Source: Burkholderia pyrrocinia (GTDB lineage: Bacteria > Pseudomonadota > Gammaproteobacteria > Burkholderiales > Burkholderiaceae). Taken from it: a stretch of DNA of 64,000 nt. Shown one piece after another: positions 1 to 64,000 of this stretch. Under the pieces are notes generated by a model, which saw only the letters and a list, made by a program, of their open reading frames with translations, had not been told where the DNA came from and searched no databases. Position numbers and translations under genes: made by a program. The stretch covers positions 1,612,001-1,676,000 of the forward strand of contig NZ_CP070977.1 of assembly GCF_018417535.1 (NCBI RefSeq), read 5' to 3'. Position 1 is the first letter of the stretch. Each line of letters begins with the position of its first letter.

Positions 1-510
<510 letters not shown>

Positions 511-658
511 GGTCTCCTCTCTCCTTGCGCGGCGTGGCCGGGCATCGGTATCGTTTGCGGGATACGCCCGCACGGCCGGTTCACGACGAATCCGCGGCGG
601 CCGGCACGATCGGCATCTGCCACATCGTCAGCATTCCGTAATGACGGCACGGCAACGT

Positions 659-2488
659 TCAGAACCACGCGTCGCGCATGTCGAGCGTCGTCGTGTCGAC
701 GCTCGACAGCAGATCGAGCTGCGCATCCACTTTCGGCAATTCCCAGCGGAAAAAATAACGGGCCGCCGCACGCTTGCCGTCGTGGAAATCGCCGCCGTGC
801 CCGTGCGCGGCGAGCGTCACGTCGAGCCACAGCCACGCGACGACGAGATGGCCGAACGCTTCCAGATAGACGCTCGCATTCGCAAGCCGCTGCTGCTGAT
901 CGCCGATCGCGCCCAACTGCTGCGTGACGTCGCATAGCCGCGTCCAGCGCTGCGCCAGCGCATCGGCCTGCTCGCGCGTGCCGGCTTCCAGCGCCCGCGC
1001 GCGTTCGACGGTCGCGCGGATGCGCGCGTCGAGCGCGCGCAGCAATGCGCCGTCGTCCTGCGCGACCTTGCGGCCCAGCAGGTCGAGCGCCTGGATCCCG
1101 TGCGTGCCTTCGTGAATCGGATTGAGACGATTGTCGCGATAGAGCCGCTCGACCGCGTAGTCGCGCGTGTAGCCGTAGCCGCCGTGCACCTGGATCGCGA
1201 GATCGTTCGCGGCGAGGCACCACTGCGACGGCCAGCTTTTCGCGATCGGCGTCAGGATGTCGAGCAGGCGCGTGGCATTGGCGCGCACCTGCGCATCTTC
1301 ATGCGCACACCCTTCGTCGACCAGCTTCGCGCAGTACAGGATCAGCGCGAGGCCACCTTCGACATAGGCCTTCTGCGCGAGCAACATGCGCCGCACGTCC
1401 GGATGCTCGACGATCGGCGCCTGCGGCGCGGCCGGATCCTTGCCCGCCGGCCCGAGCGGACGCCCCTGCGGCCGGTTGCGCGCATAGTCGAGCGCGTGCA
1501 GATAACCCGTGTAGCCGAGCGCCACCGCACCCGCGCCGACACCGATGCGCGCCTCGTTCATCATGTGGAACATGGATGCAAGGCCGTGGTTCGGCTTGCC
1601 GACCAGATAGCCGATCGCGCCCGCACGCCCTTGCGGACGATAGCGCGTGCCTTCGCCGAAATTCAGCAGGCAGTTGGTCGTGCCGCGATAACCCATCTTG
1701 TGGTTCAGGCCGGCGAGCACGACGTCGTTGCGTTCGCCGGCTGTGCCGCCGTCGGTTCCCGGCAGGTACTTCGGCACGATGAACAGCGAGATGCCGCGCG
1801 TGCCCGGCTGCAAGCGGCCGTGTTCGTCGGGGATCTTCGCGAGCACGAGGTGAACGATGTTCTCCGCCAGTTCGTGTTCGCCGCCGGAGATCCACATCTT
1901 GTTGCCGGTCAACCGGTAGCGCAGGCCCAGCGGCGAGTCGCGTTCGAAATCCGCGCGTGTCGCGATGTCGGACAGCGACGAGCCGGCTTGCGGCTCCGAC
2001 AGGCACATCGTGCCGAAGAAGCGCCCTTCCAGTTCCGGGCGCGCGAACGCGTCGATCTGTGCGGGGCTGCCGTGCGCGACGAGCAGGTTCGCGTTGGCAA
2101 CGGTCAGGAACGGATAGGCGGCCGTCGCGATGTTCGCGGCCTGGAAGAACAGGAACGATGCGGCTTCGACCAGCTTCGGCAGCCGCATGCCGCCGAGCGC
2201 TTCGTCATGGCCCGCGGCGATCAGCCCGGCATCCGCAAACGCTCGCACGGCCGGTTCGACTTCCGGGATCAGCGTCACGCGTTCGCCGTCGAACTGCGGC
2301 TCCTCGCGGTCGCCGCGCGCTGCGTGCGGCGCGAACAGGTCGGCCGCGATCCGCTCGCTGGTGTCGAGTACCGCATCGAAAGTCTCGCGGCTGTGCTCCG
2401 CATAACGCGGCAGCGCGACGAGCGCTTCGGCATCGAGCCAGTCGTACAACAGGAACGCGAGATCGCGCCGCGACATCAACAGGCTCAT
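659..2488 (-). CDS. acyl-CoA dehydrogenase, ~600-residue class with C-terminal extension
   Basis: 609 residues, the length of the large acyl-CoA dehydrogenases that carry an extra C-terminal helical domain (DmdC-like group). It is an FAD enzyme introducing a C2-C3 double bond into an acyl-CoA. Visible motifs are GTMCLSEPQAGSSLSD in the middle domain (FAD/substrate contacts), KMWISGGEHE, MMNEARIGVG, and IHEGTHGIQALD at about residue 460, whose Glu matches the catalytic base of the family. The ATG at 2488 has GGGAGG upstream at suitable spacing; an internal ATG four codons later is less well supported. Neighbours are an aldolase-like gene upstream and a quinone reductase downstream. The substrate is unknown; long or aromatic acyl-CoAs and sulfur-containing thioesters are all possible in this subclass. 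Confidence 0.93.
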   Translation of the reverse strand: MSLLMSRRDLAFLLYDWLDAEALVALPRYAEHSRETFDAVLDTSERIAADLFAPHAARGDREEPQFDGERVTLIPEVEPAVRAFADAGLIAAGHDEALGGMRLPKLVEAASFLFFQAANIATAAYPFLTVANANLLVAHGSPAQIDAFARPELEGRFFGTMCLSEPQAGSSLSDIATRADFERDSPLGLRYRLTGNKMWISGGEHELAENIVHLVLAKIPDEHGRLQPGTRGISLFIVPKYLPGTDGGTAGERNDVVLAGLNHKMGYRGTTNCLLNFGEGTRYRPQGRAGAIGYLVGKPNHGLASMFHMMNEARIGVGAGAVALGYTGYLHALDYARNRPQGRPLGPAGKDPAAPQAPIVEHPDVRRMLLAQKAYVEGGLALILYCAKLVDEGCAHEDAQVRANATRLLDILTPIAKSWPSQWCLAANDLAIQVHGGYGYTRDYAVERLYRDNRLNPIHEGTHGIQALDLLGRKVAQDDGALLRALDARIRATVERARALEAGTREQADALAQRWTRLCDVTQQLGAIGDQQQRLANASVYLEAFGHLVVAWLWLDVTLAAHGHGGDFHDGKRAAARYFFRWELPKVDAQLDLLSSVDTTTLDMRDAWF

Positions 2489-2597
2489 CGTGCTGCCTCC
2501 CGGGGTGCCGGCTTTGTCAGCCGAATGAAGGGGTCCGTGGTTGCGAGTGCTGGCAGGAATTTAGCACGGTCGTTCGCAAACAACAACGGCGGACGCG

Positions 2598-3365
2598 CTA
2601 CTCCGCGTACCCGGGATTACGCCGATCGAGGCGGCGCCGCAACCCGGGCCAGACGAGCGCGCCGGCGCCCATCCCTCTCGTGACCGCGGCGATCTGCTGC
2701 CTGATGCCGTCGAGAATCGGTTGCGCGATCGGCAGCAGCGCCGAGCCGCCGGACTGCGCGCGGACCTGGATCATGCACGCCGCTTCGAAGAAGTACATCG
2801 CGACGAATGCGTCGGCCGGCGTGGCGCCGACGGTCAGCAATCCGTGGTTGCGCAGCATCAGGTACGTGTTGCCGCCCAGGTCGCGCACGAGGCGGGATTT
2901 CTCGCCTTCGCTGAGCGCAATGCCCTCGTAGTCGTGATAACCGAGCGATGCCAGCACGCCGAGCGATTGCTGCGACAGCGGCAGCAAGCCCGCTGCCTGC
3001 GCCGACACGGCGACGCCGTTGATCGAATGCGTATGCATCACGCACAGCGCGTCGTCGCGTGCCGCATGCACCGCGCTATGAATGGTGAAGCCGGCCGGAT
3101 TGATCTCGTACGGCGACTCGGACACCTTGCGTCCGTCGAGATCGACCTTGACCAGCGACGACGCGGTGATCTCGTCGAACATCATTCCATACGGATTGAT
3201 CAGGAAATGGTGCTCCGGGCCGGGCACGCGCGCGGAAATGTGGGTGAACACGAGATCGTCCCAGCCGAACAGCGCGGTGAGTCGATAGGCCGCCGCCAGG
3301 TTGACTCGCACATCCCATTCGGCGGGAGAAACCGCCTGCTTCGGGCTGACATCGGATAAGGCCAC
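2598..3365 (-). CDS. class II aldolase/adducin family protein
   Basis: 255 residues matching the class II aldolase/adducin head fold. The metal-site signature is visible as MHTHSINGVAV (two His) and RNHGLLTVG (a further His), with an EI..AGFTIHSAVH segment between. Members include fuculose- and ribulose-phosphate aldolases, dehydratases and decarboxylases; many of this length are of unknown substrate. The start is GTG at 3365 with AAGGAG about eight bases upstream. It sits between the molybdenum hydroxylase pair upstream and the acyl-CoA dehydrogenase downstream on the same strand, suggesting a shared catabolic transcript, though gaps of 70-110 bp leave that open. Confidence 0.9.
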   Translation of the reverse strand: MALSDVSPKQAVSPAEWDVRVNLAAAYRLTALFGWDDLVFTHISARVPGPEHHFLINPYGMMFDEITASSLVKVDLDGRKVSESPYEINPAGFTIHSAVHAARDDALCVMHTHSINGVAVSAQAAGLLPLSQQSLGVLASLGYHDYEGIALSEGEKSRLVRDLGGNTYLMLRNHGLLTVGATPADAFVAMYFFEAACMIQVRAQSGGSALLPIAQPILDGIRQQIAAVTRGMGAGALVWPGLRRRLDRRNPGYAE

Positions 3366-3434
3366 GTCGACACTCCTTGTTCAAGGTTGGATGCGGGCCG
3401 GGCCGCACGATGCGGCCCGGCGTGGGGGATTGCG

Positions 3435-5759
3435 TCAACCCGCCTGCGGCTTCGCGAGCTGATCGGCGACAGGCAGGCTGCGGATGCGCGTGCCGGTCGC
3501 CGCGAAGATCGCGTTGGTCAGCGCCGGCGCGACGGGCGGCAGGCCCGGCTCGCCGACACCACCGAGCGGCGTCGCAAAGTCGTCCGGCGCGACGAGATGC
3601 ACGCGGATCTCGCGCGGCGCCTCGTTCATTCTCAGCACCTGGAAGCCGTTGAAGTTGCTCTGTTCCGGATGGCCATCCTTGAACGTGATCTCGCCGTGCA
3701 GCGCGATGCCGAGCCCCATCACTACCGCGCCCTCGAGCTGCGAGCGCACGCGCTCCGGATTGACCTGCGGCCCGCAGTCGATCGCGATGTCGACACGCGG
3801 CACCGAAATCCTGCCGTCCGCGCCGACCTGCACCTCGCACACGGCAGCCGTGTACGACACGAAGCTGCGATGCGCGGCGATCCCGAGCCCGTGCCCCTTC
3901 GGCAGCTTGCGGCCCCAGCCGGCTTCGCGCGCGACCGTCTCGACCACGCGCCGCAGCCGCCCGGCATCGACCGGATACAGCGCGGGATCCTCGCCGTAGT
4001 TCACGTTCTTCACCGTGATGTGCGGCTCGAAACGCCGTGCGGGCCCGATCAGCTCGAGCAGGAAATCCTTCGGGTCGCGGCCGGCCGCGTGCGCAAGCTC
4101 CGACACGAAGCTCTGGATCCCGAACGCGTGCGGGATGTTGTAGACCGAGCGGAACCAGCCGATCCGCGTGTGCGCTTCCACGGCCGGATTCTCGATCCGC
4201 ACGTTCGGAATCGCGAACGGCAGATCCGCGATCCCTTGCGCAAGCTCGCCCGGCTGCTCGTGCACGACGCCCGCCCTGAACGTCGACTGGATCGACGGCG
4301 CGACCGTGCGATGCTGCCACGCGACCACCTTCCCCGATGCATCGATCCCGCCGTCGAACGCTTCGAGCGACACCGCGTGGAAATAGTCGTGCGCAATGTC
4401 GTCCTCGCGCGTGAACGTCAGCTTGACCGGCGCACCGACCGCCTTCGACAGCAGCGCCGCCTCCACCACGTAGTCCGGTTTCGACTTGCGGCCGAACCCG
4501 CCGCCGAGCAGCGTCACGTTGACCGTCACGCGCTCCGTCGGCAGCCCGAGCGCTTTCGCGATCTCGTCGCGCGTGGTCTGCGGCGCCTGCGTGCAGGCCC
4601 ACACTTCGCAGCGGCCGTCGGCCACGCGCGCGACGGCCGCGGGCGGCTCCATCGTTGCATGCGCGAGATGCGGGATGTAGTACGTCGCACGCACGCGTTT
4701 CGCGGCGCCGGCAAGCGCCGCGGCCGCGTCGCCGTCGTTGCGGATCACGTCGCCCGGCTGCGCGGCGGCCGCTTCGAGCGTCTTGCGATACGCGGCCGAG
4801 TCGTAGCCCGCGTTGGGCCCATGCTTCCAGTCGATCTTCAGTTGCGCGCGCGCCTGGATGGCCGTCCACGTGTCGCGCGCGACGACGGCCACGCCGCCGA
4901 GCGGCTGGAAGCCGGACGGCAGCGGCGCCGACGCGAGCTGCACGACCCTGACGACGCCCGGCAGCTTCTCCGCGGTCGATGCGTCGACCGACGCCACCGT
5001 GTCGCCATAGGCCGGCGGTCGCGCGACGACCGCATACAGCATGCCGTCGAGCCGCGTGTCGATCCCGTAGTGCGCGCGGCCGCCGACGATGTCGCGTCCG
5101 TCGATCAGTGCGGTTTTGCCCTTGCCGATATAGCGAAATTCGGCCGGCGCTTTCAGCACCACGGCGGCAGGATCCGGCACCGGCAGCGCGGCCGCTTTCG
5201 CCGCGAGCTCGCCGAAGCCGAGCTTGCGCCCGCTCTTCGTGTCGACGACCTCGTGCACCGTCACCTTGACCTGCCGCGCGTCGACGCCCCACGCCGTCGC
5301 GGCAGCCTGCTCGAGCATCGTGCGCGCGGCCGCGCCCGCGCGGCGCAGCGCGGCGAAGCTCTGGCGCAGGCTGCGCGAGCCATCGGTGTTCTGGTTGCCA
5401 TAGCGCGGCTCGTCGCCGACTGCCTGCGCGACCTTCACGCGCGCCCAGTCCGCACCCAGCTCGTCGGCGACCACGAGCGCGACGCTCGTGCGCACGCCCT
5501 GCCCCATCTCGGAGCGGATGCAGGTCACGGTGACGGTACCGTCCGGTGCGATCGCAACGAACAGGTGCGGATCGTCGCGCAACCCGTGCGGCATCCCGGC
5601 GCCGCCATATTGCGGATTCGCGCTGACGGGCGGCTGCACCGGTACGGCCGCGCGCACGAGCGACGGCACGCCGAACGCGAGCAGCAGCCCGCCGGAGGCG
5701 AAGCCGAGCAGCAGCGCGCGGCGGCTTTCGTTGTGGACGGAGAGTTCAGGCGCGCTCAT
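3435..5759 (-). CDS. molybdopterin-binding large subunit of a xanthine dehydrogenase-family oxidoreductase (IorB-like)
   Basis: 774 residues from the ATG at 5759, chosen because that ATG overlaps the stop of the upstream iron-sulfur subunit by ATGA and starts a clear export signal. The N-terminus has a twin-arginine motif ([10 protein letters not shown]) followed by a hydrophobic stretch ending near SLVRAA, so it is probably exported by Tat with its cofactor and partner subunit. The body contains [23 protein letters not shown] and GGGFGRKSK typical of the molybdenum cytosine dinucleotide subunit, and GVGEPG at about residue 734 with the conserved active-site Glu. It hydroxylates aldehydes or N-heterocycles; isoquinoline 1-oxidoreductase beta subunit is the nearest named relative. 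No cytochrome c subunit follows, so the electron acceptor is not encoded here. Confidence 0.93.
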
Positions 5760-6217
5760 GCGGCACCTCCGCTGCGCACGGCCAGCCGGATCGCCGCGCG
5801 GATGCGCGTATAGGTGCCGCAGCGGCAGATGTTGCCGGACATCGCATCGTCGATGTCGGCGTCGGTCGGATGGGGATTCGTCTTCAGCAGCGACGCGGCC
5901 TGCATGATCTGCCCGGACTGGCAGTAGCCGCACTGTGCGACGTTCAGTTCCTGCCATGCCTGCTGCAGCGGGTGCGTCAGGTCCGTCGACAGTCCCTCGA
6001 TCGTCGTCACGCGTTTGCCGGAAGCAGCCGCGACGGGCGTGATGCACGAGCGGATCGCGACGCCGTCGAGATGCACCGTGCATGCGCCGCACAGCGCCAT
6101 GCCGCAGCCGAACTTGGTGCCGGTGTGGCCGAGGACATCGCGCAGATACCAGAGCAACGGCATGTCGGGATTGCCGTCGAAGTGCTGTTCGCTACCGTTG
6201 ACGGTCAGCGTGATCAT
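5756..6217 (-). CDS. (2Fe-2S) small subunit of the molybdenum hydroxylase (IorA-like)
   Basis: 153 residues, the usual length for the small subunit. The plant-type ferredoxin domain has Cys38, Cys43, Cys46 and Cys58; the C-terminal helical domain has the second cluster ligands CGYC (96, 99) and CRC (131, 133). It transfers electrons from the molybdenum centre of the large subunit to an external acceptor. It has no signal peptide of its own and is expected to be carried through the Tat pathway with the partner. The GAGGTGA before the ATG at 6217 is a strong ribosome-binding site. The stop overlaps the large-subunit start by 4 bp, indicating translational coupling. Confidence 0.95.
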
Positions 6218-6800
6218 CGTTCACCTCCTGGTTGCGACGCCCGCGTCGGACAGGCATCGGGTGGGGATTCGAACGGCGCGGCGCACATTCCGGACAACCA
6301 GGCGGGCGTGGCGCCGTGTCGTGAACCGTGCCGCGTGCGGACACGATCGGGCCGATGCCGCAAACGAGGCTGTCGTCCGGTTGCCTTCGCAACGTTTCAA
6401 TGACATCCCGGCCAACCGCTCGTCCGCATGGATCGCCGATCGCATTATCGAACCATTTTGGATTTGCCGTCGGATCGACGCGATTCGGGAGTTTTAGGCA
6501 ATCGGGGAAGGAAGTTCGGCCGGGAATGGAATGTTGCGACCGGCATGCTTGTCGGTGATGTCGCCGGCTGCTTTCGTTCCGGCTTGCGGGGTGTTGTGCG
6601 CGGCAACGCGCAACGGAATGACTCGGGGAAACGTACCGGCCCGACACGCATCGACGGCGCCTGGCCGGGCGTGTATTCGGCTTCGTCAGGTTGTCGAACG
6701 AAGCGGTCGCGCACATGCAGATGTCCGGCCGGCCTCGCGGCCGGACCGGATCCTTGCCCGACTGCACCGAGCGGTTCGGTGCGCTACCGCGCGGTCACGC
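6218..6800. other. intergenic region, no gene recognised
   Basis: About 580 bp between iorA-like and wecB. The open frames here are rich in Arg and read as shadows. A 9-bp inverted repeat, GTCCGGCCG at 6723-6731 and CGGCCGGAC at 6738-6746, lies just past the wecB stop on the transcribed side and may stabilise its 3' end; no T-tract follows it. The promoter of the iorA-like gene should lie at the left edge, but no convincing -35/-10 pair was found. Confidence 0.6.
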
Positions 6801-8018
6801 TCATGGCGATCGCAACGCCTGCAAGCCCAGCGTCAGCGCGTTGTACGGCATCTCCATGGCCCCCATCGAGAAGCTCGTCGTCTTCGCGGGCGCCCCCGGC
6901 GTACGCATCAGCGCGTGCACGATCCGCTCGCTCGCATGACCGTCGCCATACGGATTGCTCGCGCGCGACATTTCCTCGTACGCGCTCTCGCTGTCGAGCA
7001 ATCGCGACGCCTCCCACACGATCCGCTCCTGATCCGTGCCGACGAGCCGAGCGGTGCCGGCCTGGATCGCTTCGGGCCGCTCGGTCGTCTCGCGCGTGAC
7101 GAGCACCGGCTTGCCCAGCGCCGGCCCTTCTTCCTGAATGCCGCCCGAATCGGTGATGATGAAATGCGCGCGAGACATCAGGAATACGAACGACAGATAT
7201 TCCTGCGGCTCGATCAGGTAAATGTTCGGCACGCCACCGAGCCGCGCGCGCGCCGGCTCCCGCACGTTCGGATTCATGTGCAGCGGATAGACGAACTGCG
7301 CGTCGCGATAGCGGTTCGCGAGCGTGCACAGCGCGTCGCAGAAATGCTGGAACGGCTCGCCGAAGCTCTCGCGGCGATGGCCGGTGATCAGCACCATGCG
7401 CCGCGACGGTTCGAGAAACGGAAAATGTGCGGCGACCTTTTCCCTGAGCGCGGTCGTGCGGTCCAGCATCCGCTTGACCTCGTGCAGCGCATCGATCACG
7501 GTATTGCCGGTGAGCGAGACCGCCCCGCCCGGCACGCCCTCGCTGAGCAGGTTGTCGCGGGCTTGCCCGGTCGGTGCGAAATGCCATGACGACACCGCGT
7601 CGGTCACGCGGCGATTCAACTCCTCCGGCCACGGCGACCAGATGTCGCCGCTGCGTAAACCGGCCTCGACGTGCCCGACCGGCAGATAGCGATAGAACGC
7701 CGCGAGACTGACCGCGAGCGTCGTCGTCGTATCGCCGTGCACCAGCACGACGTCCGGACGCAATTCGTCGAAGACCACGCCGATCGCCTGAAGAATGCCG
7801 GTCGTCACGTCGGTCAGCGTCTGGCTTTGCCGCATCAGGTTGAGATCGTAGTCGGGCTTGATGTCGAACAGCGTCAACACCTGATCGAGCATTTCGCGAT
7901 GCTGCGCGGTCACGCATACCCTGGCGTCGACATCCGCGTGCGCCTTCAGCGCACGCACCAGCGGCGCCATCTTGATGGCCTCCGGCCGAGTCCCGAACAC
8001 AAGCAAGATCTTTTTCAT
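6801..8018 (-). CDS. wecB: UDP-N-acetylglucosamine 2-epimerase (non-hydrolysing)
   Basis: 405 residues, slightly longer than the usual ~375. It interconverts UDP-GlcNAc and UDP-ManNAc in the cytosol. Visible family signatures: [12 protein letters not shown] at the N-terminus (Arg10 region), VHGDTTTT at ~95, [10 protein letters not shown] and PEELNRR at ~120-135 (catalytic acids), [11 protein letters not shown] (catalytic His) and [11 protein letters not shown] (nucleotide binding). It is isolated on the minus strand at the left end of the polysaccharide locus, divergent from the exported glycosidase-like gene across a 1.3-kb gap. In E. coli the N4-glycan pathway built by NfrA/NfrB needs WecB, which makes its place beside nfrBA-like genes meaningful. 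The first 20 nt of the gene are identical to the first 20 nt of the deacetylase-like gene at 15238. Confidence 0.95.
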
Positions 8019-9340
8019 CGATATCCTCGATTAGCCGCTTTGCGTCGAGCGCCCCGCACATGGCGCAAAGCATGTATTCAGGCGGCACCTCCCGTACTCG
8101 TACGCGGTACACACGTCGATGTGTCGCGGGCGAGCGCGCCGTCCTGTCCGCGCGGTCTACGCCACGCGAATCGTCGTACTACCGGCGTCCCGATGCACTA
8201 CGCAGTCACGTCATGATTCGTTCCTCGCCGTGTCGAGCGTCACGCCTGTTCGTCACGTCACTTCCACTACAGCAATATTCAAACCAGCCGCCCTGCGACC
8301 GGGTCCGGTTCGCGCGACGCATGCGGTTCATATGCGGCGTGTTTAGGAATGTTTCACAACTGCTACGGGTGTCGCATCGCCGTACGAGCGCGATACGGAT
8401 AAACATCCGGCCATGCATGCGATCCATCCGACCACGTCATCCGACGAATGGCGGATTCATGTCGAGCGCCGATTACGAATCGGGCTTCACGCATCTTTCG
8501 AAACGCTTTACGACGCCTCGATTCGCACCTTTTGTCTGTGCAGCGAATGGTGCGCAATCGACTGCTGGCCACGGTCATGCATGAAGGATTCCCCCGACAC
8601 GCAGCGTCTTTCGCATCGTCCGAATCGAAGGGTGGGAAGTGTTTCGAATGTGTAACGCAAATCCGGCACGATGCGATTACATCGGAGTCCGGTCCATTCG
8701 GTACAAGTGGCAGGCGGAACTACCCTGCCTTCCCGGTGATACGGACGCAACGATCGACGGTGACGCACCGATAACGCAAAGCCGCGCCCGGCAAGGCGGC
8801 AGAGCTTCGGCAGACCAATCGCTCGCTGCATGGCGCGTGCGCGCCGCGACGCCGACGGCGCGCGGTCACGCCGCTTGCGCACAAGCTGATTCGTCGGTGA
8901 ATCAAAACACGCCGCCGCCACCCGGACCGCACGCGCACCCTGCCCCCCGCCCCTTGCTGCACGAGGCATCTCGACCGATGGCTCACACCTTGCTTATTCC
9001 AAGACAGGTGCGTCCCGAAGCACTCGCACGACAGCAGACAGACGGGGACGCCAAAGCAACGAAGCCGGGAGGCGAAGCGACGCGTCCGCGTGGGGCGAAC
9101 GACATCTGCCCCAGCGCGACGAGCGTGCCGCCGCTTCCCGTTGATATCCGCGCGAACCGCGGGCCGCCTTCAAGCGCTGATGCGACGAACCGGCTCGTGA
9201 GCACGAATAGCGGCACCAGCCTCAAGTTCACCCGCGCCAGGGTGCACTGAGCCAAAACGTCGACACGCTCGCCAGGCGCGACACGGCCAACGCCGCGCCC
9301 GGCGACGATAGAGAAGGACCACCGCGCAGGAGCCCCGATC
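8019..9340. other. long divergent intergenic region, no gene recognised
   Basis: A 1.3-kb gap between the divergent wecB and the exported glycosidase-like gene. The segment from about 8200 to 8720 is AT-richer than the surrounding DNA and full of short, low-quality frames on both strands; none has protein-like composition with a ribosome-binding site. The 184-residue minus-strand frame at 8983-9537 overlaps the signal peptide of the next gene and looks like a shadow. The region probably holds the promoters of both flanking genes, but I could not fix them. Confidence 0.5.
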
Positions 9341-10429
9341 ATGAACCGGCCCGCGCTTTTCCCGGCCGCGCACGCATGCGCGGCGGCCGCCACCCGGCTG
9401 TGCCGCCTGTGGCGCATCGCCTGCTGTGTGGCCGCGAGCGGCCTCGCGCTGCACGCGAGCGCCGCCGAACTCCAGCTCAACGGAATGTACCAACGCCCCG
9501 ACGGCGCGATCACCGTGCGCCTGAACGGCGCCGGCATCGATCCTTATTTCGCGGCGAAGGCGCTGCTCGCAGCCGCCGATGCGCAACTCGACGCGCATCA
9601 GGCCGCTCTTGCGTGGATCGCCTGGCTGTTGCCGCGCCAGCGTCCGGACGGCAGCTTCGATCGCTACTGTGTGAAGAACGGCCAGTACAACGCATGCGTC
9701 GAGGCGGACGCCGTCGACGCGATGATGGCGACCTGGATCGAACTGCTCGCCCGCTTCGCACCACCCGACGGCATGCCCGCAGCATGGGAGCTCAGCCTGA
9801 ACCGCGCAGGCGCGCATCTGGACACCCTGCTCGACAAGCCCGCTGGCGTCTATCAGGTCTCGTCGTCGCAGCACGTCGCGTTGCTGATGGACAACGTCGA
9901 GGTGCACAGCGCGTTCCAGGCGCTCGCCGCTTACTACGTCCGGCGCGCCGACTACACGCACGCGGGCCCGTGGAGCCAGCGCGCCGACCGGCTCGCGTCG
10001 GCAATCCTGAAGGTGTTCTGGCGCGGTGCGCAATCCGGCTTTCGCGCCAGCACGCAGCAGGTCAGCGATACGAGCTTTTATCCGGCGAAAATCGCGCAAA
10101 TCTTCCCGCTCCTGTCCGGCATTCAGGTACCCGAAAAATCCAGCGAGACGATCTACGCGCAGTGGATGCAGAAATACGGCAAGACCTGGCAGCAACTCGC
10201 CGGCAGTGATTATCCGTGGGGCTTGATCGCGCTGGTCGCTTACAAGATGAACGACTGGAGCACGGTCACCTGCTGGCATGCGCGATCCGGCCCGTACCGC
10301 CACGGCCCACACTGGAACGTACTGGAGGAGTCGCTTTATCTGGCATTCGAAAGCCGGATGGCTGCCCCCGTCGCGCCCGCTCAATGCGGATTCACGACGG
10401 CTGCGGCAACGGCAACCGCGTTGCGATGA
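9341..10429 (+). CDS. exported (alpha/alpha)-barrel glycosidase-like protein
   Basis: 362 residues with a long N-terminal signal peptide (positively charged start, hydrophobic CCVAASGLALHASAA ending near residue 42). The mature part is mainly helical with a Trp/Asp/Glu-rich pattern (AWIAWLLPRQRPDGSFDRY, then VEADAVDAMMATWIELL, DNVEVHSAFQAL, SDYPWGLIALV) like six-hairpin glycosidases or lyases, but I cannot name a family. It would act in the periplasm or outside. AGGAG lies eight bases before the ATG. It reads into the glmS-like gene 48 bp downstream and is likely co-transcribed with it. By context it may trim or release the polysaccharide made by the nfrBA-like machinery. Confidence 0.75.
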   Translation: MNRPALFPAAHACAAAATRLCRLWRIACCVAASGLALHASAAELQLNGMYQRPDGAITVRLNGAGIDPYFAAKALLAAADAQLDAHQAALAWIAWLLPRQRPDGSFDRYCVKNGQYNACVEADAVDAMMATWIELLARFAPPDGMPAAWELSLNRAGAHLDTLLDKPAGVYQVSSSQHVALLMDNVEVHSAFQALAAYYVRRADYTHAGPWSQRADRLASAILKVFWRGAQSGFRASTQQVSDTSFYPAKIAQIFPLLSGIQVPEKSSETIYAQWMQKYGKTWQQLAGSDYPWGLIALVAYKMNDWSTVTCWHARSGPYRHGPHWNVLEESLYLAFESRMAAPVAPAQCGFTTAAATATALR

Positions 10430-10477
10430 CACAAGGTGCGCGCGGTCCATGATGATTGAATGGAAAGGAGACGTGTC

Positions 10478-12295
10478 ATGTGTGGCATCGTCGGCGCGGT
10501 CGCGCAACGGGACATCGTCCCGATTCTGATTGAAGGTTTGCGCCGCCTCGAATATCGCGGCTACGATTCATGCGGCGTCGCAACGGTCGTCAACGGCCAG
10601 GCGCGCCGCGAGCGCAGCGTGTCGCGCGTCGCCGATCTCGACGCGCACGTGCGCAGCGCCGGCCTGACCGGCAGCACCGGCATCGCGCATACGCGCTGGG
10701 CAACCCACGGTGCGCCGGCAACCTGCAATGCTCATCCGATCTTCTCGCGCGATGAAATCGCACTCGTGCACAACGGCATCATCGAGAACCACGAAACGTT
10801 GCGCAAGCAACTTTCAGACGAGCACTACGAATTCGACGGCCAGACCGACACCGAAGTCGTCGCCCACCTGATCCACAGCAAGTATCGCGGCGACCTGCTC
10901 GCTGCCGTGCGCGATGCAACGTCGCAGCTACACGGCGCCTACGCGATCGCGGTGTTCAGCAAACACGAGCCGCAGCGGCTGATCGGTGCGCGGGTCGGCT
11001 CACCGCTCGTCGTCGGCGTGAAGGACGGCGAATGCTTTCTCGCGTCCGACGCGCTCGCGCTCGCCGGCATCACCGACCGCTTCATCTTTCTCGAGGAGGG
11101 CGACATCGTCGAGTTGACGCCGGGCGGCGTGCGGGTGCTCGATCGCACCGGCGCGCCGGTCGAGCGCACGATACAGACCGTTTCCTCCGCGCAGGGCGTG
11201 GTCGAACTCGGGCCGTACCGGCACTTCATGCAGAAGGAGATTTTCGAGCAGCCGCAGGCCGTGGCTGCGACCATCCCGGATGCGGGGCTGTTCGATCCGG
11301 CGATATTCGGCCCGGACGCCGCACGGGCGTTCGAGCAGATCGACAACGTGCTGATTCTCGCGTGCGGCACGAGTCATTATTCCGGCCTGACCGCGCGCCG
11401 CTGGCTCGAAACGATCGCACGCGTGCCTGCGCAGGTCGAAATCGCGAGCGAATACCGTTACAGCGACGCGCTCGCCACGCCGAACACGCTGGTGGTGAGC
11501 GTGTCGCAATCCGGCGAGACCGCCGATACGCTCGCCGCGCTCAAGTACGCGCAGGCGCTCGGCCATATCGACACGCTGGCGATCTGCAACGTGCCGACCA
11601 GCGCGATGATGCGTCAGACCGGCCTGCGGTTCCTGACGCGGGCCGGCCCGGAAATCGGCGTCGCGTCGACCAAGGCATTCACGACGCAGCTCGTCGCGCT
11701 GTTCATCCTCGCCGTGACGCTCGGCCGGCTGCGCGGCTACGTCGACGACGCGCAACTCGCGCGTTACACGACGCAGTTGCGACGGCTGCCCGGTGCGCTC
11801 GAAGACGTGCTCGGGCTGGAGCCTCAAATCGAGCGCTGGGCGGCGGAATTCGCGCAGCACGAGAACGCGCTGTTTCTCGGGCGCGGGCTGCACTACCCGA
11901 TCGCGCTCGAAGGCGCGTTGAAGCTGAAGGAGATTTCGTATATCCACGCGGAAGCGTATCCCGCGGGTGAGCTGAAGCACGGGCCGCTGGCGCTCGTGAC
12001 CCACACGATGCCCGTCGCGACGATCGCGCCGAACGATGCGCTGCTCGAGAAGCTGAAGTCGAACATGCAGGAAGTGCGGGCGCGCGGCGGGCAGCTTTAC
12101 GTGTTCGCCGATGCCGATACGCGGATCGACAACAGTGACGGCGTGTCGGTGCTGCGGATGCCGGATTACTATGGGCTGTTGTCGCCGATCCTGCACGTGG
12201 TGCCGTTGCAACTGCTTGCGTATCACGCGGCGTGTTTGCGTGGCGCGGATATCGACAAGCCCAGGAACCTGGCGAAATCGGTGACGGTGGAGTGA
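10478..12295 (+). CDS. glmS: glutamine--fructose-6-phosphate aminotransferase (isomerising)
   Basis: 605 residues, the full family length. It makes glucosamine-6-phosphate from fructose-6-phosphate and glutamine. It starts MCGIVGAV, so after Met removal the N-terminal Cys nucleophile is exposed; [13 protein letters not shown] [12 protein letters not shown] follows at ~70. Two SIS sugar-isomerase domains are visible with CGTSHYSG and [11 protein letters not shown], and the C-terminus ends LAKSVTVE. The ATG at 10478 is chosen over an in-frame ATG at 10460 because Cys must be residue 2 and AAAGGAGA precedes it. It is probably a paralogue of the housekeeping glmS, dedicated to amino-sugar supply for the adjacent polysaccharide locus; that is inference from location. 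Confidence 0.95.
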
Positions 12296-12519
12296 TGGGC
12301 TCGAGTGACTCCGCGCGTAGATTGACGACTACATCGAAAATACCGGCAGACAATAATCTTTTGATTGACTGAAATGACGTGCTCGGCAATGGGATCGTGT
12401 GATGCGATGCGCCGCAGGACACCTCCTGCAAACGATCCTTCTTCGCGGCATGCCTAAAGCATCATCGGTGTTGTCGGCACGTTACCTGCGCCCTACCCGA
12501 ATTCCGAGGTAACGCAGGA

Positions 12520-13488
12520 TCAGCGTCCCGTACCGGCGGGCCCGGCCGCGGGCGGCTTGGACGTCCAGGTTGCGAGCGCGCGTGTGAGGTCGTCCGACAC
12601 GTAGTGGGGGCCATCGAACAGATAGGTCGAATAGCCGCCATAAGCCAATAGCTGCTTGCTCAACTCTTCGGCGCTGGCAGAACGGAATCCCCCATGCTCG
12701 GCTGGCCGGAAGGCTTCGGCGATGACCCGCACGCGTCGTTTGCCCAGGCGCGCAGCCAGTGCGTCGAGGTAGGCGCGCGCGACGTACGGCTCGCGGGCAT
12801 AGACACCGCAGCCGTCCTGGAAGAACACGCCTACGTCTGTCGGCAGCCACGATGCGAGCCAGTCTGCGAGCGCCTTTCCGCCGACATTGGTCTGGTCGTA
12901 GACACTCACCCACAGCGGACGAGGCAGTCGCTGCAGGATCTCGGCGAGCTTGGGCGCCTCCTGCCAGGTCGGATCGATTTCGACTGGAAAATAGTAGCCG
13001 GTGACATGCAGCGGGACCGGCACGCGCACCGCCTCCTCGGATAGATTCGCGAGCGTCGACAGGTGAGTACGTGCACGTTTTTCGTCCTGGTAGCCGGCCA
13101 GGCCCAGGATGACGTTCCTGGCCCACGGCTCACGACCGATGCGTTCCCAGTCGGGAAGGTTCGCCGCGGTACGGATGCGGGTCCCGGGGATATACGCGGT
13201 ATCGTCGACGACGACCCACTGGACCAACAGATCCCGCACGCCGAGCATCTGCCAGTTTCCGGCCGGACGCGTCGTCGCGCTGTCCAGTTGCCAGACGATT
13301 CCGCCGGCGTGAACGTCGTGCGCGGTCCAGCTGCACGCGGCCACCGCAAGCGATGCGCCGATGGCCGCGAGCGTCGCCACCCGCGGCGAATGCCGCGCGC
13401 CGGCGCGTCGGCGCAATCGGCCTGACCACCTGAACCGGCCCATGTGCTGTCGAATCTTGCGCAAAGCCGGTATGGCATACGCGGTCAT
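12520..13488 (-). CDS. glycosidase-like lipoprotein, probably DUF4434-type TIM barrel
   Basis: 322 residues from the ATG at 13488, preferred because GGGAG lies nine bases upstream; upstream ATGs at 13518/13521 lack one. After a basic leader there is a hydrophobic segment ending LAVAAC, a lipobox, so the protein should be an acylated envelope lipoprotein. The body reads like a TIM-barrel sugar hydrolase: GGIVWQLDS, WVVVDDTAYIP, VTGYYFPVEID, PLWVSVYDQTN, VGVFFQDGCGVY, RVRVIAEAFRP, with acidic residues at strand ends. DUF4434-type proteins accompany nfrAB in some genomes; that link is from memory and unverified. It is the last gene of a minus-strand set with the small exported protein and the deacetylase-like gene. 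A strong hairpin at 13543-13573 separates it from the latter. Confidence 0.75.
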   Translation of the reverse strand: MTAYAIPALRKIRQHMGRFRWSGRLRRRAGARHSPRVATLAAIGASLAVAACSWTAHDVHAGGIVWQLDSATTRPAGNWQMLGVRDLLVQWVVVDDTAYIPGTRIRTAANLPDWERIGREPWARNVILGLAGYQDEKRARTHLSTLANLSEEAVRVPVPLHVTGYYFPVEIDPTWQEAPKLAEILQRLPRPLWVSVYDQTNVGGKALADWLASWLPTDVGVFFQDGCGVYAREPYVARAYLDALAARLGKRRVRVIAEAFRPAEHGGFRSASAEELSKQLLAYGGYSTYLFDGPHYVSDDLTRALATWTSKPPAAGPAGTGR

Positions 13489-13542
13489 CGCTGGCTCCCC
13501 GGAAGCACGCTCGCGCATCATCGTAGCCGATCAAACGCAAGC

Positions 13543-13573
13543 GTGCGACCCGCATTTTCGATGCGGGTCGCAC
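13543..13573 (-). terminator. strong intercistronic hairpin (attenuator or processing site)
   Basis: A perfect 13-bp inverted repeat (GTGCGACCCGCAT at 13543-13555 with its complement at 13561-13573) and a 5-base loop lies between the deacetylase-like stop and the lipoprotein start. No long T-run follows on the minus strand, so it may reduce rather than stop read-through. Confidence 0.6.
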
Positions 13574-13594
13574 GAGGCTGCCGCCACGCTCGTC

Positions 13595-15238
13595 TCACTT
13601 GGCAGTCGTGCCGTCTACCCACTTGTAGCCGAGATTCGTAATGCCGGTGACCAGACTCTGGAAGTCCTGGTAGGCCGGCAATCCGAGATCGGGCTCAAGC
13701 CAGTACGGATGGAAGAAGAAGGACGCGAAACCGTCCCGCACCGCCAAACCATATTGAGCATTGGTGACGATTTGCTGCCATGTGTACGTGATACACGAGA
13801 ACGGGTCGATATTGCAGATGTTGTACTGGACACTGCCCAGGTTCTCCGGAATGATCCGCTGCCCGTAGTAATCGGAGTTGATGATGTACGGGAAGAACTG
13901 CCCGGCCGAAAAGTCCTGGTTGGGCGCCCCCGTTCCGAGTTGCGGCTTGGTCGCGGTGTAGTAGACGGCCCGCTGGAACGTCGTCGGGAACGTGAGGGCT
14001 GTGGCCGCCGCTGCCAACGGCGACACCTGGTACTGCGGCGCAGCCCAACCGACGATCTTGTAGCCGTTGGTCGTGAACTCGGCGATGCCCTCGGCCATTC
14101 TGCCTTCCGCCCATTGAATGGAGTCCTCATCGACGGGACGGTTCTGGACCGCATACCAGAACTCATAGTCGCTGCCGCTGACCGCAGTGAGAAGATTCGG
14201 CGTCGAATCGTACTGGTGCGTAAGGCCGTGCATCACGATCGAGCCGCCGCGCGCTATCGCGTAGTTCAGCGAACTCTTGAGGCCCGTCGCCTGCGCAAGA
14301 TGGATCGTCTCCGGGACGCCGCCGGTGTAATAGCCGTTCGGATCCGTATACACGGGAATGGTGGCCATCGTGAACGGGATCCTCTTCGAATACAGATAAT
14401 TCGTGAGCAATTTCATCGAACTCGTCGTTGTATACGCGTCGAGGTCCTCCAGACGGACGAGCGCACGGTGATTCACCGGTGCATTGGTCTGCAGAATGTC
14501 GTGCAGGATGTCGCATATCACCAGGTATCGATCCGTCGGGCCGATGTAGGAAAACGGCATATCCGCGAAATACCAGAACTTGCCCGAGCGCATGATGTAT
14601 GGCGTGGTCGCCCCATTCGTGCTGTTCTTGATGGTGACGAGCGCTTGCGCCTTGGTGGCATCGACGACCTGGGTCAGCCCGACATCCGGGTCCGCGTTGA
14701 TGGCGCCGGTTGAAGCGTTATACGCGTAGTACTTGACCATCGACAGGTTCTTGTACGTGACCGTGTCGTAGAAACCGGGGTTCGGATTGCTTGACGAAGG
14801 CGTCGCGTTCAACCCGGCAATGCCTTGAAAGCTGAACCCGAAGGTCTGGTTGAAGGTGTACGCCGTGTTCCATGCCAGCTGCCACAAGTTGTATTTGAAC
14901 CAGACCACGGTCTTCGTGGCGGTCATCACGTCGCTCATGAACGCCGTCGGAATCGGGTTGTTGTAGTAGTCGCCGATGTAGAACGTGACGTCGTGGTTCG
15001 CCACCATCCCGGACGTGTAGTTCTGTATCGGAACCAGGTCGACCGTCGCATTGAAATGGCCCAGCAGGTTCCTCAACATGATGCTGTACATCAGGCCAAG
15101 CTTCGAATACGGGTCGTTGGCCGGGTTGTCGTACAGCACGAGCGTATGTGCCGTGGTAGCCTGCGCGTGCGCCGTGCCCGGCAACGTCATTTGCGCGAGT
15201 CCGGCAAGCAGGGCTATGACAAGCAAGATCTTTTTCAT
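13595..15238 (-). CDS. exported DUF2334-type polysaccharide deacetylase-like protein
   Basis: 547 residues with a clear signal peptide (MKKILLVIALLAGLAQ to TAHAQA, cleavage near residue 26). The N-terminal half has a flavodoxin-like opening (HTLVLYDNPAND, then DVTFYIGDYYNN); the second half has RALVRLEDLDAYT, IPFTMATIPVY, SIVMHGLTHQY and WAAPQY, the layout of the DUF2334 branch of the NodB/carbohydrate esterase fold, with Asp (LEDLD) and His (HGLTH) where metal ligands would be. It may deacetylate an exopolysaccharide in the periplasm or outside. GGGAGA precedes the ATG. It lies 12 bp after the small exported protein gene and is almost surely in one transcript with it. Confidence 0.8.
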   Translation of the reverse strand: MKKILLVIALLAGLAQMTLPGTAHAQATTAHTLVLYDNPANDPYSKLGLMYSIMLRNLLGHFNATVDLVPIQNYTSGMVANHDVTFYIGDYYNNPIPTAFMSDVMTATKTVVWFKYNLWQLAWNTAYTFNQTFGFSFQGIAGLNATPSSSNPNPGFYDTVTYKNLSMVKYYAYNASTGAINADPDVGLTQVVDATKAQALVTIKNSTNGATTPYIMRSGKFWYFADMPFSYIGPTDRYLVICDILHDILQTNAPVNHRALVRLEDLDAYTTTSSMKLLTNYLYSKRIPFTMATIPVYTDPNGYYTGGVPETIHLAQATGLKSSLNYAIARGGSIVMHGLTHQYDSTPNLLTAVSGSDYEFWYAVQNRPVDEDSIQWAEGRMAEGIAEFTTNGYKIVGWAAPQYQVSPLAAAATALTFPTTFQRAVYYTATKPQLGTGAPNQDFSAGQFFPYIINSDYYGQRIIPENLGSVQYNICNIDPFSCITYTWQQIVTNAQYGLAVRDGFASFFFHPYWLEPDLGLPAYQDFQSLVTGITNLGYKWVDGTTAK

Positions 15239-15250
15239 GACCGTTTCTCC

Positions 15251-15547
15251 CTAGTCACGTTGCACGTTGCCACCGGCTTTCTTGACGGATTTCAAGTTGA
15301 ACTTGGGGCGCCCCGTCTCCTTGTATGCCTTCTCCCAATCCTCGTCGGACATGCCCGGCTTCACGTTGACCTGAGCAGAGCCGTTCGGCAACGGAGGTGG
15401 TTTGATCTTTACGGCAGATGAATTGCTTTTCTCCTGCGTATTCGCATCCTGAGCAGCGACGCCGAATACGAGTACTGAAATTAATGTGACGAGTGATCCG
15501 ACGACGCTCAGCCCACGCCTAAAAGATTGATCGTGACGAGAAGCCAT
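15251..15547 (-). CDS. small exported protein of unknown function
   Basis: 98 residues from the ATG at 15547, chosen because AAAGG lies at good distance before it; an in-frame ATG at 15556 abuts that motif. A hydrophobic signal segment (VVGSLVTLISVLVFGVAAQ) is followed by a polar, Pro/Lys-rich mature part (KIKPPPLPNG, then MSDEDWEKAYKETGRPKF). I do not recognise the family. Its tight 12-bp spacing to the deacetylase-like gene suggests it serves as a partner or is exported with it. Confidence 0.7.
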   Translation of the reverse strand: MASRHDQSFRRGLSVVGSLVTLISVLVFGVAAQDANTQEKSNSSAVKIKPPPLPNGSAQVNVKPGMSDEDWEKAYKETGRPKFNLKSVKKAGGNVQRD

Positions 15548-15556
15548 GATTTTCAT

Positions 15557-16362
15557 CCTTTGATATGCAAATTAAGCCCATCTCATAAACGAAACGAGCA
15601 CGGCAATATGCCATGCAGAATCGGGGTGTTATGTCGTTATTTTTTATGCGTGCTTGCTGCCAGCAGAAAATCCGGGATCGGATAGTTTTGTTTTCAAGCT
15701 AAAAACGTACCATCCGTCGCAAATGGGCACAGGGCAAAGGCATCGAAATTGACGCGCCAGGCGATCCGGATTTGTTTCAAAAAAACGTTTCACGCGTGCA
15801 ACACGGCCGGCGTCACGTGCTGTCGTCCGGAAAACGAGTGAAATCCGTTCGGATGATTCAGGAAAATCCAGTTCGTCGGTGCGCCACCCGGAAATCGCCC
15901 CGGATGACTCGTCCATGGAACGGCAACCGGCGAACCGGGTTTCCTGGTTCAAAGAGGATCTTTCCGGTCGGTGCCCGCGGGAATCGCGAGACGAACTCCC
16001 GGCAACGGCAGCCCTGGACCTGTATCAGGTCTGAAAAGTTACCTTTCATCAGATCAAGTGACCAGGCGTTTCAGCACTGAAACATTTGGCTCGGTTTCGT
16101 GGGGCCGATCGCGTGCGGCGCGCCGCGGCGCCCTGAAGGTCAAGGGTGGCACAGCAATGGCGCATGATTTGCTTGATGGGCTGTGTATCGAGACGATGGT
16201 GCCCGGGGAGCACGGCGAAAAAGCGAGATCGAGCGGCTGCAAGCGTCGATGGTGCGGGGTTCATCCGTGCTGGAGACAGCGGTAGGCAAGCGAACAACCC
16301 GCTTTCAAAAGTCGTCCACTGAACACGTTGCATTTTTAAGGATGTTACGCGATCGCATCGGG
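15557..16362. other. intergenic region upstream of the nfrB-like gene, no gene recognised
   Basis: About 800 bp between the divergent small exported protein gene and the nfrB-like leader. It is AT-richer (15560-15900) than the flanks. Short frames exist on both strands but none has both a ribosome-binding site and protein-like composition. It should contain divergent promoters for the two transcription units. Confidence 0.5.
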
Positions 16363-16497
16363 AAGGCTCCGGGTCTGACCGAGCCTTTTACGAGCGAATA
16401 CAGTTTCCGTGGCGCAAGCCACGGAGTGGAAGTGACGGGGTCGACGAGGATGGAGAAACATATTCGTCCAGCGTCGGTATGAGGGAGACGCGTCTCC
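16363..16497 (+). promoter_or_regulatory. structured 5' leader of the nfrB-like gene (three hairpins)
   Basis: Three inverted repeats stand in the 155 bp before the nfrB-like start. The first is AAGGCTC (16363-16369) with GAGCCTT (16381-16387) followed by TTA, a weak terminator form. The second is an 8-bp stem with a GCAA tetraloop (16406-16425). The third is a perfect 14-bp palindrome, GGAGACGCGTCTCC (16484-16497), about 20 bp before the ATG. This could be an attenuator, an operator or a riboregulator. The GEMM c-di-GMP riboswitch core was not recognised. Confidence 0.5.
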
Positions 16498-16518
16498 ATA
16501 AGAGAAAATCGCGGAAAA

Positions 16519-18477
16519 ATGATGGAAAATACAATATGGATTGCATATTTATATGCATTCGACATTATTGCCATTGTGACCGCAATCGTCATCTTGGTAA
16601 GCACGCTGGATGACCTTACGTTGGACGTCTATTATTGGTCAGGCGAGATCGGGCGAATTCTGCGTCACGAAAAATCGCAGACTATCGATATCGCGATGCT
16701 GCGCGCGCAGGAAGAGCGCCATCTGGCGCTGATGGTGCCGGCCTGGAAGGAATATGACGTGATCGCCAAAATGATTGAAAACACATTGGCGACCCTCGAG
16801 TACGAGCGATATGTCATCTTCGTCGGAACCTATCACAACGACGCCGAAACCACGGCAGAGGTCGAACGGATGGTCCGCCGGTATCCAGGCCGGGTGACGC
16901 GCGTGACGGTCATGAACGACGGGCCGACCTGCAAGGCGGACTGCCTGAACTGGATCGTCGAAGCCATTCTGCGCTACGAAGCGACGCATCGTATTCAGTT
17001 CGCGGGCGTCGTGATGCACGACTGCGAAGATGTCATTCATCCAGTCGAACTCAAATACCTCAGCCATGCCATTGCCGACAGCGACCTGGTCCAGCTTCCG
17101 GTTCTGTCGTTGCCGCGGAAATGGAACGAGTTCGTGGCCGGATGCTATATGGACGATTTCAGCGAGACGCACCAGAAGGACATGCCGGCGCGAGCCCGCC
17201 TGACCGGCATCGTCCCGGGTGCGGGCGTTGCGTCTTGCTACAGCAGGCGCGCCATCGAAGCGGCAATGAAGGAACGCGACGGCTGTCCGTTCAACACCAG
17301 TTCGCTGACCGAGGACTATGACTTCAGCTTTCGGTTGAGGGATCTGGGCATGAAGGAAACCTTTGCCCGCTTTCCGCTTTCGAATATCGCACAAGATGCG
17401 GGAGCCGAGCGTGCAAATGGCGGCACCAATCAAAACCTGCTGGCCACGCGCGAGTATTTTCCAAAGACATTTCGCACCGCCTATCGGCAGCGTGCACGCT
17501 GGATCCTCGGCATCTCCTTTCAGGGCTGGGAGCAACTCGGCTGGAAAGGCGATTTCCTCACCCGCTACATGTTCTTCCACGACCGCAAGGGTATCGTTAC
17601 GTCGCTTTTTTCGGTGATTGCCTATGGTGTCCTGATCAACTTCGTCACGATTGCCGCCCTTCATAAATTCGGTCATGTTGCCCCCGTCAGCGCCTCGCTC
17701 GTCATGGTGGGCGACTGGATCAATCCGCTGCTCTGGGTGAACACCGTCATGCTGCTTGCTCGCGCCGGGCAGCGCTACTACTTTGTCAGCAAGCTGAATG
17801 GTCCGGTCCAGGGGCTGCTGTCAATTCCGCGGATGCTCGTCAACAACCTGATCAATTTCTATGCGGTATGTCGCGCGTGGCGCATCTATATCGGCCACCT
17901 GACAAACGGCAAGCCGATCGCCTGGGACAAGACCAGCCATACCTACCTGTCCAACGAAGCGCTTGGCAAAGCACGCCGCAAGGTTGGCGAGATCCTGGTC
18001 GGTTGGGGCGTGGTCACACCAGGGCAATTGCAGGAAAGCCTCGAGAAGCAACTGACATGCGGCAAACGGCTGGGCGAACTGTTGGTCGAAGATAGCGCGA
18101 TATCCACCGAATCGCTGGCGGATGCGCTCGCCGAGCAAGCGGATCTCCCCCGCGTGAGCCTGGGCAATGTGGCGGTCGGCCACTTCGCGTACTCGCTGGC
18201 ATTCGAGCTGCAGTACGCGTATCGGGCCGTCCCGTTTTCGACTGCGGACGACGGCACGCTGAACGTTGCGGTCGGGCGGCCACTCACGAAAGACGAACAG
18301 GACATCGTGCGGCGCGGCGCCAAAACGAACGTCGCCTATTTCATTGCCTGCGATATGGAGATTGCAGCCGAACTCGCTCGACACTCGCGCTTTGTCGAGC
18401 TCGCACGAGTCCGCGGCGGCGATGAAGCAACGCCGCAGGCATCCGTAGCGATAAAGCCGTTGGGAGAACAAGCATGA
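16519..18477 (+). CDS. NfrB-like membrane glycosyltransferase with C-terminal MshEN (c-di-GMP-binding) domain
   Basis: 652 residues. An N-terminal membrane helix (~8-30) leads into a GT2 domain with HDCED at residues 167-171 (DxD-like metal site), TED at 264-266 (catalytic base region) and QRARW at 324-328 (acceptor/product motif), then further membrane helices (~360-440). Residues ~488-511 and 517-540 are two tandem 24-residue repeats (KVGEILVGWGVV... and RLGELLVEDSAI..., each ending in L..Q) separated by five residues, as in MshEN domains. E. coli NfrB has the same GT2-plus-MshEN plan and is switched on by c-di-GMP. The expected role is polymerising and moving a glycan, probably ManNAc-containing given wecB, across the inner membrane. 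Its stop overlaps the nfrA-like start by ATGA. The ribosome-binding site is weak; translation may depend on the structured leader. Confidence 0.88.
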   Translation: MMENTIWIAYLYAFDIIAIVTAIVILVSTLDDLTLDVYYWSGEIGRILRHEKSQTIDIAMLRAQEERHLALMVPAWKEYDVIAKMIENTLATLEYERYVIFVGTYHNDAETTAEVERMVRRYPGRVTRVTVMNDGPTCKADCLNWIVEAILRYEATHRIQFAGVVMHDCEDVIHPVELKYLSHAIADSDLVQLPVLSLPRKWNEFVAGCYMDDFSETHQKDMPARARLTGIVPGAGVASCYSRRAIEAAMKERDGCPFNTSSLTEDYDFSFRLRDLGMKETFARFPLSNIAQDAGAERANGGTNQNLLATREYFPKTFRTAYRQRARWILGISFQGWEQLGWKGDFLTRYMFFHDRKGIVTSLFSVIAYGVLINFVTIAALHKFGHVAPVSASLVMVGDWINPLLWVNTVMLLARAGQRYYFVSKLNGPVQGLLSIPRMLVNNLINFYAVCRAWRIYIGHLTNGKPIAWDKTSHTYLSNEALGKARRKVGEILVGWGVVTPGQLQESLEKQLTCGKRLGELLVEDSAISTESLADALAEQADLPRVSLGNVAVGHFAYSLAFELQYAYRAVPFSTADDGTLNVAVGRPLTKDEQDIVRRGAKTNVAYFIACDMEIAAELARHSRFVELARVRGGDEATPQASVAIKPLGEQA

Positions 18478-20168
18478 AACGCTCGCGACTCCCGATCACG
18501 ATCGGCTTCAAGCGCTGCGCCCGGTTGAGCGTATTGGCGATCGCCGTGTCGTTGGCCTGGCAGGCTCCGGCATGCGCCGAGCGGCCGCTCGCCCCCAAAG
18601 CCTATCGGCTCGCCGACGGCGCATACAAGGCGATCAGCGCCGGCGACCTGCCCCGCGCGGAAGAGTATGCGCTGCGCGCCCTCAAGATTCAGCCCGGAAG
18701 CGAACAACTCGGGCTGCTGCTCCTCGATGTACTCAAGCGGGAAGGAAAAATCGACGAAGCCGACGCGATGGTGGAATCGCTGAGAACCCGTTTTCCGAAA
18801 AGCGCGGCGGTACTGGCGGAGCATGGCTACCTGGCACAGAGGCAGATGCGTTACGACGTGGCGTGCAGCGACTTCTCGGCCGCCGTCGCGACCGGAAAAT
18901 GGAGCAAGGAGCAGCAGCGCAACCTGCGTCTCGCGTGGTCGGACAGCGCGCTCGCCGCCAATCGCCTGCATGAAGCCGGCGTTGCGCTGGCACCGCTGGC
19001 AGACGAACAATCGGCCGTGATTCAGTTACGTATCGCGCAGTTGAGCCTGATGTCGGGCGATCGCGAAAGCGCGATCCGCGTGGCGGACCTGGCAGCCAGC
19101 AACGCGTCGACGGACGGCGAGCGGAAGATGGCCGCGTCGATCGCGGCGCAGGCACGGCAGCCCGTCGATCCGCCGCAAGCGCCCGTGGACAATACCGCGC
19201 GACAGAAGCTGCAGGAGGCCTACGACCTCCTGCGCGAACACAAGGATCGCGAGGCGCTCGACGCATTCCAGGAGGGTTTCGACGGCGGGGCCGGCAACGC
19301 GATGAACTACGCGGACGCAGGCTATGCGGCCAAGCGTATCGGCTTGAACGAGCAGTCCGTTGAACTGTTCGAGCATAGTCTCGACGCCGATGAAAACGAA
19401 CACGCCTTCGATGCGCAACACAAGTTCGGCTATCGGCGAGAAGTCGAGCAACTGCAGCGCACCTGGGGTTTCGTGCTGAGCGCGCCCTACCAGTCGGCCG
19501 CGTTCGGTCCGCAAGGCACCATCAGCGTGTTGCAGCCGGGTATCGAGGCGTACTGGCAGCCACCGAAGATCGGCTACCAGAACGGACGCATTCTCCAGTT
19601 CTTCGTGCGCGGATACGGCACGGCATACGACGGGACAGGCAACGTGACCGGCATGCCGACCGTGCAGGGTTCGGTGGGGGTGCGCTACAAGCCGCTGCCC
19701 GACCAGAACGTCGTGATGACCGCCGAGCGGCTTTTCCACATCGGCAGCCTGTCGATGACGGACTGGCTGATGCGCCTGGGCTATTCGTCGGAAGCGGGCA
19801 CCGACCTGAGGGTCACCGAACCGAGCTGGCGTAGCTGGCAGGCCTATGTCGAAGGTGCGTACTTCATCAAGGCAGGCCGATACATCATCTATTCGGAGTT
19901 GCGTTACGGACACACCTGGCGTCTGCCGATGCTCAGCGACCGGCTGACCGTCTACCCGCATGCCGCGGTTGCCGGCGATCACGACAACCGCCAGCCGGAC
20001 AAGACCGCAATCGGTGCGGGGCCCGGCATCCAGTTTCGGTACTGGTTTCGCGAAGGCAGGTATAGCGCACCGGCAAGCTATCTGGATGTCACGGTGCAAT
20101 ACAGGTTTCCATTGACGTCAGCGGCACGCGCACGTGGTCTCGTGGTACGCGCGACATTGTGGTTCTAA
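18474..20168 (+). CDS. NfrA-like TPR and outer-membrane barrel protein
   Basis: 564 residues, well short of E. coli NfrA (~990). A signal peptide (basic start, LSVLAIAVSLAWQAPACA, cleavage near residue 36) is followed by TPR-like helical repeats (~40-310, e.g. AYKAISAGDLPRAEEYALRA and AYDLLREHKDREALDAF). The C-terminal ~240 residues are beta-rich (GYQNGRILQFFVRGYG, YIIYSELRYGHTW, YLDVTVQYRFPL) and end in Trp-Phe, the usual last residue of outer-membrane barrels, matching the NfrA C-terminal domain. Expected role: periplasmic bridge and outer-membrane export port for the NfrB-made glycan, possibly also a phage receptor. It is translationally coupled to the nfrB-like gene. The shorter TPR part suggests fewer repeats than in E. 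coli. Confidence 0.85.
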   Translation: MKRSRLPITIGFKRCARLSVLAIAVSLAWQAPACAERPLAPKAYRLADGAYKAISAGDLPRAEEYALRALKIQPGSEQLGLLLLDVLKREGKIDEADAMVESLRTRFPKSAAVLAEHGYLAQRQMRYDVACSDFSAAVATGKWSKEQQRNLRLAWSDSALAANRLHEAGVALAPLADEQSAVIQLRIAQLSLMSGDRESAIRVADLAASNASTDGERKMAASIAAQARQPVDPPQAPVDNTARQKLQEAYDLLREHKDREALDAFQEGFDGGAGNAMNYADAGYAAKRIGLNEQSVELFEHSLDADENEHAFDAQHKFGYRREVEQLQRTWGFVLSAPYQSAAFGPQGTISVLQPGIEAYWQPPKIGYQNGRILQFFVRGYGTAYDGTGNVTGMPTVQGSVGVRYKPLPDQNVVMTAERLFHIGSLSMTDWLMRLGYSSEAGTDLRVTEPSWRSWQAYVEGAYFIKAGRYIIYSELRYGHTWRLPMLSDRLTVYPHAAVAGDHDNRQPDKTAIGAGPGIQFRYWFREGRYSAPASYLDVTVQYRFPLTSAARARGLVVRATLWF

Positions 20169-20203
20169 CCAGCGACGCTGACGCTTGCGCGCGGACGGCG
20201 CGA

Positions 20204-21172
20204 TCAGTTGGGCGATTTAAGCGTGATGATCGTTTGACGCAGCAACTGGAAGTAGGAGCTCGTCGAGTACGGGAGCATCTCTTCGACGTAGTTCCACCAG
20301 AAGAAACCTCCGATGAAACGCGGGTCGGTCATGCTGTTGACCATCGGGTAATAGGTTGTGATCAGGTTCTGCTGCACCGAGGCCGGCGCGGCGGTATCCG
20401 AGGTACCGATTTCGCCGAAGCCGACCTTCGCGTTCGGGAAAATGCTTTCGAGCGCCGCGAAATCGTTCTTCCACGACGGATTCAGCCCCGGGCAATCCTG
20501 GTACGGGTAGTAGCTGAACAGCGCGTAGTCGGCCTGCTGGCGAACCGTCGACGGCAGGAACGTCGTCGGCCAGGTCTTCCAGTAATCCTGGGGCTTCGCC
20601 CAGCAGTTGTTGCCCTTGCTGTCATCGTTGTAGTACAGCGTGATGGCTGTCTTGCCGCCGTTCGATTTCACGATCGTGTTCGCCGCGGCGACCATCTGGC
20701 CGATCTGCTGTTCTTCCGAATTGACCACGGAGTTCGTGCCGTTCGGGTCGTTGCGCAGCCATTCGCCGTTGATTTCGTTGGCGATCTCCCACACGTCGAC
20801 GGTGTTCTTCAACTGCGACACCAGCTCCTGCGTTCTCGCTTTATACGTCGCGAGATCCGTCGGGAAATAGTACGAATCGTAGACTTCGCCCATCACGTAT
20901 GCGACCGCGTGCAGGCGCAACAACGGTGCGTAGTAGTCGGCGGCCGACGTACCCGGATCGAACACGACACGCACGGTCGGCCGGTACGGCAGGTTCTGCA
21001 GCGACGCGACGATCGCATCGAGGTTGGTCAGGTCGTCGAGCGTCACGCCGTAGACCGGATTCTTCAGAGGTTCGACCTGAGCCTGGGCGGACTGCGATAA
21101 AGGTAACAGCCCGGCAACAGCAACGCACGCGGCAACGGCCGTGCGCGAGAAATGTTTCGTCAGCTTTTTCAA
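20204..21172 (-). CDS. exported glycoside hydrolase, clan GH-A (cellulase-like TIM barrel)
   Basis: 322 residues from a TTG start at 21172, chosen because it begins a clean signal peptide (LKKLTKHFSRTAVAACVAVAGLL to SAQA) and is preceded by GGAAAG; longer upstream frames add a non-signal leader. The mature part starts VEPLKNPVYGVTLDDL and contains VWEIANEINGEW (acid/base Glu after Asn, as in clan GH-A) and VGFGEIGTSD (nucleophile Glu), with FFWWNYVEEM near the end. It likely cleaves the exopolysaccharide made by the neighbouring nfrBA-like genes, to which it is convergent (36 bp between stops). The exact GH family cannot be fixed by eye. Confidence 0.8.
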   Translation of the reverse strand: MKKLTKHFSRTAVAACVAVAGLLPLSQSAQAQVEPLKNPVYGVTLDDLTNLDAIVASLQNLPYRPTVRVVFDPGTSAADYYAPLLRLHAVAYVMGEVYDSYYFPTDLATYKARTQELVSQLKNTVDVWEIANEINGEWLRNDPNGTNSVVNSEEQQIGQMVAAANTIVKSNGGKTAITLYYNDDSKGNNCWAKPQDYWKTWPTTFLPSTVRQQADYALFSYYPYQDCPGLNPSWKNDFAALESIFPNAKVGFGEIGTSDTAAPASVQQNLITTYYPMVNSMTDPRFIGGFFWWNYVEEMLPYSTSSYFQLLRQTIITLKSPN

Positions 21173-21672
21173 AACGTCTTTCCGTCCAAAAGTAAGAAGA
21201 AGCGCGATTTTAGACGAAAATAAAAGGTAATTATCTGACGATATCGGCAACACAATGCGCGGCGCCGCGAGGCCGACATCTAATGCGGGCGCGCGAACGC
21301 CGTGCCGGAGAAGCTGCCCCGCGATGCTGTCGAGAGACAAACGCAGTTCGTTGCCGCTCATTCCTCGCAATGGAAAAACCGCGGCTATCCGCTGATATTG
21401 CGCGGCAAGTGCGCCGATCTTGTCGTGCATGCGCGTTCACGAGCTTAGCGACCATCTTGCATACGCCAGCACCTCGAGGTGCGCACGATCCGCGAGGCCG
21501 TCGGCTAAATGCAGCGCTCTGGAATCGCCGAACATTTGTACGGATAGCCAACGATACGCGTCGCGATAGCCTCCGACTCCCGCGTTGATCAAATCGAGCT
21601 GCATGGCGGTCACACGAAGCAGCGCCGAACAACCAACGATCGATGGGAAAACCCGGACATCTTTGAGGACAT
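21173..21672. other. intergenic region left of the integrated element, no gene recognised
   Basis: 500 bp between the glycoside hydrolase start and attL. Only short Arg-rich frames are present. The hydrolase promoter should lie at its left end, in the AT-rich stretch 21180-21240. Confidence 0.5.
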
Positions 21673-21721
21673 TGGCCCGCCCTACACGATTCGAACGTGT
21701 GACCTACGGCTTAGAAGGCCG
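21673..21721 (-). repeat. attL: 3' fragment of tRNA-Arg
   Basis: 49 bp identical to 40996-41044, covering CCA end, acceptor 3' strand, T-arm, variable region and the 3' side of the anticodon loop. Identity stops at 21722 (A instead of T). It lacks the D-arm and 5' acceptor strand, so it cannot make a tRNA. Confidence 0.95.
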
Positions 21722-21818
21722 AAAAATGGTGGCATTTATCGATGTTGATCAATTTTCATAAATCCCGTGAATCTATCGCCAGATAAGGCTGACAGACCAA
21801 TCCGGCCGTCCCGTGATG

Positions 21819-21848
21819 TTGACCCGAATTGATTGATTTGCCTAGAAT
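21819..21848 (+). promoter_or_regulatory. probable integrase promoter
   Basis: TTGACC at 21819-21824 and TAGAAT at 21843-21848 are separated by 18 bp. The predicted transcription start falls at about 21855, inside the arm-site-like repeat 21852-21871, so integrase binding there would repress its own gene. Confidence 0.55.
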
Positions 21849-21851
21849 CGG

Positions 21852-21871
21852 GTTACATGACGGTTACATGG
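21852..21871 (+). repeat. putative integrase arm-type site, left copy
   Basis: The 20-mer GTTACATGACGGTTACATGG occurs here and again at 40921-40940, near the opposite end in the same orientation. It holds two copies of GTTACATG eleven bases apart, as expected for integrase arm binding. Confidence 0.6.
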
Positions 21872-21914
21872 GGTGCGCGACGGCATGCGCAACCCGTCTT
21901 ACAGAAACGAGGCG

Positions 21915-23282
21915 ATGGCTAAGGTCAACTTCACGGCGGCGCGCGTCAACGGGCATAGTTGCCCCCCCGATAAATCCCAAGCGTTCATCTGGGATTCGGG
22001 GGCGACCGGCCTTGGTCTGCGTGCAACGGTTGCCGGCACTCGCACCTATGTCTGGCAAGGCAAGCTCAATGGAGCGACTATTCGCGTCACGATAGGGGCG
22101 CCAAAGGATTGGGGGATTGATGACGCGCGGGACGAAGCTCGCCGCCTGAAGCGTATGGCCGATAGCGGCAAAGACCCTCGCGAGGAAGCCGCCGAGCAGC
22201 GGGCTGCCGCCGAGCAACGCAGGCTGGAAGCGCTCCGGCAGGACGTTACAGTCGGTGAAGCATGGGCCGAATATCTGAAGGCGAATCAGGGCAAGTGGAG
22301 CGAGCGCCACTACGCCGACCATGAGAGGCTGGCCCACGCTGGCGGCGAGCCGAAAAAACGCGGCAAAGGTGTAACCGTTGCGGGTCCGATGGCCGCGCTT
22401 ATGTCGTTGAAGCTGTCAAACCTGACCGCCGACACCGTTGCCGCATGGCTCGAAACCGAATCGCAAACGCGTCCGACGAATGCCGAGCAGTCTTACCGGA
22501 AACTCAGGGCCTTCATCCGCTGGTGCAACGACAAACCGATATATGCGGGTTTGGTTCCGACGAACGCATACGCATCGCGCGCCGTACGCGCTGTCGTACC
22601 TCGTACCAATGCCAAAGGTGATTGCCTGCAGCGCGAGCAGCTACCCGCATGGTTTGCAGCCGTACGCCAGATTAGAAACCCGGTCATCAGCGCCTACCTG
22701 CAAGCCCTGCTACTGACCGGCGCGCGCCGCGAGGAGATGGCGGGGCTCCGTTGGGAGAATGTGGACTTCCAGTGGCGCAGCCTTCACATTGCGGACAAGG
22801 TGGAGACGGAAACGGGCCGCGTCATCCCACTCACCACGTACCTCGCGAGTGTCCTGCGGGAACTCCAGCGCTTGAACAATACCCCGCCGAATGTTCGGCA
22901 ATTGCGCGAGCTGAACGCAAAAGGCGAATCGTGGTCGCCCTCCCCTTGGGTGTTCCCTAGTAATAAATCGGCAGACGGGAAAATCGCAGAGCCGCGCATA
23001 GCGCACAATCAAGCGCTTGCGGCAGCGAGCCTACCCCACATGAGCCTACACGGCCTTCGGCGTTCGTTCGGCACGCTTTCCGAGTGGGTGGAGTGCCCGG
23101 TCGGTGTAGTGGCTCAAATTCAGGGCCACAAACCATCAGCGATCGCCGAAAAACACTACCGTCGGCGCCCGCTCGACCTTCTACGCTTATGGCACGAACG
23201 CATCGAGGGATGGATGTTGGCACAGGCGGGCGTGGTGTTTGAGGCTAGCGGCCCGCAACCGGGATTGCAGGCCGTGAAGTAA
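21915..23282 (+). CDS. int: tyrosine-type site-specific integrase
   Basis: 455 residues from ATG 21915 (GAGG just before it; MAKVNFTAARV opens the conserved N-terminal DUF4102-like arm-binding domain). In-frame GTG 21873 and ATG 21885 are alternatives. Catalytic residues of the family are visible: Arg in TGARREEMAGLRW (~270), HGLRRSFG (His and Arg, ~379), and Tyr in EKHYRR (~415). It inserts and excises the element at the tRNA-Arg 3' end by recombining the 49-bp core. It lies 190 bp inside attL and reads away from it, with a promoter at 21819-21848. Confidence 0.95.
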   Translation: MAKVNFTAARVNGHSCPPDKSQAFIWDSGATGLGLRATVAGTRTYVWQGKLNGATIRVTIGAPKDWGIDDARDEARRLKRMADSGKDPREEAAEQRAAAEQRRLEALRQDVTVGEAWAEYLKANQGKWSERHYADHERLAHAGGEPKKRGKGVTVAGPMAALMSLKLSNLTADTVAAWLETESQTRPTNAEQSYRKLRAFIRWCNDKPIYAGLVPTNAYASRAVRAVVPRTNAKGDCLQREQLPAWFAAVRQIRNPVISAYLQALLLTGARREEMAGLRWENVDFQWRSLHIADKVETETGRVIPLTTYLASVLRELQRLNNTPPNVRQLRELNAKGESWSPSPWVFPSNKSADGKIAEPRIAHNQALAAASLPHMSLHGLRRSFGTLSEWVECPVGVVAQIQGHKPSAIAEKHYRRRPLDLLRLWHERIEGWMLAQAGVVFEASGPQPGLQAVK

Positions 23283-23415
23283 TGAATTCAGCGGCCGCGC
23301 ATCCATCGCGTGCGGCCGTCACTGTTTGCTCCCGCCTAGTCTTAGCGGGCGAAGAGCCGGACACCTTCGCCGGCTCGGCGGGGGAATCCCAACGAAGGGC
23401 GCTTGAAGGGCGCAA

Positions 23416-24555
23416 ATGGTCGACACCAATCTAATACTACTGGCGACTGCCGCTGAACATTTCGCTCGGCTGCAATGGCCGGATAATGCATCGCGAGACG
23501 ACGCCATTTCGTACTTGGAACGGATTGGAGCATCTGAGGCCGCATACACGCCAGTCTACGCCGCGCGGCTGCTAACCGAGGACCGAATTCATGAGCAGAT
23601 TAAAGTGCTTTGCAAGGTGGCGCGCCTAACGCTATACGATCCCGCAGCGCAACAGCCCACCATCGACGTGCAGAACGCGCTGGTAAGCGCCCTGGACCTC
23701 GCGCAACTCCTTGCCGAGGGTGTTGTGCTCAGCAACAGCGTCGAACGCGAACTAAGCGCCCGTGCGGCTGCATGGAAAGGCACCGACGAATTCGAACGCC
23801 GTTTGCTTGATCTTCATGAGAAAGGGGTTACTCGCCCCCTGCACCTTCATGAATGGTTCAAACGCGATAACTGGACACCGCGCGAGGCCATGCCGCTGCT
23901 CCTCGGACTTGAGCCGGAGCATGACTGGTTCGCACTTGCTAATGAATCGGGAACCGACGTCACCATCGTAAGCGCGCGCTGGCTAGATGGCTCGCTCGTA
24001 TGTCTCGACGGCTGGCGTAACGCAAATGTCTTTCAGCGCGAGATTGCCCCCGATCCGAGTGATGCCGTTCCGGACGACATGCCACTCACCTCGCTGAATT
24101 TGCTCGACATGTCCGTGAGGCTGAGTCAGATGATGGCGATATTGGACAGCGGCGACCATCCGCCGCGGAACCCACCTGCCTACTATCTCGAATGGGCGGC
24201 GAAAAAGGGCTTTGATGTTCCCTGGCTCGCATGGGCTGAAAGCCAGGGACTGATTGCTCCGCGCGCAGTCGGACGGGAAGTAGCAGGAGCGCCACCAACC
24301 GAGGCGCTGACAGCCAATGCAGCCGCAACCAATGGCGAAGGGTGGAAAGCGCAGGCAAGGGAAATAGCCGACGAGTGCTTTGACCGTGACACCACGAATA
24401 GCTGCCGGGATAGCCTGGCGGGCTATTCGAAGCGCGTCATGGAAGAGATGCAAAAACGCGGCATCAACGGGCCCCGTGGACGAATCGACAACCCGAACAC
24501 GATTCAGCGCGAGGCGCTCCAAGGAAAGAAATGGTGGGCCGGCAAGGCCAAGTAA
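23416..24555 (+). CDS. hypothetical protein of the element
   Basis: 379 residues, no recognised domain. The N-terminal half is helical with Leu/Ala-rich segments (LILLATAAEHFARLQW, DLAQLLAEGVVLSNSVEREL); the middle contains HLHEWFKRDNWTPREAMPLLLGLEPEHDW, and the C-terminus is basic and polar (GPRGRIDNPNTIQREALQGKKWW). The composition is that of a cytosolic protein. It lies 134 bp after int and is followed by a terminator at 24629-24660, so int and this gene may form one transcript. Similar-sized proteins often follow integrases in proteobacterial prophages; the role is unknown. Confidence 0.7.
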   Translation: MVDTNLILLATAAEHFARLQWPDNASRDDAISYLERIGASEAAYTPVYAARLLTEDRIHEQIKVLCKVARLTLYDPAAQQPTIDVQNALVSALDLAQLLAEGVVLSNSVERELSARAAAWKGTDEFERRLLDLHEKGVTRPLHLHEWFKRDNWTPREAMPLLLGLEPEHDWFALANESGTDVTIVSARWLDGSLVCLDGWRNANVFQREIAPDPSDAVPDDMPLTSLNLLDMSVRLSQMMAILDSGDHPPRNPPAYYLEWAAKKGFDVPWLAWAESQGLIAPRAVGREVAGAPPTEALTANAAATNGEGWKAQAREIADECFDRDTTNSCRDSLAGYSKRVMEEMQKRGINGPRGRIDNPNTIQREALQGKKWWAGKAK

Positions 24556-24570
24556 TATTCCGAGGAACGC

Positions 24571-24687
24571 GGGGAATCCGGGGAACGCATTCCCCGTCAA
24601 TTCCCCGGCATTGACGAATCATGCTGAGAGCCAGCGCCCATAAGGGTTTGCTGGCTTTTTCATTTGTGCTTGGCGGGGAAATTCCCC
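24571..24687. promoter_or_regulatory. GGGGAA/TTCCCC repeat cluster upstream of the alpA-like gene
   Basis: Three GGGGAA (24571, 24580, 24675) and three TTCCCC (24590, 24601, 24682) hexamers occur in 117 bp, including the perfect palindrome GGGGAAATTCCCC at 24675-24687, 43 bp before the alpA-like ATG. This looks like an operator set for a regulator of the early region. Confidence 0.5.
24629..24660 (+). terminator. rho-independent terminator after the 379-residue hypothetical gene
   Basis: AGCCAGC at 24629-24635 pairs with GCTGGCT at 24650-24656, with an inner GCCC/GGGT pairing, followed by a T-run to 24660. Confidence 0.75.
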
Positions 24688-24729
24688 GGCAATGAAGTGG
24701 AAACACCATCAACGATAAGGGTGTTTCTT

Positions 24730-24939
24730 ATGCAGACAATCAATCCCCTGGCAAACCGGGTCGGCTTCCCCGAGGTCCTGCCGACCGACGAAGCCGCCGC
24801 CGTAATCAATCGCAAGCCGCAAACCCTGCGCAAATGGGCCTGCCTCGAGAATGGCCCGATTCGTCCGGTGCGCATCAATGGGCGCCTGGCGTGGAAAGTC
24901 TCCGACCTGCAATCGCTGCTGAACGGGGGGCGCAAGTGA
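24730..24939 (+). CDS. AlpA/MerR-type helix-turn-helix regulator (excisionase-like)
   Basis: 69 residues. The winged-helix pattern is clear: LPTDEAAAVINRKPQTLRKW then a short wing region GPIRPVRINGRLAWKVSDLQSLL. Such proteins act as excisionases or as early activators in prophages and satellites; in Gram-negative PICIs alpA is a standard early gene. Cytosolic, DNA-binding. The ATG at 24730 has AAGGGTG some bases upstream. Its stop overlaps the GTG of the Rha-like gene by 4 bp (GTGA), so the two are coupled. The palindrome at 24675-24687 may control this operon. Confidence 0.85.
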   Translation: MQTINPLANRVGFPEVLPTDEAAAVINRKPQTLRKWACLENGPIRPVRINGRLAWKVSDLQSLLNGGRK

Positions 24940-25652
24940 AAAACGCCCGACCCAGCAAAGCCGAATCGAGCGCCGTCGAACAGCGCGAGTTTACCGCACT
25001 CATCCTCAACGAGTCACGCAGCGAGCCCCGTGTCGACAGCCGAGTACTCGCCCAGCATTTGGGGAATTCTCATCAACACGTGCGCGAGTTGCTCGAGAGC
25101 TATTCGAGCGACTTCGAAGCGCTAGGGGTTTTCCGGTTTGAAACCGGGAAACCTCCCCGCGGCTCGCTCGGTGGCCGCCCCGAGCGCTACGCGCTGCTGA
25201 ACGAAGACCAGTGCTACTTGCTGCTGACCTACAGCCGGAACACTGATCGCGTGCGTGCGTTGAAATTGCGCCTGGTGATCGCGTTCCGCGATGCCAGGAG
25301 CCGCCAGGCTCTCCACGACGGCGTGTATCTGCCGAGCTACCACGCCCTGCACGACGAGGTGGCCGAGATGGCTCGGCGAGCGCACGAGGCCGGGAGCGTG
25401 GCCGGTGACGAAGTGTTCCACTGCAATGTCAACAAGCTTGCCAACAAGGTTTGCGGCTTGCGAGCCGGCGAACGCCGATCGTTGAATCCAACCAAGCGGG
25501 CAATCCTGACGGCCACGCAGGAGGTAATCCGCGCGTCGCTGCAGCGTTCGATGGGCGCCGGCGACGATCACCGCGGTGCCTACCGCGCAGCCAAGCAGGC
25601 TGCGGAGGAATACGCCTCTATGGCTGGCCGTCTGCTCGGGGGCGCGCAATGA
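24936..25652 (+). CDS. Rha family phage regulatory protein
   Basis: 238 residues from GTG 24936, which overlaps the preceding stop (GTGA). Residues ~45-125 form the pRha domain: EPRVDSRVLAQHLGNSHQHVREL, GGRPERYALLNEDQCYLLLTYSRNT, RVRALKLRLVIAFRDAR. The C-terminal helical part (YLPSYHALHDEVAEMARRA onward) is of unknown role. Rha proteins are lambdoid or satellite regulators whose expression interferes with phage growth in some hosts. It lies in the tightly packed early operon alpA-rha-PC4 with 4-bp overlaps on both sides. Confidence 0.88.
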   Translation: MKNARPSKAESSAVEQREFTALILNESRSEPRVDSRVLAQHLGNSHQHVRELLESYSSDFEALGVFRFETGKPPRGSLGGRPERYALLNEDQCYLLLTYSRNTDRVRALKLRLVIAFRDARSRQALHDGVYLPSYHALHDEVAEMARRAHEAGSVAGDEVFHCNVNKLANKVCGLRAGERRSLNPTKRAILTATQEVIRASLQRSMGAGDDHRGAYRAAKQAAEEYASMAGRLLGGAQ

Positions 25653-25885
25653 GCCACTCCGCCGAATTCCTCGACCTGCGTCGCTCTGATTCGGAGCGCC
25701 TCCGCGTAACCGTGGGTGAGTACCGCGGCCGCGTCCTCGTTGATCTCCGGATCTGGTTCGCCGCTGAACACGGCGAATGGAAACCCGGCCGTGCCGGTGT
25801 CTCGCTGCGTCCCGACCAGGTCGGCGAAGTCATGCAGGCACTCCGCTTGGCTGCGCAAGCAGCCGATCCGGCGGGGATGCGCTGA
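25649..25885 (+). CDS. PC4/Sub1-like ssDNA-binding coactivator domain protein
   Basis: 78 residues matching the PC4 (transcriptional coactivator p15) fold: RLRVTVGEYRGRVLVDLRIWF, then EWKPGRAGVSLRPDQVGEVMQAL, with the typical beta-ridge and closing helix. Bacterial members bind single-stranded DNA and are common in phages. The ATG overlaps the Rha-like stop by ATGA. Expected role: early transcription or replication control of the element. Confidence 0.85.
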   Translation: MSHSAEFLDLRRSDSERLRVTVGEYRGRVLVDLRIWFAAEHGEWKPGRAGVSLRPDQVGEVMQALRLAAQAADPAGMR

Positions 25886-25908
25886 TGGCAAATCAAAAAA
25901 AATCGGTC

Positions 25909-25937
25909 TTGACATGTAGGGCTTTTGGGCCTACCTT
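25909..25937 (+). promoter_or_regulatory. sigma-70-like promoter for the second early operon
   Basis: Perfect -35 TTGACA at 25909-25914, 17-bp spacer, -10 TACCTT at 25932-25937. It lies directly after the PC4-like stop and upstream of the XRE-like gene and replication genes. Confidence 0.6.
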
Positions 25938-26035
25938 GTGCATCAGCGGCTGCGCTCTCGCGCGGCCCACCACAGCCGAGAGGATCCGACAAATGACGTA
26001 CCCGTTCTGGGAGGCCTTGGGCCGCCCTATCTCCC

Positions 26036-26299
26036 ATGCGATATACCCCACCGACTCCCAGCGATCTGGAGCAGTTGAAGCAAACCCTGCAGCTCAGCAG
26101 CGCGCAGATGGCGGATCTGTTCGGCGTGCAGGGTGGGCGACAATGGCGGAAGTACACGGGTGGAGAGACTCCGCGCGAAATCAGTCCGCACATTTTGTTC
26201 TTCGCGATGGCTCGGCTGGAGCTGGATGCGAAGACACTCGACCGGATCTTGAATCGGATGCGCGACGTCGGCGCGACGATCGACCTGGACAGCGAGTAA
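26036..26299 (+). CDS. small XRE-like helix-turn-helix protein
   Basis: 87 residues with a Cro/CI-like helix-turn-helix: LEQLKQTLQLSSAQMADLFG then QWRKYTGGETPREISPHIL, followed by a helix (ARLELDAKTLDRILNRMRDVG). It probably represses or times the early region. The ATG at 26036 has no obvious ribosome-binding site; the promoter at 25909-25937 puts the transcript start about 90 bp upstream. A competing frame from ATG 25993 reads through the gene out of phase and is judged a shadow over this stretch. Confidence 0.75.
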   Translation: MRYTPPTPSDLEQLKQTLQLSSAQMADLFGVQGGRQWRKYTGGETPREISPHILFFAMARLELDAKTLDRILNRMRDVGATIDLDSE

Positions 26300-26301
26300 C
26301 C

Positions 26302-26640
26302 GCCGGCGGGGCGTTCACCGCCACCGTCCCGACCCAATCGGTCGATCAGTTCGACCTTATACCGAGCGCCTGGCGCACCGGCCGACACGCGAAACCGACG
26401 CTGAACGTCAGCCCGGATCTGTTTGCGATTGCCGGCACCCGTGCCGCTGAAAACTGGTTGGCGACTCACCCGACGGCTCGCCCGAACCAATGGTGTCGGT
26501 CGACTTTCGACAATCTCGTCGCCGGCCTCGGCCGCATCCCCTCCTACGCCGATTGCCTCGCGGCCTTCGAACGTTCGTTCAAGCGTCGCATCGAAGCTGC
26601 CTCCCACACTGACCGTAAAGCTGCGGAGGTGCGCGCATGA
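26302..26640 (+). pseudogene. homologue of the following 99-residue gene, lacking a usual start codon
   Basis: The frame encodes ~110 residues ending GRIPSYADCLAAFERSFKRRIEAA..., clearly related to the next protein: both share AG.RAAE.WL, a central F.NL..GL, then PS..D...AF...F.RRI. No ATG, GTG or TTG lies between the XRE-like stop and the conserved part, so either the 5' end decayed, a rare start (CTG or ATA) is used, or it is read by frameshift from the XRE-like gene. It overlaps the next ATG by 4 bp (ATGA), which argues that it was recently translated. Confidence 0.5.
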
Positions 26641-26936
26641 CCTCGTCAATTCTCGAAATTGTCCGCGCATCGCTGCGCGATTCGGCAGGCGCTGAACAAT
26701 CCGTTGCCGCCAGCCTGCAATTTCCGATTTTCGTTCGTGCCGGATCTCGGGCAGCCGAGCTTTGGCTTGGGCAGTCCGCGCGGAGCATGGCTGACTTCCG
26801 TGATCACCGCTTCGCGAACCTGTTAGGTGGCTTGGCGCCGGCGCCTTCCGATGAGGATCGCCGGACTGCCTTCAATGTCGCATTCGCACGTCGCATTGCT
26901 ACAGCAATCGTTCACGGTGAGGTGGCCCATGTTTAA
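26637..26936 (+). CDS. hypothetical small protein, paralogue of the preceding frame
   Basis: 99 residues, cytosolic, helical: VAASLQFPIFVRAGSRAAELWLGQSAR, then FANLLGGLAPAPSDEDRRTAFNVAFARRI. No known domain. It arises from a tandem duplication with the 26302-26640 frame, the two now strongly diverged. The start overlaps the upstream frame by ATGA and the stop overlaps the next gene by 8 bp, so it sits inside a compact polycistronic unit leading to the primase-helicase. Confidence 0.7.
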   Translation: MTSSILEIVRASLRDSAGAEQSVAASLQFPIFVRAGSRAAELWLGQSARSMADFRDHRFANLLGGLAPAPSDEDRRTAFNVAFARRIATAIVHGEVAHV

Positions 26937-27141
26937 CGTTGCAGCAGTTCATCCGGCTGCACCATTCGCGTCGACGACCCTCCAGCAACTCGAGCAACTC
27001 GAAGCGATGTTCCATGCGATCCGCAGCGAGCTGGAGTCGGATTGCTACGCCTATCACCTGGCCAATCTCGGGCAAGAGATCGCGAGCAGCTACGTGGCCG
27101 CAATGGATAAAGTCGTTCAGATGGAGGTTCACCATGTCTAA
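26929..27141 (+). CDS. hypothetical small protein
   Basis: 70 residues (MFNVAAVHPAAPF..., then TTLQQLEQLEAMFHAIRSELESDCYAYHLANLG). One or two amphipathic helices and no known domain. GGTGAGGTGG precedes the ATG. It overlaps both neighbours by 8 bp. The role is probably accessory to replication or regulation by position only. Confidence 0.65.
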   Translation: MFNVAAVHPAAPFASTTLQQLEQLEAMFHAIRSELESDCYAYHLANLGQEIASSYVAAMDKVVQMEVHHV

Positions 27142-27535
27142 GAGACAACCTGATGCAGCCGGCCTGCTCACCTTCTTTTGGGACCGCTTCGATGCGACCG
27201 TAGCAACTGATGAGGAGCTGGAGTATCTGTCCAGTGCTTCAGGCGAAGTTGCGCACGCGGCGTGGACACTCAGCTCACACATATCCGGGATTGGTGGTCT
27301 GATCGAGCGCGACCGTGGCTTCGAAGGCAAACCGCAGTGCGGCGAGCTCCAGGATGCCGACCAAGCGGCACTTCTTTATCGCATCGCCGGCGAGCTCGAG
27401 GCAATTGGCCATCTCGCCTACATCGGAAGCGAGTCGGATTCCGTGCTCCGCACTCGAAGGGCTGAGAAGCTCGCGGCAGGCAAATCTCGTCGTGTACGGA
27501 TCCCTGAGCAGTCCTCAACGCTCGAGGAGGTTTGA
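27134..27535 (+). CDS. hypothetical protein
   Basis: 133 residues, acidic and helical (LLTFFWDRFDATVATDEELEYLSS, DADQAALLYRIAGELEAIGHLAYIG), with a basic tail (EKLAAGKSRRVRIPEQ). No recognised domain. GGAGG lies nine bases before the ATG. Its last base is shared with the start of the primase-helicase, whose ribosome-binding site GAGGAGG lies inside the end of this gene. Confidence 0.68.
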   Translation: MSKRQPDAAGLLTFFWDRFDATVATDEELEYLSSASGEVAHAAWTLSSHISGIGGLIERDRGFEGKPQCGELQDADQAALLYRIAGELEAIGHLAYIGSESDSVLRTRRAEKLAAGKSRRVRIPEQSSTLEEV

Positions 27536-29925
27536 TGAGCGTTGCAGAAAAAGAACGTATCCGCGCGGCACTAAGCCACGTGCCAGCAGATGACCGCGAT
27601 ACGTGGGTCCAGATGGGTATGGCTATCAAGGCCGAGCTCGGCGAAGCTGGATTCGACTTCTGGGACGACTGGTCGCGTTCGGCGTCGAGCTACAGCGAAG
27701 CCGATGCGAAATCGGTCTGGAAATCGTTTCGCTCGGGCGGCATCACGATCGCCAGTCTGTTCAAACGAGCGATCGAGCATGGCTACCGTGAAAGCGAGCC
27801 CACGACCGCGCTGTCGGCCGACGAGCGCGAACGCCGCCGAGTTGAACGTGATCGCGAAGCGGCTACCGCCGCCGAGATCCACCAACGCGCCCAGGCGGAG
27901 GCGGCCACCAAGGCTCGCAATCTTTGGGAGAAGGCCGGGACCGTTCATGCGGACCACGCCTACGTCCGCACGAAGCGCATCAAACCCTACGGCGCTAAGC
28001 AACTGCGCGATCAGCTTGTCGTCAAGCTGCAGGACATTGACGGCGAGCACCACTCCGCGCAATACATCCGGCCGGACGGTCACAAAGCCTTTCAGACCGA
28101 TGGCCGAATCAGCGGGTGCTTCGTCGCGGTCAGTGTCGGAGTCAAGCCGACTGGCAAGACACCGCTGCTGATCTGCGAAGGCTATGCGACGGCCTGCTCA
28201 CTTCACGAAGCAACCGGCTATCCCGTCGCTGCGGCTATGAACGCCGGTAACCTGCCGAACGTCGCGCGCGCCTGGCGCGAAAAACATCCCGAGCTGCGCA
28301 TCGTGCTCTGTGCTGATGACGACACGGAGACGGCCGGTAATCCGGGCATGAGCAAGGCAACCGAGGCAGCGCGCGCGATCGGTGCCTTACTGGCCGTGCC
28401 TGACTTCGGTAAAGACCGCCCTGGACACGCATCGGATTTCAATGACCTGTACTGCCTCGCCGGGCTCGAGGCGGTGCGACGCTGCGTCGACGCGGCGACT
28501 GCGCCGGAAGATGCCACCGCTCCGAAGAAGCGCACTGCGCCGACCGTCAACCTGTCCTGCGCGGCCGACATTGTGCCGGAGCCGATTCACTGGCTCTGGC
28601 CTGGCTGGCTGCCTGCCGGCAAGCTCTCAATCCTCGCCGGGCAACCTGGGTGCGGAAAGACGACCATCGCCATTTCGCTGTCGTCTGCCATCTCCAACGG
28701 CGCAGAGTGGCCGGACGGTACACGCTGCAAAGCGCCGGGGAACATTTTGATCTGGACCGGAGAAGACGGGCTCGCCGATACGCTCGTCCCTCGCCTCATG
28801 GCAGCCGGCGCTGATCTCAGGCGCGTTTTCTTCGTGGAGTCGATCACGAATGAGGCGGGCGGGCTCCAGCCATTCGATCCAAGCCGCGATGTTCCCATTC
28901 TGGCCGAGCGCGTCGAGCAGATTGGCGGTGCAAGCATGCTTGTCGTCGATCCGATCATCAGTGTGGTGAACGGCGACTCTCACAAGTCCGGCGATGTTCG
29001 GAAATCGCTTCAGCCGCTGATCGACCTCGGAGCTGCCCACGGCTGCGCAATCCTCGGTATCACGCACTTCTCGAAGGGCTCGAAGGGCTCATCGCCGACC
29101 GAGCGCATTCTTGGCTCGCAGGCGTTCGGCGCCGCCGCGCGGATGATTCTTGTGGCCGGCAAGGATGACACGTCCGACCGCCGGATCTTCGCCAAGTCGA
29201 AATGCAATATCGCCGGCGATTCCGGGGGGTTCGAGTATGCGATCGAAACGCTCGACGCTCAGGATGGTCTCGCATCAAGCCGAATCGCATGGGGCGAACC
29301 TCTCGACGGCTCGGCGCGCGAGATCCTCCGCGAACTGGAGGCCGATGACCAGGACACCGACGAGCAGAGCGAGCGCGAATCGAAGTTCGAGCGTGCGCGC
29401 TGCATGCTTTACGAATGGCTAACTCCTTTCATGAGCACCAAGGAGATGAAAGCGGCGGCCCAGGCCGAAGGCGTGAGCTGGCGCATGGTGGAGGCTGCTA
29501 AGGCCGCCGAGGTGAAGGCTGGCAATAAAATCCGGGCCGTGAAGCATGGCAAGGATTGGGGCTGGATTTGGGATAATTACGACGCCAAGTACGGTGATTC
29601 AACTCCGCAGTCGCAGATCGTCTCAAGTCCGCAAGGAATTCAAGTCCGCAAAGACGATTGCGGAGTTGAATCCCTTATCCAGAAAGGCTCAGAAGCCAAG
29701 TCCGCAAGTCCGCAGTCGGTTGACGGAGTTGCCGGCATTGTCGCCACATGTCCGCAATCCCCCGTCAACTCCGTACACTCAGGAAATCATTGCGGAGTTG
29801 CGGACTTGACGGCAAACCCTTACTCATCAAGGGAATCAACTCCGCAATCAAGTCCGCAGCCCTCCTTAGACTGCGGACTTGACGGTGATGTTGCGGCGGC
29901 GGCCGAACTGGAGGACGACGTATGA
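27535..29925 (+). CDS. phage-type primase-helicase (PriCT/TOPRIM/RecA-like)
   Basis: 796 residues from ATG 27535 (GAGGAGG upstream). Domains in order: a PriCT_2-like segment (~8-85, DRDTWVQMGMAIKAELGEAGFDFWDDWSR), a TOPRIM-type primase region (~120-310, with LLICEGYATACSLHEATG, VLCADDDTE and GHASDFNDL), and a RepA/KaiC-like ATPase (~345-600) with Walker A GQPGCGKTT, ILIWTGEDG, Walker B LVVDPIISV and GITHFSKG. A low-complexity Ser/Pro/Gln tail follows. It should prime and unwind DNA for autonomous replication of the element. The 3' end of the gene contains the repeat cluster 29601-29880, a likely replication origin, which explains the odd tail sequence. It is the central gene of the compact early operon. 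Confidence 0.92.
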   Translation: MSVAEKERIRAALSHVPADDRDTWVQMGMAIKAELGEAGFDFWDDWSRSASSYSEADAKSVWKSFRSGGITIASLFKRAIEHGYRESEPTTALSADERERRRVERDREAATAAEIHQRAQAEAATKARNLWEKAGTVHADHAYVRTKRIKPYGAKQLRDQLVVKLQDIDGEHHSAQYIRPDGHKAFQTDGRISGCFVAVSVGVKPTGKTPLLICEGYATACSLHEATGYPVAAAMNAGNLPNVARAWREKHPELRIVLCADDDTETAGNPGMSKATEAARAIGALLAVPDFGKDRPGHASDFNDLYCLAGLEAVRRCVDAATAPEDATAPKKRTAPTVNLSCAADIVPEPIHWLWPGWLPAGKLSILAGQPGCGKTTIAISLSSAISNGAEWPDGTRCKAPGNILIWTGEDGLADTLVPRLMAAGADLRRVFFVESITNEAGGLQPFDPSRDVPILAERVEQIGGASMLVVDPIISVVNGDSHKSGDVRKSLQPLIDLGAAHGCAILGITHFSKGSKGSSPTERILGSQAFGAAARMILVAGKDDTSDRRIFAKSKCNIAGDSGGFEYAIETLDAQDGLASSRIAWGEPLDGSAREILRELEADDQDTDEQSERESKFERARCMLYEWLTPFMSTKEMKAAAQAEGVSWRMVEAAKAAEVKAGNKIRAVKHGKDWGWIWDNYDAKYGDSTPQSQIVSSPQGIQVRKDDCGVESLIQKGSEAKSASPQSVDGVAGIVATCPQSPVNSVHSGNHCGVADLTANPYSSRESTPQSSPQPSLDCGLDGDVAAAAELEDDV
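29601..29880. repeat. iteron-like repeat cluster, candidate replication origin
   Basis: Twelve exact copies of the 9-mer AASTCCGCA (S = C or G; one has AT at the start) or its complement lie in 280 bp: forward at 29601, 29625, 29642, 29698, 29706, 29748, 29838, 29850; reverse at 29659, 29791, 29799, 29872. Near-matches stand at about 29731 and 29767. They sit inside the low-complexity 3' end of the primase-helicase gene. Clustered short repeats beside a primase-helicase are typical of satellite and plasmid origins. Confidence 0.7.
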
Positions 29926-30410
29926 GCATTGTTGCGATTTTGAGCAAAGCCAGATCGCTGGGCATACGTCTGAGCGTCGCGGGAGATGTTGTGAAAATGA
30001 AGGGGCCGCCCGATGCAATCGCAGCAATCAAGCCCGAGATCGCCGCGCGCAAGCCGGAGATCATGGCATACCTGCTCGCCGCCACGGATGGCGGTCAGCA
30101 AATCCCGGCCGACTGCATTGGTGCGTTGTGCTCTTCGGATGGCGCCCTGTATTTGCCGTGGATGCCTGCCCTCGATCCGGAACAGCTGCAATCGATGCAA
30201 CGGGAGCTATTCGACGTCGTCGACGAGCTCGCGCGGCTTGAGCGCTGGCCCGACGATGATTACGACATCGTCATCGGAGCAATCGAACGCCAACCTCCCT
30301 CGACGTTGCGCCCGGATCTTGCACACTTCCGTGAGCGGCTTCGGGTTGCTCGAATCGAAGCGGAAGCCAGGCAGGCAGCGAGCCGGCGAGCGTGGAGATT
30401 CGATCGATGA
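29922..30410 (+). CDS. hypothetical protein with TubC-like N-terminal docking fold
   Basis: 162 residues. The first ~50 (MSIVAILSKARSLGIRLSVAG then VVKMKGPPDAIAAIKPEIAARKPEIMAYL) resemble the TubC N-terminal docking domain that is common in small phage proteins encoded after primase-helicases. The rest is helical and acidic (DPEQLQSMQRELFDVVDELARLERW) with a basic tail. Its ATG overlaps the primase-helicase stop by 4 bp. A partner-docking role at the replication complex is a guess from the fold and position. Confidence 0.75.
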   Translation: MSIVAILSKARSLGIRLSVAGDVVKMKGPPDAIAAIKPEIAARKPEIMAYLLAATDGGQQIPADCIGALCSSDGALYLPWMPALDPEQLQSMQRELFDVVDELARLERWPDDDYDIVIGAIERQPPSTLRPDLAHFRERLRVARIEAEARQAASRRAWRFDR

Positions 30411-30535
30411 TCTCCATCAACACGCGCTGCTACGGGTCGGCGACCAGGGGGAGCTTCCTCTGCTTGACGGCATGGGATCATATGCGGATGCGGCAGAGCA
30501 CCGCTCGACGCGACATACAACCAGGGGGTAAATGA
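30407..30535 (+). CDS. possible 42-residue protein bridging two coupled genes
   Basis: The frame starts with an ATGA overlap on the previous stop and ends inside the first ATGs of the SSB-like gene, so it would couple translation of the two. It reads MISINTRCYGSATRGSF and is basic, with no domain. The continuity supports it; the short length and Arg-rich tail leave real doubt. Confidence 0.4.
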   Translation: MISINTRCYGSATRGSFLCLTAWDHMRMRQSTARRDIQPGGK

Positions 30536-30906
30536 TGATCGACGGCTTGGTAAGTGGCCGCCTCTACGGCGAAGCCCAGATCGGGACAGGACAGAATGGA
30601 AAGCGATTCGTGACCTGCAAGGTGCGCGCGACTGCCGGCGACGGTGAAACGCTGTTCGTGAACGTGATCGCGTTCAACGACGACGTGCAGACCGCATTGC
30701 TTGCTCTCGGAGACGCGGATAGCGTATCGCTCTCAGGCGCGCTCACGCCAAAGGTCTGGACTGACAAGAATGGCACCGTGAAGCCGGCGCTCGATATGGT
30801 TGCTCACGGGCTTCTGACGGCGTACCACGTGCAGCGCAAGCGGAAGGCAGTTCATCCACCCGCGTCGGACGGGCAACCGGTGGCTGGCACGGACGACGAT
30901 CTTTGA
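30532..30906 (+). CDS. ssb: single-stranded DNA-binding protein (OB-fold)
   Basis: 124 residues with the OB-fold pattern of SSB proteins: GLVSGRLYGEAQIGTGQNGKRFVTCKVRA, then FVNVIAFNDDVQTALLALGDADSVSLSGALTPKVWTDKNG. The C-terminus is acidic (GTDDDL), like the SSB tip that recruits partner proteins, though it lacks the classical final Phe. It would coat ssDNA during element replication. Start is ATG 30532 or 30535; AGGGGG precedes both. Confidence 0.85.
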   Translation: MMIDGLVSGRLYGEAQIGTGQNGKRFVTCKVRATAGDGETLFVNVIAFNDDVQTALLALGDADSVSLSGALTPKVWTDKNGTVKPALDMVAHGLLTAYHVQRKRKAVHPPASDGQPVAGTDDDL

Positions 30907-30916
30907 GGGCGGGCAC

Positions 30917-31624
30917 ATGAACTTCTATAAGCTCAAGGAGGCCGCGGCGGCGATCGCTGCAGAGCTCTACCCCGCTGACGCTACCGACGACAGCAATGAT
31001 CCGCACGCGGACGTCGAGCGTTGCTATCTCGCTGCGCTTCAAGACGCCGTCTGCACAAACGAAATCGTCTATCGCGACCCGGAAACGCGCTTGCCCATGC
31101 ATCGCACCGGTCTCGAGGCCAGCCTCGCCGCACACTCATGCATCGTCAGCCAATACGACCTGAATGTGTGGCTGCAGGGGAAAGGCGTCGGTATCCAAAT
31201 TCATTCGTCGTCTCCGGAAACCTACGCCGATGACTCCAGCGCCTCGACTGCGCCTGGTGACGCGTCAACTCCGCTCGATACCGCTGAATCCGAAGGGCCG
31301 ATCAGCGCGCAGCTGGCCGCGGCTCTCGGTCCGTATCTGACCGAAGGGCGCGACCAAGAAACTCTGAAGGCCATGTTCAATGACGTTCGTGGTCGACCAA
31401 AGCTTGCCCGATACCGAAAAATGGCTCGGCTTGGCGCGCGCAATATCGCGACTTGGGAGGTCCCCGGCCTGGTGCTGCACTTGATTAAGGAAGGGTATAT
31501 GACGTGGGAGCGTGCGAAAGACGCGCTCACCGAGCACTACCCGCAGCATCTAGACATACTGGACGGTCTTGGCCCCCAGGAAGAAGTGACTGCTGCCACG
31601 TGGATCCCTCGTGGTATCGGTTAA
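30917..31624 (+). CDS. hypothetical protein
   Basis: 235 residues, no recognised domain. The N-terminal ~90 residues are a helical acidic region (FYKLKEAAAAIAAELYP, VERCYLAALQDAVCTNEI), then a Ser/Thr/Ala linker and a C-terminal helical segment (QLAAALGPYLTEGRDQETLKAMF, LVLHLIKEGYMTWERAKDAL). GAGGG lies before the ATG. It is the last gene of the dense early operon; a 170-bp gap follows. Function unknown. Confidence 0.7.
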   Translation: MNFYKLKEAAAAIAAELYPADATDDSNDPHADVERCYLAALQDAVCTNEIVYRDPETRLPMHRTGLEASLAAHSCIVSQYDLNVWLQGKGVGIQIHSSSPETYADDSSASTAPGDASTPLDTAESEGPISAQLAAALGPYLTEGRDQETLKAMFNDVRGRPKLARYRKMARLGARNIATWEVPGLVLHLIKEGYMTWERAKDALTEHYPQHLDILDGLGPQEEVTAATWIPRGIG

Positions 31625-31795
31625 TCGCGGCACGCGCGCGTCGCCACCTATAACAAACCTCGCCCTCCAATCCGCACTACGGTGACCGTACGGTCGCGCC
31701 ACCGCTCTCACCGTATCTAGACTCCCTCTCGTCATCTCGGCAATCGAACCGATGCCCTCTTCCGGCATCGGCGATCGCCACACCGAGAGGGATTT

Positions 31796-32752
31796 ATGAA
31801 ACGCACCAACCAGAACGCAGCCGCGGTCCCCGCACCGAAGTTCGATCTGTCGATCGACGCCAAAACATTGAGTGAGCTGCGCGAGCTCCTCGATCAGCGC
31901 AAGAAGCTCGATGACGCCGTGAACAGCGCCCCTGCTGACATCGTGGCGGCAGAGGTGGAGCTTGCCGGTCTGCGCCAACAATTCGCTGCGCTCGAAGCAG
32001 ATGTCGTGTTGGTCGACGACGCCAAGCTGCCCTCCCTGCAGAAAGAGATCGCGAAGCTCGCGGGCACGATCGACGACAAGGATCTTTCCATTCGCCGCAT
32101 GAGGGCGCGTCTCGATGCGCTCGAGGCACGCGCTCCCGAACTCGACAACAAGATCGACCTCGCGATCGGATATGTGCGCGTCGAGGCCAGCATGGCAGCG
32201 CAGGACCTCCAAGTCGAACTGGCTGAGACGCTGCGCAGCAAGGTCGAGGAGGTGCAGATGATCTATGCGCAGGTGCGCGCGCTGAATCGCCTGGTACCGA
32301 TGCCGCGAACGAGCGATTTCCTCATCAGCGCATACGTGCCCGACCTCGAAAGCTGCATGCGGGTCAACACTGGAACCGGGCACTACGATGCGGCCCCCAA
32401 CCTTCTCGCGATCACCAACGCCGATACAGAATCGGCTGAATCCGAAATCGCCGAGACGATGAAGCTGATCGCTGATGCCCTCATCGCGGCCCGCAGCCAT
32501 CGTCCGTATGTCCAGCTCGCCAAGCGCCCGAAGCCGTATGTCGTAAAGGGCGCGTGGGACGGCCCGGGAGGCCGTACGGAACGACCGGAAGGACCCCAAG
32601 AACCGCCATTGCGAATGAAAACTATGGAAGAGGCGCGTGCCGAACCCTACGAAATCAAGGGCGATTCGAGCGGTTTCCGGACGTGGAAGCAAGCTCAAGA
32701 AATGAATATGGCTGCGGCGGTCACCGATGCGCAACAGTCATCTGAGCAATAA
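31796..32752 (+). CDS. coiled-coil hypothetical protein
   Basis: 318 residues. Residues ~20-160 are heptad-rich (LSELRELLDQRKKLDDAV, LRQQFAALEADVVLVDDAKLPSLQKEIAKL, LRSKVEEVQMIYAQVRAL), a likely long coiled coil; the C-terminal third is Pro/Arg/Glu-rich and disordered. GAGAGGG precedes the ATG at suitable distance. It opens the block that also holds the decoration, fibre-like and small-terminase genes, so a structural or assembly role is possible. No family is recognised. Confidence 0.72.
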   Translation: MKRTNQNAAAVPAPKFDLSIDAKTLSELRELLDQRKKLDDAVNSAPADIVAAEVELAGLRQQFAALEADVVLVDDAKLPSLQKEIAKLAGTIDDKDLSIRRMRARLDALEARAPELDNKIDLAIGYVRVEASMAAQDLQVELAETLRSKVEEVQMIYAQVRALNRLVPMPRTSDFLISAYVPDLESCMRVNTGTGHYDAAPNLLAITNADTESAESEIAETMKLIADALIAARSHRPYVQLAKRPKPYVVKGAWDGPGGRTERPEGPQEPPLRMKTMEEARAEPYEIKGDSSGFRTWKQAQEMNMAAAVTDAQQSSEQ

Positions 32753-32861
32753 GGATGGATGTCCACCGGCACGCGATCTTATCGGTAAGAAAGTGATGAG
32801 TCACATCACCACGAAGTCACCGAATCATCGTGCGACCGCGGATCATTAAAGGAGCATAGCT

Positions 32862-33524
32862 TTGACTTACGTTTCAATTCCCCCGCTCAATGAGCAATGG
32901 CACGCTGGCGGCTTCCTCGTCTCCCAAGGCGAAGGGCGCCGCTCAATGAATCGAGTGACCATCACAGGCGGCGCAAAGCTCTATCCGGGCACCGTGCTCG
33001 GACAGCAGACGATCGGCGGCAATCCCATCGGTACCGCCGCGGCGCTCGGCACGAACACCGGTAACGGAACGATCGGCGCAATCACTATCGCGACGGGCAC
33101 TTCGCCGGGCGTGTTCACCGTCGAGTTCGACGACGCTACTCACTTCGTTGTGTCCTCGCCGGCTGGCGCCGAGATCGGCCACGGAGTCGCGGGCACCCCG
33201 TTCAGCGCTGGTGGAATCAGCTTCACGATCACCGCAGGCGGAACGGCATTCGCGCCGGCCGACAGCTTCACCCTGACCGTCGCGACATCGTCACCATCCA
33301 TGAAGTATGTCCCTGTCACATCGACCGCAACAGATGGCTCGCAGATCGCCGTCGCCATTCTCTACGGGATCGCTGACGCATCCGAAGGTGACGTGAATGC
33401 TGCAGTTGTGGCTCGGGACGCCGAATTTAATGCCTCGGAACTTCTCTGGGATCCCTCAATGAATCCCGTAAACCAGGCAACAGCCCTCAACCAACTCGCG
33501 AAGCAAGGCCTGATTAGGCGGTAA
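32862..33524 (+). CDS. lambda-D-like head decoration protein
   Basis: 220 residues from TTG 32862 (AAAGGAG upstream). It has the head decoration protein D architecture: an N-terminal ...GGFLVSQGEG.RS... and TITGGAKLYPGTVLG strand region, a ~90-residue inserted Ig-like beta domain (GNGTIGAITIATGTSPGVFTVEF to ADSFTLTVAT), then YVPVTSTATDGSQIAVAILYG and VVARDAEFNASEL with a closing helix. D trimers clamp the expanded capsid of lambda-like phages. No capsid, protease or portal gene is nearby, so here it would have to decorate a helper-made head, or be left over from a deleted prophage. Confidence 0.88.
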   Translation: MTYVSIPPLNEQWHAGGFLVSQGEGRRSMNRVTITGGAKLYPGTVLGQQTIGGNPIGTAAALGTNTGNGTIGAITIATGTSPGVFTVEFDDATHFVVSSPAGAEIGHGVAGTPFSAGGISFTITAGGTAFAPADSFTLTVATSSPSMKYVPVTSTATDGSQIAVAILYGIADASEGDVNAAVVARDAEFNASELLWDPSMNPVNQATALNQLAKQGLIRR

Positions 33525-33681
33525 GTGCGAAGCCCCGGCCGGCGGTGGGCATACTCAGAAAAACACCGGCATCTGCCGACGCTCGTGGAAGCGGGCAGCC
33601 TCTCCTGATTCTCGTCGATCAGGTCCAACTCGCGGCGGGCGGTAGAACCCTCTCATTAAACTCAGGAGTTTCGAAGTTGCC

Positions 33682-34761
33682 ATGAAGAAAATCATCTCAT
33701 TCACCGCTACAGCGAGTATCGCGTTCGCCCTCCTCTGGACGTCTACCGCATATTCACAGTTCAGCCCCGGACAGGTCCTCACAGCCAGTCAACTGAACCA
33801 AGCGTTCTCGAACGTGCTCCCGCTGTCGGGAGGTGCGCTGACGGGTCCACTCACAGTGCCGACGCTGACAAGTACCAATGTTGCAATTACGGGCGGTGCG
33901 ATCAATGGCACCGCAATCGGAGGCAGTGCTCCCAGCGCCGCTGCATTCACGACCATCAACACGGGCAGTGCGAGTGTGTCGGGGGCGCTTAGCGTCGCCG
34001 GAGCTGCTACGGCAACGTCGATCTCGATCCCGACGAGCTCAGGCACGAACCCGATCACGCTGGTAAATAATAATAACAATCAGATCGCATGGCCGTCCGG
34101 ATCCTCGATCCAACTGAATGGATCTGGATCGATCCAGTTTGGCGGAAGCGTCAACGGAGCGTTGCTGTCGAACGACGGCGCACCGAACGATATTGTGATG
34201 GTCGGTCCCTCCAATTTAGCTGGCTACGATACCAACTTTGTTTTGTATCCTTCCCCGCAGGCCGGCGCATTTTTGGTAGTAAATCGAGTCGGCGGCCCCA
34301 ATCAAGAGCAGTTCATTTTCGGCGCTCCGGACCCGGCAACCAATGCGAAATATCTGTTTTCTCAGGTGATCGACGGTGCCGGGCACTACCGGCCGGTCCA
34401 GTTCAATGGCGGCGCGATTGACGCATTTACGCTCACGACGAGCGGTAATGTTCAATTCGACAATCATGTTTCCGCAGCATCGTCGGCACTCGGAAACGTC
34501 ACGATGTCAAATTGCGGAACGGGTGCGTCCGCCGCATTCGCGAATGACGTTCGCGGCACGCTGGTGATGGGAACGGGTAGCGTTACCTCGTGTACCGTGA
34601 CCTTCAACCAGGCCTACGCGTCGACGCCGAGTTGCGTGATCACCGGGTTAGGATCTGGCACTGCCGTGCTGTCCATGTCAGCGCTGTCTACGGCGGGGTT
34701 CACGATCGCGTCATCCGCCGACATCAGTGGCAAGTACGTCACGTACATGTGCATGCAGTAA
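33682..34761 (+). CDS. tail-fibre-like repeat protein with a signal peptide
   Basis: 359 residues. Unlike normal fibre proteins it starts with a typical Sec signal (MKKIISFTATASIAFALLWTSTAYS, cleavage near residue 25). After that comes a fibre-type head (FSPGQVLTASQLNQAF, LPLSGGALTGPLTV) and Gly/Ser/Thr/Asn-rich beta repeats (AITGGAINGTAIGGSAPSAAAFTTIN). The C-terminal ~80 residues (SNCGTGASAAFANDVRGTLVMGTG, TSCTVTFNQAYASTPSCVITG) form a Cys-containing beta domain. It could be exported and surface-displayed, for example to act on phage adsorption. AGGAG precedes the ATG. The region is AT-richer than its neighbours. Confidence 0.75.
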   Translation: MKKIISFTATASIAFALLWTSTAYSQFSPGQVLTASQLNQAFSNVLPLSGGALTGPLTVPTLTSTNVAITGGAINGTAIGGSAPSAAAFTTINTGSASVSGALSVAGAATATSISIPTSSGTNPITLVNNNNNQIAWPSGSSIQLNGSGSIQFGGSVNGALLSNDGAPNDIVMVGPSNLAGYDTNFVLYPSPQAGAFLVVNRVGGPNQEQFIFGAPDPATNAKYLFSQVIDGAGHYRPVQFNGGAIDAFTLTTSGNVQFDNHVSAASSALGNVTMSNCGTGASAAFANDVRGTLVMGTGSVTSCTVTFNQAYASTPSCVITGLGSGTAVLSMSALSTAGFTIASSADISGKYVTYMCMQ

Positions 34762-35305
34762 CCATTCAGAACGATGCCATCCACGAATGGCTTTCAATTA
34801 AACGGCGGTCCGAACCCGCTGCAGCCCTTTCTTAATGCGGGGCTTCAAGGGTTCGACCGCGCCAGTGGCGAACTACACCCCGCAACCCCAACAATGACAA
34901 AGAATCACGATCCCAAATGGTCATCGTGAATTTTCGGGCCGGTCGATCGAGTCTCGCTCGCAAAACGGCCGCCGTCGACGCGGAATTCGGCCCTTCGGAC
35001 GACCAGGCGTGCCCTCGAAACCGCCCGGGTCCTTCGGCGGGATCTCCGAACATGCGGGCACTGCGCACCGCGATTTTCGACCAGCTACAAACTTCTGGAT
35101 TTGCTTGACAGAATCATCGATAGGGAAATTCTATAGCTTGACAAAATGGACTTAAGCCCATGAAACGAAAAGAATTTCATTCGCGCGTTGACCGGCGAAA
35201 TTCTGTCAAGTTGGTTGACAGCAGGTTGACAAATTGACGGGCGAACGAGCTCGAGCACCCAATTTCGCGGCCGTGCCGGCCGCACCTTTGCCAGAGGAAA
35301 TCAAC
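34762..35305. other. non-coding region upstream of the small-terminase-like gene
   Basis: 540 bp without a convincing gene. The right part (35104-35239) holds repeated TTGACA motifs and an inverted repeat, described separately. The left part shows only short Arg-rich frames. Confidence 0.6.
35104..35239. promoter_or_regulatory. TTGACA repeat cluster and inverted repeat, candidate operator of the packaging gene
   Basis: TTGACA occurs at 35105, 35138, 35215 and 35226, with TTGAC at 35234 and the complement TGTCAA at 35204. CTTGACAGAAT (35104-35114) and ATTCTGTCAAG (35200-35210) form an 11-bp inverted repeat across 85 bp. A relative, TTGACAAAAT, recurs at 40908-40917 by the right arm site. Confidence 0.5.
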
Positions 35306-35872
35306 ATGGCATTCATGAAGCAGTCGGAATTTGCGGACCTGTGCGGCGTGTCACGACAGGCCGTGCTCAACTGGAAGCGCGAGAGCAAACTCGTCATGCA
35401 GGGCGCGCGCGTCGACGTCGATGCGTCCCTGGCTCGGCTCGGCCGGGTTCGGCGCGGCGGCTCTCCCGTTCAGCCGGAGGCGAGCAAGGATGCAGTAGTC
35501 GACATCGAGATCCAGCCCGGCGAATCACTCGACCAGGCTGCTGAACGCCTCGCGGGCGAGATCGATGTCGATGGCACGAGTTTCGACGAAGCCAGGCGCA
35601 TTAAGGAGGTCTATCTCGCCCTACTGCATCGCCTCGATTTCGAGAAGAAGTCTGGCGCCCTGGTGGAGCTCGATACCGCCAGCACCGTCCTCTTCGAGGA
35701 GTTCCGGGCACAGCGCGATGCGTGGCTCAACTGGCCGGCAAAGGTCGGGCCACTGATTGCCTCCGAACTCGGCATCGAGGCCGACAAGATCACCTCGGTG
35801 CTGGTCGCCCATGTCCACAAGCAGATTGCACAACTGGGGGAACCGGAGGTTCAGTTCAGCGAGGACCGCTGA
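35306..35872 (+). CDS. phage small terminase subunit-like (Nu1/TerS) protein
   Basis: 188 residues from ATG 35306 (AGAGGAAA upstream). Residues ~3-55 are a winged helix-turn-helix (MKQSEFADLCGVSRQAVLNWKRE, then VMQGARVDVDASLARLG), the DNA-recognition domain of Nu1-type small terminases. The rest is a helical oligomerisation region (ARRIKEVYLALLHRLDFEKKSG, TVLFEEFRAQRDAWLNWPAKVG, LVAHVHKQIAQLG) typical of this family. It would select element DNA for packaging. The large terminase is absent, as in satellites that redirect a helper's large subunit. tRNA-fMet follows 40 bp downstream. Confidence 0.8.
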   Translation: MAFMKQSEFADLCGVSRQAVLNWKRESKLVMQGARVDVDASLARLGRVRRGGSPVQPEASKDAVVDIEIQPGESLDQAAERLAGEIDVDGTSFDEARRIKEVYLALLHRLDFEKKSGALVELDTASTVLFEEFRAQRDAWLNWPAKVGPLIASELGIEADKITSVLVAHVHKQIAQLGEPEVQFSEDR

Positions 35873-35911
35873 CCGTTTGACGCACTGCGGCGGTGCGAGT
35901 ACACTCCGCGC

Positions 35912-35988
35912 CGCGGGGTGGAGCAGTCTGGCAGCTCGTCGGGCTCATAACCCGAAGGTCATAGGTTCAAATCCTATCCCCGCAACCA
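35912..35988 (+). tRNA. initiator tRNA-fMet (anticodon CAT) carried by the element
   Basis: 77 nt with encoded CCA. Acceptor CGCGGGG / CCCCGCA leaves a C1-A72 mismatch, and the anticodon stem ends in three G-C pairs (GGG around CTCATAA around CCC); both are marks of initiator tRNA. The T-arm is TAGGTTCAAATCCTA. A strong terminator follows at 35995. Confidence 0.93.
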
Positions 35989-35994
35989 ACATCG

Positions 35995-36027
35995 AAGCCC
36001 GCTTTGCGACAGCAAGCGGGCTTTTCA
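35995..36027 (+). terminator. terminator after tRNA-fMet
   Basis: AAGCCCGCTT (35995-36004) pairs with AAGCGGGCTT (36014-36023), followed by TT and CATTTC. Confidence 0.8.
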
Positions 36028-36149
36028 TTTCGTACGCGGCATCTCGCCGTTGTGACGACAAGAAGCCACCCGCGACGAATTCTGATCATCACCTCCTCGA
36101 TACCGATTCTCATATGGCAGATAATGATCTCCTTTTTCAAGGAGGCATT

Positions 36150-36383
36150 ATGCAAATTGACGTTACGGGGCTGAAACCTGATCCGGATAACAAAGGGCAT
36201 GTTCTGGGATGGGGAGTGATTCGACGAGCACCGTGGCACTTCGCTGGCGTTTACCCAAGCGAGGACGCTGCCAACGCGGTGGCAGCAGAGTTGGGCCCGG
36301 ACTACGTTTTCGACTACGGCTCTCATCGTGTCGGTTCGGACGATTTCATCGGCGGCCTTGACCCGAGGACTGTACGCCAGTAA
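36150..36383 (+). CDS. small hypothetical protein
   Basis: 77 residues from ATG 36150, chosen for the perfect AAGGAGG upstream. Sequence MQIDVTGLKPDPDNKGHVLGW then GVYPSEDAANAVAAELGPDYVFDYGSHRVGSDDFI; a compact alpha/beta protein with no recognised family. It is the first cargo gene after the tRNA. Codon use is AT-richer than in the host. Confidence 0.7.
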   Translation: MQIDVTGLKPDPDNKGHVLGWGVIRRAPWHFAGVYPSEDAANAVAAELGPDYVFDYGSHRVGSDDFIGGLDPRTVRQ

Positions 36384-36477
36384 TCACGCATGTTTTTTGC
36401 CCCGCATCACTATCGCGGGGCATGTGATCAACCGTAGGCCAATCAAAAAATCAATCCTTCGAAGCGCGAGAAATGAC

Positions 36478-37386
36478 ATGAGAAAGCGACTTCATCACCA
36501 TGTCTGGCAACACTATCTGAAATCGTGGCTAGTCAACGGGGCGATAACATGCTTGGCCGCAGATTCGATCTTCCGAACCGGAACCGTCCGAGTTGCAGTG
36601 GATCGCGACTTCTACACACTGAAGGCTCTCAGCAATCAAGATCTGCAGCTCGCCCGCGTCTTGATCGGCGGAGTGAAGAACGAGGACGCACGTCAAAGCC
36701 AGCTTAGATTTTTGGAAAGGATTGCAATTCCTTCCAGGCTCAAAGGCATATCACCAGACATCGATAGCGAGATTGATACATTTCACAGCAACGTCCTCGA
36801 GGAATGGCACACAGCGATTGAACACTCGTTCATCCCGTTACTGAAAAGGGCGCTGGTTCACGACATCGATTTCTATAGACACGACCAAGACTGCATCCCG
36901 TTCCTTCACTACCTGTGCACTCAGAACATGCGAACAAAGGGTGTTCGCGAACGTGTTTTAGCGCTGAACGCGGAAAGCGGCGTTCTAGACATATCCAGAA
37001 TCTGGCCGATCCTCGCCATTACCTTCGCGGAAAACGTTGGGGCGACCCTGTATGTTGAACGACGGCGACGCAAACTTGTGTTGATTCAGAACACGACTGA
37101 CGTGCCGTTCATAACCGGTGATCAGCCCGTGGCTAATCTATTGGCCATTGCAGACGGCCCGCCTGAGCGTTTGGCCCTCTACTACCCGATTTCTCCTGAC
37201 CTTGCATTGGTATTGAACGAGGTCGATGACGAACTCCCTCTTGCCAGCGAAACACTTACGACGGAGCAAGTCCGCGGCCTCAATGCGAAACTTGCATCAG
37301 GGTGCCACGCGCAGCTGTTCGGTACTTCGGAGGAGGCTTTACGCTCTGCTCAACACGATCCCGCATGGGTTCCACGCTCTTCATGA
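36478..37386 (+). CDS. DUF4238-like protein, cargo gene
   Basis: 302 residues from ATG 36478. The N-terminus RLHHHVWQHYLKSW and the late motif VPFITGDQPVANL match the two conserved blocks of DUF4238 proteins (HHxxxxxYLxxF and F.T.DxPV). Between them lies a helical region (IDTFHSNVLEEWHTAIEHSFIPLLKRAL, PFLHYLCTQNMRTKG). The catalytic role is unknown. The gene is clearly AT-richer than the host, lies among element cargo, and its end overlaps the first prtN-like ATG by 4 bp. An anti-phage or host-benefit role is a guess. Confidence 0.75.
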   Translation: MRKRLHHHVWQHYLKSWLVNGAITCLAADSIFRTGTVRVAVDRDFYTLKALSNQDLQLARVLIGGVKNEDARQSQLRFLERIAIPSRLKGISPDIDSEIDTFHSNVLEEWHTAIEHSFIPLLKRALVHDIDFYRHDQDCIPFLHYLCTQNMRTKGVRERVLALNAESGVLDISRIWPILAITFAENVGATLYVERRRRKLVLIQNTTDVPFITGDQPVANLLAIADGPPERLALYYPISPDLALVLNEVDDELPLASETLTTEQVRGLNAKLASGCHAQLFGTSEEALRSAQHDPAWVPRSS

Positions 37387-37643
37387 ATACAGTCTTCTTA
37401 CTGATGGCACAGTACGGGGCAACTGCCGTCGTTCCGGTCGAGCTCGTCTGTCGTGACTACTTCTCGCATCTCACCGTGCCCCAGTTTGTTCGCAAGGTAA
37501 GTACCGGCGACATTGCCATCCCACTCGTTCGGATGGAACGGTCAAAAAAGGCAGCAAAGGGCGTTCACATTCAAGATCTCGCGAACTACATCGATGAGCG
37601 GCGTGCTGCCGCATTAAAGGAATGCGAGCAGCTGCGCTCCTAG
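37383..37643 (+). CDS. PrtN-type pyocin activator protein, copy 1
   Basis: 86 residues: MNTVFLLMAQYGATAVVPVEL, CRDYFSHLTVPQFVRKVSTGDIAIPLVRM, HIQDLANYIDERRAAA. This is the PrtN family, in which Pseudomonas PrtN activates pyocin genes through P-box promoters after DNA damage. It should be a DNA-binding activator of element or helper-phage genes. It overlaps the DUF4238-like stop by ATGA. A paralogue lies 155 bp downstream. Confidence 0.85.
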   Translation: MNTVFLLMAQYGATAVVPVELVCRDYFSHLTVPQFVRKVSTGDIAIPLVRMERSKKAAKGVHIQDLANYIDERRAAALKECEQLRS

Positions 37644-37798
37644 CGCTCTGCCAATCGATGCAGTTGCCGATTCAGTGGGCAAGGCTGATGCCAATTGCGC
37701 GCGTGCCATTGGCTGAATGGGCAGTTGGTGCAGCGCTGCTCATTCGGCCCAGCGTCGCCCGCGCGATCACCGGACAATTCAATTGCGACCCACGGACC

Positions 37799-38059
37799 AT
37801 GAACACAGTCTTCTTGCTGATGGCTCAGTACAACGCGACAGCGATCATACCGATCGATGTCGTGTGCCGAGACTACTTCGCGCCGATGACGGTCGCGACG
37901 CTTGTCAGAAAGATCAGCACTGGCGAAATTCCGCTCCCGCTCATTCGGATGGGAAAGTCCCAGAAGTGCGCTAAGGGCGTCCATATTCAGGATCTGGCGA
38001 ACTACATCGACGAGCGTCGGGCAGCAGCAGTGAAGGAGTGTGCGCAGTTACGCGCATAG
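37799..38059 (+). CDS. PrtN-type pyocin activator protein, copy 2
   Basis: 86 residues, the same length as copy 1 and about three-quarters identical by eye (MNTVFLLMAQYNATAIIPIDV, HIQDLANYIDERRAAA). The differences lie mainly in the middle (APMTVATLVRKISTGEIPLPLIRM). This is a tandem duplication, suggesting either dosage or altered target choice. The 155-bp gap between the copies has no gene. Confidence 0.85.
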   Translation: MNTVFLLMAQYNATAIIPIDVVCRDYFAPMTVATLVRKISTGEIPLPLIRMGKSQKCAKGVHIQDLANYIDERRAAAVKECAQLRA

Positions 38060-38079
38060 CCGCTGATCGCGTATGTCGA

Positions 38080-38568
38080 TCAGTTGACGAGACTGAAGCC
38101 GATCGCGAGCGTGCTTGCAATGGCAAGCATTGCGCTTACCCATCCACAAACCTGACCCGCAACATTGAGTCGTCTTCCGGCAGTGAGGCGATCGTACACA
38201 TGGTCTATTTGCTTGGACAAATCCCCCACTTCCACCATTCGCGATTTGACTTCATTCAGCATCCTGTCAAAGCTCACTGAGGCGAGATACATATTGAGAA
38301 TAGCGAAAGCAACCCCGAGCCCATATCCGAGCAACGCAGTGGCGCCGATCCACTTCGGATGAGGCAGCTTCGCACCCGCCAATAGAGTTGCCACGCCGGC
38401 CAAGCCAGCCGCATTCAGCACGACCAGGTGTTTGACTGTCTCAAGGTCCCATGTGGATGAGCGCTCCGACAAGCGTTCCCACCATTGCTCGAGCATGGAA
38501 CGCGCTGCGTGCCGCCGGGCCGATTCCCGGCCTCGCGCGTCATCCACAAGATCATTTCGGATGTCCAT
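38080..38568 (-). CDS. small integral membrane protein
   Basis: 162 residues, convergent to the prtN pair. Hydrophobic segments: VVLNAAGLAGVATLLAGA (~50-67), WIGATALLGYGLGVAFAILNMYLASV (~73-98) and VCGWVSAMLAIASTLAIGFSLV (~139-160). The region between the second and third is a heptad-like amphipathic helix (MLNEVKSRMVEVGDLSKQIDHV), and the N-terminus is charged and cytosolic. GAGGAG lies nine bases before the ATG. No family is recognised. Membrane proteins with a helical sensor are often effectors in anti-phage systems; that is speculation here. Confidence 0.72.
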   Translation of the reverse strand: MDIRNDLVDDARGRESARRHAARSMLEQWWERLSERSSTWDLETVKHLVVLNAAGLAGVATLLAGAKLPHPKWIGATALLGYGLGVAFAILNMYLASVSFDRMLNEVKSRMVEVGDLSKQIDHVYDRLTAGRRLNVAGQVCGWVSAMLAIASTLAIGFSLVN

Positions 38569-38763
38569 AACCTAAGTCTCCTCGTTCGCTCCCGATACCC
38601 GAGAGAATATCGGATCAAGAGCGTCGCAAGATGCCCGCGCCCAAATTCGAACCGGCGCTACCGCTGCTGGCAAAGCCCTTGTACCCACGAGTCGGAACAG
38701 GCCTGCAATGCCGAGTATGAGCATCTCAAGGGTCGGAACGCCACTGCCCTACTAGCATCATCG

Positions 38764-38796
38764 AAGCCCATTCTGCGAAAGCACGCGGGCTTTTTA
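38764..38796 (+). terminator. putative terminator resembling the one after tRNA-fMet
   Basis: AAGCCC (38764-38769) and GGGCTT (38787-38792) flank a loop and a T-run follows. The block ATCGAAGCCC...GCGGGCTTTT matches the terminator at 35995, but no intact RNA or protein gene lies just before it. The surrounding gap 38569-38857 holds no other recognised feature. Confidence 0.5.
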
Positions 38797-38857
38797 TCTG
38801 GACCGTGGCAACGGGCATGTCACTTTACCGACGGCCCATTACGCGGCTGGGCAAATC

Positions 38858-39205
38858 TCATGGCTTCGCCTGATCCAACTTGCGCATAAACTCATCCTCC
38901 GACTTCTGTATCAGTTTATCCGCGAGTCCCTGAATGGTCGGATTGAGATGCACGGCCACGTATAGAACCTTTTCCATGGAACTACGAGATAGGCGAAAAG
39001 CAGGTGTGAACGCGCGTCCAGCATCCTTCACGAAATGAATTTCCCTTACCGCGACCGTGTCCCCAAACGCATCTATGTGGCTCTTGCGAGCTTCAACTGC
39101 GCGCCATGGCAAATATGGGTTATCGAGAGCGTTTAGCCTGTCCAGATCCCGCCAAAAATCCTCGTCGGACCTATATAAGCTGGCCTTTCCCGTTTTCGTA
39201 TTCAC
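38858..39205 (-). CDS. hypothetical protein, end of a minus-strand cargo operon
   Basis: 115 residues from GTG 39205, which overlaps the upstream stop (GTGA). Sequence SLYRSDEDFWRDLDRLNALDN, VREIHFVKDAGRAFTPAFRLSRS, LIQKSEDEFMRKLDQ. Charged and soluble, with no known domain. Last gene of the set starting at 40582. Confidence 0.6.
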   Translation of the reverse strand: MNTKTGKASLYRSDEDFWRDLDRLNALDNPYLPWRAVEARKSHIDAFGDTVAVREIHFVKDAGRAFTPAFRLSRSSMEKVLYVAVHLNPTIQGLADKLIQKSEDEFMRKLDQAKP

Positions 39206-39456
39206 ATTGATTTCCTACGCAGAGCATTGTCAATCTGCGACGATCGACTGTTCCCGAGCATCTCGTCGACCTGAATCATCGAAACCTGCGGTGGCCTAGT
39301 ATGCCGCTCTGCGAAGGGGTAGACAGCGCGAACCGCAATGGCTAGCGCCCGTCCCATACTGCTCCACTGGCACAAGCCACCTCGATTGATCGGCCGCAAC
39401 TCAGCGAGTTTCGAGCGTAGCGCGTCACCCTCACCGCTGCAAGGCGGTCTCGTCAC
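39202..39456 (-). CDS. possible small protein coupled to its neighbours
   Basis: 84 residues from a GTG at 39456 (or ~51 from an internal ATG near 39354). Its 5' end overlaps the 3' end of the membrane protein gene and its 3' end overlaps the next start by GTGA. The stretch RALAIAVRAVYPFAERHTRPPQVS followed by MIQVDEMLGNSRSSQ reads like a real protein. The true start is unclear. Confidence 0.5.
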   Translation of the reverse strand: MTRPPCSGEGDALRSKLAELRPINRGGLCQWSSMGRALAIAVRAVYPFAERHTRPPQVSMIQVDEMLGNSRSSQIDNALRRKSM

Positions 39457-40375
39457 TGGTAGTATTTTCGTTAATCCCTGCGGCGACAAGCGCTTGACGC
39501 CCCTTTTCAAGTAGGCGGCCTTGCTCTTTTGATGTAATGTTGTCGCCCCAAAATCTGCGCTCGAGATAGAAATTGCTAATCTCCGCTCCGGAAAGAAACA
39601 GCATATCACTCTTATGTCGCTGTGATTTATCTACGTTAGCACTCTGCTGTAGCGGCCAATCGGGGCCTCTACTGACTGCGGCAGGGATAAACGGTGTTCC
39701 GAGCATATCCGCTGGTGATACAGCAACTATAGGAGCGCGGTTTGGTATTGCAACCACGCTACTCATTGCACTGGTGAGTGTAATATAACTAATCGCCCCG
39801 TCAGTCTTGACGTATATGTTACTAAGCTGCCCCTCATATAGGATGACCTGCCCGCTGTCCTGGACCTTTGATAATGCAGAAACAGCGATAATTGTCTCCC
39901 CTTTTCTTTTAGAATTAAAAGGCCCTCGTATCTCATACAGCCATGGGTGCCGAGCCAAGCGCGAGAATAACGGCAATTGATATTCAATTGCCAATCCGCA
40001 CACCAATCCAATCGCAACACCAGCCACATCTATGCATGCAAAATATACAATGACGTGTGCAATATGCTGGGCAAGACCGAAGGATGTTGTGCGCAAATCT
40101 GCGCCCGAAATATTATCGGCGTGAAGTACCGGAAAGAAATAGCTAAGATCAACAGGAGCAATCCATCGAATGTGATTTGCCGCCCACCCGTTGATAACTA
40201 TATAAAATGCCCCGTGAAGGAAAAACGAGGTGCAAACAATCCCCGCAAGCTGCCCTAATGGGCTAATAGCAACGGTTTCTCGACTAATCGCTTGCGGGGC
40301 ATAAAGACCAGCAAAGAAAAAAGCGCCTGGCGTAAGCAGGACAGCAACAACTACCGTGGCCCAAGCAAGAGACAC
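39431..40375 (-). CDS. membrane protein, possibly DUF6338-like
   Basis: 314 residues. The N-terminal half has three or four membrane helices (LAWATVVVAVLLTPGAFFFAGL, LGQLAGIVCTSFFLHGAFYIVI, HVIVYFACIDVAGVAIGLVCGL). The C-terminal half is soluble: HPWLYEIRGPF, then IIAVSALSKVQDSGQVILYEGQL and AISYITLTSA, which recalls the DUF6338 family in which a small beta domain follows a membrane part. The gene is strongly AT-rich for this genome. It follows a 66-residue gene by 6 bp. Function unknown; a phage-defence role is possible only by context. Confidence 0.7.
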   Translation of the reverse strand: MSLAWATVVVAVLLTPGAFFFAGLYAPQAISRETVAISPLGQLAGIVCTSFFLHGAFYIVINGWAANHIRWIAPVDLSYFFPVLHADNISGADLRTTSFGLAQHIAHVIVYFACIDVAGVAIGLVCGLAIEYQLPLFSRLARHPWLYEIRGPFNSKRKGETIIAVSALSKVQDSGQVILYEGQLSNIYVKTDGAISYITLTSAMSSVVAIPNRAPIVAVSPADMLGTPFIPAAVSRGPDWPLQQSANVDKSQRHKSDMLFLSGAEISNFYLERRFWGDNITSKEQGRLLEKGRQALVAAGINENTTSDETALQR

Positions 40376-40381
40376 GTTGTC

Positions 40382-40582
40382 TTACAACGGCGTGACAGTC
40401 GTCAGATTCTTTCCTTTGAGCGCAATACGCCTTTCAACAATACGATTCACTGCTTCTTCGTATGTCACCGGGGAGCCATCCGCAAGAGGCTCTAACGCTT
40501 CGAGAACCAATTTAATATCGCCGCCAGCAAGGTCAACAAGCCCCTTGAAGCCCTCTTCGCTTCGATTGGTAGAGATACGCAT
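40382..40582 (-). CDS. small soluble protein, first gene of the minus-strand cargo operon
   Basis: 66 residues (SEEGFKGLVDLAGGDIKLVLEAL, SPVTYEEAVNRIVERRIALKGK). Acidic N-terminal half, basic C-terminus. GGAGGTCC precedes the ATG. Its stop is 6 bp before the membrane protein start, so the two are one transcript. It could be a partner or antidote of the membrane protein; no family is recognised. Confidence 0.68.
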   Translation of the reverse strand: MRISTNRSEEGFKGLVDLAGGDIKLVLEALEPLADGSPVTYEEAVNRIVERRIALKGKNLTTVTPL

Positions 40583-40995
40583 TTGGACCTCCGGGGTTTC
40601 TCGAGACTCAAGCCAATAATGTGCGCCAGCGGTTCCATGATCAAGGAGGGGCAGTACCTACAGCGCGCAATTTGATCGTAGCAAACGTTCCCATGGTCAG
40701 TATGCCTCAGATCAAAAAAGGCAGGGGTACCGCTAGCTCAGCGTTGCTGCACAACCATTGATCGGCGGAGCTCGGCCGCTGCATTGCTGGCGCACTCGGT
40801 CAGGGGTCGCTCGGAGATAAGGCATCTCATGCCTGTGCTCAAACACGCTCGCCGGAGGGGTGTGCGGCTTTTCGAAGCGACCACGAAGGCGTGCACAAGC
40901 AGGTGGGTTGACAAAATCCAGTTACATGACGGTTACATGGAGCAATGACGGGGAATCTGATTGAAGCAAAAAAAGCCACAAACCCTTGATTTCAC
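40583..40995. other. right end of the element, no gene recognised
   Basis: About 410 bp between the last cargo gene and attR. It carries the right arm-type repeat and should hold the promoter of the 40582 operon on its left side. Confidence 0.55.
40921..40940 (+). repeat. putative integrase arm-type site, right copy
   Basis: Identical 20-mer to 21852-21871 and in the same orientation, 55 bp inside attR. Confidence 0.6.
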
Positions 40996-41044
40996 TGGCC
41001 CGCCCTACACGATTCGAACGTGTGACCTACGGCTTAGAAGGCCG
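40996..41044 (-). repeat. attR core within tRNA-Arg
   Basis: 49 bp identical to 21673-21721, inside the intact tRNA gene. Integration kept the tRNA whole at this end. Confidence 0.95.
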
Positions 41045-41072
41045 TTGCTCTATCCAACTGAGCTAAGGGCGG
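40996..41072 (-). tRNA. tRNA-Arg (anticodon TCT)
   Basis: 77 nt on the minus strand, CCA encoded. Acceptor CCGCCCT / AGGGCGG, D-arm GCTCAGTTGGATAGAGC, anticodon loop CTTCTAA between ACGGC and GCCGT, T-arm ACACGTTCGAATCGTGT. Reads AGA codons. Attachment site of the element. Confidence 0.95.
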
Positions 41073-41252
41073 TCGAGGAAAAAAGACACGGCGCCTGACG
41101 CGGACCGCATTTGGCACGAGGCTTCGAGCAGCAGCAGCAACAACAGCACCACCCAACTCAACGCCCCGAAACAAAACGGGCCCGGCATGAAACCGAGCCC
41201 GAAATTATACCCGATCATCGCGCCACATCACGCGAGACCGGCTATCGCGGCA

Positions 41253-42083
41253 TCAAACCGGCTGCGGATGCAGCATGAACCAGCCGAGACAGAACACGCC
41301 GGCGATCACGCAATACACGCCGAACGACGCGAGCCGGCCGCGCCCTTCGAAATAGCGCATCAGGAACCGCACGCTCAGGTACGCGGCGATCGCCGTCAGC
41401 ACGCCGCCGAGCAGCGCATCGGCGAGCTGGTCACGCGCATGGAACAGCTTCGGCAGCTCGAGCACGCCCGCCGCGAAGATGATCGGCGTGCCGAGCAGGA
41501 ACGAGAATTCCGCCGCCTTCTCCGCCGTCAACCCGGCGGCATTGCCGGCGATCATCGTCAGCCCGCTGCGCGAGAACCCCGGAATCAGCGCGCCGATCTG
41601 CGCGAGGCCCACGAAGAACGCCTGCTTGAACGTCATCTTCTCGGGCGCCTGAAGCGCGCGGCTGCGCTGGATGCGATCGCCGAGCCACAGCAGCACGCCG
41701 TTCACGATCAGCGCGATCGCGACGATCCGCAGGTCGTGAAACACGCGTTCGATGCGCTTCTCGAGCAGCAGCCCGACGATGCCGGTCGGGATCGTCCCGA
41801 TGATCAGCGCCCACATCAGGTGCCCGTCGTCGTTCTTGCGGCCGCCGAGCTGCGCGAAGAAGCCGCCGATCAGCGCGATCCAGCGCGCGCGGAAGTACCA
41901 CAGCAGCGCCAGCGCGGTGCCGAGGTGGAGCGCGACGAGGAACGGCAGCAGTTGCGGCGCGTGCTTGTCGATATGCATGCCGAACAGTGCCGGCACGAGC
42001 AGCGTATGGCCAAGGCTGCTGACGGGGAAGAGTTCGGTGACGCCCTGCAGGACGCTCAGGAATACCAGAAACCAGAGACTCAC
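41253..42083 (-). CDS. uppP: undecaprenyl-diphosphatase
   Basis: 276 residues, full family length. It recycles undecaprenyl pyrophosphate to the monophosphate lipid carrier for peptidoglycan and other glycans. Multi-pass membrane protein with conserved [14 protein letters not shown] near residue 20 (Glu and Ser of the active site) and [12 protein letters not shown] near 170 (Arg). GTG start at 42083 with AAGGA upstream. It supplies the lipid carrier on which cell-wall and some exported polysaccharides depend. Confidence 0.95.
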
Positions 42084-42255
42084 GCGTCGGTCCTTTTAAT
42101 GGAGATTAAGCGGGAAGAAAGACGGACGACGCGATGCGCGTCCGAAAAAACGCGCCCCGATTATGCCGAGCCAGGATTACTGCGCCAAGGCATTTGGCCG
42201 GATATTGCGGCATTGCACACAAACGCTTGCAATTTGTAAGCGCACAGAAAGCAAA

Positions 42256-42281
42256 AAGCCCGCCATTTGCATGGCGGGCTT
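42256..42281 (-). terminator. bidirectional hairpin terminator
   Basis: AAGCCCGCCAT (42256-42266), loop TTGC, ATGGCGGGCTT (42271-42281), with T-runs on both sides (TTTTTGC on the minus strand). It serves the 28-residue gene at 42305. Confidence 0.75.
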
Positions 42282-42304
42282 TTCGACTTCGGCAGGAATT
42301 GCCG

Positions 42305-42391
42305 TCAGCGGCCGAGCTGATAGAAAAATAATACCGTGCTGCCGGTGAACATGCCGAACAGTGCGAGTCCCATTGCCATTGCCAGATCCAT
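42305..42391 (-). CDS. 28-residue single-pass membrane miniprotein
   Basis: MDLAMAMGLALFGMFTGSTV then LFFYQLGR. The ATG is preceded by a perfect GGAGGGGG and the gene ends before a hairpin terminator, the structure of a real small gene. One hydrophobic helix spans nearly all of it. Function unknown. Confidence 0.6.
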   Translation of the reverse strand: MDLAMAMGLALFGMFTGSTVLFFYQLGR

Positions 42392-42562
42392 GGCCCCCTC
42401 CACGAAGTGTCATGACCCGGCAACCTCACCGGTTCAGAGGCATTATCCAGACCGTTGCGACTGTTAAAAACTCGCAATTTCCCGAGAAGGGTTTTCCCCG
42501 ACCGGCGGCGGCCCGATAATGGAGCGCGCCGTGTCCCGTCCACCCGCCCAACCCGATTCGCC

Positions 42563-43474
42563 ATGCCGATCTTCCAGCAACACGACATTCACGAACTTCA
42601 CGCCGGCCCGTCGGTCGTCCGGGTCGCCCCGCAATTCGGCGGCCGCCTGCTGTCATGGGACGTCGACGGCGAACCGGTCATTTTCTGGCCGGAAACGGCC
42701 GACTGGAGCAACCTCGCGCGCGTGCGCGGCGGCAATCCGCTGCTGTTCCCGTTCCTCGGCCGCCACCGCGTCGACGGCGAACTCGGCCGCTGGCGCGACG
42801 CCGCCGGCGTGGTCCGCGACCTGCCGATGCACGGCTTCGCGCGCGACCTCCCGTTCGCCGCACAACCGTCGGCCGACGGCGCCGCGCTGTCGATGACGCT
42901 CGACGCGAACGACGCGCTGCGCGCGAGCTACCCGTTCGATTTCCGGTTCGAAACGACCTACCGGCTGGCAGACGCGCACACGCTCGAAGTCGCGCTCACG
43001 ACGACCAATCGCGGCGACACGCCGCTGCCTTACTACGCCGGCCACCACTTCTATTTCGCATTGCCGCACGGCGAACGCACGGTCACGACGCTCGAACTGC
43101 CGCCGACCCGCCTCTGCCAGCAGCGCGCAGACGGCTCGATCAGCCCGCTCGAACCCGGCGAAGCGCGCTACCGCCTCGACAATCCGGACATCCTCGATCG
43201 CTTCCACTGCCTCGACGGCGAGCCGTCCACGCCGGTGCGCATCGTGATGCTGGGCCGCCGCCGCACGATCGAGATCGCGCTCGACGTGCCGGGCTCGATC
43301 CCGTGGTACGCGGTCACGACCTGGACCGAAAAGCCGGAGTCGGACTTCTACTGCGTCGAGCCGTGGCTCGGCCTGCCGGATGCGATCCACAACGGCCTCG
43401 GGCTGCGCATGCTCGCGCCGGGCGCGACCGAAACGGCCACGCTGCGGATTCGCGTGATCCCGCTCGCAGGCTGA
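42563..43474 (+). CDS. aldose 1-epimerase family protein (hexose mutarotase)
   Basis: 303 residues from ATG 42563. Galactose-mutarotase fold, with RVAPQFGGRLLSWDVDG at the start, YYAGHHFYFALP (catalytic His) near 160, and VEPWLGLPDAIHNG at the end. It interconverts alpha and beta anomers of a sugar or sugar phosphate. Upstream in-frame ATG 42455 lacks a domain match. Confidence 0.92.
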   Translation: MPIFQQHDIHELHAGPSVVRVAPQFGGRLLSWDVDGEPVIFWPETADWSNLARVRGGNPLLFPFLGRHRVDGELGRWRDAAGVVRDLPMHGFARDLPFAAQPSADGAALSMTLDANDALRASYPFDFRFETTYRLADAHTLEVALTTTNRGDTPLPYYAGHHFYFALPHGERTVTTLELPPTRLCQQRADGSISPLEPGEARYRLDNPDILDRFHCLDGEPSTPVRIVMLGRRRTIEIALDVPGSIPWYAVTTWTEKPESDFYCVEPWLGLPDAIHNGLGLRMLAPGATETATLRIRVIPLAG

Positions 43475-43606
43475 TAACGGGCGCGCCGAAGCAGTGCGTA
43501 ACGGCGTCGAAAAGGCCCCAAACTGCGGTGCCCGGGTCGAACCCGTTAAAATCGGACGTTTTGTGTTGCCTGCCGCGTCATGAGCGGCAGGGTTTTGCGA
43601 GGTTCA

Positions 43607-44308
43607 ATGTTCGGAACAACAACGAAGCGACTCTTCGCAGCCGCCTGCGCCGCCCTGCTCGTCGCGTGCGGCTCCGCGCCTGTCGGCCCCGGGTTCTACC
43701 GCGTCGAGCGCGGCGATACGCTCTACAAGATCGCACGCGACAACCGCACGTCGGTGCAGAACGTCGTGCGCTGGAACCAGATGACGAACCCCGATGCGAT
43801 CGAAGTCGGCCAGGTGCTGCGCGTCGCGCCGCCGCCCGGCACGACCACCGCATCGACGCCGTCGACCACCGGCACCGGCAGTGCGGGCCGCGCCCGCCCC
43901 GCGCCTTCCGCGCCGGTCGAATCGGCCGTCAAGCCGGCCACGAGCATTTCGCTGATCTGGCCGGCGGCCGGCAATGTGGTCCGCACGTTCGACGGCTCGA
44001 AATCCAAGGGCATCGACATCGCGAACTCGCCGGGCACGCCGGTGATGGCGGCCGCGCCGGGCGTCGTCGTCTATGCGGGTAACGGGCTGCGCGGCTACGG
44101 CAACCTGATCATCCTGAAGCACAACGCCGATTACCTGACCGCCTACGCGCACAATCGCGCGCTGCTGGTGAAGGAAGGCCAGTCGGTCACGCAGGGGCAA
44201 TCGATCGCGGAGATGGGCAACAGCGACAGCGAGCGCGTCGCGCTGCATTTCGAGTTGCGCTACGGCGGCCGCTCGATCGATCCGTCACGCTACCTGCCGG
44301 CGCGCTGA
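43607..44308 (+). CDS. NlpD-like LysM/LytM lipoprotein, probable amidase activator
   Basis: 233 residues from ATG 43607 (GAGGTTC upstream). Lipobox LLVAC at ~20, so an envelope lipoprotein. A LysM domain follows (YRVERGDTLYKIARDN...QVLRVAP, ~30-75), then a Thr/Ser/Pro linker and a LytM domain (~120-233: KGIDIANSPGTPVMAAAPGVVVYAG, LTAYAHN, HFELRYGGRSIDPSRYLP). The first His of the zinc site of active LytM enzymes is replaced in SKGIDIA, as in NlpD, so it should activate an N-acetylmuramoyl-L-alanine amidase rather than cut peptidoglycan itself. The usual partner rpoS is not in the window. Confidence 0.88.
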   Translation: MFGTTTKRLFAAACAALLVACGSAPVGPGFYRVERGDTLYKIARDNRTSVQNVVRWNQMTNPDAIEVGQVLRVAPPPGTTTASTPSTTGTGSAGRARPAPSAPVESAVKPATSISLIWPAAGNVVRTFDGSKSKGIDIANSPGTPVMAAAPGVVVYAGNGLRGYGNLIILKHNADYLTAYAHNRALLVKEGQSVTQGQSIAEMGNSDSERVALHFELRYGGRSIDPSRYLPAR

Positions 44309-44378
44309 GCGCGCGACAGCCGGCGCGCGATGCCGATGCGCATCGCGTGCCGTCTCGGGCAAAATCGGGAAGGTCGAA

Positions 44379-44498
44379 TCAGCGCTTGCGCAGACGGCCG
44401 GTAAACCGACCGGACAGCGGATCGACGTGGCAGGCAAACGCCACCAGCACGCCGATTCCGATCAGGCTGAACCCCGCAGCAATCAGAAGCAAATCCAT
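44379..44498 (-). CDS. 39-residue membrane miniprotein
   Basis: MDLLLIAAGFSLIGIGVLVA followed by a short basic tail (SGRFTGRLRKR). One membrane helix. TAGGACC stands before the ATG. It resembles the 28-residue miniprotein at 42391 in its MDL start and layout, though not clearly in sequence. Confidence 0.5.
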   Translation of the reverse strand: MDLLLIAAGFSLIGIGVLVAFACHVDPLSGRFTGRLRKR

Positions 44499-44675
44499 GG
44501 TCCTATCACTGTTGTGTCGTGATCTTATGCGTCATTGTGGAATCGTGCACTGAGCCCTGGCTATTGGACGAGTCCGAAGATTCCCTATCAGCAGACACCA
44601 TTGTGGATTCGTCTGCGTGAAACCCTGATGTAATCCGTTCGCCCGACGTCACGTTCGATACCCAGGAGACCCGCG

Positions 44676-46295
44676 ATGCTGCCCGCCGCCGACTGCTACG
44701 ACAACCTGCTCTCCCGCTTCCGGTGGGGCATTCCGGCGCGTTACAACATCGGCGTGGACGTCTGCGACAAATGGGCAGACGGCAGCGGGCGCCTCGCGCT
44801 GATTCACGAAACGGCGCAAGGCGACGTTTCCCGCATCACGTTCGACGACCTGAGGAATGCTTCTAACCGGCTCGCGAACAGCTTTGCGCGCGCCGGCCTG
44901 CGACGCGGCGACCGGATCGGCATCTTTCTCGCGCAGGGCCCCGAAACGGCCATTGCGCACCTCGCCGCGTACAAGCTCGGCGCGATCGCGGTGCCGCTCT
45001 TCACGCTGTTCGGCGTCGATGCGCTCGAATACCGACTCGCGAACAGCGAGGCATCCGCGCTCGTCACCGACGCGGCCGGCTACGCGAAAATCGCGCCGCT
45101 GCGCGCGCAACTGCCGGCGCTGCATACCGTCTACTGCATCGGCGACGATGCGCCCGACGCGCCGGGCGTGCTGCGCTACGACGCGGCGCTCGCCGCCGAG
45201 ACGCCCGCTTTCGCGCCGGCCGATACGGCCGCCGACGATCCGGCGGTGATCATCTATACGTCCGGCACGACCGGCAAGCCGAAAGGCGCGCTGCACGCGC
45301 ATCGCGTGCTGCTGGGCCACCTGCCGGGCGTCGAGATGTCGCAGCAGTGCTTTCCGCGCGACGCGCGCCTGTTCTGGACGCCCGCCGACTGGGCGTGGAT
45401 CGGCGGCCTGCTCGATGTGCTGCTGCCGTCCTGGCATCACGGCGTGCCCGTGCTCGCCCGTCGCTTCGAGAAGTTCGACGGCGACGCGGCGTTCGCGCTG
45501 ATGGCACGGCACGGCGTCACCCACGCGTTCCTGCCGCCCACCGCGCTAAAGCTGATGCGCGTCGTGGAGCGGCCGCGCGAACGCTACGCGCTGTCGCTGA
45601 AATCGGTCGCGAGCGGCGGGGAATCGCTCGGCACCGAGCTGACGGCCTGGGGACGCGACGCGCTCGGCGTGACGATCAACGAGTTCTACGGGCAAACCGA
45701 GTGCAACATGGTGCTGTCGTCGTGCGCGGCGCTGTTCGATGCGCAGCCGGGCGCGATCGGCAAGGCGGTGCCCGGTCATGCGGTCGCGATCGTCGACGCG
45801 GACGGCACGCCGCTGCCGCCCGGCGTCGAAGGACGCATCGCGGTGCGCCGCCCCGACCCGGTGATGTTCCTCGAGTACTGGCGCAATCCCGGCGCGACAC
45901 GCGACAAGTTCGCGGGCGACTACCTGCTCACCGGCGATACGGGCATGATCGACGCCGACGGCTTCGTGCGCTTCGTCGGCCGCGACGACGATGTGATCAC
46001 GAGCGCCGGCTACCGGATCGGCCCGGGTCCGATCGAGGACTGCCTGCTCACGCATCCGGCGGTGCGGATGGCGGCCGTCGTCGGCGTGCCCGACGCGACG
46101 CGCACCGAGATCGTCAAGGCGTTCGTCGTGCTGAACCCGGGCCATGTCGGCGACGATGCGCTGGTGCGCGCGTTGCAGGCACACGTGCGCACGCGGCTCG
46201 CCGCGCACGAGTATCCGCGCGCAATCGCGTTCGTCGACAGCCTGCCGATGACCGCGACCGGCAAGATCGTGCGCCGCGCGCTGCGCGACGCGTGA
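44676..46295 (+). CDS. AMP-forming acyl-CoA synthetase
   Basis: 539 residues. It activates a carboxylic acid to acyl-AMP and then acyl-CoA. Motifs: AVIIYTSGTTGKPKGALHAHR (P-loop), FYGQTECN, LTGDTGMIDADGFVRFVGRDDDVITSAGYRI (hinge and adenylate binding) and TATGKIVRRALRD, whose Lys is the adenylation residue. The layout is that of the acetyl/propionyl/medium-chain group (AcsA-like). AGGAGACC precedes the ATG. Single gene in its own unit; substrate not fixed. Confidence 0.93.
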   Translation: MLPAADCYDNLLSRFRWGIPARYNIGVDVCDKWADGSGRLALIHETAQGDVSRITFDDLRNASNRLANSFARAGLRRGDRIGIFLAQGPETAIAHLAAYKLGAIAVPLFTLFGVDALEYRLANSEASALVTDAAGYAKIAPLRAQLPALHTVYCIGDDAPDAPGVLRYDAALAAETPAFAPADTAADDPAVIIYTSGTTGKPKGALHAHRVLLGHLPGVEMSQQCFPRDARLFWTPADWAWIGGLLDVLLPSWHHGVPVLARRFEKFDGDAAFALMARHGVTHAFLPPTALKLMRVVERPRERYALSLKSVASGGESLGTELTAWGRDALGVTINEFYGQTECNMVLSSCAALFDAQPGAIGKAVPGHAVAIVDADGTPLPPGVEGRIAVRRPDPVMFLEYWRNPGATRDKFAGDYLLTGDTGMIDADGFVRFVGRDDDVITSAGYRIGPGPIEDCLLTHPAVRMAAVVGVPDATRTEIVKAFVVLNPGHVGDDALVRALQAHVRTRLAAHEYPRAIAFVDSLPMTATGKIVRRALRDA

Positions 46296-46367
46296 GCCCC
46301 AGCCACCCGCTCGGCCCGCCCGGCCGGATGGTTTATAGTGGCGCCACGCAGTCTTTCCAAGAAACCG

Positions 46368-46691
46368 ATGTCCTCTGAACACCCATCCGCCGCGGGCGCG
46401 TCGCATAGCCCGCTCTACGCCAAACTCCTCGGCGAGACCGCCAAGATCGACTGGTGCGATCTCGAACGCTTCTTCGCGCAGGGCAAGCTGCTGTCCGTCG
46501 CACGCGACCTCGATCTCGTCAGCGTCGCGGAAGCGGTCGCCGGCGACGATGCCGAACAGGTCACGCGCTGGCTGTCGGCCGGCCTCGTCGCACGCATGCC
46601 GGCCGAGACCGCCGCCGACTACGCGGCGCGCAACCCGGAGCTGTGGGCGGTCGTCGTATCGCCGTGGGTCTGCGTGCAGGAACGCGCCTGA
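46368..46691 (+). CDS. DUF2288 family protein
   Basis: 107 residues from ATG 46368. Conserved family pattern LLGETAKIDWCDLERFFAQGKLLSV, DLVSVAEAVAGDD, WLSAGLVARM, NPELWAVVVSPWVCVQ. Small cytosolic protein of unknown role. Eleven bases separate it from the MATE gene, so they are probably co-transcribed. Confidence 0.85.
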   Translation: MSSEHPSAAGASHSPLYAKLLGETAKIDWCDLERFFAQGKLLSVARDLDLVSVAEAVAGDDAEQVTRWLSAGLVARMPAETAADYAARNPELWAVVVSPWVCVQERA

Positions 46692-46701
46692 CGCGTCCGC
46701 C

Positions 46702-48081
46702 ATGTCCGAATCCGCGTTACCGCACGGGGCCGGCACCGGCTCGGCCACCGTCACGCACCGGCGCGTCCTCGCGCTCGCCGTCCCGATCGTCCTGGCGAAC
46801 CTGACCCAGCCGATCCTCGGTGCCGTCGACACGGCCGTCGCCGGCCACCTCGACGGCGCGCAGTATCTCGGCGGCGTCGCGCTCGGCGGGCTGTTCTTCA
46901 ATTTCGTGTTCTGGGGCTTCGGCTTCCTGCGGATGGGGACGACCGGCCTCGTCGCGCAGGCGCACGGCGCCGGCGACGACGCCGGCATCCGCCTGAACCT
47001 GCTGCGCGCACTGATCGTCGCGCTCGGGCTCGGTGCCGCGGTGCTCGCGCTGCAGGTACCGCTGCTGTCGTTCGCGCTGACCGCGCTCGGCGGCAGCGAT
47101 GCCGTGCGCGCGACGGCGCTCGCGTACAGCCACGCACGGATCTGGAGCGCACCGTTCGCGCTCGCGAACTACGTCGTGCTCGGCTACCTGCTCGGTGTGC
47201 AACGCGTCCGGCTCGCGCTCGTCGCGCAGGTGTTCATCAATGCGGTGAACATCGGCACCGTGCTGCTCTACGTGTATGGCTTCGGCTGGGGCATCGCCGG
47301 CATCGGCGCAGCGACCGCCACCGCGGACGCATGCGGTTTCGCGCTCGGCGCGTGGATGCTGTGGCGGCTGCGGCCACGCGGCCTCGGGCCAATCGCCGCG
47401 CGTGCGCTCGCCGATCGCGTGGCGCTCAAGCGGCTGATCGCGCTCAATCGCGACATCTTCCTGCGCACGCTGTGCCTGCTCGGCGCATTCGGCTGGTTCG
47501 CGCACCTCGGCGCGAAACAGGGCGATGCGACGCTCGCGGCGAACGCGCTGCTGCTGAATTTCCAGACGTTCATGGCGTACGGCCTCGACGGCTTCGCGCA
47601 TGCGGCCGAGGCGCTCGTCGGCGCGGCAGCCGGCGCGCGCGACCGCGGCACATTCCGGCAGGCCGTGCGCGTCACGCTGTTCTGGTCGGCGCTCGGCGCG
47701 CTGCTGTTCGCGCTCGTTTACTGGGCTGCCGGCAGCTGGATCGTCGCGCGCCTGACCGACCAGGCCGAGATCCGCGCGGTCGCGCTGCGCTACCTGCCGT
47801 GGGCCGCGATCTCGCCGATCGTGTCCGTCTGGGGCTTCCTGCTCGACGGCGTGTTCATCGGCGCCACGCAGACACGATCGCTGATGCGCGCGATGGTCGT
47901 GTCGTTCTCGATCTTCATCGCGGCCACGCTCGCCGCCGTCGGCACGTTCGGCAATCACGGCCTCTGGTTCGCGCTGCTGCTGTTCATGGCCGCGCGCGGC
48001 GCGACGCTCGCGCGCTACCTGCCGGGGCTGCTGCGGCGCATTGGCGCCGACGCACACGCCGCACCCGCGGCCCGCGCCTGA
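46702..48081 (+). CDS. MATE family efflux transporter (DinF-like)
   Basis: 459 residues, 12 predicted membrane helices. The MATE signature appears as IVLANLTQPILGAVDTAVAGHL in helix 1 and YLGGVALGGLFFNFVFWGFGFLRMGTTGLVAQ. It exports cationic drugs or other compounds by H+ or Na+ antiport. Within the family it is closest in pattern to DinF. It follows DUF2288 by 11 bases. Confidence 0.92.
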   Translation: MSESALPHGAGTGSATVTHRRVLALAVPIVLANLTQPILGAVDTAVAGHLDGAQYLGGVALGGLFFNFVFWGFGFLRMGTTGLVAQAHGAGDDAGIRLNLLRALIVALGLGAAVLALQVPLLSFALTALGGSDAVRATALAYSHARIWSAPFALANYVVLGYLLGVQRVRLALVAQVFINAVNIGTVLLYVYGFGWGIAGIGAATATADACGFALGAWMLWRLRPRGLGPIAARALADRVALKRLIALNRDIFLRTLCLLGAFGWFAHLGAKQGDATLAANALLLNFQTFMAYGLDGFAHAAEALVGAAAGARDRGTFRQAVRVTLFWSALGALLFALVYWAAGSWIVARLTDQAEIRAVALRYLPWAAISPIVSVWGFLLDGVFIGATQTRSLMRAMVVSFSIFIAATLAAVGTFGNHGLWFALLLFMAARGATLARYLPGLLRRIGADAHAAPAARA

Positions 48082-48100
48082 CTGCCGGCCAGGCCGACCG

Positions 48101-48277
48101 TTACTGCACGGGCTTCGGCGGCGGCGCGTCGAGCATCGACGGCGGCGTCATGTCGGTCGGCACGCCGTGATAGTCGGCCGGATCTTCCGGCGGGTGGCCG
48201 CGGCGGGCCTGACGAGGATCGCTGGTGCAGCCGGCGAGAAGCGCTGCGGCCAGCACGGCCAGCATGAAACGGGGCAT
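48101..48277 (-). CDS. small lipoprotein
   Basis: 58 residues with a clear lipobox: MPRFMLAVLAAALLAGC, then a Pro-rich polar tail (PEDPADYHGVPTDMTPPSM). Convergent with the MATE gene. Unknown function; probably an outer-membrane lipoprotein. Confidence 0.7.
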   Translation of the reverse strand: MPRFMLAVLAAALLAGCTSDPRQARRGHPPEDPADYHGVPTDMTPPSMLDAPPPKPVQ

Positions 48278-48413
48278 CGGTTAGGGCTCCGGAAATCGGC
48301 GCGCCCATCGCGCGCCACGACCGCGCCGAGTCTAGCGGAAATCCGGTTTCGGAGGCGCGCCGCGCATGTCCTACTATGTACGCATGGCGCTGTGCCGAGG
48401 AAAGGAGGCTGCC

Positions 48414-48584
48414 ATGTCGTCTGAGGAAATTGCGGGCCTGATCGGTCTGTTCATCGGTCTGATGGTGCTGGTCGCGCTGTCGTACTTCGAGTCGCGCGAA
48501 TACAAGCGGAGCCATGACGGTGAAGGGATGATCCACCACTGGATGGCGGAACACCACCTGCTCGACTGGCGGCGCAAGCACTGA
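48414..48584 (+). CDS. 56-residue single-pass membrane protein
   Basis: AAAGGAGG before ATG 48414. MSSEEIAGLIGLFIGLMVLV gives one membrane helix, and the tail is charged and His-rich (EGMIHHWMAEHHLLDWRRKH). Unknown function; the His-rich tail could bind a metal. Confidence 0.7.
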   Translation: MSSEEIAGLIGLFIGLMVLVALSYFESREYKRSHDGEGMIHHWMAEHHLLDWRRKH

Positions 48585-48792
48585 GCGGGCCGCCCCGCTG
48601 TCCGGCCCGTGTCGAACCCGGGCCGTTCGCGAACGTGCCATCCCGTCGCACGGCAGGAGCCTCGCATCGTCGAAATTAACAGGGCCGGATACACACGTTG
48701 ACTGAACGCAAGAACGCCGTCGCGCGGCAGGCTGCCGCGCGACGGCGTTCGCTTGCGCGCGCCCGGGACGGGCGCGACGCGATTCACACTAC

Positions 48793-49599
48793 TCAGCCCA
48801 GAAAGTGACGGGCGTAGCGCGCGTTGATGTCGGACAGGCGGAACAGCGTCAGGAAATCCGCGCAGTTGAAGTCGGGATCCCAGGCCGGCGCGCCGCAGAT
48901 CTTCGCGCCGAGACGCAGGTAACCCTTGATCAGCGGCGGCGGCGCCACGGCGACGCCCGTCTGCAGTTCGTCGACCGGCAGTGCCGTGTGCGGGAACGCG
49001 CGGTACTCGGGCGCCGTCAGCGAGCTCGCCGCCAGCGACTGGTACAGGTTTGCCGCATAGTGGCCGCCGTCGGCCATCGACACGCTCGCGCAGCCGAGCA
49101 TCGTCTCGTAGCCGTTCTGCATCATGTACGCGCCGAGACCACCCCACAGCGCCATGATGACGGCGCCGCTGCGGTAGTCGCTGTGCACGCACGAGCGGCC
49201 GACCTCGACCATCTTGCCGCGCAGGTGCGTGAGGCGCGACAGGTCGAATTCGCCTTCGGCGTACAGGCGGCCGACACGCGCCGCCTGGTGCGGCGGCAGC
49301 ACGCGATACGTGCCGACGACCTTCAGCGTATCGAGATCGCGAACCAGCAGGTGGTCACAGTACGCATCGAACGGATCGACGTCGAGACCGGAGGGGCCGC
49401 TGACCTGCGCGCCCATCTCTTCGGCGAACACGCTGTAACGCAGGCGCTGGGCTTCACGCAATTCGTCTTCGGTACGGGCCCACGCCGCGCGCAGGCGATA
49501 CTCGGATGTGACGGTTTCAGCAGCGCGCGGCAGGTGGCGCCGCGACGTATCAAGGGGCAGCGAGGCAAAGGGGAGCGTAGGCGTCGGCAGTTCTCGCAT
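48793..49599 (-). CDS. olsB: OlsB-type N-acyltransferase (ornithine lipid synthesis)
   Basis: 268 residues from ATG 49599 (AGGAAAG upstream; the longer frame to 49674 lacks a site). GNAT-like acyl-ACP-dependent family: AQRLRYSVFAEEMGA, DPFDAYCDHLLV, VGTYRVLPPHQA, VEVGRSCVHSDYRSG, LGCASVSMADGG. It would transfer a 3-hydroxyacyl chain from ACP to ornithine, making the lyso form of ornithine lipid, a phosphorus-free membrane lipid. That fits the phosphate genes further right, although it is not adjacent to them. OlsA is not in the window. Confidence 0.82.
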   Translation of the reverse strand: MRELPTPTLPFASLPLDTSRRHLPRAAETVTSEYRLRAAWARTEDELREAQRLRYSVFAEEMGAQVSGPSGLDVDPFDAYCDHLLVRDLDTLKVVGTYRVLPPHQAARVGRLYAEGEFDLSRLTHLRGKMVEVGRSCVHSDYRSGAVIMALWGGLGAYMMQNGYETMLGCASVSMADGGHYAANLYQSLAASSLTAPEYRAFPHTALPVDELQTGVAVAPPPLIKGYLRLGAKICGAPAWDPDFNCADFLTLFRLSDINARYARHFLG

Positions 49600-49769
49600 T
49601 AGGCTTTCCTGGTCGTAAGGAATAGGACGACATGCCCGCCAATGTAGTAATCGGCCGTGACCGTTATGTGGCACGACCGTGTCCTTTCAATGACGTGTCG
49701 CCGAATTGACTTTAGCAGAAAGCTTGCGAAACGGTATGACGAATCCCTTCAACCCCCTTCTGGCCGGCT

Positions 49770-50231
49770 TCACGCCAGGTCCGGCGTCAATACCGCTCGC
49801 AGCACGGCCTGCCGGCCGCCGTCACGCGTGCGGCTCGCGAGCCACACGATTCCGCCCTTCTTGATGCTCCAGCTATCGTCGCCGCCGGCGATCAGTTGCG
49901 CGGCGACGCTGCCAAGCGTCGGCTGGTGCCCGACGACTACGACCGTCGGCGCGATGCCTTCCGGCCAGCCGGCAGCCGCCAGCACGTCGTCGACGCTGCC
50001 GCCCGGTGCGAGCGCGTCGACGGTCCGGTACTGGTCGGTCAGCGCCTCGACGGTCTGCACGGTGCGGGCCGCCGGGCTCGCGAGGATCACGGCGTTCGTC
50101 TCGAGCCGGCCACGCAACCATTTGGCCATCGCCTGCGCGTCCTTGCGGCCACGAGCGGTCAGCTGGCGCGCGAGATCGCTCGTTGCATAGTCTTCGGCTT
50201 CGGCATGGCGCCACAGGATCAGGTTCATCAT
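49770..50231 (-). CDS. sixA: phosphohistidine phosphatase SixA
   Basis: 153 residues. Histidine-phosphatase fold: LILWRHAEAED with the catalytic His near residue 9, TARGRKDAQAMAKWLRGR, LASPAARTVQTVEAL and VVVGHQPTLGSVA with the second His. It removes phosphate from histidine-phosphotransfer proteins. GGAGAAC precedes the two start ATGs (50231 and 50228). Confidence 0.9.
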   Translation of the reverse strand: MMNLILWRHAEAEDYATSDLARQLTARGRKDAQAMAKWLRGRLETNAVILASPAARTVQTVEALTDQYRTVDALAPGGSVDDVLAAAGWPEGIAPTVVVVGHQPTLGSVAAQLIAGGDDSWSIKKGGIVWLASRTRDGGRQAVLRAVLTPDLA

Positions 50232-50392
50232 GATGTTCTCCTTGCTTCGGCGAGCGGCCCCGCGCACGTGCGTGAGGGCCGGCCGCTCATCGTGCGAATT
50301 GTCGCAAATCGTGGCCGGTTCACCGCCGCGGCATTTACCCGCATATCGCGATTGACCGAATCAGTAATTAGACGATACAATCTTTGGCTCGT

Positions 50393-50469
50393 CGGAGCGT
50401 AGCGCAGCCTGGTAGCGCATCTGATTTGGGATCAGAGGGTCGTAGGTTCGAATCCTATCGCTCCGACCA
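50393..50469 (+). tRNA. tRNA-Pro (anticodon TGG)
   Basis: 77 nt with CCA. Acceptor CGGAGCG / CGCTCCG, anticodon loop TTTGGGA between TCTGA and TCAGA, T-arm TAGGTTCGAATCCTA. A terminator follows. Confidence 0.95.
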
Positions 50470-50479
50470 AAGGAATCAA

Positions 50480-50510
50480 GGGGTTACGGTTAAACACCGT
50501 AGCCCCTTTT
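50480..50510 (+). terminator. terminator after tRNA-Pro
   Basis: GGGGTTACGGT (50480-50490) with ACCGTAGCCCC (50496-50506), followed by TTTT. Confidence 0.75.
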
Positions 50511-50777
50511 CCATTTCTGGATCATCGAACCGGCCGCGCGGATTCCCGGCTCGCGGCAATCCTGTTCATTGTAGGGATCAATTGGGGCGTCGATGCGACA
50601 ACGCGTCGACCTCTGCTGCATCCCGCCCCCACAAGCGCATCGCTTCAGCTGCGGACACGCCGGATCGACCGCAAGTCGGGTTGCCGACGACCCACGCGGC
50701 CGGCGATACCGCCCGCAGCCCGCGCGCGACACATCCGGGAACACGCGATAATGCGCGTGAACAACCCGCCTCAGCGC

Positions 50778-51212
50778 ATGAAAAACAACATTCTCAAGAC
50801 CGCCCTCTGCGCATCGCTGCTCGCGCTCGCGACCTCCGGCGCCGCATCGGCCAAGGCGCTCGACGACGCGCTCGACTGCCATTCGACCGGCCACAAGTTC
50901 GTCGCGCCGCTGCTTGCCGCCGGCGACATCCAGTCGGAGCCGATGCACGTCGAGTCGAATTCGGTCAACGCATTCCGCACGAACCGCTCGCTGACGGCGT
51001 ACGGCTTCGGTGTCTATGTCGTGCTCGGCTACCAGGCGAACGACCCGATCTTCCGCACGGGCGACGGCACGCCGATCGGCGAATGGGCCTACGGCGTCGT
51101 CGTGCGCGGCACGAAGAGTGCGGTGGAGGAAGCCGCGCGCAAGGCCGGCAGCGACGCAACCGTCAAACAGGCGTTTCCGTTCCTGACCGCGATCGTCTGC
51201 TCGTCGGATTGA
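50778..51212 (+). CDS. exported protein of unknown function
   Basis: 144 residues from ATG 50778; the signal peptide is MKNNILKTALCASLLALATS ending GAASA. The mature part has LDCHSTGHKFVAPLLAAGDI, GVYVVLGYQANDPIF, PIGEWAYGVVVRGTKSAVEEAA and FPFLTAIVCSSD, with two Cys that could pair. A small periplasmic beta protein; family not recognised. Confidence 0.75.
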   Translation: MKNNILKTALCASLLALATSGAASAKALDDALDCHSTGHKFVAPLLAAGDIQSEPMHVESNSVNAFRTNRSLTAYGFGVYVVLGYQANDPIFRTGDGTPIGEWAYGVVVRGTKSAVEEAARKAGSDATVKQAFPFLTAIVCSSD

Positions 51213-51300
51213 GCGGCCGTCAGGACGATCATGCGGCCCCCGTGAGGGGCACACGCCACAACCGTCCCACTCGCCCCTTCCGGGCCCCTCTATCGGTCTG

Positions 51301-52815
51301 TTACGCGCCGGTATACACCACGCGATACGGGATACCGACCTTCTCCCACTCGGCAGCCTCCTGGCTGAGGCTGTAGTCGGTCAACGGGTTCTGCTCGACC
51401 CATGCGCTCGGCAGGCGCACCTCGTACCCGCCCTTCTTCATCTGCGAAACGGAAATATCCGGCAGCCCCGCATCGGTCCGGCGCCGGCACAGCAGCGCCG
51501 CCAGCCGCAGGCAGAACAGCAGCGGCCACTCGACCTCGCGCGCCTGCGACAGCTTGCCGAGCTTGCCCGCGTGACCGAGCACGAGCGCGGCGAGCCGCGC
51601 CTGGTCGGTGCGCGAAAAACCCGGCATGTCCGCGTTGCTCGCGATATAGGCCGAATGCTTGTGATACGCGCTGTGCGAGATCGACAGGCCGATCTCGTGC
51701 AACGCGGCCGCCCAGCCGAGGAACATCCGCGCTTCCTCGCGCGCCTCGTCGTCGGCTTCCCCGAGTTCGTCGTAGAAACGCGCCGCGAGCGCGCCGATCC
51801 GCTCGGCCTGCGCGCGATCCACGCCGTAACGGCGCGTGAAACCCTCGACGGTCACCGCGCGCATGTCCTCGTGCTGCGTCCGGCCGAGCAGGTCGTACAG
51901 CACGCCGAGACGCAGCGCACCGTCGGTCGTATCGACGTAGTCGACGCCGAGTTCCTCGAACACCGCGAGCATGATCGCGAGGCCGCCCGCGAGCACCGGC
52001 ACGCGGTCGGGCTTCAGCGCGATCAGCTTCAGCCGGTTGACGTTCTCCGACTTGATCAGCGCGCGCTTCAGGCGCTCGAGGCCGCCGCGCGAAATGCCGT
52101 GCGTGATGCCCGGATCGTTGAAGCCGTTGGCCTCGACGAGCTCCGCAAGCGCGCGCGCGGTGCCGGACGAACCGATCGCCTGGTCCCACCCGGCCTTCTT
52201 GTACTCGCTCGAAATGATCTGGATCTCGCGCTTGGCCGCGAGTTCGGCCTGCCGCATCGTGTATTCGTCGACGTTGCCGGCCGGAAAGAACGTGCGGCTG
52301 TGGCTCACGCAGCCGATATAGAGACTCTCCATCACGATCGGCGTGTAGTGCGAGCCGATGATGAATTCGGTCGAGCCGCCGCCGATGTCGACGACGAGTC
52401 GCTTGCCGGCGCTCGCCGGCACCGAGTGCGCGGCACCCGCATAGATCAGCCGCGCCTCTTCGCGGCCCGCGATCACTTCGATCGGGAAACCGAGCGCCGC
52501 TTCGGCCTCGCCGAGAAACTCGCCCGCGTTCTTCGCGACGCGCAGCGTATTGGTCGCCACCGCGCGCACATGATCGGGATGGAAATCGCGCAGGCGCTCG
52601 CCGAACCGCTTGAGCGCCTCCCAGCCACGCTCCTGCGACGCGCGATCGAGCATCTTGTCGCTCGACAGGCCGGCGGCGAGCCGGACGGGCTCGCGCAGCG
52701 CATCGACGGGATAGATCTGGCTGCCCGCCGACGTTTCCTCGACGCGGCCGACGATCAGCCGGAAGCTGTTCGAGCCGAGATCCACGGCAGCCAGCAAGTG
52801 GGGGGTTGTAACCAT
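51301..52815 (-). CDS. ppx: exopolyphosphatase (Ppx/GppA family)
   Basis: 504 residues from ATG 52815. It removes terminal phosphates from polyphosphate or pppGpp. Motifs: LLAAVDLGSNSFRLIVGR (first phosphate loop), VAGREEARLIYAG with the catalytic Glu, VVDIGGGSTEFI (second loop) and a C-terminal HD-like domain (LHEIGLSISHSAYHKHSAYI). Divergent from ppk across a 280-bp region, the two genes controlling polyphosphate from opposite sides. Confidence 0.94.
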   Translation of the reverse strand: MVTTPHLLAAVDLGSNSFRLIVGRVEETSAGSQIYPVDALREPVRLAAGLSSDKMLDRASQERGWEALKRFGERLRDFHPDHVRAVATNTLRVAKNAGEFLGEAEAALGFPIEVIAGREEARLIYAGAAHSVPASAGKRLVVDIGGGSTEFIIGSHYTPIVMESLYIGCVSHSRTFFPAGNVDEYTMRQAELAAKREIQIISSEYKKAGWDQAIGSSGTARALAELVEANGFNDPGITHGISRGGLERLKRALIKSENVNRLKLIALKPDRVPVLAGGLAIMLAVFEELGVDYVDTTDGALRLGVLYDLLGRTQHEDMRAVTVEGFTRRYGVDRAQAERIGALAARFYDELGEADDEAREEARMFLGWAAALHEIGLSISHSAYHKHSAYIASNADMPGFSRTDQARLAALVLGHAGKLGKLSQAREVEWPLLFCLRLAALLCRRRTDAGLPDISVSQMKKGGYEVRLPSAWVEQNPLTDYSLSQEAAEWEKVGIPYRVVYTGA

Positions 52816-53094
52816 CAGAATGGGGCTCCGTGCGCGTTCTCCCGCAGCAGCCGGTCCGGCAACACGGGGCAATCAGTCAAAGGCGACATTTTAAGCGTGG
52901 AACGCTTGCCATTGCCACGCTTCACGGGCATGCACACTGCTCGATTGTATATAGCCGAAACATTTATGCGACGAAATGGTTCCGGCGTAGAATTTGCCGA
53001 TATAAAACCATTATCGTCATCAGCACGTCATCGTACCGTGAGAGTTTCCGAGCGTCCTTTCGAATCATCGCCTGAATCATCCCCTACTCTGCCG

Positions 53095-55158
53095 ATGTCC
53101 GTCCGTTACCCGCTTCTCAATCGTGAACTCGGCATCCTCGGTTTCAACGAGCGCGTGCTGGCCCAGGCGGCCGATCCGCAAGTTCCGTTGCTCGAACGCC
53201 TTCGCTTCATCTGCATCACCAGCAGCAACCTCGACGAATTCTTCGAAGTCCGGATGGCCGGCCTTCAGGAGCAAATCCGCGACAACCCCGGCGCGATGAC
53301 GCCCGACGGCATGTCGTTACAGCATGCTTACGATCTCGTCGTCGAACGCGCGCAACGCCTCGTCCATCGACAGTACACGATGCTGCACGAAACCGTGCTG
53401 CCCGCGCTCGAACAGGAAGGCATCTACTTCCATGCGAGCGACACGTGGAACGACGAGCAGCTCGAATGGGCGCGGCGCTACTTCCTCGACGAACTGCTGC
53501 CCGTGCTGACGCCGATCGGCCTCGATCCGGCCCACCCGTTCCCGCGCGTGCTGAACAAGAGTCTGAACTTCGTCGTCGAGCTCGAAGGCCGCGATGCGTT
53601 CGGCCGCCAGGCCGTGATGGGCATCGTGCAGGCGCCGCGCGCGCTGCCGCGCGTCGTGCGCGTGCCGCACGCGCTGTCGGGCTTCGAGCACGGCTTCGTG
53701 CTGTTGAGCTCGTTCATGCAGCGCTTCGTCGGCGAACTCTTCCCGCAACTCGTCGTGAAGAGCTGCAACCAGTTCCGCATCACGCGCAACAGCGAGCTGT
53801 TCGTCGACGAGGACGAAATCACGAACCTGCGCGTCGCGCTGCAGGGCGAACTGCCCGCGCGCCACCTCGGCAACGCGGTGCGCCTCGAGGTATCGGCCGA
53901 CACGCCATCGCACATCGTGCGGCGCCTGCTCGAGGAAAGCGAACTCGGCGACAAGGACTGCTATCGCGTGACCGGGTCGGTGAACCTCGTGCGCCTGATG
54001 CAGATTCCGGATCTCGTCGACCGCCCCGACCTGAAGTTCGCGCCGTTCGCCGCATCGACCCCGCCCGCGATCGCGAACGCGCCGACGATGTTCGACGCAA
54101 TCGACGACGGCGACATCCTGCTGCACCACCCGTACGAGAGCTTCCAGCCCGTGCTCGAGCTGCTGCAGCAGGCCGCGAAAGACCCGAGCGTCGTCGCAAT
54201 CAAGCAGACGATCTACCGCACCGGCACCGATTCGCCGCTGATGGACGCGCTGATGGAAGCCGCGCGCAACGGCAAGGAAGTGACCGTCGTCGTCGAGCTG
54301 CTCGCGCGCTTCGACGAGGAAACCAACATCAACTGGGCGTCGCAGCTCGAAGCCGTCGGTGCGCACGTCGTGTACGGCGTGGTCGGCCACAAGTGCCACG
54401 CGAAGATGATGCTGATCGTGCGGCGCGTCGTGCAGGCCGGCAAGGCGTCGTTGCGCCGCTATGTGCACCTCGGCACCGGCAACTACCACCCGCGCACCGC
54501 GCGCCTCTACACCGACTTCGGGCTGATGACGGCCGACCAGAAGATCTGCGAGGACGTCCATCACGTGTTCCAGCAACTGACCGGGATCGGCGGCGAACTC
54601 ACGCTGCACGAGCTGTGGCAGTCGCCGTTCACGCTGCATCCGCGCATCATCGAATCGATCCGCGCGGAGATCGACAACGCGCGTGCCGGCAAGCGCGCGC
54701 GCGTCGTCGCGAAAATGAACGCGCTGCTGGAGCCGACGGTGATCGCCGCGCTGTACGAAGCGTCGCAGGCCGGCGTGAAGGTCGACCTGATCGTGCGCGG
54801 CGTCTGCGCGCTGAAGCCCGGCGTGCCGGGGCTGTCGGAAAACATCACGGTGCGCTCGATCGTCGGCCGCTTCCTCGAACATCACCGGATCTACTACTTC
54901 CACGCGGGCGGCGCGGAAGACGTCTATCTGTCGAGCGCCGACTGGATGGACCGCAACCTGTTCCGCCGCGTCGAAGTCGCGTTCCCGATCCGCGAGCGCA
55001 AGCTCAAGCGGCGCGTGATCGCCGAAGGCCTGTCGGTATGCCTCGGCGACAACCAGTCGGCGTGGCAGATGCACAGCGACGGCCACTACCGCCGGCGCCG
55101 CGCAGGCAAGACGATCCGCAACGCGCAACTTGGATTACTCGCGAAGTTCTGCTCGTGA
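53095..55158 (+). CDS. ppk: polyphosphate kinase 1
   Basis: 687 residues from ATG 53095 (MSVRYPLLNRELGILGFNER), the typical N-terminus; the longer upstream frame is mostly antisense to ppx. It makes polyphosphate from ATP reversibly. Domains: N-terminal helical (~1-105, with SSNLDEFFEVRMAG), head (~110-305), and two PLD-like catalytic domains, with GHKCHAKMMLIVRR carrying the phosphorylated His and GTGNYHPRTARLYTDFG. Ends LGLLAKFCS. A strong terminator at 55198 follows. The upstream region has TAGAAT-like -10 elements but no Pho box I can accept. Confidence 0.95.
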   Translation: MSVRYPLLNRELGILGFNERVLAQAADPQVPLLERLRFICITSSNLDEFFEVRMAGLQEQIRDNPGAMTPDGMSLQHAYDLVVERAQRLVHRQYTMLHETVLPALEQEGIYFHASDTWNDEQLEWARRYFLDELLPVLTPIGLDPAHPFPRVLNKSLNFVVELEGRDAFGRQAVMGIVQAPRALPRVVRVPHALSGFEHGFVLLSSFMQRFVGELFPQLVVKSCNQFRITRNSELFVDEDEITNLRVALQGELPARHLGNAVRLEVSADTPSHIVRRLLEESELGDKDCYRVTGSVNLVRLMQIPDLVDRPDLKFAPFAASTPPAIANAPTMFDAIDDGDILLHHPYESFQPVLELLQQAAKDPSVVAIKQTIYRTGTDSPLMDALMEAARNGKEVTVVVELLARFDEETNINWASQLEAVGAHVVYGVVGHKCHAKMMLIVRRVVQAGKASLRRYVHLGTGNYHPRTARLYTDFGLMTADQKICEDVHHVFQQLTGIGGELTLHELWQSPFTLHPRIIESIRAEIDNARAGKRARVVAKMNALLEPTVIAALYEASQAGVKVDLIVRGVCALKPGVPGLSENITVRSIVGRFLEHHRIYYFHAGGAEDVYLSSADWMDRNLFRRVEVAFPIRERKLKRRVIAEGLSVCLGDNQSAWQMHSDGHYRRRRAGKTIRNAQLGLLAKFCS

Positions 55159-55197
55159 GCCGGCGGTGCGGTGCCGATCGCGCGCCGCGCGGCCAAT

Positions 55198-55229
55198 AAA
55201 AAAACGCAGCCGGGGCTGCGTTTTTTTTT
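55198..55229. terminator. bidirectional terminator between ppk and phoR
   Basis: A-run, AACGCAGC / GCTGCGTT with a short loop, then nine Ts. It serves both convergent genes. Confidence 0.85.
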
Positions 55230-55252
55230 CGGACCGACATGCCGTTACGCGA

Positions 55253-56572
55253 TCATGCCTCGTAGGCGGCCGGCCGGATCGCGATGATGCGCGAGCCCGG
55301 GAACCGCGCGGTGAACGTGCTGCCGCGCCCTTCCTCGCTCTGCACGTACAGGTGCGCGTCGTGCCGCTGCAGCACGTGCTTGACGATCGCGAGCCCGAGC
55401 CCCGTGCCGCCCGTATCGCGCGAGCGGCTGCGATCGACGCGATAGAAGCGTTCGGTGAGCCGCGGCAGGTCGGCGGCCGGAATGCCGAAGCCGCTGTCCG
55501 TGACGGAAAACACGCCCTGCGCACCCTCGCGCCGCCACGACACGACGATCTTGCCGCCGTCCGGCGTATAGCGGATCGCGTTCGTGACGAGATTGGCAAA
55601 CGCGCTGAACAACTCCGTCTGCGCGCCCGTGACGCCGAGCGTCTCGTCGATCGTGAACGCGATGTCGTGATGCCCGTTCGACAGCGTCTGCGCATCCTCC
55701 CTCAGATGGTCGAACACGGCGCGCATGTCGATCGCGCGATCGGCCGGAGGCTTGCTCTCGCCCTCCAGTTTCGCGAGCACCAGCAAGTCGGTGACGATGT
55801 GCCGCATCCGCGACGCCTGCTGCTCCATCATCTCGAGATAGCGGGCGCGGTCTTCCTCGTTCAGCGGCAGCTCGCGCATCGTCTCGAGAAAGCCCGACAG
55901 CACGGTGAGCGGCGTCTTCAATTCGTGCGACACGTTCGCGACGAAGTCGCGCCGCATCGCGTCGGTGCGCTCGAGCTCGGTGATGTCCTGCGTGAGCAGC
56001 AGCTTGCGGTTCTCGCCGTACGGAAACACCTGCACGGCCAGCACGTTCTGCCGCGAATCGCCCATGCCGCGCATCACGAGCGTCTCGTCGTAATGCTGCG
56101 CATTCAGGTAGCGGACGAACTCGGGATGACGCACCAGGTTCGTGATGTGCTGGCGCAGGTCGCGCTTCGCATCGAGGCCGAAATGGACCTCGGCAATCTC
56201 GTTGCACCACTCGATCTGGTCGTGGTCGTCGAGCATCGCGACGCCGTTCGGCGAGGCCTGGATCGCCTGGATGAAACGCGAATGCTGCTGTTCGACCTGC
56301 CGCACCTGCGCATGCCACTGTTTCGCGAGCTTGTGCAGCCGGTAGTAGATCTCGCCCCAGATGCCCGGCGCGCTCGGCACCTCGCCGTAGACCGGCGCAT
56401 CGAGCAGCCGCCACAGACGCTGCGTATGGAAGGTGCTGAAAAAGCCCTGCGCGACCAGCATCACGGCCACGAACACGATGCCCGCGGTCGGGCCGGCGAA
56501 GACGCCGACCAATACGCCGATCAGCACGAGCAGCACGAGCGACACGAGAAAGCGCGCCCAGATGATGTTCAT
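55253..56572 (-). CDS. phoR: phosphate regulon sensor histidine kinase
   Basis: 439 residues. Two membrane helices at the N-terminus (~5-50), a linker, a PAS domain (~95-200: AIQASPNGVAMLDDHDQIEWCNE), then HisKA with SHELKTP (phosphorylated His216) and HATPase_c (NLVTNAIRYTPDGG, SVTDSGFGIP, GGTGLGLAIVKH). It senses low phosphate through the Pst system and PhoU and phosphorylates PhoB. It lies 57 bp after phoB. Confidence 0.95.
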   Translation of the reverse strand: MNIIWARFLVSLVLLVLIGVLVGVFAGPTAGIVFVAVMLVAQGFFSTFHTQRLWRLLDAPVYGEVPSAPGIWGEIYYRLHKLAKQWHAQVRQVEQQHSRFIQAIQASPNGVAMLDDHDQIEWCNEIAEVHFGLDAKRDLRQHITNLVRHPEFVRYLNAQHYDETLVMRGMGDSRQNVLAVQVFPYGENRKLLLTQDITELERTDAMRRDFVANVSHELKTPLTVLSGFLETMRELPLNEEDRARYLEMMEQQASRMRHIVTDLLVLAKLEGESKPPADRAIDMRAVFDHLREDAQTLSNGHHDIAFTIDETLGVTGAQTELFSAFANLVTNAIRYTPDGGKIVVSWRREGAQGVFSVTDSGFGIPAADLPRLTERFYRVDRSRSRDTGGTGLGLAIVKHVLQRHDAHLYVQSEEGRGSTFTARFPGSRIIAIRPAAYEA

Positions 56573-56629
56573 GATTCAGCGCCCGAAAGAATGAACGGCA
56601 CGCCGTGGCACACGGCATGTCCGGATACG

Positions 56630-57331
56630 TTACGCGTGCTTCGCGAGCCGGTAGCCGCTGCCGCGCACGGTCTCGATCATCGCATCGCAGCCGGCCGGTT
56701 TCAAGGCCGCGCGCAATCGTTTGATGTGCACGTCGACGGTGCGCTCCTCGACGAACACGTGGTCGCCCCACACCTGGTCGAGCAGTTGCGTGCGGCTGTG
56801 CACGCGCTCCGGATGCGTCATGAAGAAATGCAGCAGGCGGAATTCGGTCGGGCCGAGATCGAGCTTGATCTCGCTGCCTTCCGCATGCGCGGCGACGCGA
56901 TGCGTGGCCGGGTCGAGGCGCAGCCCGTTGATCGACACGACATCCTCGGTCAGCTGCGGTGCGCGACGGCGCAGCACGGCCTTGATGCGCGCCATCAGTT
57001 CCTTCGGCGAGAACGGCTTCGTCACGTAGTCGTCCGCGCCGATCTCGAGGCCGAGCACCTTGTCCTGCTCGTCGCCGCGCGCGGTGAGCATGATGATCGG
57101 GATGTGTTTGGTCCGTTCGTTGTTGCGCAGGTCGCGCGCGAACGCGATACCGGACTTGCCCGGCAGCATCCAGTCGAGCAGCACGAGATCGGGCAGCACG
57201 TCGCTGATCAGGTTCTGCGCCTGTTCGGCGTTGTACGCACGGATCGGGCAGTGACCGGCGTGCTGGAGATTCACCGAGATCAGTTCGGAAATCGCGGGCT
57301 CATCTTCAACGACGAGAATGTTGCTGGGCAT
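56630..57331 (-). CDS. phoB: phosphate regulon response regulator
   Basis: 233 residues from ATG 57331 (GAGGTG upstream; a GTG two codons earlier is possible). Receiver domain with Asp53 (LVLLDWMLPG), the acidic pair ED, and Lys in TKPF; OmpR-type winged helix from ~130 (FRLLHFFMTHPERVHSRTQLLDQVWG, VDVHIKRLRAAL). It binds Pho boxes such as those at 62012-62050. Confidence 0.96.
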   Translation of the reverse strand: MPSNILVVEDEPAISELISVNLQHAGHCPIRAYNAEQAQNLISDVLPDLVLLDWMLPGKSGIAFARDLRNNERTKHIPIIMLTARGDEQDKVLGLEIGADDYVTKPFSPKELMARIKAVLRRRAPQLTEDVVSINGLRLDPATHRVAAHAEGSEIKLDLGPTEFRLLHFFMTHPERVHSRTQLLDQVWGDHVFVEERTVDVHIKRLRAALKPAGCDAMIETVRGSGYRLAKHA

Positions 57332-57363
57332 CGGCACCTCTTTTCTTCCTGTACGTTGTCGTG

Positions 57364-58068
57364 TTAACTGTTGGCTTCACGGTCGAGCGTGTCGCGCGGC
57401 TGGTGCCGCACGTCCGTGCCCTTCACGATGTAGATGATGAATTCGGCAATGTTCTTCGCGTGGTCGCCGATCCGTTCGATCGCCTTCGCGATGAACAGGT
57501 AATCGAGGCCGACCGAGATCGTGCGCGGATCTTCCTGCATGTACGACACGAGCTTGCGCACGAACGCGCGGAATTCCATGTCGATTTCCTTGTCGTCCTT
57601 GACGATCTGCGCGGCGGCCACCGTATCGAGACGCGCAAACGCGTCGAGCGCGCGGCGCAGGATCGTCACGGCCATCTCGCCCGACACCTTGATCTCGGCG
57701 ATGTTGACCGCACGCGCGGCCGGCTCGTCGACCAGGCGGCGCACGCGCTTCGCGATCTTCTCGGCCTCGTCGCCGGCGCGCTCGAGGTTCGTAATCGTTT
57801 TCGAAATCGACATCAAAAGACGCAGGTCGCGCGCGGCAGGCTGCCTCCGCGCGATGATGTTGCCGCATTCCTGGTCGATGTCGACTTCCATCGCGTTCAG
57901 CGTTTCCTCGGCCGCGATCACCTTCTCGGCCGTATCGCGATCGAATTCGTTCAGCGCGTGCATCGCGCCGACGATCTGCGACTCGACGAGCCCGCCCATT
58001 TCCAGCACTTTCGACGACACGGCATTCAGGTCCGCGTCGAACTGGCTCGACAGATGTTTATCCGACAT
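57364..58068 (-). CDS. phoU: phosphate transport system regulator PhoU
   Basis: 234 residues. Two three-helix repeats with metal-site motifs (EVDIDQECGNIIARRQP, ITNLERAGDEAEKIA; IERIGDHAKNIAEF). It links PstSCAB activity to PhoR signalling and limits phosphate uptake. 17 bp after pstB. Confidence 0.95.
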   Translation of the reverse strand: MSDKHLSSQFDADLNAVSSKVLEMGGLVESQIVGAMHALNEFDRDTAEKVIAAEETLNAMEVDIDQECGNIIARRQPAARDLRLLMSISKTITNLERAGDEAEKIAKRVRRLVDEPAARAVNIAEIKVSGEMAVTILRRALDAFARLDTVAAAQIVKDDKEIDMEFRAFVRKLVSYMQEDPRTISVGLDYLFIAKAIERIGDHAKNIAEFIIYIVKGTDVRHQPRDTLDREANS

Positions 58069-58085
58069 GGCTGTGTTCTCCGTCA

Positions 58086-58934
58086 TCAGCCGAAGCGGCC
58101 GGTGATGTAGTCTTCCGTTTCCTTGCGCACCGGCTTGATGAAGATCTTTTCGGTTTCGCCGAACTCGATCAGCTCGCCCAGGTACATGTAGGCCGTGTAA
58201 TCCGAACAGCGTGCGGCCTGCTGCATGTTGTGCGTGACGATCACGACCGTGTAGTCGCTCTTCAGCTCCGCGATCAGCTCTTCGATGCGGCCCGTCGAGA
58301 TCGGGTCGAGCGCCGAGCACGGCTCGTCGAGCAGCAGCACTTCCGGACGGATCGCGATGCCGCGCGCGATGCACAGACGCTGCTGCTGGCCGCCCGACAG
58401 GCCGTAGCCGCTCTGGCCCAGCTTGTCCTTCACTTCGTTCCACAACGCGGCCTTCGTGAGCGCCCACTCGACGCGGTCGTCCATTTCCGAGCGCGTGAGC
58501 TTTTCGAACATCTTCACGCCGAACGCGATGTTGTCGTAGATCGACATCGGGAACGGGGTCGGCTTCTGGAACACCATCCCGATGCGCGCGCGCAGCAGCG
58601 AGATGTCGCGCTTCGTCGTCAGCAGGTTCTCGCCGTCCATCAGGATTTCGCCTTCGGCGCGCTGCTCCGGATAGAGCGCGAACATCTTGTTGAACGTGCG
58701 CAGCAGCGTCGACTTGCCGCAGCCCGACGGGCCGATGAACGCCGTCACCTTCCCTTCGGGAATGCGCAGGTTGATGTTCTTCAGCGCATGGAACTTGCTG
58801 TAGAAGAAGTTGAGGTTGTTGACCTCGATCTTCGCGTTCAGCGGCGCGAGCGGGCGATCGTTCGTCGCATCGTGCGTGCCGGCGGGCGCAGCGGTGCGCT
58901 CGACGGGATTCAGGTGGCTCTCTGCCATATTCAT
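58086..58934 (-). CDS. pstB: phosphate ABC transporter ATP-binding protein
   Basis: 282 residues. Walker [12 protein letters not shown], signature LSGGQQQRL, Walker [12 protein letters not shown], and the switch His [18 protein letters not shown] 30-residue N-terminal extension precedes the ABC domain. It drives PstA/PstC. Confidence 0.96.
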
Positions 58935-58949
58935 CGGATTGCTCCGCCG

Positions 58950-59843
58950 TTACTTTTTCGAGAAGATCGAGCGCGCCAGGATGTTGAGTCCGAGCACCCC
59001 GAGCGTAATCAGGAACACGCCCGCCCACGCGAGCGACTGCCATTCCGCGAACGGGCTCATTGCGAACTTGAAGATCGTGACGGGCAGGTTCGCCACCGGC
59101 TGGCTCATGTCCCACGAGAAGAACTGGTTCGACAGCGCGGTAAACAGCAGCGGCGCCGTTTCGCCGGCAATCCGCGCGACCGCGAGCAGCACGCCCGTGA
59201 TGATGCCGCCCACCGATGCGCGCAGCGTGATCTTCAGCACCATTTGCCACTTCGGCGTGCCGAGCGCGAAGGCTGCCTCGCGCAGCGCGTTCGGCACGAG
59301 CTTCAACATGTTCTCGGTCGTGCGGATCACGATCGGAATCTGCAGCAGCGCGAGTGCGATCACGCCGGCCCAGCCCGAGAAGCGTCCCGACTTCGCGACG
59401 ACGAGCGCGTACACGAACAGGCCGACGACGATCGACGGCGCGGACAGCAGGATGTCGTTGATGAAGCGGATCGTGCCGGCGAGCAGGTTCTTCTGGCCGT
59501 ATTCGGCGAGATAGACGCCCGCGAGGATGCCGATCGGCGTGCCGATCAGCGTGCCGAAACCGCACAGCAGCAGGCTGCCGACGATCGCGTTCGCGAGACC
59601 GCCGCCTTCGGTGTTCGGCGGCGGCGTCGATTCGGTGAACAGTTGCAGCGACAGGCCGCCAATACCGAGGTGCAGCGTCGTGTACAGGATCCACACGAGC
59701 CACAGCAGGCCGAATGCCATGGCGCCGAGCGATGCGGCGAGCGCGATCGCGTTGATGACCTTGCGCTTGCGCTGCAGGCGGTTGCGCATCGCGTCGAGCA
59801 CGGCGCCGTCCGGCCCCGGGAAATTCATGATGGGCTCGCTCAT
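58950..59843 (-). CDS. pstA: phosphate ABC transporter permease PstA
   Basis: 297 residues from ATG 59843, overlapping pstC by ATGA. Six membrane helices with the ABC-contact loop [28 protein letters not shown]. It forms the channel with PstC. Confidence 0.95.
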
Positions 59844-60826
59844 TTCTTGCCCTCTCCCTTCTCGAGACGAAGCAGCAGCAGTTTGGAGATGGACAGCACG
59901 ATGAACGTGATCACGAACAGGATCAGGCCCAGTTCCATCAGCGCGGACGTATGCAGGCCCGGCTGCGCTTCCGCGAATTCGTTCGCGAGCGCCGACGTGA
60001 TGCTGTTGCCCGGCGCGAACAGCGACACGCTGTCGAGCAGGTTCGTGTTGCCGATCACGAACGTCACGGCCATCGTTTCTCCGAGCGCGCGGCCGAGGCC
60101 GAGCATCACGCCGCCGATCACGCCGGTCTTCGTATAGGGCAGCACGACCTTCCACATCACTTCCCAGGTCGTGCAGCCGATCCCGTAAGCCGATTCCTTC
60201 AGGAGCACGGGCGTGACCTCGAACACGTCACGCATCACCGATGCGATGTACGGGATGATCATGATCGCGAGAATCACGCCGGCCGCGAGAATGCCGATGC
60301 CGATCGGCGGGCCGGCCGTCAGCGGCCCGAGCACCCACACGTCCTTGAACAGGCGGCCGAGCGGTTTCTGGAAGTATTCGGCGAAGATCGGTGCGAACAC
60401 GAGCAGCCCCCACATGCCGTACACGATCGACGGAATCGCGGCGAGCAGCTCGATCGCGATGCCGAGCGGACGGCGCAGCCACACGGGCGACAGCTCGGTG
60501 AGGAACAGTGCGATGCCGAAACTGACGGGCACCGCGATGACGAGCGCAATGACCGACGTCACGATCGTGCCGTAGATCGGCACGAGTGCGCCGTAGACGT
60601 CCGAGTTGGGATCCCACTCGGATTGCCACAGGAAGCCGAGGCCGAACTTCTCGATGGTCGGCATCGACGCAATGATCAGGGAAACGATGATCCCGCCCAG
60701 CAGCAGCAGGGTCACGATCGCGGCGAGCCGTGCGAGGCTGCCGAACAGAACGTCCCCGAGACGACCCGGCGCGCGTTGCTGCGCACCGTCGGACGATCGG
60801 GAGGACGTGTATGAAATATCAGACAT
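59840..60826 (-). CDS. pstC: phosphate ABC transporter permease PstC
   Basis: 328 residues from ATG 60826. Six membrane helices, with the coupling loop [33 protein letters not shown] 95-bp gap with two hairpins separates it from pstS, likely lowering its expression below that of PstS. Confidence 0.95.
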
Positions 60827-60844
60827 GGGTGCCTGCTTTTGATT

Positions 60845-60904
60845 GCCGGGCGCCGTAACGCCCGGCTTTACCGCACACACTGCCCGACCGGCACGGCCGG
60901 GCAG
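60845..60904 (-). terminator. two hairpins between pstS and pstC (partial terminator or mRNA stabiliser)
   Basis: GCCGGGCG/CGCCCGGC (60845-60852, 60859-60866) and CTGCCCG/CGGGCAG (60880-60886, 60898-60904). They are GC-rich with no T-run. Such elements commonly make pstS more abundant than the rest of the operon. Confidence 0.6.
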
Positions 60905-60920
60905 CGAACCGCTGCATTGC

Positions 60921-61955
60921 TTACTCGGCGGCGACCGACTTGCCCGATGCGTCCGTCACCTTCGCCTTCCACTGCTTGCGGATTTCCGTCTCGACCGCCG
61001 ACGGCAGCGAGATGTAGTCGAGGCTGTCGGCTGCCTTCTCGCCGTTCTTGAACGCCCAGCTGAAGAACTTCAGCGTTTCCGCGCCCTGCTCCGGCTTGTC
61101 CTGCTTCGCGTGCAGCAGCACGAACGTCGCGCCGACGACCGGCCATGCGTCCTTGCCCGGTTGGTTCGTCAGGATCTGGTAGAACGACTTCGACCAGTTC
61201 GCGCCTGCAGCAGCGGCCTTGAACGTTTCCGTCTTCGGCTCGACCACCGTGCCCGTCGAGTTCTTCAGCGCGGTGTAGGTCATGTTGTTCTTCTTCGCGT
61301 ACGCCCACTCGACGTAGCCGATCGCGCCCGGCAGGCGCTGCACGAAGGCCGCGACGCCGTCGTTGCCCTTGCCGCCCGTGCCCGTCGGCCAGTTGACCGT
61401 CGTGCCTTCGCCGATCTTCGACTTCCACTCGTCGTTGACCTTCGACAGGTAGTTCGTCCAGATGAAGCTGGTGCCCGAGCCGTCAGCGCGGCGAACCACG
61501 GCGATGTCCGTATCCGGCAGCTTGACCTTCGGATTCAGCGCGGCGATCGCCGGGTCGTTCCACTTCTTGATCTTGCCGAGGTAGATGTCGCCGAGCACCG
61601 GGCCCGACAGCGTCAGTTCGCCCGGTTTCACGCCCGGCACGTTGACGACCGGCACCACGCCGCCCACCACCGTCGGGAACTGGAACAGGCCTTCCTTCGC
61701 GAGCTCGTCATCCTTCAGCGGAGCGTCCGAACCGGCAAAATCGACCGTCTTCGCGACGATCTGCTTCAGGCCGCCCGACGAACCGATACCCTGATAGTTG
61801 ACCTTCGAGCCGCCGGACTGCTGGTAGTCAGCAGCCCATTTCGTATAGATCGGCATCGCGAACGTGCTGCCTGCGCCCGTGATGTCGGCAGCCTGCGCGG
61901 CAACGGCGAAAAGCGCGCCAGCCAGGCCGGCAATCGCGGTTTGCATCAATTTCAT
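60921..61955 (-). CDS. pstS: periplasmic phosphate-binding protein PstS
   Basis: 344 residues with a signal peptide ([22 protein letters not shown], cleavage near 22). Mature [19 protein letters not shown], then [10 protein letters not shown] and DFAGSDAPL, the phosphate-coordinating loops; [18 protein letters not shown] follows. It captures phosphate for PstCAB. First gene of the operon under the Pho boxes. Confidence 0.97.
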
Positions 61956-62011
61956 GAGACCTCCAGTGTGTGAGCGGATGACTACGGCACCGCGAAGGTT
62001 AGGGGCTCCTC

Positions 62012-62050
62012 ATGACGGTAATGTGACAATCGATGAAACTGGCGTGACAG
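62012..62050 (-). promoter_or_regulatory. tandem Pho boxes upstream of pstS
   Basis: On the minus strand, CTGTCACGCCAGTTTCAT (62050-62033) and TTGTCACATTACCGTCAT (62029-62012) each have the 7-4-7 Pho box form with TGTCA-like half-sites every 11 bp. They end about 56 bp before the pstS start, as expected for PhoB activation. Confidence 0.8.
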
Positions 62051-62413
62051 TAACATGACTGGTTGAAAGGGAGTAGCGGGGGTGGCGCGGGCGACGCCTG
62101 GGCGGCGTCAGAACGGCGATGGCGGCAAAAATTGCCTGCCTGCCGAAGATGGGGTGGACACCCCTTTTTCGGGGTACGCCGGCGGATCGTAGCGCAGCGT
62201 CGGCAGCACGGGAAGCCCCTGTCCGCAGCAGGCCAGATATCGGGGGTCGGAGGAAATCCTCGGTCAGACGATACGTTTGTCGACGCGACACTTTATAGGT
62301 ATCGCAAACCTTTGCGTCTGACGAAATTGCGGCGCCCCGAAGGCGCCGCATGCCGGTTCACCGGAGCGCGGGCGCGCGGGCGGCAGGACGCCGCCCCGCG
62401 CCGATATCGTGCG
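62051..62413. other. intergenic region between the glmM stop and the pstS promoter
   Basis: 360 bp with no gene-like frame. It should carry the 3' end of the glmM transcript; no clear terminator was seen. Confidence 0.5.
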
Positions 62414-63769
62414 TCAGGTCGTCGCCGCGCGCACCGCGTCGGCGATCGTCTCCGCATGGCGGACCGCATCGGCCGCCTGCTCCGCTTCGACCATCACGCG
62501 CAGCACGGGCTCGGTTCCCGATGCGCGGATCAGCACGCGGCCGCTGCCGGCGAGCGCGGCTTCGGCTGCGTCGATCGCCGCGCGAATCGACGCGCTGCCC
62601 TTCCAGTCCGCCCCCGGCTTCATCCGCACGTTGATCAACTTCTGCGGAAACAGCGTGACGCCATCGAGCATCTGTGCGAGCGTCCGGCCGCTGCGCTTCA
62701 GCGCGGCCAGCACGAGCAGCGCCGACACGATGCCGTCGCCGGTCGAATGCCGGTCGAGCGACAGGATGTGGCCCGAGCCTTCCGCGCCGAGCTGCCAGCC
62801 GTGCTCGCGCAACTGCTCGAGCACGTAGCGGTCGCCGACCGCCGCGCGGACGAACTTCACGCCGTCGCGCTGCAGCGCGACTTCGACGGCAAGGTTCGTC
62901 ATCAGCGTGCCGACCGCGCCTTCGACCTTGCCATCGGTCGCGATCCGGTCCTTCACGAGCACGTAGAGGAGCTCGTCGCCGTTGTACAACCGCCCGGTCG
63001 CATCGACGACCTGCAGGCGGTCCGCATCGCCGTCGAGCGCAATGCCGAGATCGGCGTGGTTCGCGCGCACCGCGCGCACCAGCGCGTCGGGCGCGGTCGC
63101 GCCGACGCCGTCGTTGATGTTGAAGCCGTTCGGCGCGACGCCGATCGGAATCACGTCCGCGCCGAGTTCGTGGAACACGTGGGGCGCGATCTGGTATGCG
63201 GCACCGTGCGCGCAATCGATCACGAGCTTCAGCCCGCGCAGGTCGAACGCGGCCGGGAACGTGCTCTTGCAGAACTCGATGTAGCGGCCGGCCGCGTCAT
63301 CGAGGCGGCGCGCCTTGCCGAGGCCGTCGGACGACGCGCATTCGAGCGGCTTGTCGAGCCACGCTTCGATCGCGGCTTCGGTGTCGTCGGGCAGCTTGTT
63401 GCCGTCGGCGGAGAAAAACTTGATCCCGTTGTCGTGATACGGGTTGTGCGACGCGCTGATCACGACGCCGGCCGACAGGCGCAGCGCACGCGTCAGGTAC
63501 GCGACGCCCGGCGTCGGCATCGGGCCGGCCAGCATCACGTCGACGCCGGCCGCCGAGAAGCCTGCTTCGAGCGCGGCTTCCAGCATGTAGCCCGACACGC
63601 GCGTGTCCTTGCCGATCAGCACGGTCGGACGCGAGCCTGCCGCGACATCGGCCGAGCTGGCCAGCACCTTGCCGGCCGCGTAGCCGAGGCGCAATACGAA
63701 ATCCGGCGTGATGGGCGCCTCGCCCACCGTGCCGCGAATGCCGTCCGTGCCGAAATATCGACGTCCCAT
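62414..63769 (-). CDS. glmM: phosphoglucosamine mutase
   Basis: 451 residues from ATG 63769. It converts GlcN-6-P to GlcN-1-P for UDP-GlcNAc. [13 protein letters not shown] opens the chain, [19 protein letters not shown] carries the phosphoserine (Ser107), ALDGDADRL binds metal and VRASGTEP-like [14 protein letters not shown] binds phosphate. It lies 28 bp downstream of folP, the usual folP-glmM order. It feeds the UDP-GlcNAc pool used by wecB. Confidence 0.96.
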
Positions 63770-63797
63770 AGCGAATCTTCCTCCTTCGTCTTCTGAC

Positions 63798-64000
63798 TTA
63801 TCGTTGCCGCGCGGCTTCGCGCACGGCATTCCAGACTTTCAGCGCATCGACCGTCGCCGCGACGTCGTGCACGCGCACGATCGCGGCACCGCGCCCGACC
63901 GCGCACAATGCTGCCGCCACACTCGCCGCGACGCGCTCCATCGGCGGCTTGCCGCCGATCACCACACCGAGCATCGACTTGCGCGACATGCCCGCGAGAA
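63798..64000 (-). CDS. folP: dihydropteroate synthase (N-terminus outside window)
   Basis: Only the last ~67 residues are visible: [15 protein letters not shown], then [40 protein letters not shown] and RVHDV are the pterin/pABA-site motifs near the FolP C-terminus. It makes dihydropteroate for folate. Confidence 0.93.

What the first reader, a model, noticed from the sequence alone, without database searches (positions are those of the whole stretch)
21673..41044. A candidate phage satellite of a new type, with its own replication, small terminase and capsid decoration genes
Seen: exact att repeats, integrase, alpA, rha, primase-helicase with iterons, SSB, TerS-like and D-like genes, and no large terminase, portal, capsid or lysis genes in 19.4 kb. 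Known: PICIs combine int, alpA, primase, ori and TerS to hijack helper packaging. Inference: this is a PICI-like satellite that also supplies a decoration protein and an initiator tRNA. A prophage with a central deletion is possible, but the compact gene overlaps and the order D-fibre-TerS do not look like simple leftovers.
Basis: partly seen in the sequence, partly recalled or inferred. Interest (0 to 1): 0.85.

Follow-up and report, generated by a model that had tools for sequence, protein, structure and literature searches.

The report
Phage parasite with swappable virion genes
This 19-kb stretch of a Burkholderia-family chromosome lacks the core head and tail genes of a virus and is likely a phage parasite: it carries a predicted lambda-type packaging site followed by its own packaging-recognition gene, and it belongs to a family of elements that keep different virus-particle genes in one shared slot, which would probably let each one refit the particles of the phage it steals.

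Summary
In detail: a 49-bp exact att repeat at tRNA-Arg, int, alpA-like, rha, primase with iterons, SSB, D, fibre and TerS, with no TerL, portal or capsid. The deletion-prophage objection fails: relatives recur without the missing module. A hallmark coiled-coil gene (o318) marks 13 element loci. In 12, the slot beside it holds a few virion genes, which differ between elements: D, tape measure, hub gpP, gpN, gp48, fibre/spike, head protease. In the stretches examined, none of 17 element loci encodes TerL, portal, capsid, sheath or tube; each of three control prophages has all five. The window and its closest relative are ~92% identical further out, but their slots are unrelated. Upstream of terS lies a cosQ-cosN-cosB-like site; the predicted cohesive end matches 10/12 bases of an annotated phage cosL at the same spacing. 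TerS keeps a helper-type C-terminus with a divergent DNA-binding end. It works like a Gram-negative PICI but fails PICI's 'no structural genes' and size criteria. Best reading: a distinct satellite family that likely builds chimeric particles, as reported for cholera PLEs in 2026. No helper was identified; nothing was tested at the bench. The slot also holds a covarying ~111-nt RNA above no Rfam threshold.

The parts
21673..21721 (.). attL, 49-bp copy of the tRNA-Arg 3' end
   Evidence: exact repeat
21885..23282 (+). tyrosine integrase (Arm-DNA-bind_3 + Phage_integrase)
23329..23398 (+). int-alpA RNA (RF02996)
   Evidence: 52.3 bits, gathering score 35.8
23416..24555 (+). 379-aa gene of unknown function
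   Evidence: no family
24730..24939 (+). alpA-like HTH regulator (weak)
   Evidence: HTH_17 22.6 bits, below cut-off
24936..25652 (+). Rha regulator
   Evidence: PF09669, PHROG 2657/518
27535..29925 (+). primase-helicase
   Evidence: PriCT_2, Toprim_3, AAA_25
29600..29881 (.). 13 iterons CAA(G/C)TCCG on both strands inside the primase gene; predicted origin
29922..30410 (+). 162-aa gene with TubC_N-like domain
   Evidence: PF18563
30532..30906 (+). SSB-like protein
   Evidence: PHROG 44; Pfam just under cut-off
30917..31624 (+). o235, recurrent in the family, unknown
31796..32752 (+). o318, coiled-coil hallmark gene; 63 homologues; no match in 50,697 phage or 72,556 plasmid records
32862..33524 (+). 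slot gene 1: D-family head decoration protein, 220 aa
   Evidence: PF02924; a 220-aa group at 77-90% identity, then 63% or less among the 120 listed hits (one partial 73% match)
33529..33652 (+). structured RNA (model R1) between slot genes
33682..34761 (+). slot gene 2: tail-fibre-like protein
   Evidence: PHROG 32740/33320
34853..34894 (+). relic: last ~14 codons of the 358-aa slot tyrosine recombinase (I2)
   Evidence: 78.6% over 14 aa, E 0.019; DNA 92% identical to G093 from 34858
35027..35034 (+). cosQ-like GGGTCCTT
35058..35069 (+). predicted 12-nt cohesive end (cosN) GCACTGCGCACC
   Evidence: 10/12 to annotated cosL of MT843275, same 31-nt spacing
35105..35231 (.). cosB-like array of five TTGACA boxes (35105, 35138, 35204 inverted, 35215, 35226)
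   Evidence: spacing conserved in three elements
35306..35872 (+). terS, small terminase
   Evidence: PHROG 57; domain-wise identity
35912..35988 (+). initiator tRNA-Met, copy of a chromosomal gene
36150..36383 (+). 77-aa PHROG 4280 gene
36478..37386 (+). DUF4238 gene
   Evidence: PF14022
37383..38059 (+). two PrtN-like activator genes (PF11112; PHROG 1300 excisionase)
38080..40582 (-). right arm: 162-aa gene and other genes of unknown function
40996..41044 (.). attR, 49 bp in tRNA-Arg(TCT)

Best explanation
The element at 21,673-41,044 is likely a self-replicating but helper-dependent phage satellite, predicted to be packaged by the large terminase of a lambda-type cos phage through its own cosQ-cosN-cosB-like site and its own TerS, and it carries virion genes in an apparently exchangeable slot that would refit the helper's particles. 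Shown by sequence: the cos layout, the TerS with a helper-type C-terminal half and a divergent DNA-binding half, the iterons in the primase gene, the recurrence of the architecture without core head or tail genes, and unrelated slot contents in elements whose outer flanks are ~92% identical. Inferred: the helper induces the element (Rha, alpA-like or PrtN-like regulators); the primase and iterons replicate it; satellite TerS binds the TTGACA array and steers helper TerL to cosN; D and the fibre (in relatives the tape measure, hub, gpN, gp48 or protease) enter chimeric particles.
For: cos: one match in the window and none in 100 shuffles; in 299 family genomes only G000 and G093 match, each once and at the satellite, with 0 for the reversed control pattern. 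Spacing and cohesive end match the annotated cosL of Serratia phage BZS1. TerS identity to four helper-type TerS (three prophages and the relic G263) is 29-55% in the N-terminal part and 69-74% in the C-terminal part. In the stretches examined, none of 17 element loci has TerL, portal, capsid, sheath or tube; 3 of 3 control prophages have all five. Slot virion genes occur in 12 of 13 o318 loci. Window vs G093: 91.6% over 25667-31191 and 92.4% over 34858-36025, with the slot unrelated except for a 70-nt stretch of the RNA. dN/dS is 0.05-0.22 for five slot-gene pairs. Precedent: cholera PLEs build chimeric tails with a satellite TMP (PMC12987554, passages); E. coli PICIs keep helper cosQ/cosN but change cosB (PMC9026076, passages).
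Against: No helper was found: the host genome has no PF05876 TerL, and no sampled prophage has this exact cosN. Three of 13 o318 loci lack terS in the stretch held (G787, G738, G310) and one is truncated (G314). A private cosB is not universal: G062, G287 and G314 have helper-like GTAACA boxes. The N-diverged/C-conserved TerS pattern also separates helpers from each other (G141 vs G220 24% and 89%), so it does not by itself mark satellites. Right beside the slot the window and G093 differ more: the o318 stretch is only 69% identical, so the exchanged unit may include o318. G287's tape measure is a 110-aa fragment and G767 has no recognised virion gene. One slot fibre pair has dN/dS 0.35; dS is 1.1-2.6 in the pairs used and saturated in two others. 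o318 has no informative fold match. No site missing the satellite alone was seen. Excision, replication, packaging and incorporation of D or the fibre are all untested.
Confidence: 0.65

Rival explanations
1. Same satellite, but the slot genes are weapons: helper-like virion proteins made out of place or in excess that poison helper assembly, rather than parts built into satellite particles.
For: PICIs and related elements block tail assembly (Tai; PMC11364771, passages), and a cholera PLE adds Rta against tail assembly. One slot holds only a 110-aa tape-measure fragment (G287).
Against: Several slot proteins cover 88-100% of the helper protein (D, tape measure, gpN, gpP, gp48), and the five pairs measured show dN/dS of 0.05-0.22; fibres and tail spikes seem poor poisons (my judgement). 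The best-studied precedent incorporates its tape measure (PMC12987554).
Confidence: 0.22
2. A prophage that lost its central morphogenesis block and survives as a remnant.
For: It shares TerS, D and cos with lambda-headed Burkholderiaceae prophages.
Against: The same architecture recurs in 13 o318 loci in several genera, none with core genes. Slot genes precede terS, whereas the candidate helpers have them after it. o318 has no match in 50,697 phage records.
Confidence: 0.05
3. A satellite whose slot genes are neutral passengers picked up by recombination near cos and regularly lost.
For: Two slots also hold all or part of the gene that lies just before terS in helpers (L059, G024), as expected from recombination near cos.
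Against: Low dN/dS, largely full-length genes, the same position in 12 of 13 loci, restriction to a subset of virion functions, and a separate 220-aa D group.
Confidence: 0.1

Closest known systems
Gram-negative PICIs (EcCICFT073 type; PMC6092414, PMC9026076)
   Same: int, alpA-like regulator, primase with ori, helper-type cosQ/cosN with its own recognition sequence, some with terS
   Different: Virion genes present, 19.3 kb instead of 12-15 kb; a full TerS beside cos instead of Rpp; o318 hallmark; different host family
PLE of Vibrio cholerae (PMC12987554)
   Same: Satellite carrying tape measure or hub genes for chimeric tails; similar size (PLE average 18 kb, PMC10803314)
   Different: In PLEs tmp and tac are conserved across variants and the helper ICP1 is virulent; here the part varies by element (also D, protease, gpN, gp48, fibre) and a lambda-type cos plus TerS is present
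cf-PICI
   Same: Satellite encoding structural proteins; some are reported with putative tmp genes (PMC12987554, Extended Data Fig. 10 legend)
   Different: cf-PICIs encode capsid, portal and both terminases (PMC10690885, passage); here none of these except TerS
Serratia phage vB_SspM_BZS1 / Citrobacter phage phiNP
   Same: Best phage-collection matches (51%) to the TerL of candidate helper G141; same cos layout; TerS-TerL-W-portal-protease order
   Different: Complete phages of about 45 kb (44,995 and 44,932 bp)

Membership tests
PICI | Conserved organisation: integrase, replication module, master regulator | tested here: met
   the regulator assignment (alpA-like, Rha) is weak
[quoted passage not shown]
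   D and fibre in the window; virion genes in 12 of 13 o318 loci
PICI | Size about 12-15 kb | tested here: not met
   19.3 kb; two relatives with a 15-bp candidate att repeat would be 19.3 and 19.9 kb
PICI | att site never used by prophages | tested here: inconclusive
   tRNA-Arg(TCT) has other sequence beside it in most relatives; the occupants were not typed
PICI | Helper-dependent induction, packaging and interference | not testable with these tools
   needs cultures
cf-PICI | Own capsid, portal, protease and both terminases | tested here: not met
   only TerS and D
PLE | Satellite tape measure/chaperone set, ICP1-dependent, Vibrio | tested here: not met
   no tape measure in the window element; host is Burkholderiaceae
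P4-like | P4 marker genes (psu, delta, sid) | tested here: inconclusive
   no such family among the PHROGs/Pfam hits of the 20 ORFs scanned; marker names recalled and not searched one by one
PICMI | Small gene set, integration at fis, no terS | tested here: not met
   19.3 kb, tRNA-Arg site, terS present
Deleted prophage | Full-length relatives with the missing module in place | tested here: not met
   0 of 17 element loci

The most novel reading that the evidence does not exclude
A satellite class with a virion-part cassette: beside the hallmark coiled-coil protein o318, and often beside its own slot recombinase (I2), each element keeps a different swappable virion gene set, so that stolen particles are rebuilt with a satellite-chosen part (head decoration, protease, tape measure, hub, baseplate or fibre), while its TerS, in several elements with a private cosB, diverts the helper's packaging motor.
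Probability: 0.45. Interest if true: 0.92.

Novelty: new variant of a known kind. Interest (0 to 1): 0.8.

Why it matters
In 2026 the cholera PLEs were reported as the first satellite family known to build chimeric tails (PMC12987554). If this reading is right, reprogramming of virions by satellites is modular and reaches both head and tail parts. A set of natural slot variants, two of them on outer flanks about 92% identical, would make the question 'what does a satellite gain from its own virion part?' directly testable. The shared cosQ/cosN with varying cosB/TerS pairs is also a natural experiment on how terminase specificity evolves.

Tried and rejected
Rejected: deletion remnant. Rejected: PICI and cf-PICI membership. 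Rejected: D or tRNA-fMet as the family signature. A palindrome in the end of the I2 gene looked like a recombination site, but it lies in I2 coding sequence, so I dropped it. attC-like cassette sites: I considered the conserved RNA element as an integron-like site, but it also sits just upstream of terL in unrelated prophages (G102, G747, G031), which fits a late-operon RNA better; not settled. Strand folding gave no unusual stability against shuffles for the RNA (z -0.8 to +1.0); the case rests on covariation, where one of five measures (further pair types) was reached by 122 of 500 shuffles. Fold searches with o318 gave no match at E <= 0.001. PADLOC gave only weak hits for o318 and the 314-aa gene. 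Left flank 18,000-21,672 and 14,000-18,000: no homology in the loci held around the tRNA; the comparison that works is with window position ~12,299 (completed for all 29 loci, which corrects '5 of 29' in my notes to 7 of 29). Rows dropped: G756 (90-bp o318 fragment) and G653 (E 6e-4, not examined). Of the 14 neighbourhoods fetched after the RNA search, only N314b, N746, N164 and N730 were added to the 17 loci. The other ten were not added: G102, G031 and G747 have a terL downstream of the RNA; G312 and G098 look alike; G016, G037, G157, G071 and G203 are partial or undecided.
Full report
Observation. The element is bounded by identical 49-bp repeats, the right one inside tRNA-Arg(TCT). The iterons are 13 copies of CAA(G/C)TCCG, both strands, inside the 3' end of the primase gene; no other 600-base stretch of the window has a 9-mer with more than 5 copies. 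An int-alpA RNA (RF02996) lies between int and the alpA-like gene. Of 29 loci from other genomes of the genus fetched around the tRNA, seven have, within about 20-50 nt of the tRNA, sequence matching the window up to position ~12,299-12,317 (completed). The satellite therefore lies in a larger tRNA island (about 28.7 kb), and I did not find a site missing the satellite alone.

Relatives. TerS hits 44 of 299 genomes of the family; I annotated neighbourhoods (40 kb, 28.8 kb for one) of ten of the best hits with a gene caller of my own. Five of these (G093, G295, G062, G024, G287) share some of the window's early genes and the gene o318; four (G141, G198, G220, G296) are prophages with a lambda-type head and Mu-type tail, the candidate helpers, none of them shown to help; one (G263) is a relic. 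o318 searches gave 4 of 65 genomes in the genus, 11 of 398 in the family, 2 of 399 in the order, 5 loci in named genomes and 1 in IMG/VR. These overlap and give 13 distinct element loci after dropping G756 and G653: the window, G093, G314, G310, G295, G787, G062, G024, G287, G738, G767, L059 and L060. Named ones are Burkholderia sp. D-99, Paraburkholderia sp. BCC1884, P. sejongensis, Pandoraea terrigena and Burkholderia sp. E7m39; I equate the first four with G314, G295, G787 and G062 from equal contig lengths and positions. The protein database gave 63 o318 homologues (7,997 candidates scored). o318 has no match among 50,697 phage or 72,556 plasmid records at E <= 0.001.

The slot. Between o318 and terS (or simply after o318 where terS is missing) 12 of 13 loci carry virion genes. 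Window: D + fibre. G093: tape measure + a 550-aa protein 44% like the tail-spike-type protein of G287 (no family hit of its own). G314: fibre + tape measure. G295: fibre. G787: gpP hub. G062: gpN (DNA_circ_N). L059: fibre + fibre-type protein + neck1. L060: tape measure + gpP. G024: gp48 (and a neck1-type fragment). G287: D + 110-aa tape-measure fragment + spike-type protein. G738 and G310: S49 head maturation protease. G767: none recognised. Four further element-like loci found through the RNA (N314b, N746, N164, N730) carry tape measure, fibre + D, gpN + fibre, and tape measure + gpP + gpV. By tblastn (E <= 1e-5) with proteins taken mainly from the G141 prophage, 0 of 17 element loci have TerL, portal, capsid, sheath or tube in the stretches examined; three control prophages have 5 of 5 each. 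The labels portal, capsid, sheath and tube on G141 rest on order and size as in annotated phage phiNP, TerL on PF05876. A 358-aa tyrosine recombinase (I2; PF00589) lies at the slot's right edge in 6 of 13 loci; the window keeps only its last ~14 codons. The window and G093 are 91.6% identical over 25667-31191 and 92.4% over 34858-36025; between these, the stretch holding o318 (31778-32756) is 69% identical, and the slot itself is unrelated except for a 70-nt stretch of an RNA. This is direct evidence of exchange between retained outer flanks; the exchanged unit may include o318.

Selection. dN/dS between slot genes and their relatives: D 0.13, tape measure 0.10, gp48 0.05, gpP 0.12, gpN 0.22, with dS 1.1-2.6, near saturation; one fibre pair at 34% identity gave 0.35; two pairs had saturated dS and give no value. 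D of the window belongs to a 220-aa group: four hits at 89-90% and G287's at 77%, all 220 aa; the rest of the 120 listed (of 1,029) reach at most 63%, apart from one partial 73% match covering 39% of the query.

Packaging. Upstream of terS in helper-type prophages and satellites lies a shared block beginning GGGTCC(T/C) (14 sequences aligned, of which G263 and G767 carry a variant GGTACTT). In lambda and Serratia phage BZS1 the same motif precedes the cohesive ends by 30 and 31 nt; BZS1 annotates its 12-nt cosL. In the window the spacing is 31 nt and the predicted end GCACTGCGCACC agrees in 10 of 12 bases with BZS1, 6 of 12 with lambda. The pattern occurs once in the window and in 0 of 100 shuffles; in 299 family genomes it occurs only in G000 and G093, at the satellites. 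Candidate helpers have other cohesive ends, so the exact helper is unknown. Between cosN and terS the window, G093 and L060 share five TTGACA boxes with the third inverted. Prophages G141 and G198 and phages BZS1 and phiNP have GTAACA boxes, G220 a different repeat; satellites G062, G287 and G314 also have GTAACA, so only some elements have a private cosB. TerS identity of the window to helper-type TerS is 29-55% in residues 1-50, 33-35% in the linker and 69-74% in residues 106-185; the same contrast exists between helpers G141 and G220 (24%, 33%, 89%), and three divergent satellite TerS (G295a, L059, G767) are only 18-31% in the last part. In lambda TerS the N-terminus binds cosB and the C-terminal half binds TerL (PMC9026076, passages), so the window's pattern predicts its own DNA recognition with a shared motor.

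RNA. Nine slots hold a ~111-nt element whose predicted helices covary: 17 cells changed on both sides and 0 of 500 shuffles as high; 95% of cells paired, against 32-43% when slid; the count of further pair types was not unusual (122 of 500). The covariance model finds one copy in each of 10 of 13 o318 loci (in L059 after terS), none in G738, G310 and G767, and none at E <= 1 in the four helper-type prophages. It finds 21 of 398 family genomes; in three other prophages the element lies just upstream of a terL of another type, in G102 with a terS in between. Rfam gives only a sub-threshold, partly overlapping Proteo-phage-1 match (22.6 of 42 bits). A late-gene control RNA is a guess.

Size. The circular form would be 19.3 kb. 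Two relatives with 15-bp candidate repeats at the tRNA end would be 19.3 and 19.9 kb; in G093 a 36-bp repeat spans 28.7 kb and takes in a second integrase; for seven other loci no repeat was found. Two units (38.7 kb) would be 86% of a 45-kb helper genome; whether dimers or small heads are used is untested.

Literature. Ten searches returned no listing that I recognised as describing Burkholderiaceae satellites of this kind; I saw titles and starts of abstracts, and the library lacks most subscription papers and all bioRxiv preprints. I read passages only, not whole papers: PMC12987554, PMC6092414, PMC9026076, PMC11364771, PMC10803314, PMC10690885, PMC13345588. PMC12987554 reports chimeric tails in PLEs and shows putative tmp genes in PLE-like elements and some cf-PICIs, so the idea of satellite tail genes is not new; the exchangeable slot reaching head and tail parts, with a cos/TerS pair, is what I did not find.

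Verdict. A recurrent satellite family that works like a Gram-negative PICI but fails two PICI criteria; the satellite reading alone I would put near 0.9, chimeric particles near 0.55. On checking, I lowered the joint confidence by 0.01 because a private cosB is not universal and o318 itself is divergent beside the slot.

Noticed in passing
window 33529-33652 and 21 of 398 family genomes: Covarying ~111-nt RNA that reaches no Rfam gathering score, in satellite slots and just upstream of large-terminase genes in unrelated prophages.
   Followed up: partly
window 35912-35988; L055 15832-15908: Complete initiator tRNA gene with its terminator, 77/77 identical to chromosomal copies of two relatives, inside two satellites; the host has two other close copies.
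   Followed up: partly
window 12300-21672: Left part of the same tRNA-Arg island, absent beside the tRNA in seven of 29 relatives; holds large membrane and glucanase-like genes by sequence impression only.
   Followed up: no
L041 3846-4028: RT-15 RNA (RF03018) beside a gene that looks like a reverse transcriptase, in helper-type prophage G141.
   Followed up: no
L033 18512-19144 and the G295 gene at 19560-20123 of the joined L033/L034 stretch: Two terS genes in tandem in one satellite, with different C-terminal halves: possibly for two helpers.
   Followed up: no
L040 11370-11455: C4 antisense RNA (RF01695) in the G024 element.
   Followed up: no
G314 (L077 and L160): One genome carries two elements of this kind with different tape measures.
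   Followed up: partly
window 37383-38059: Two PrtN-like pyocin-activator genes in tandem, also in G093; role in this element unknown.
   Followed up: no
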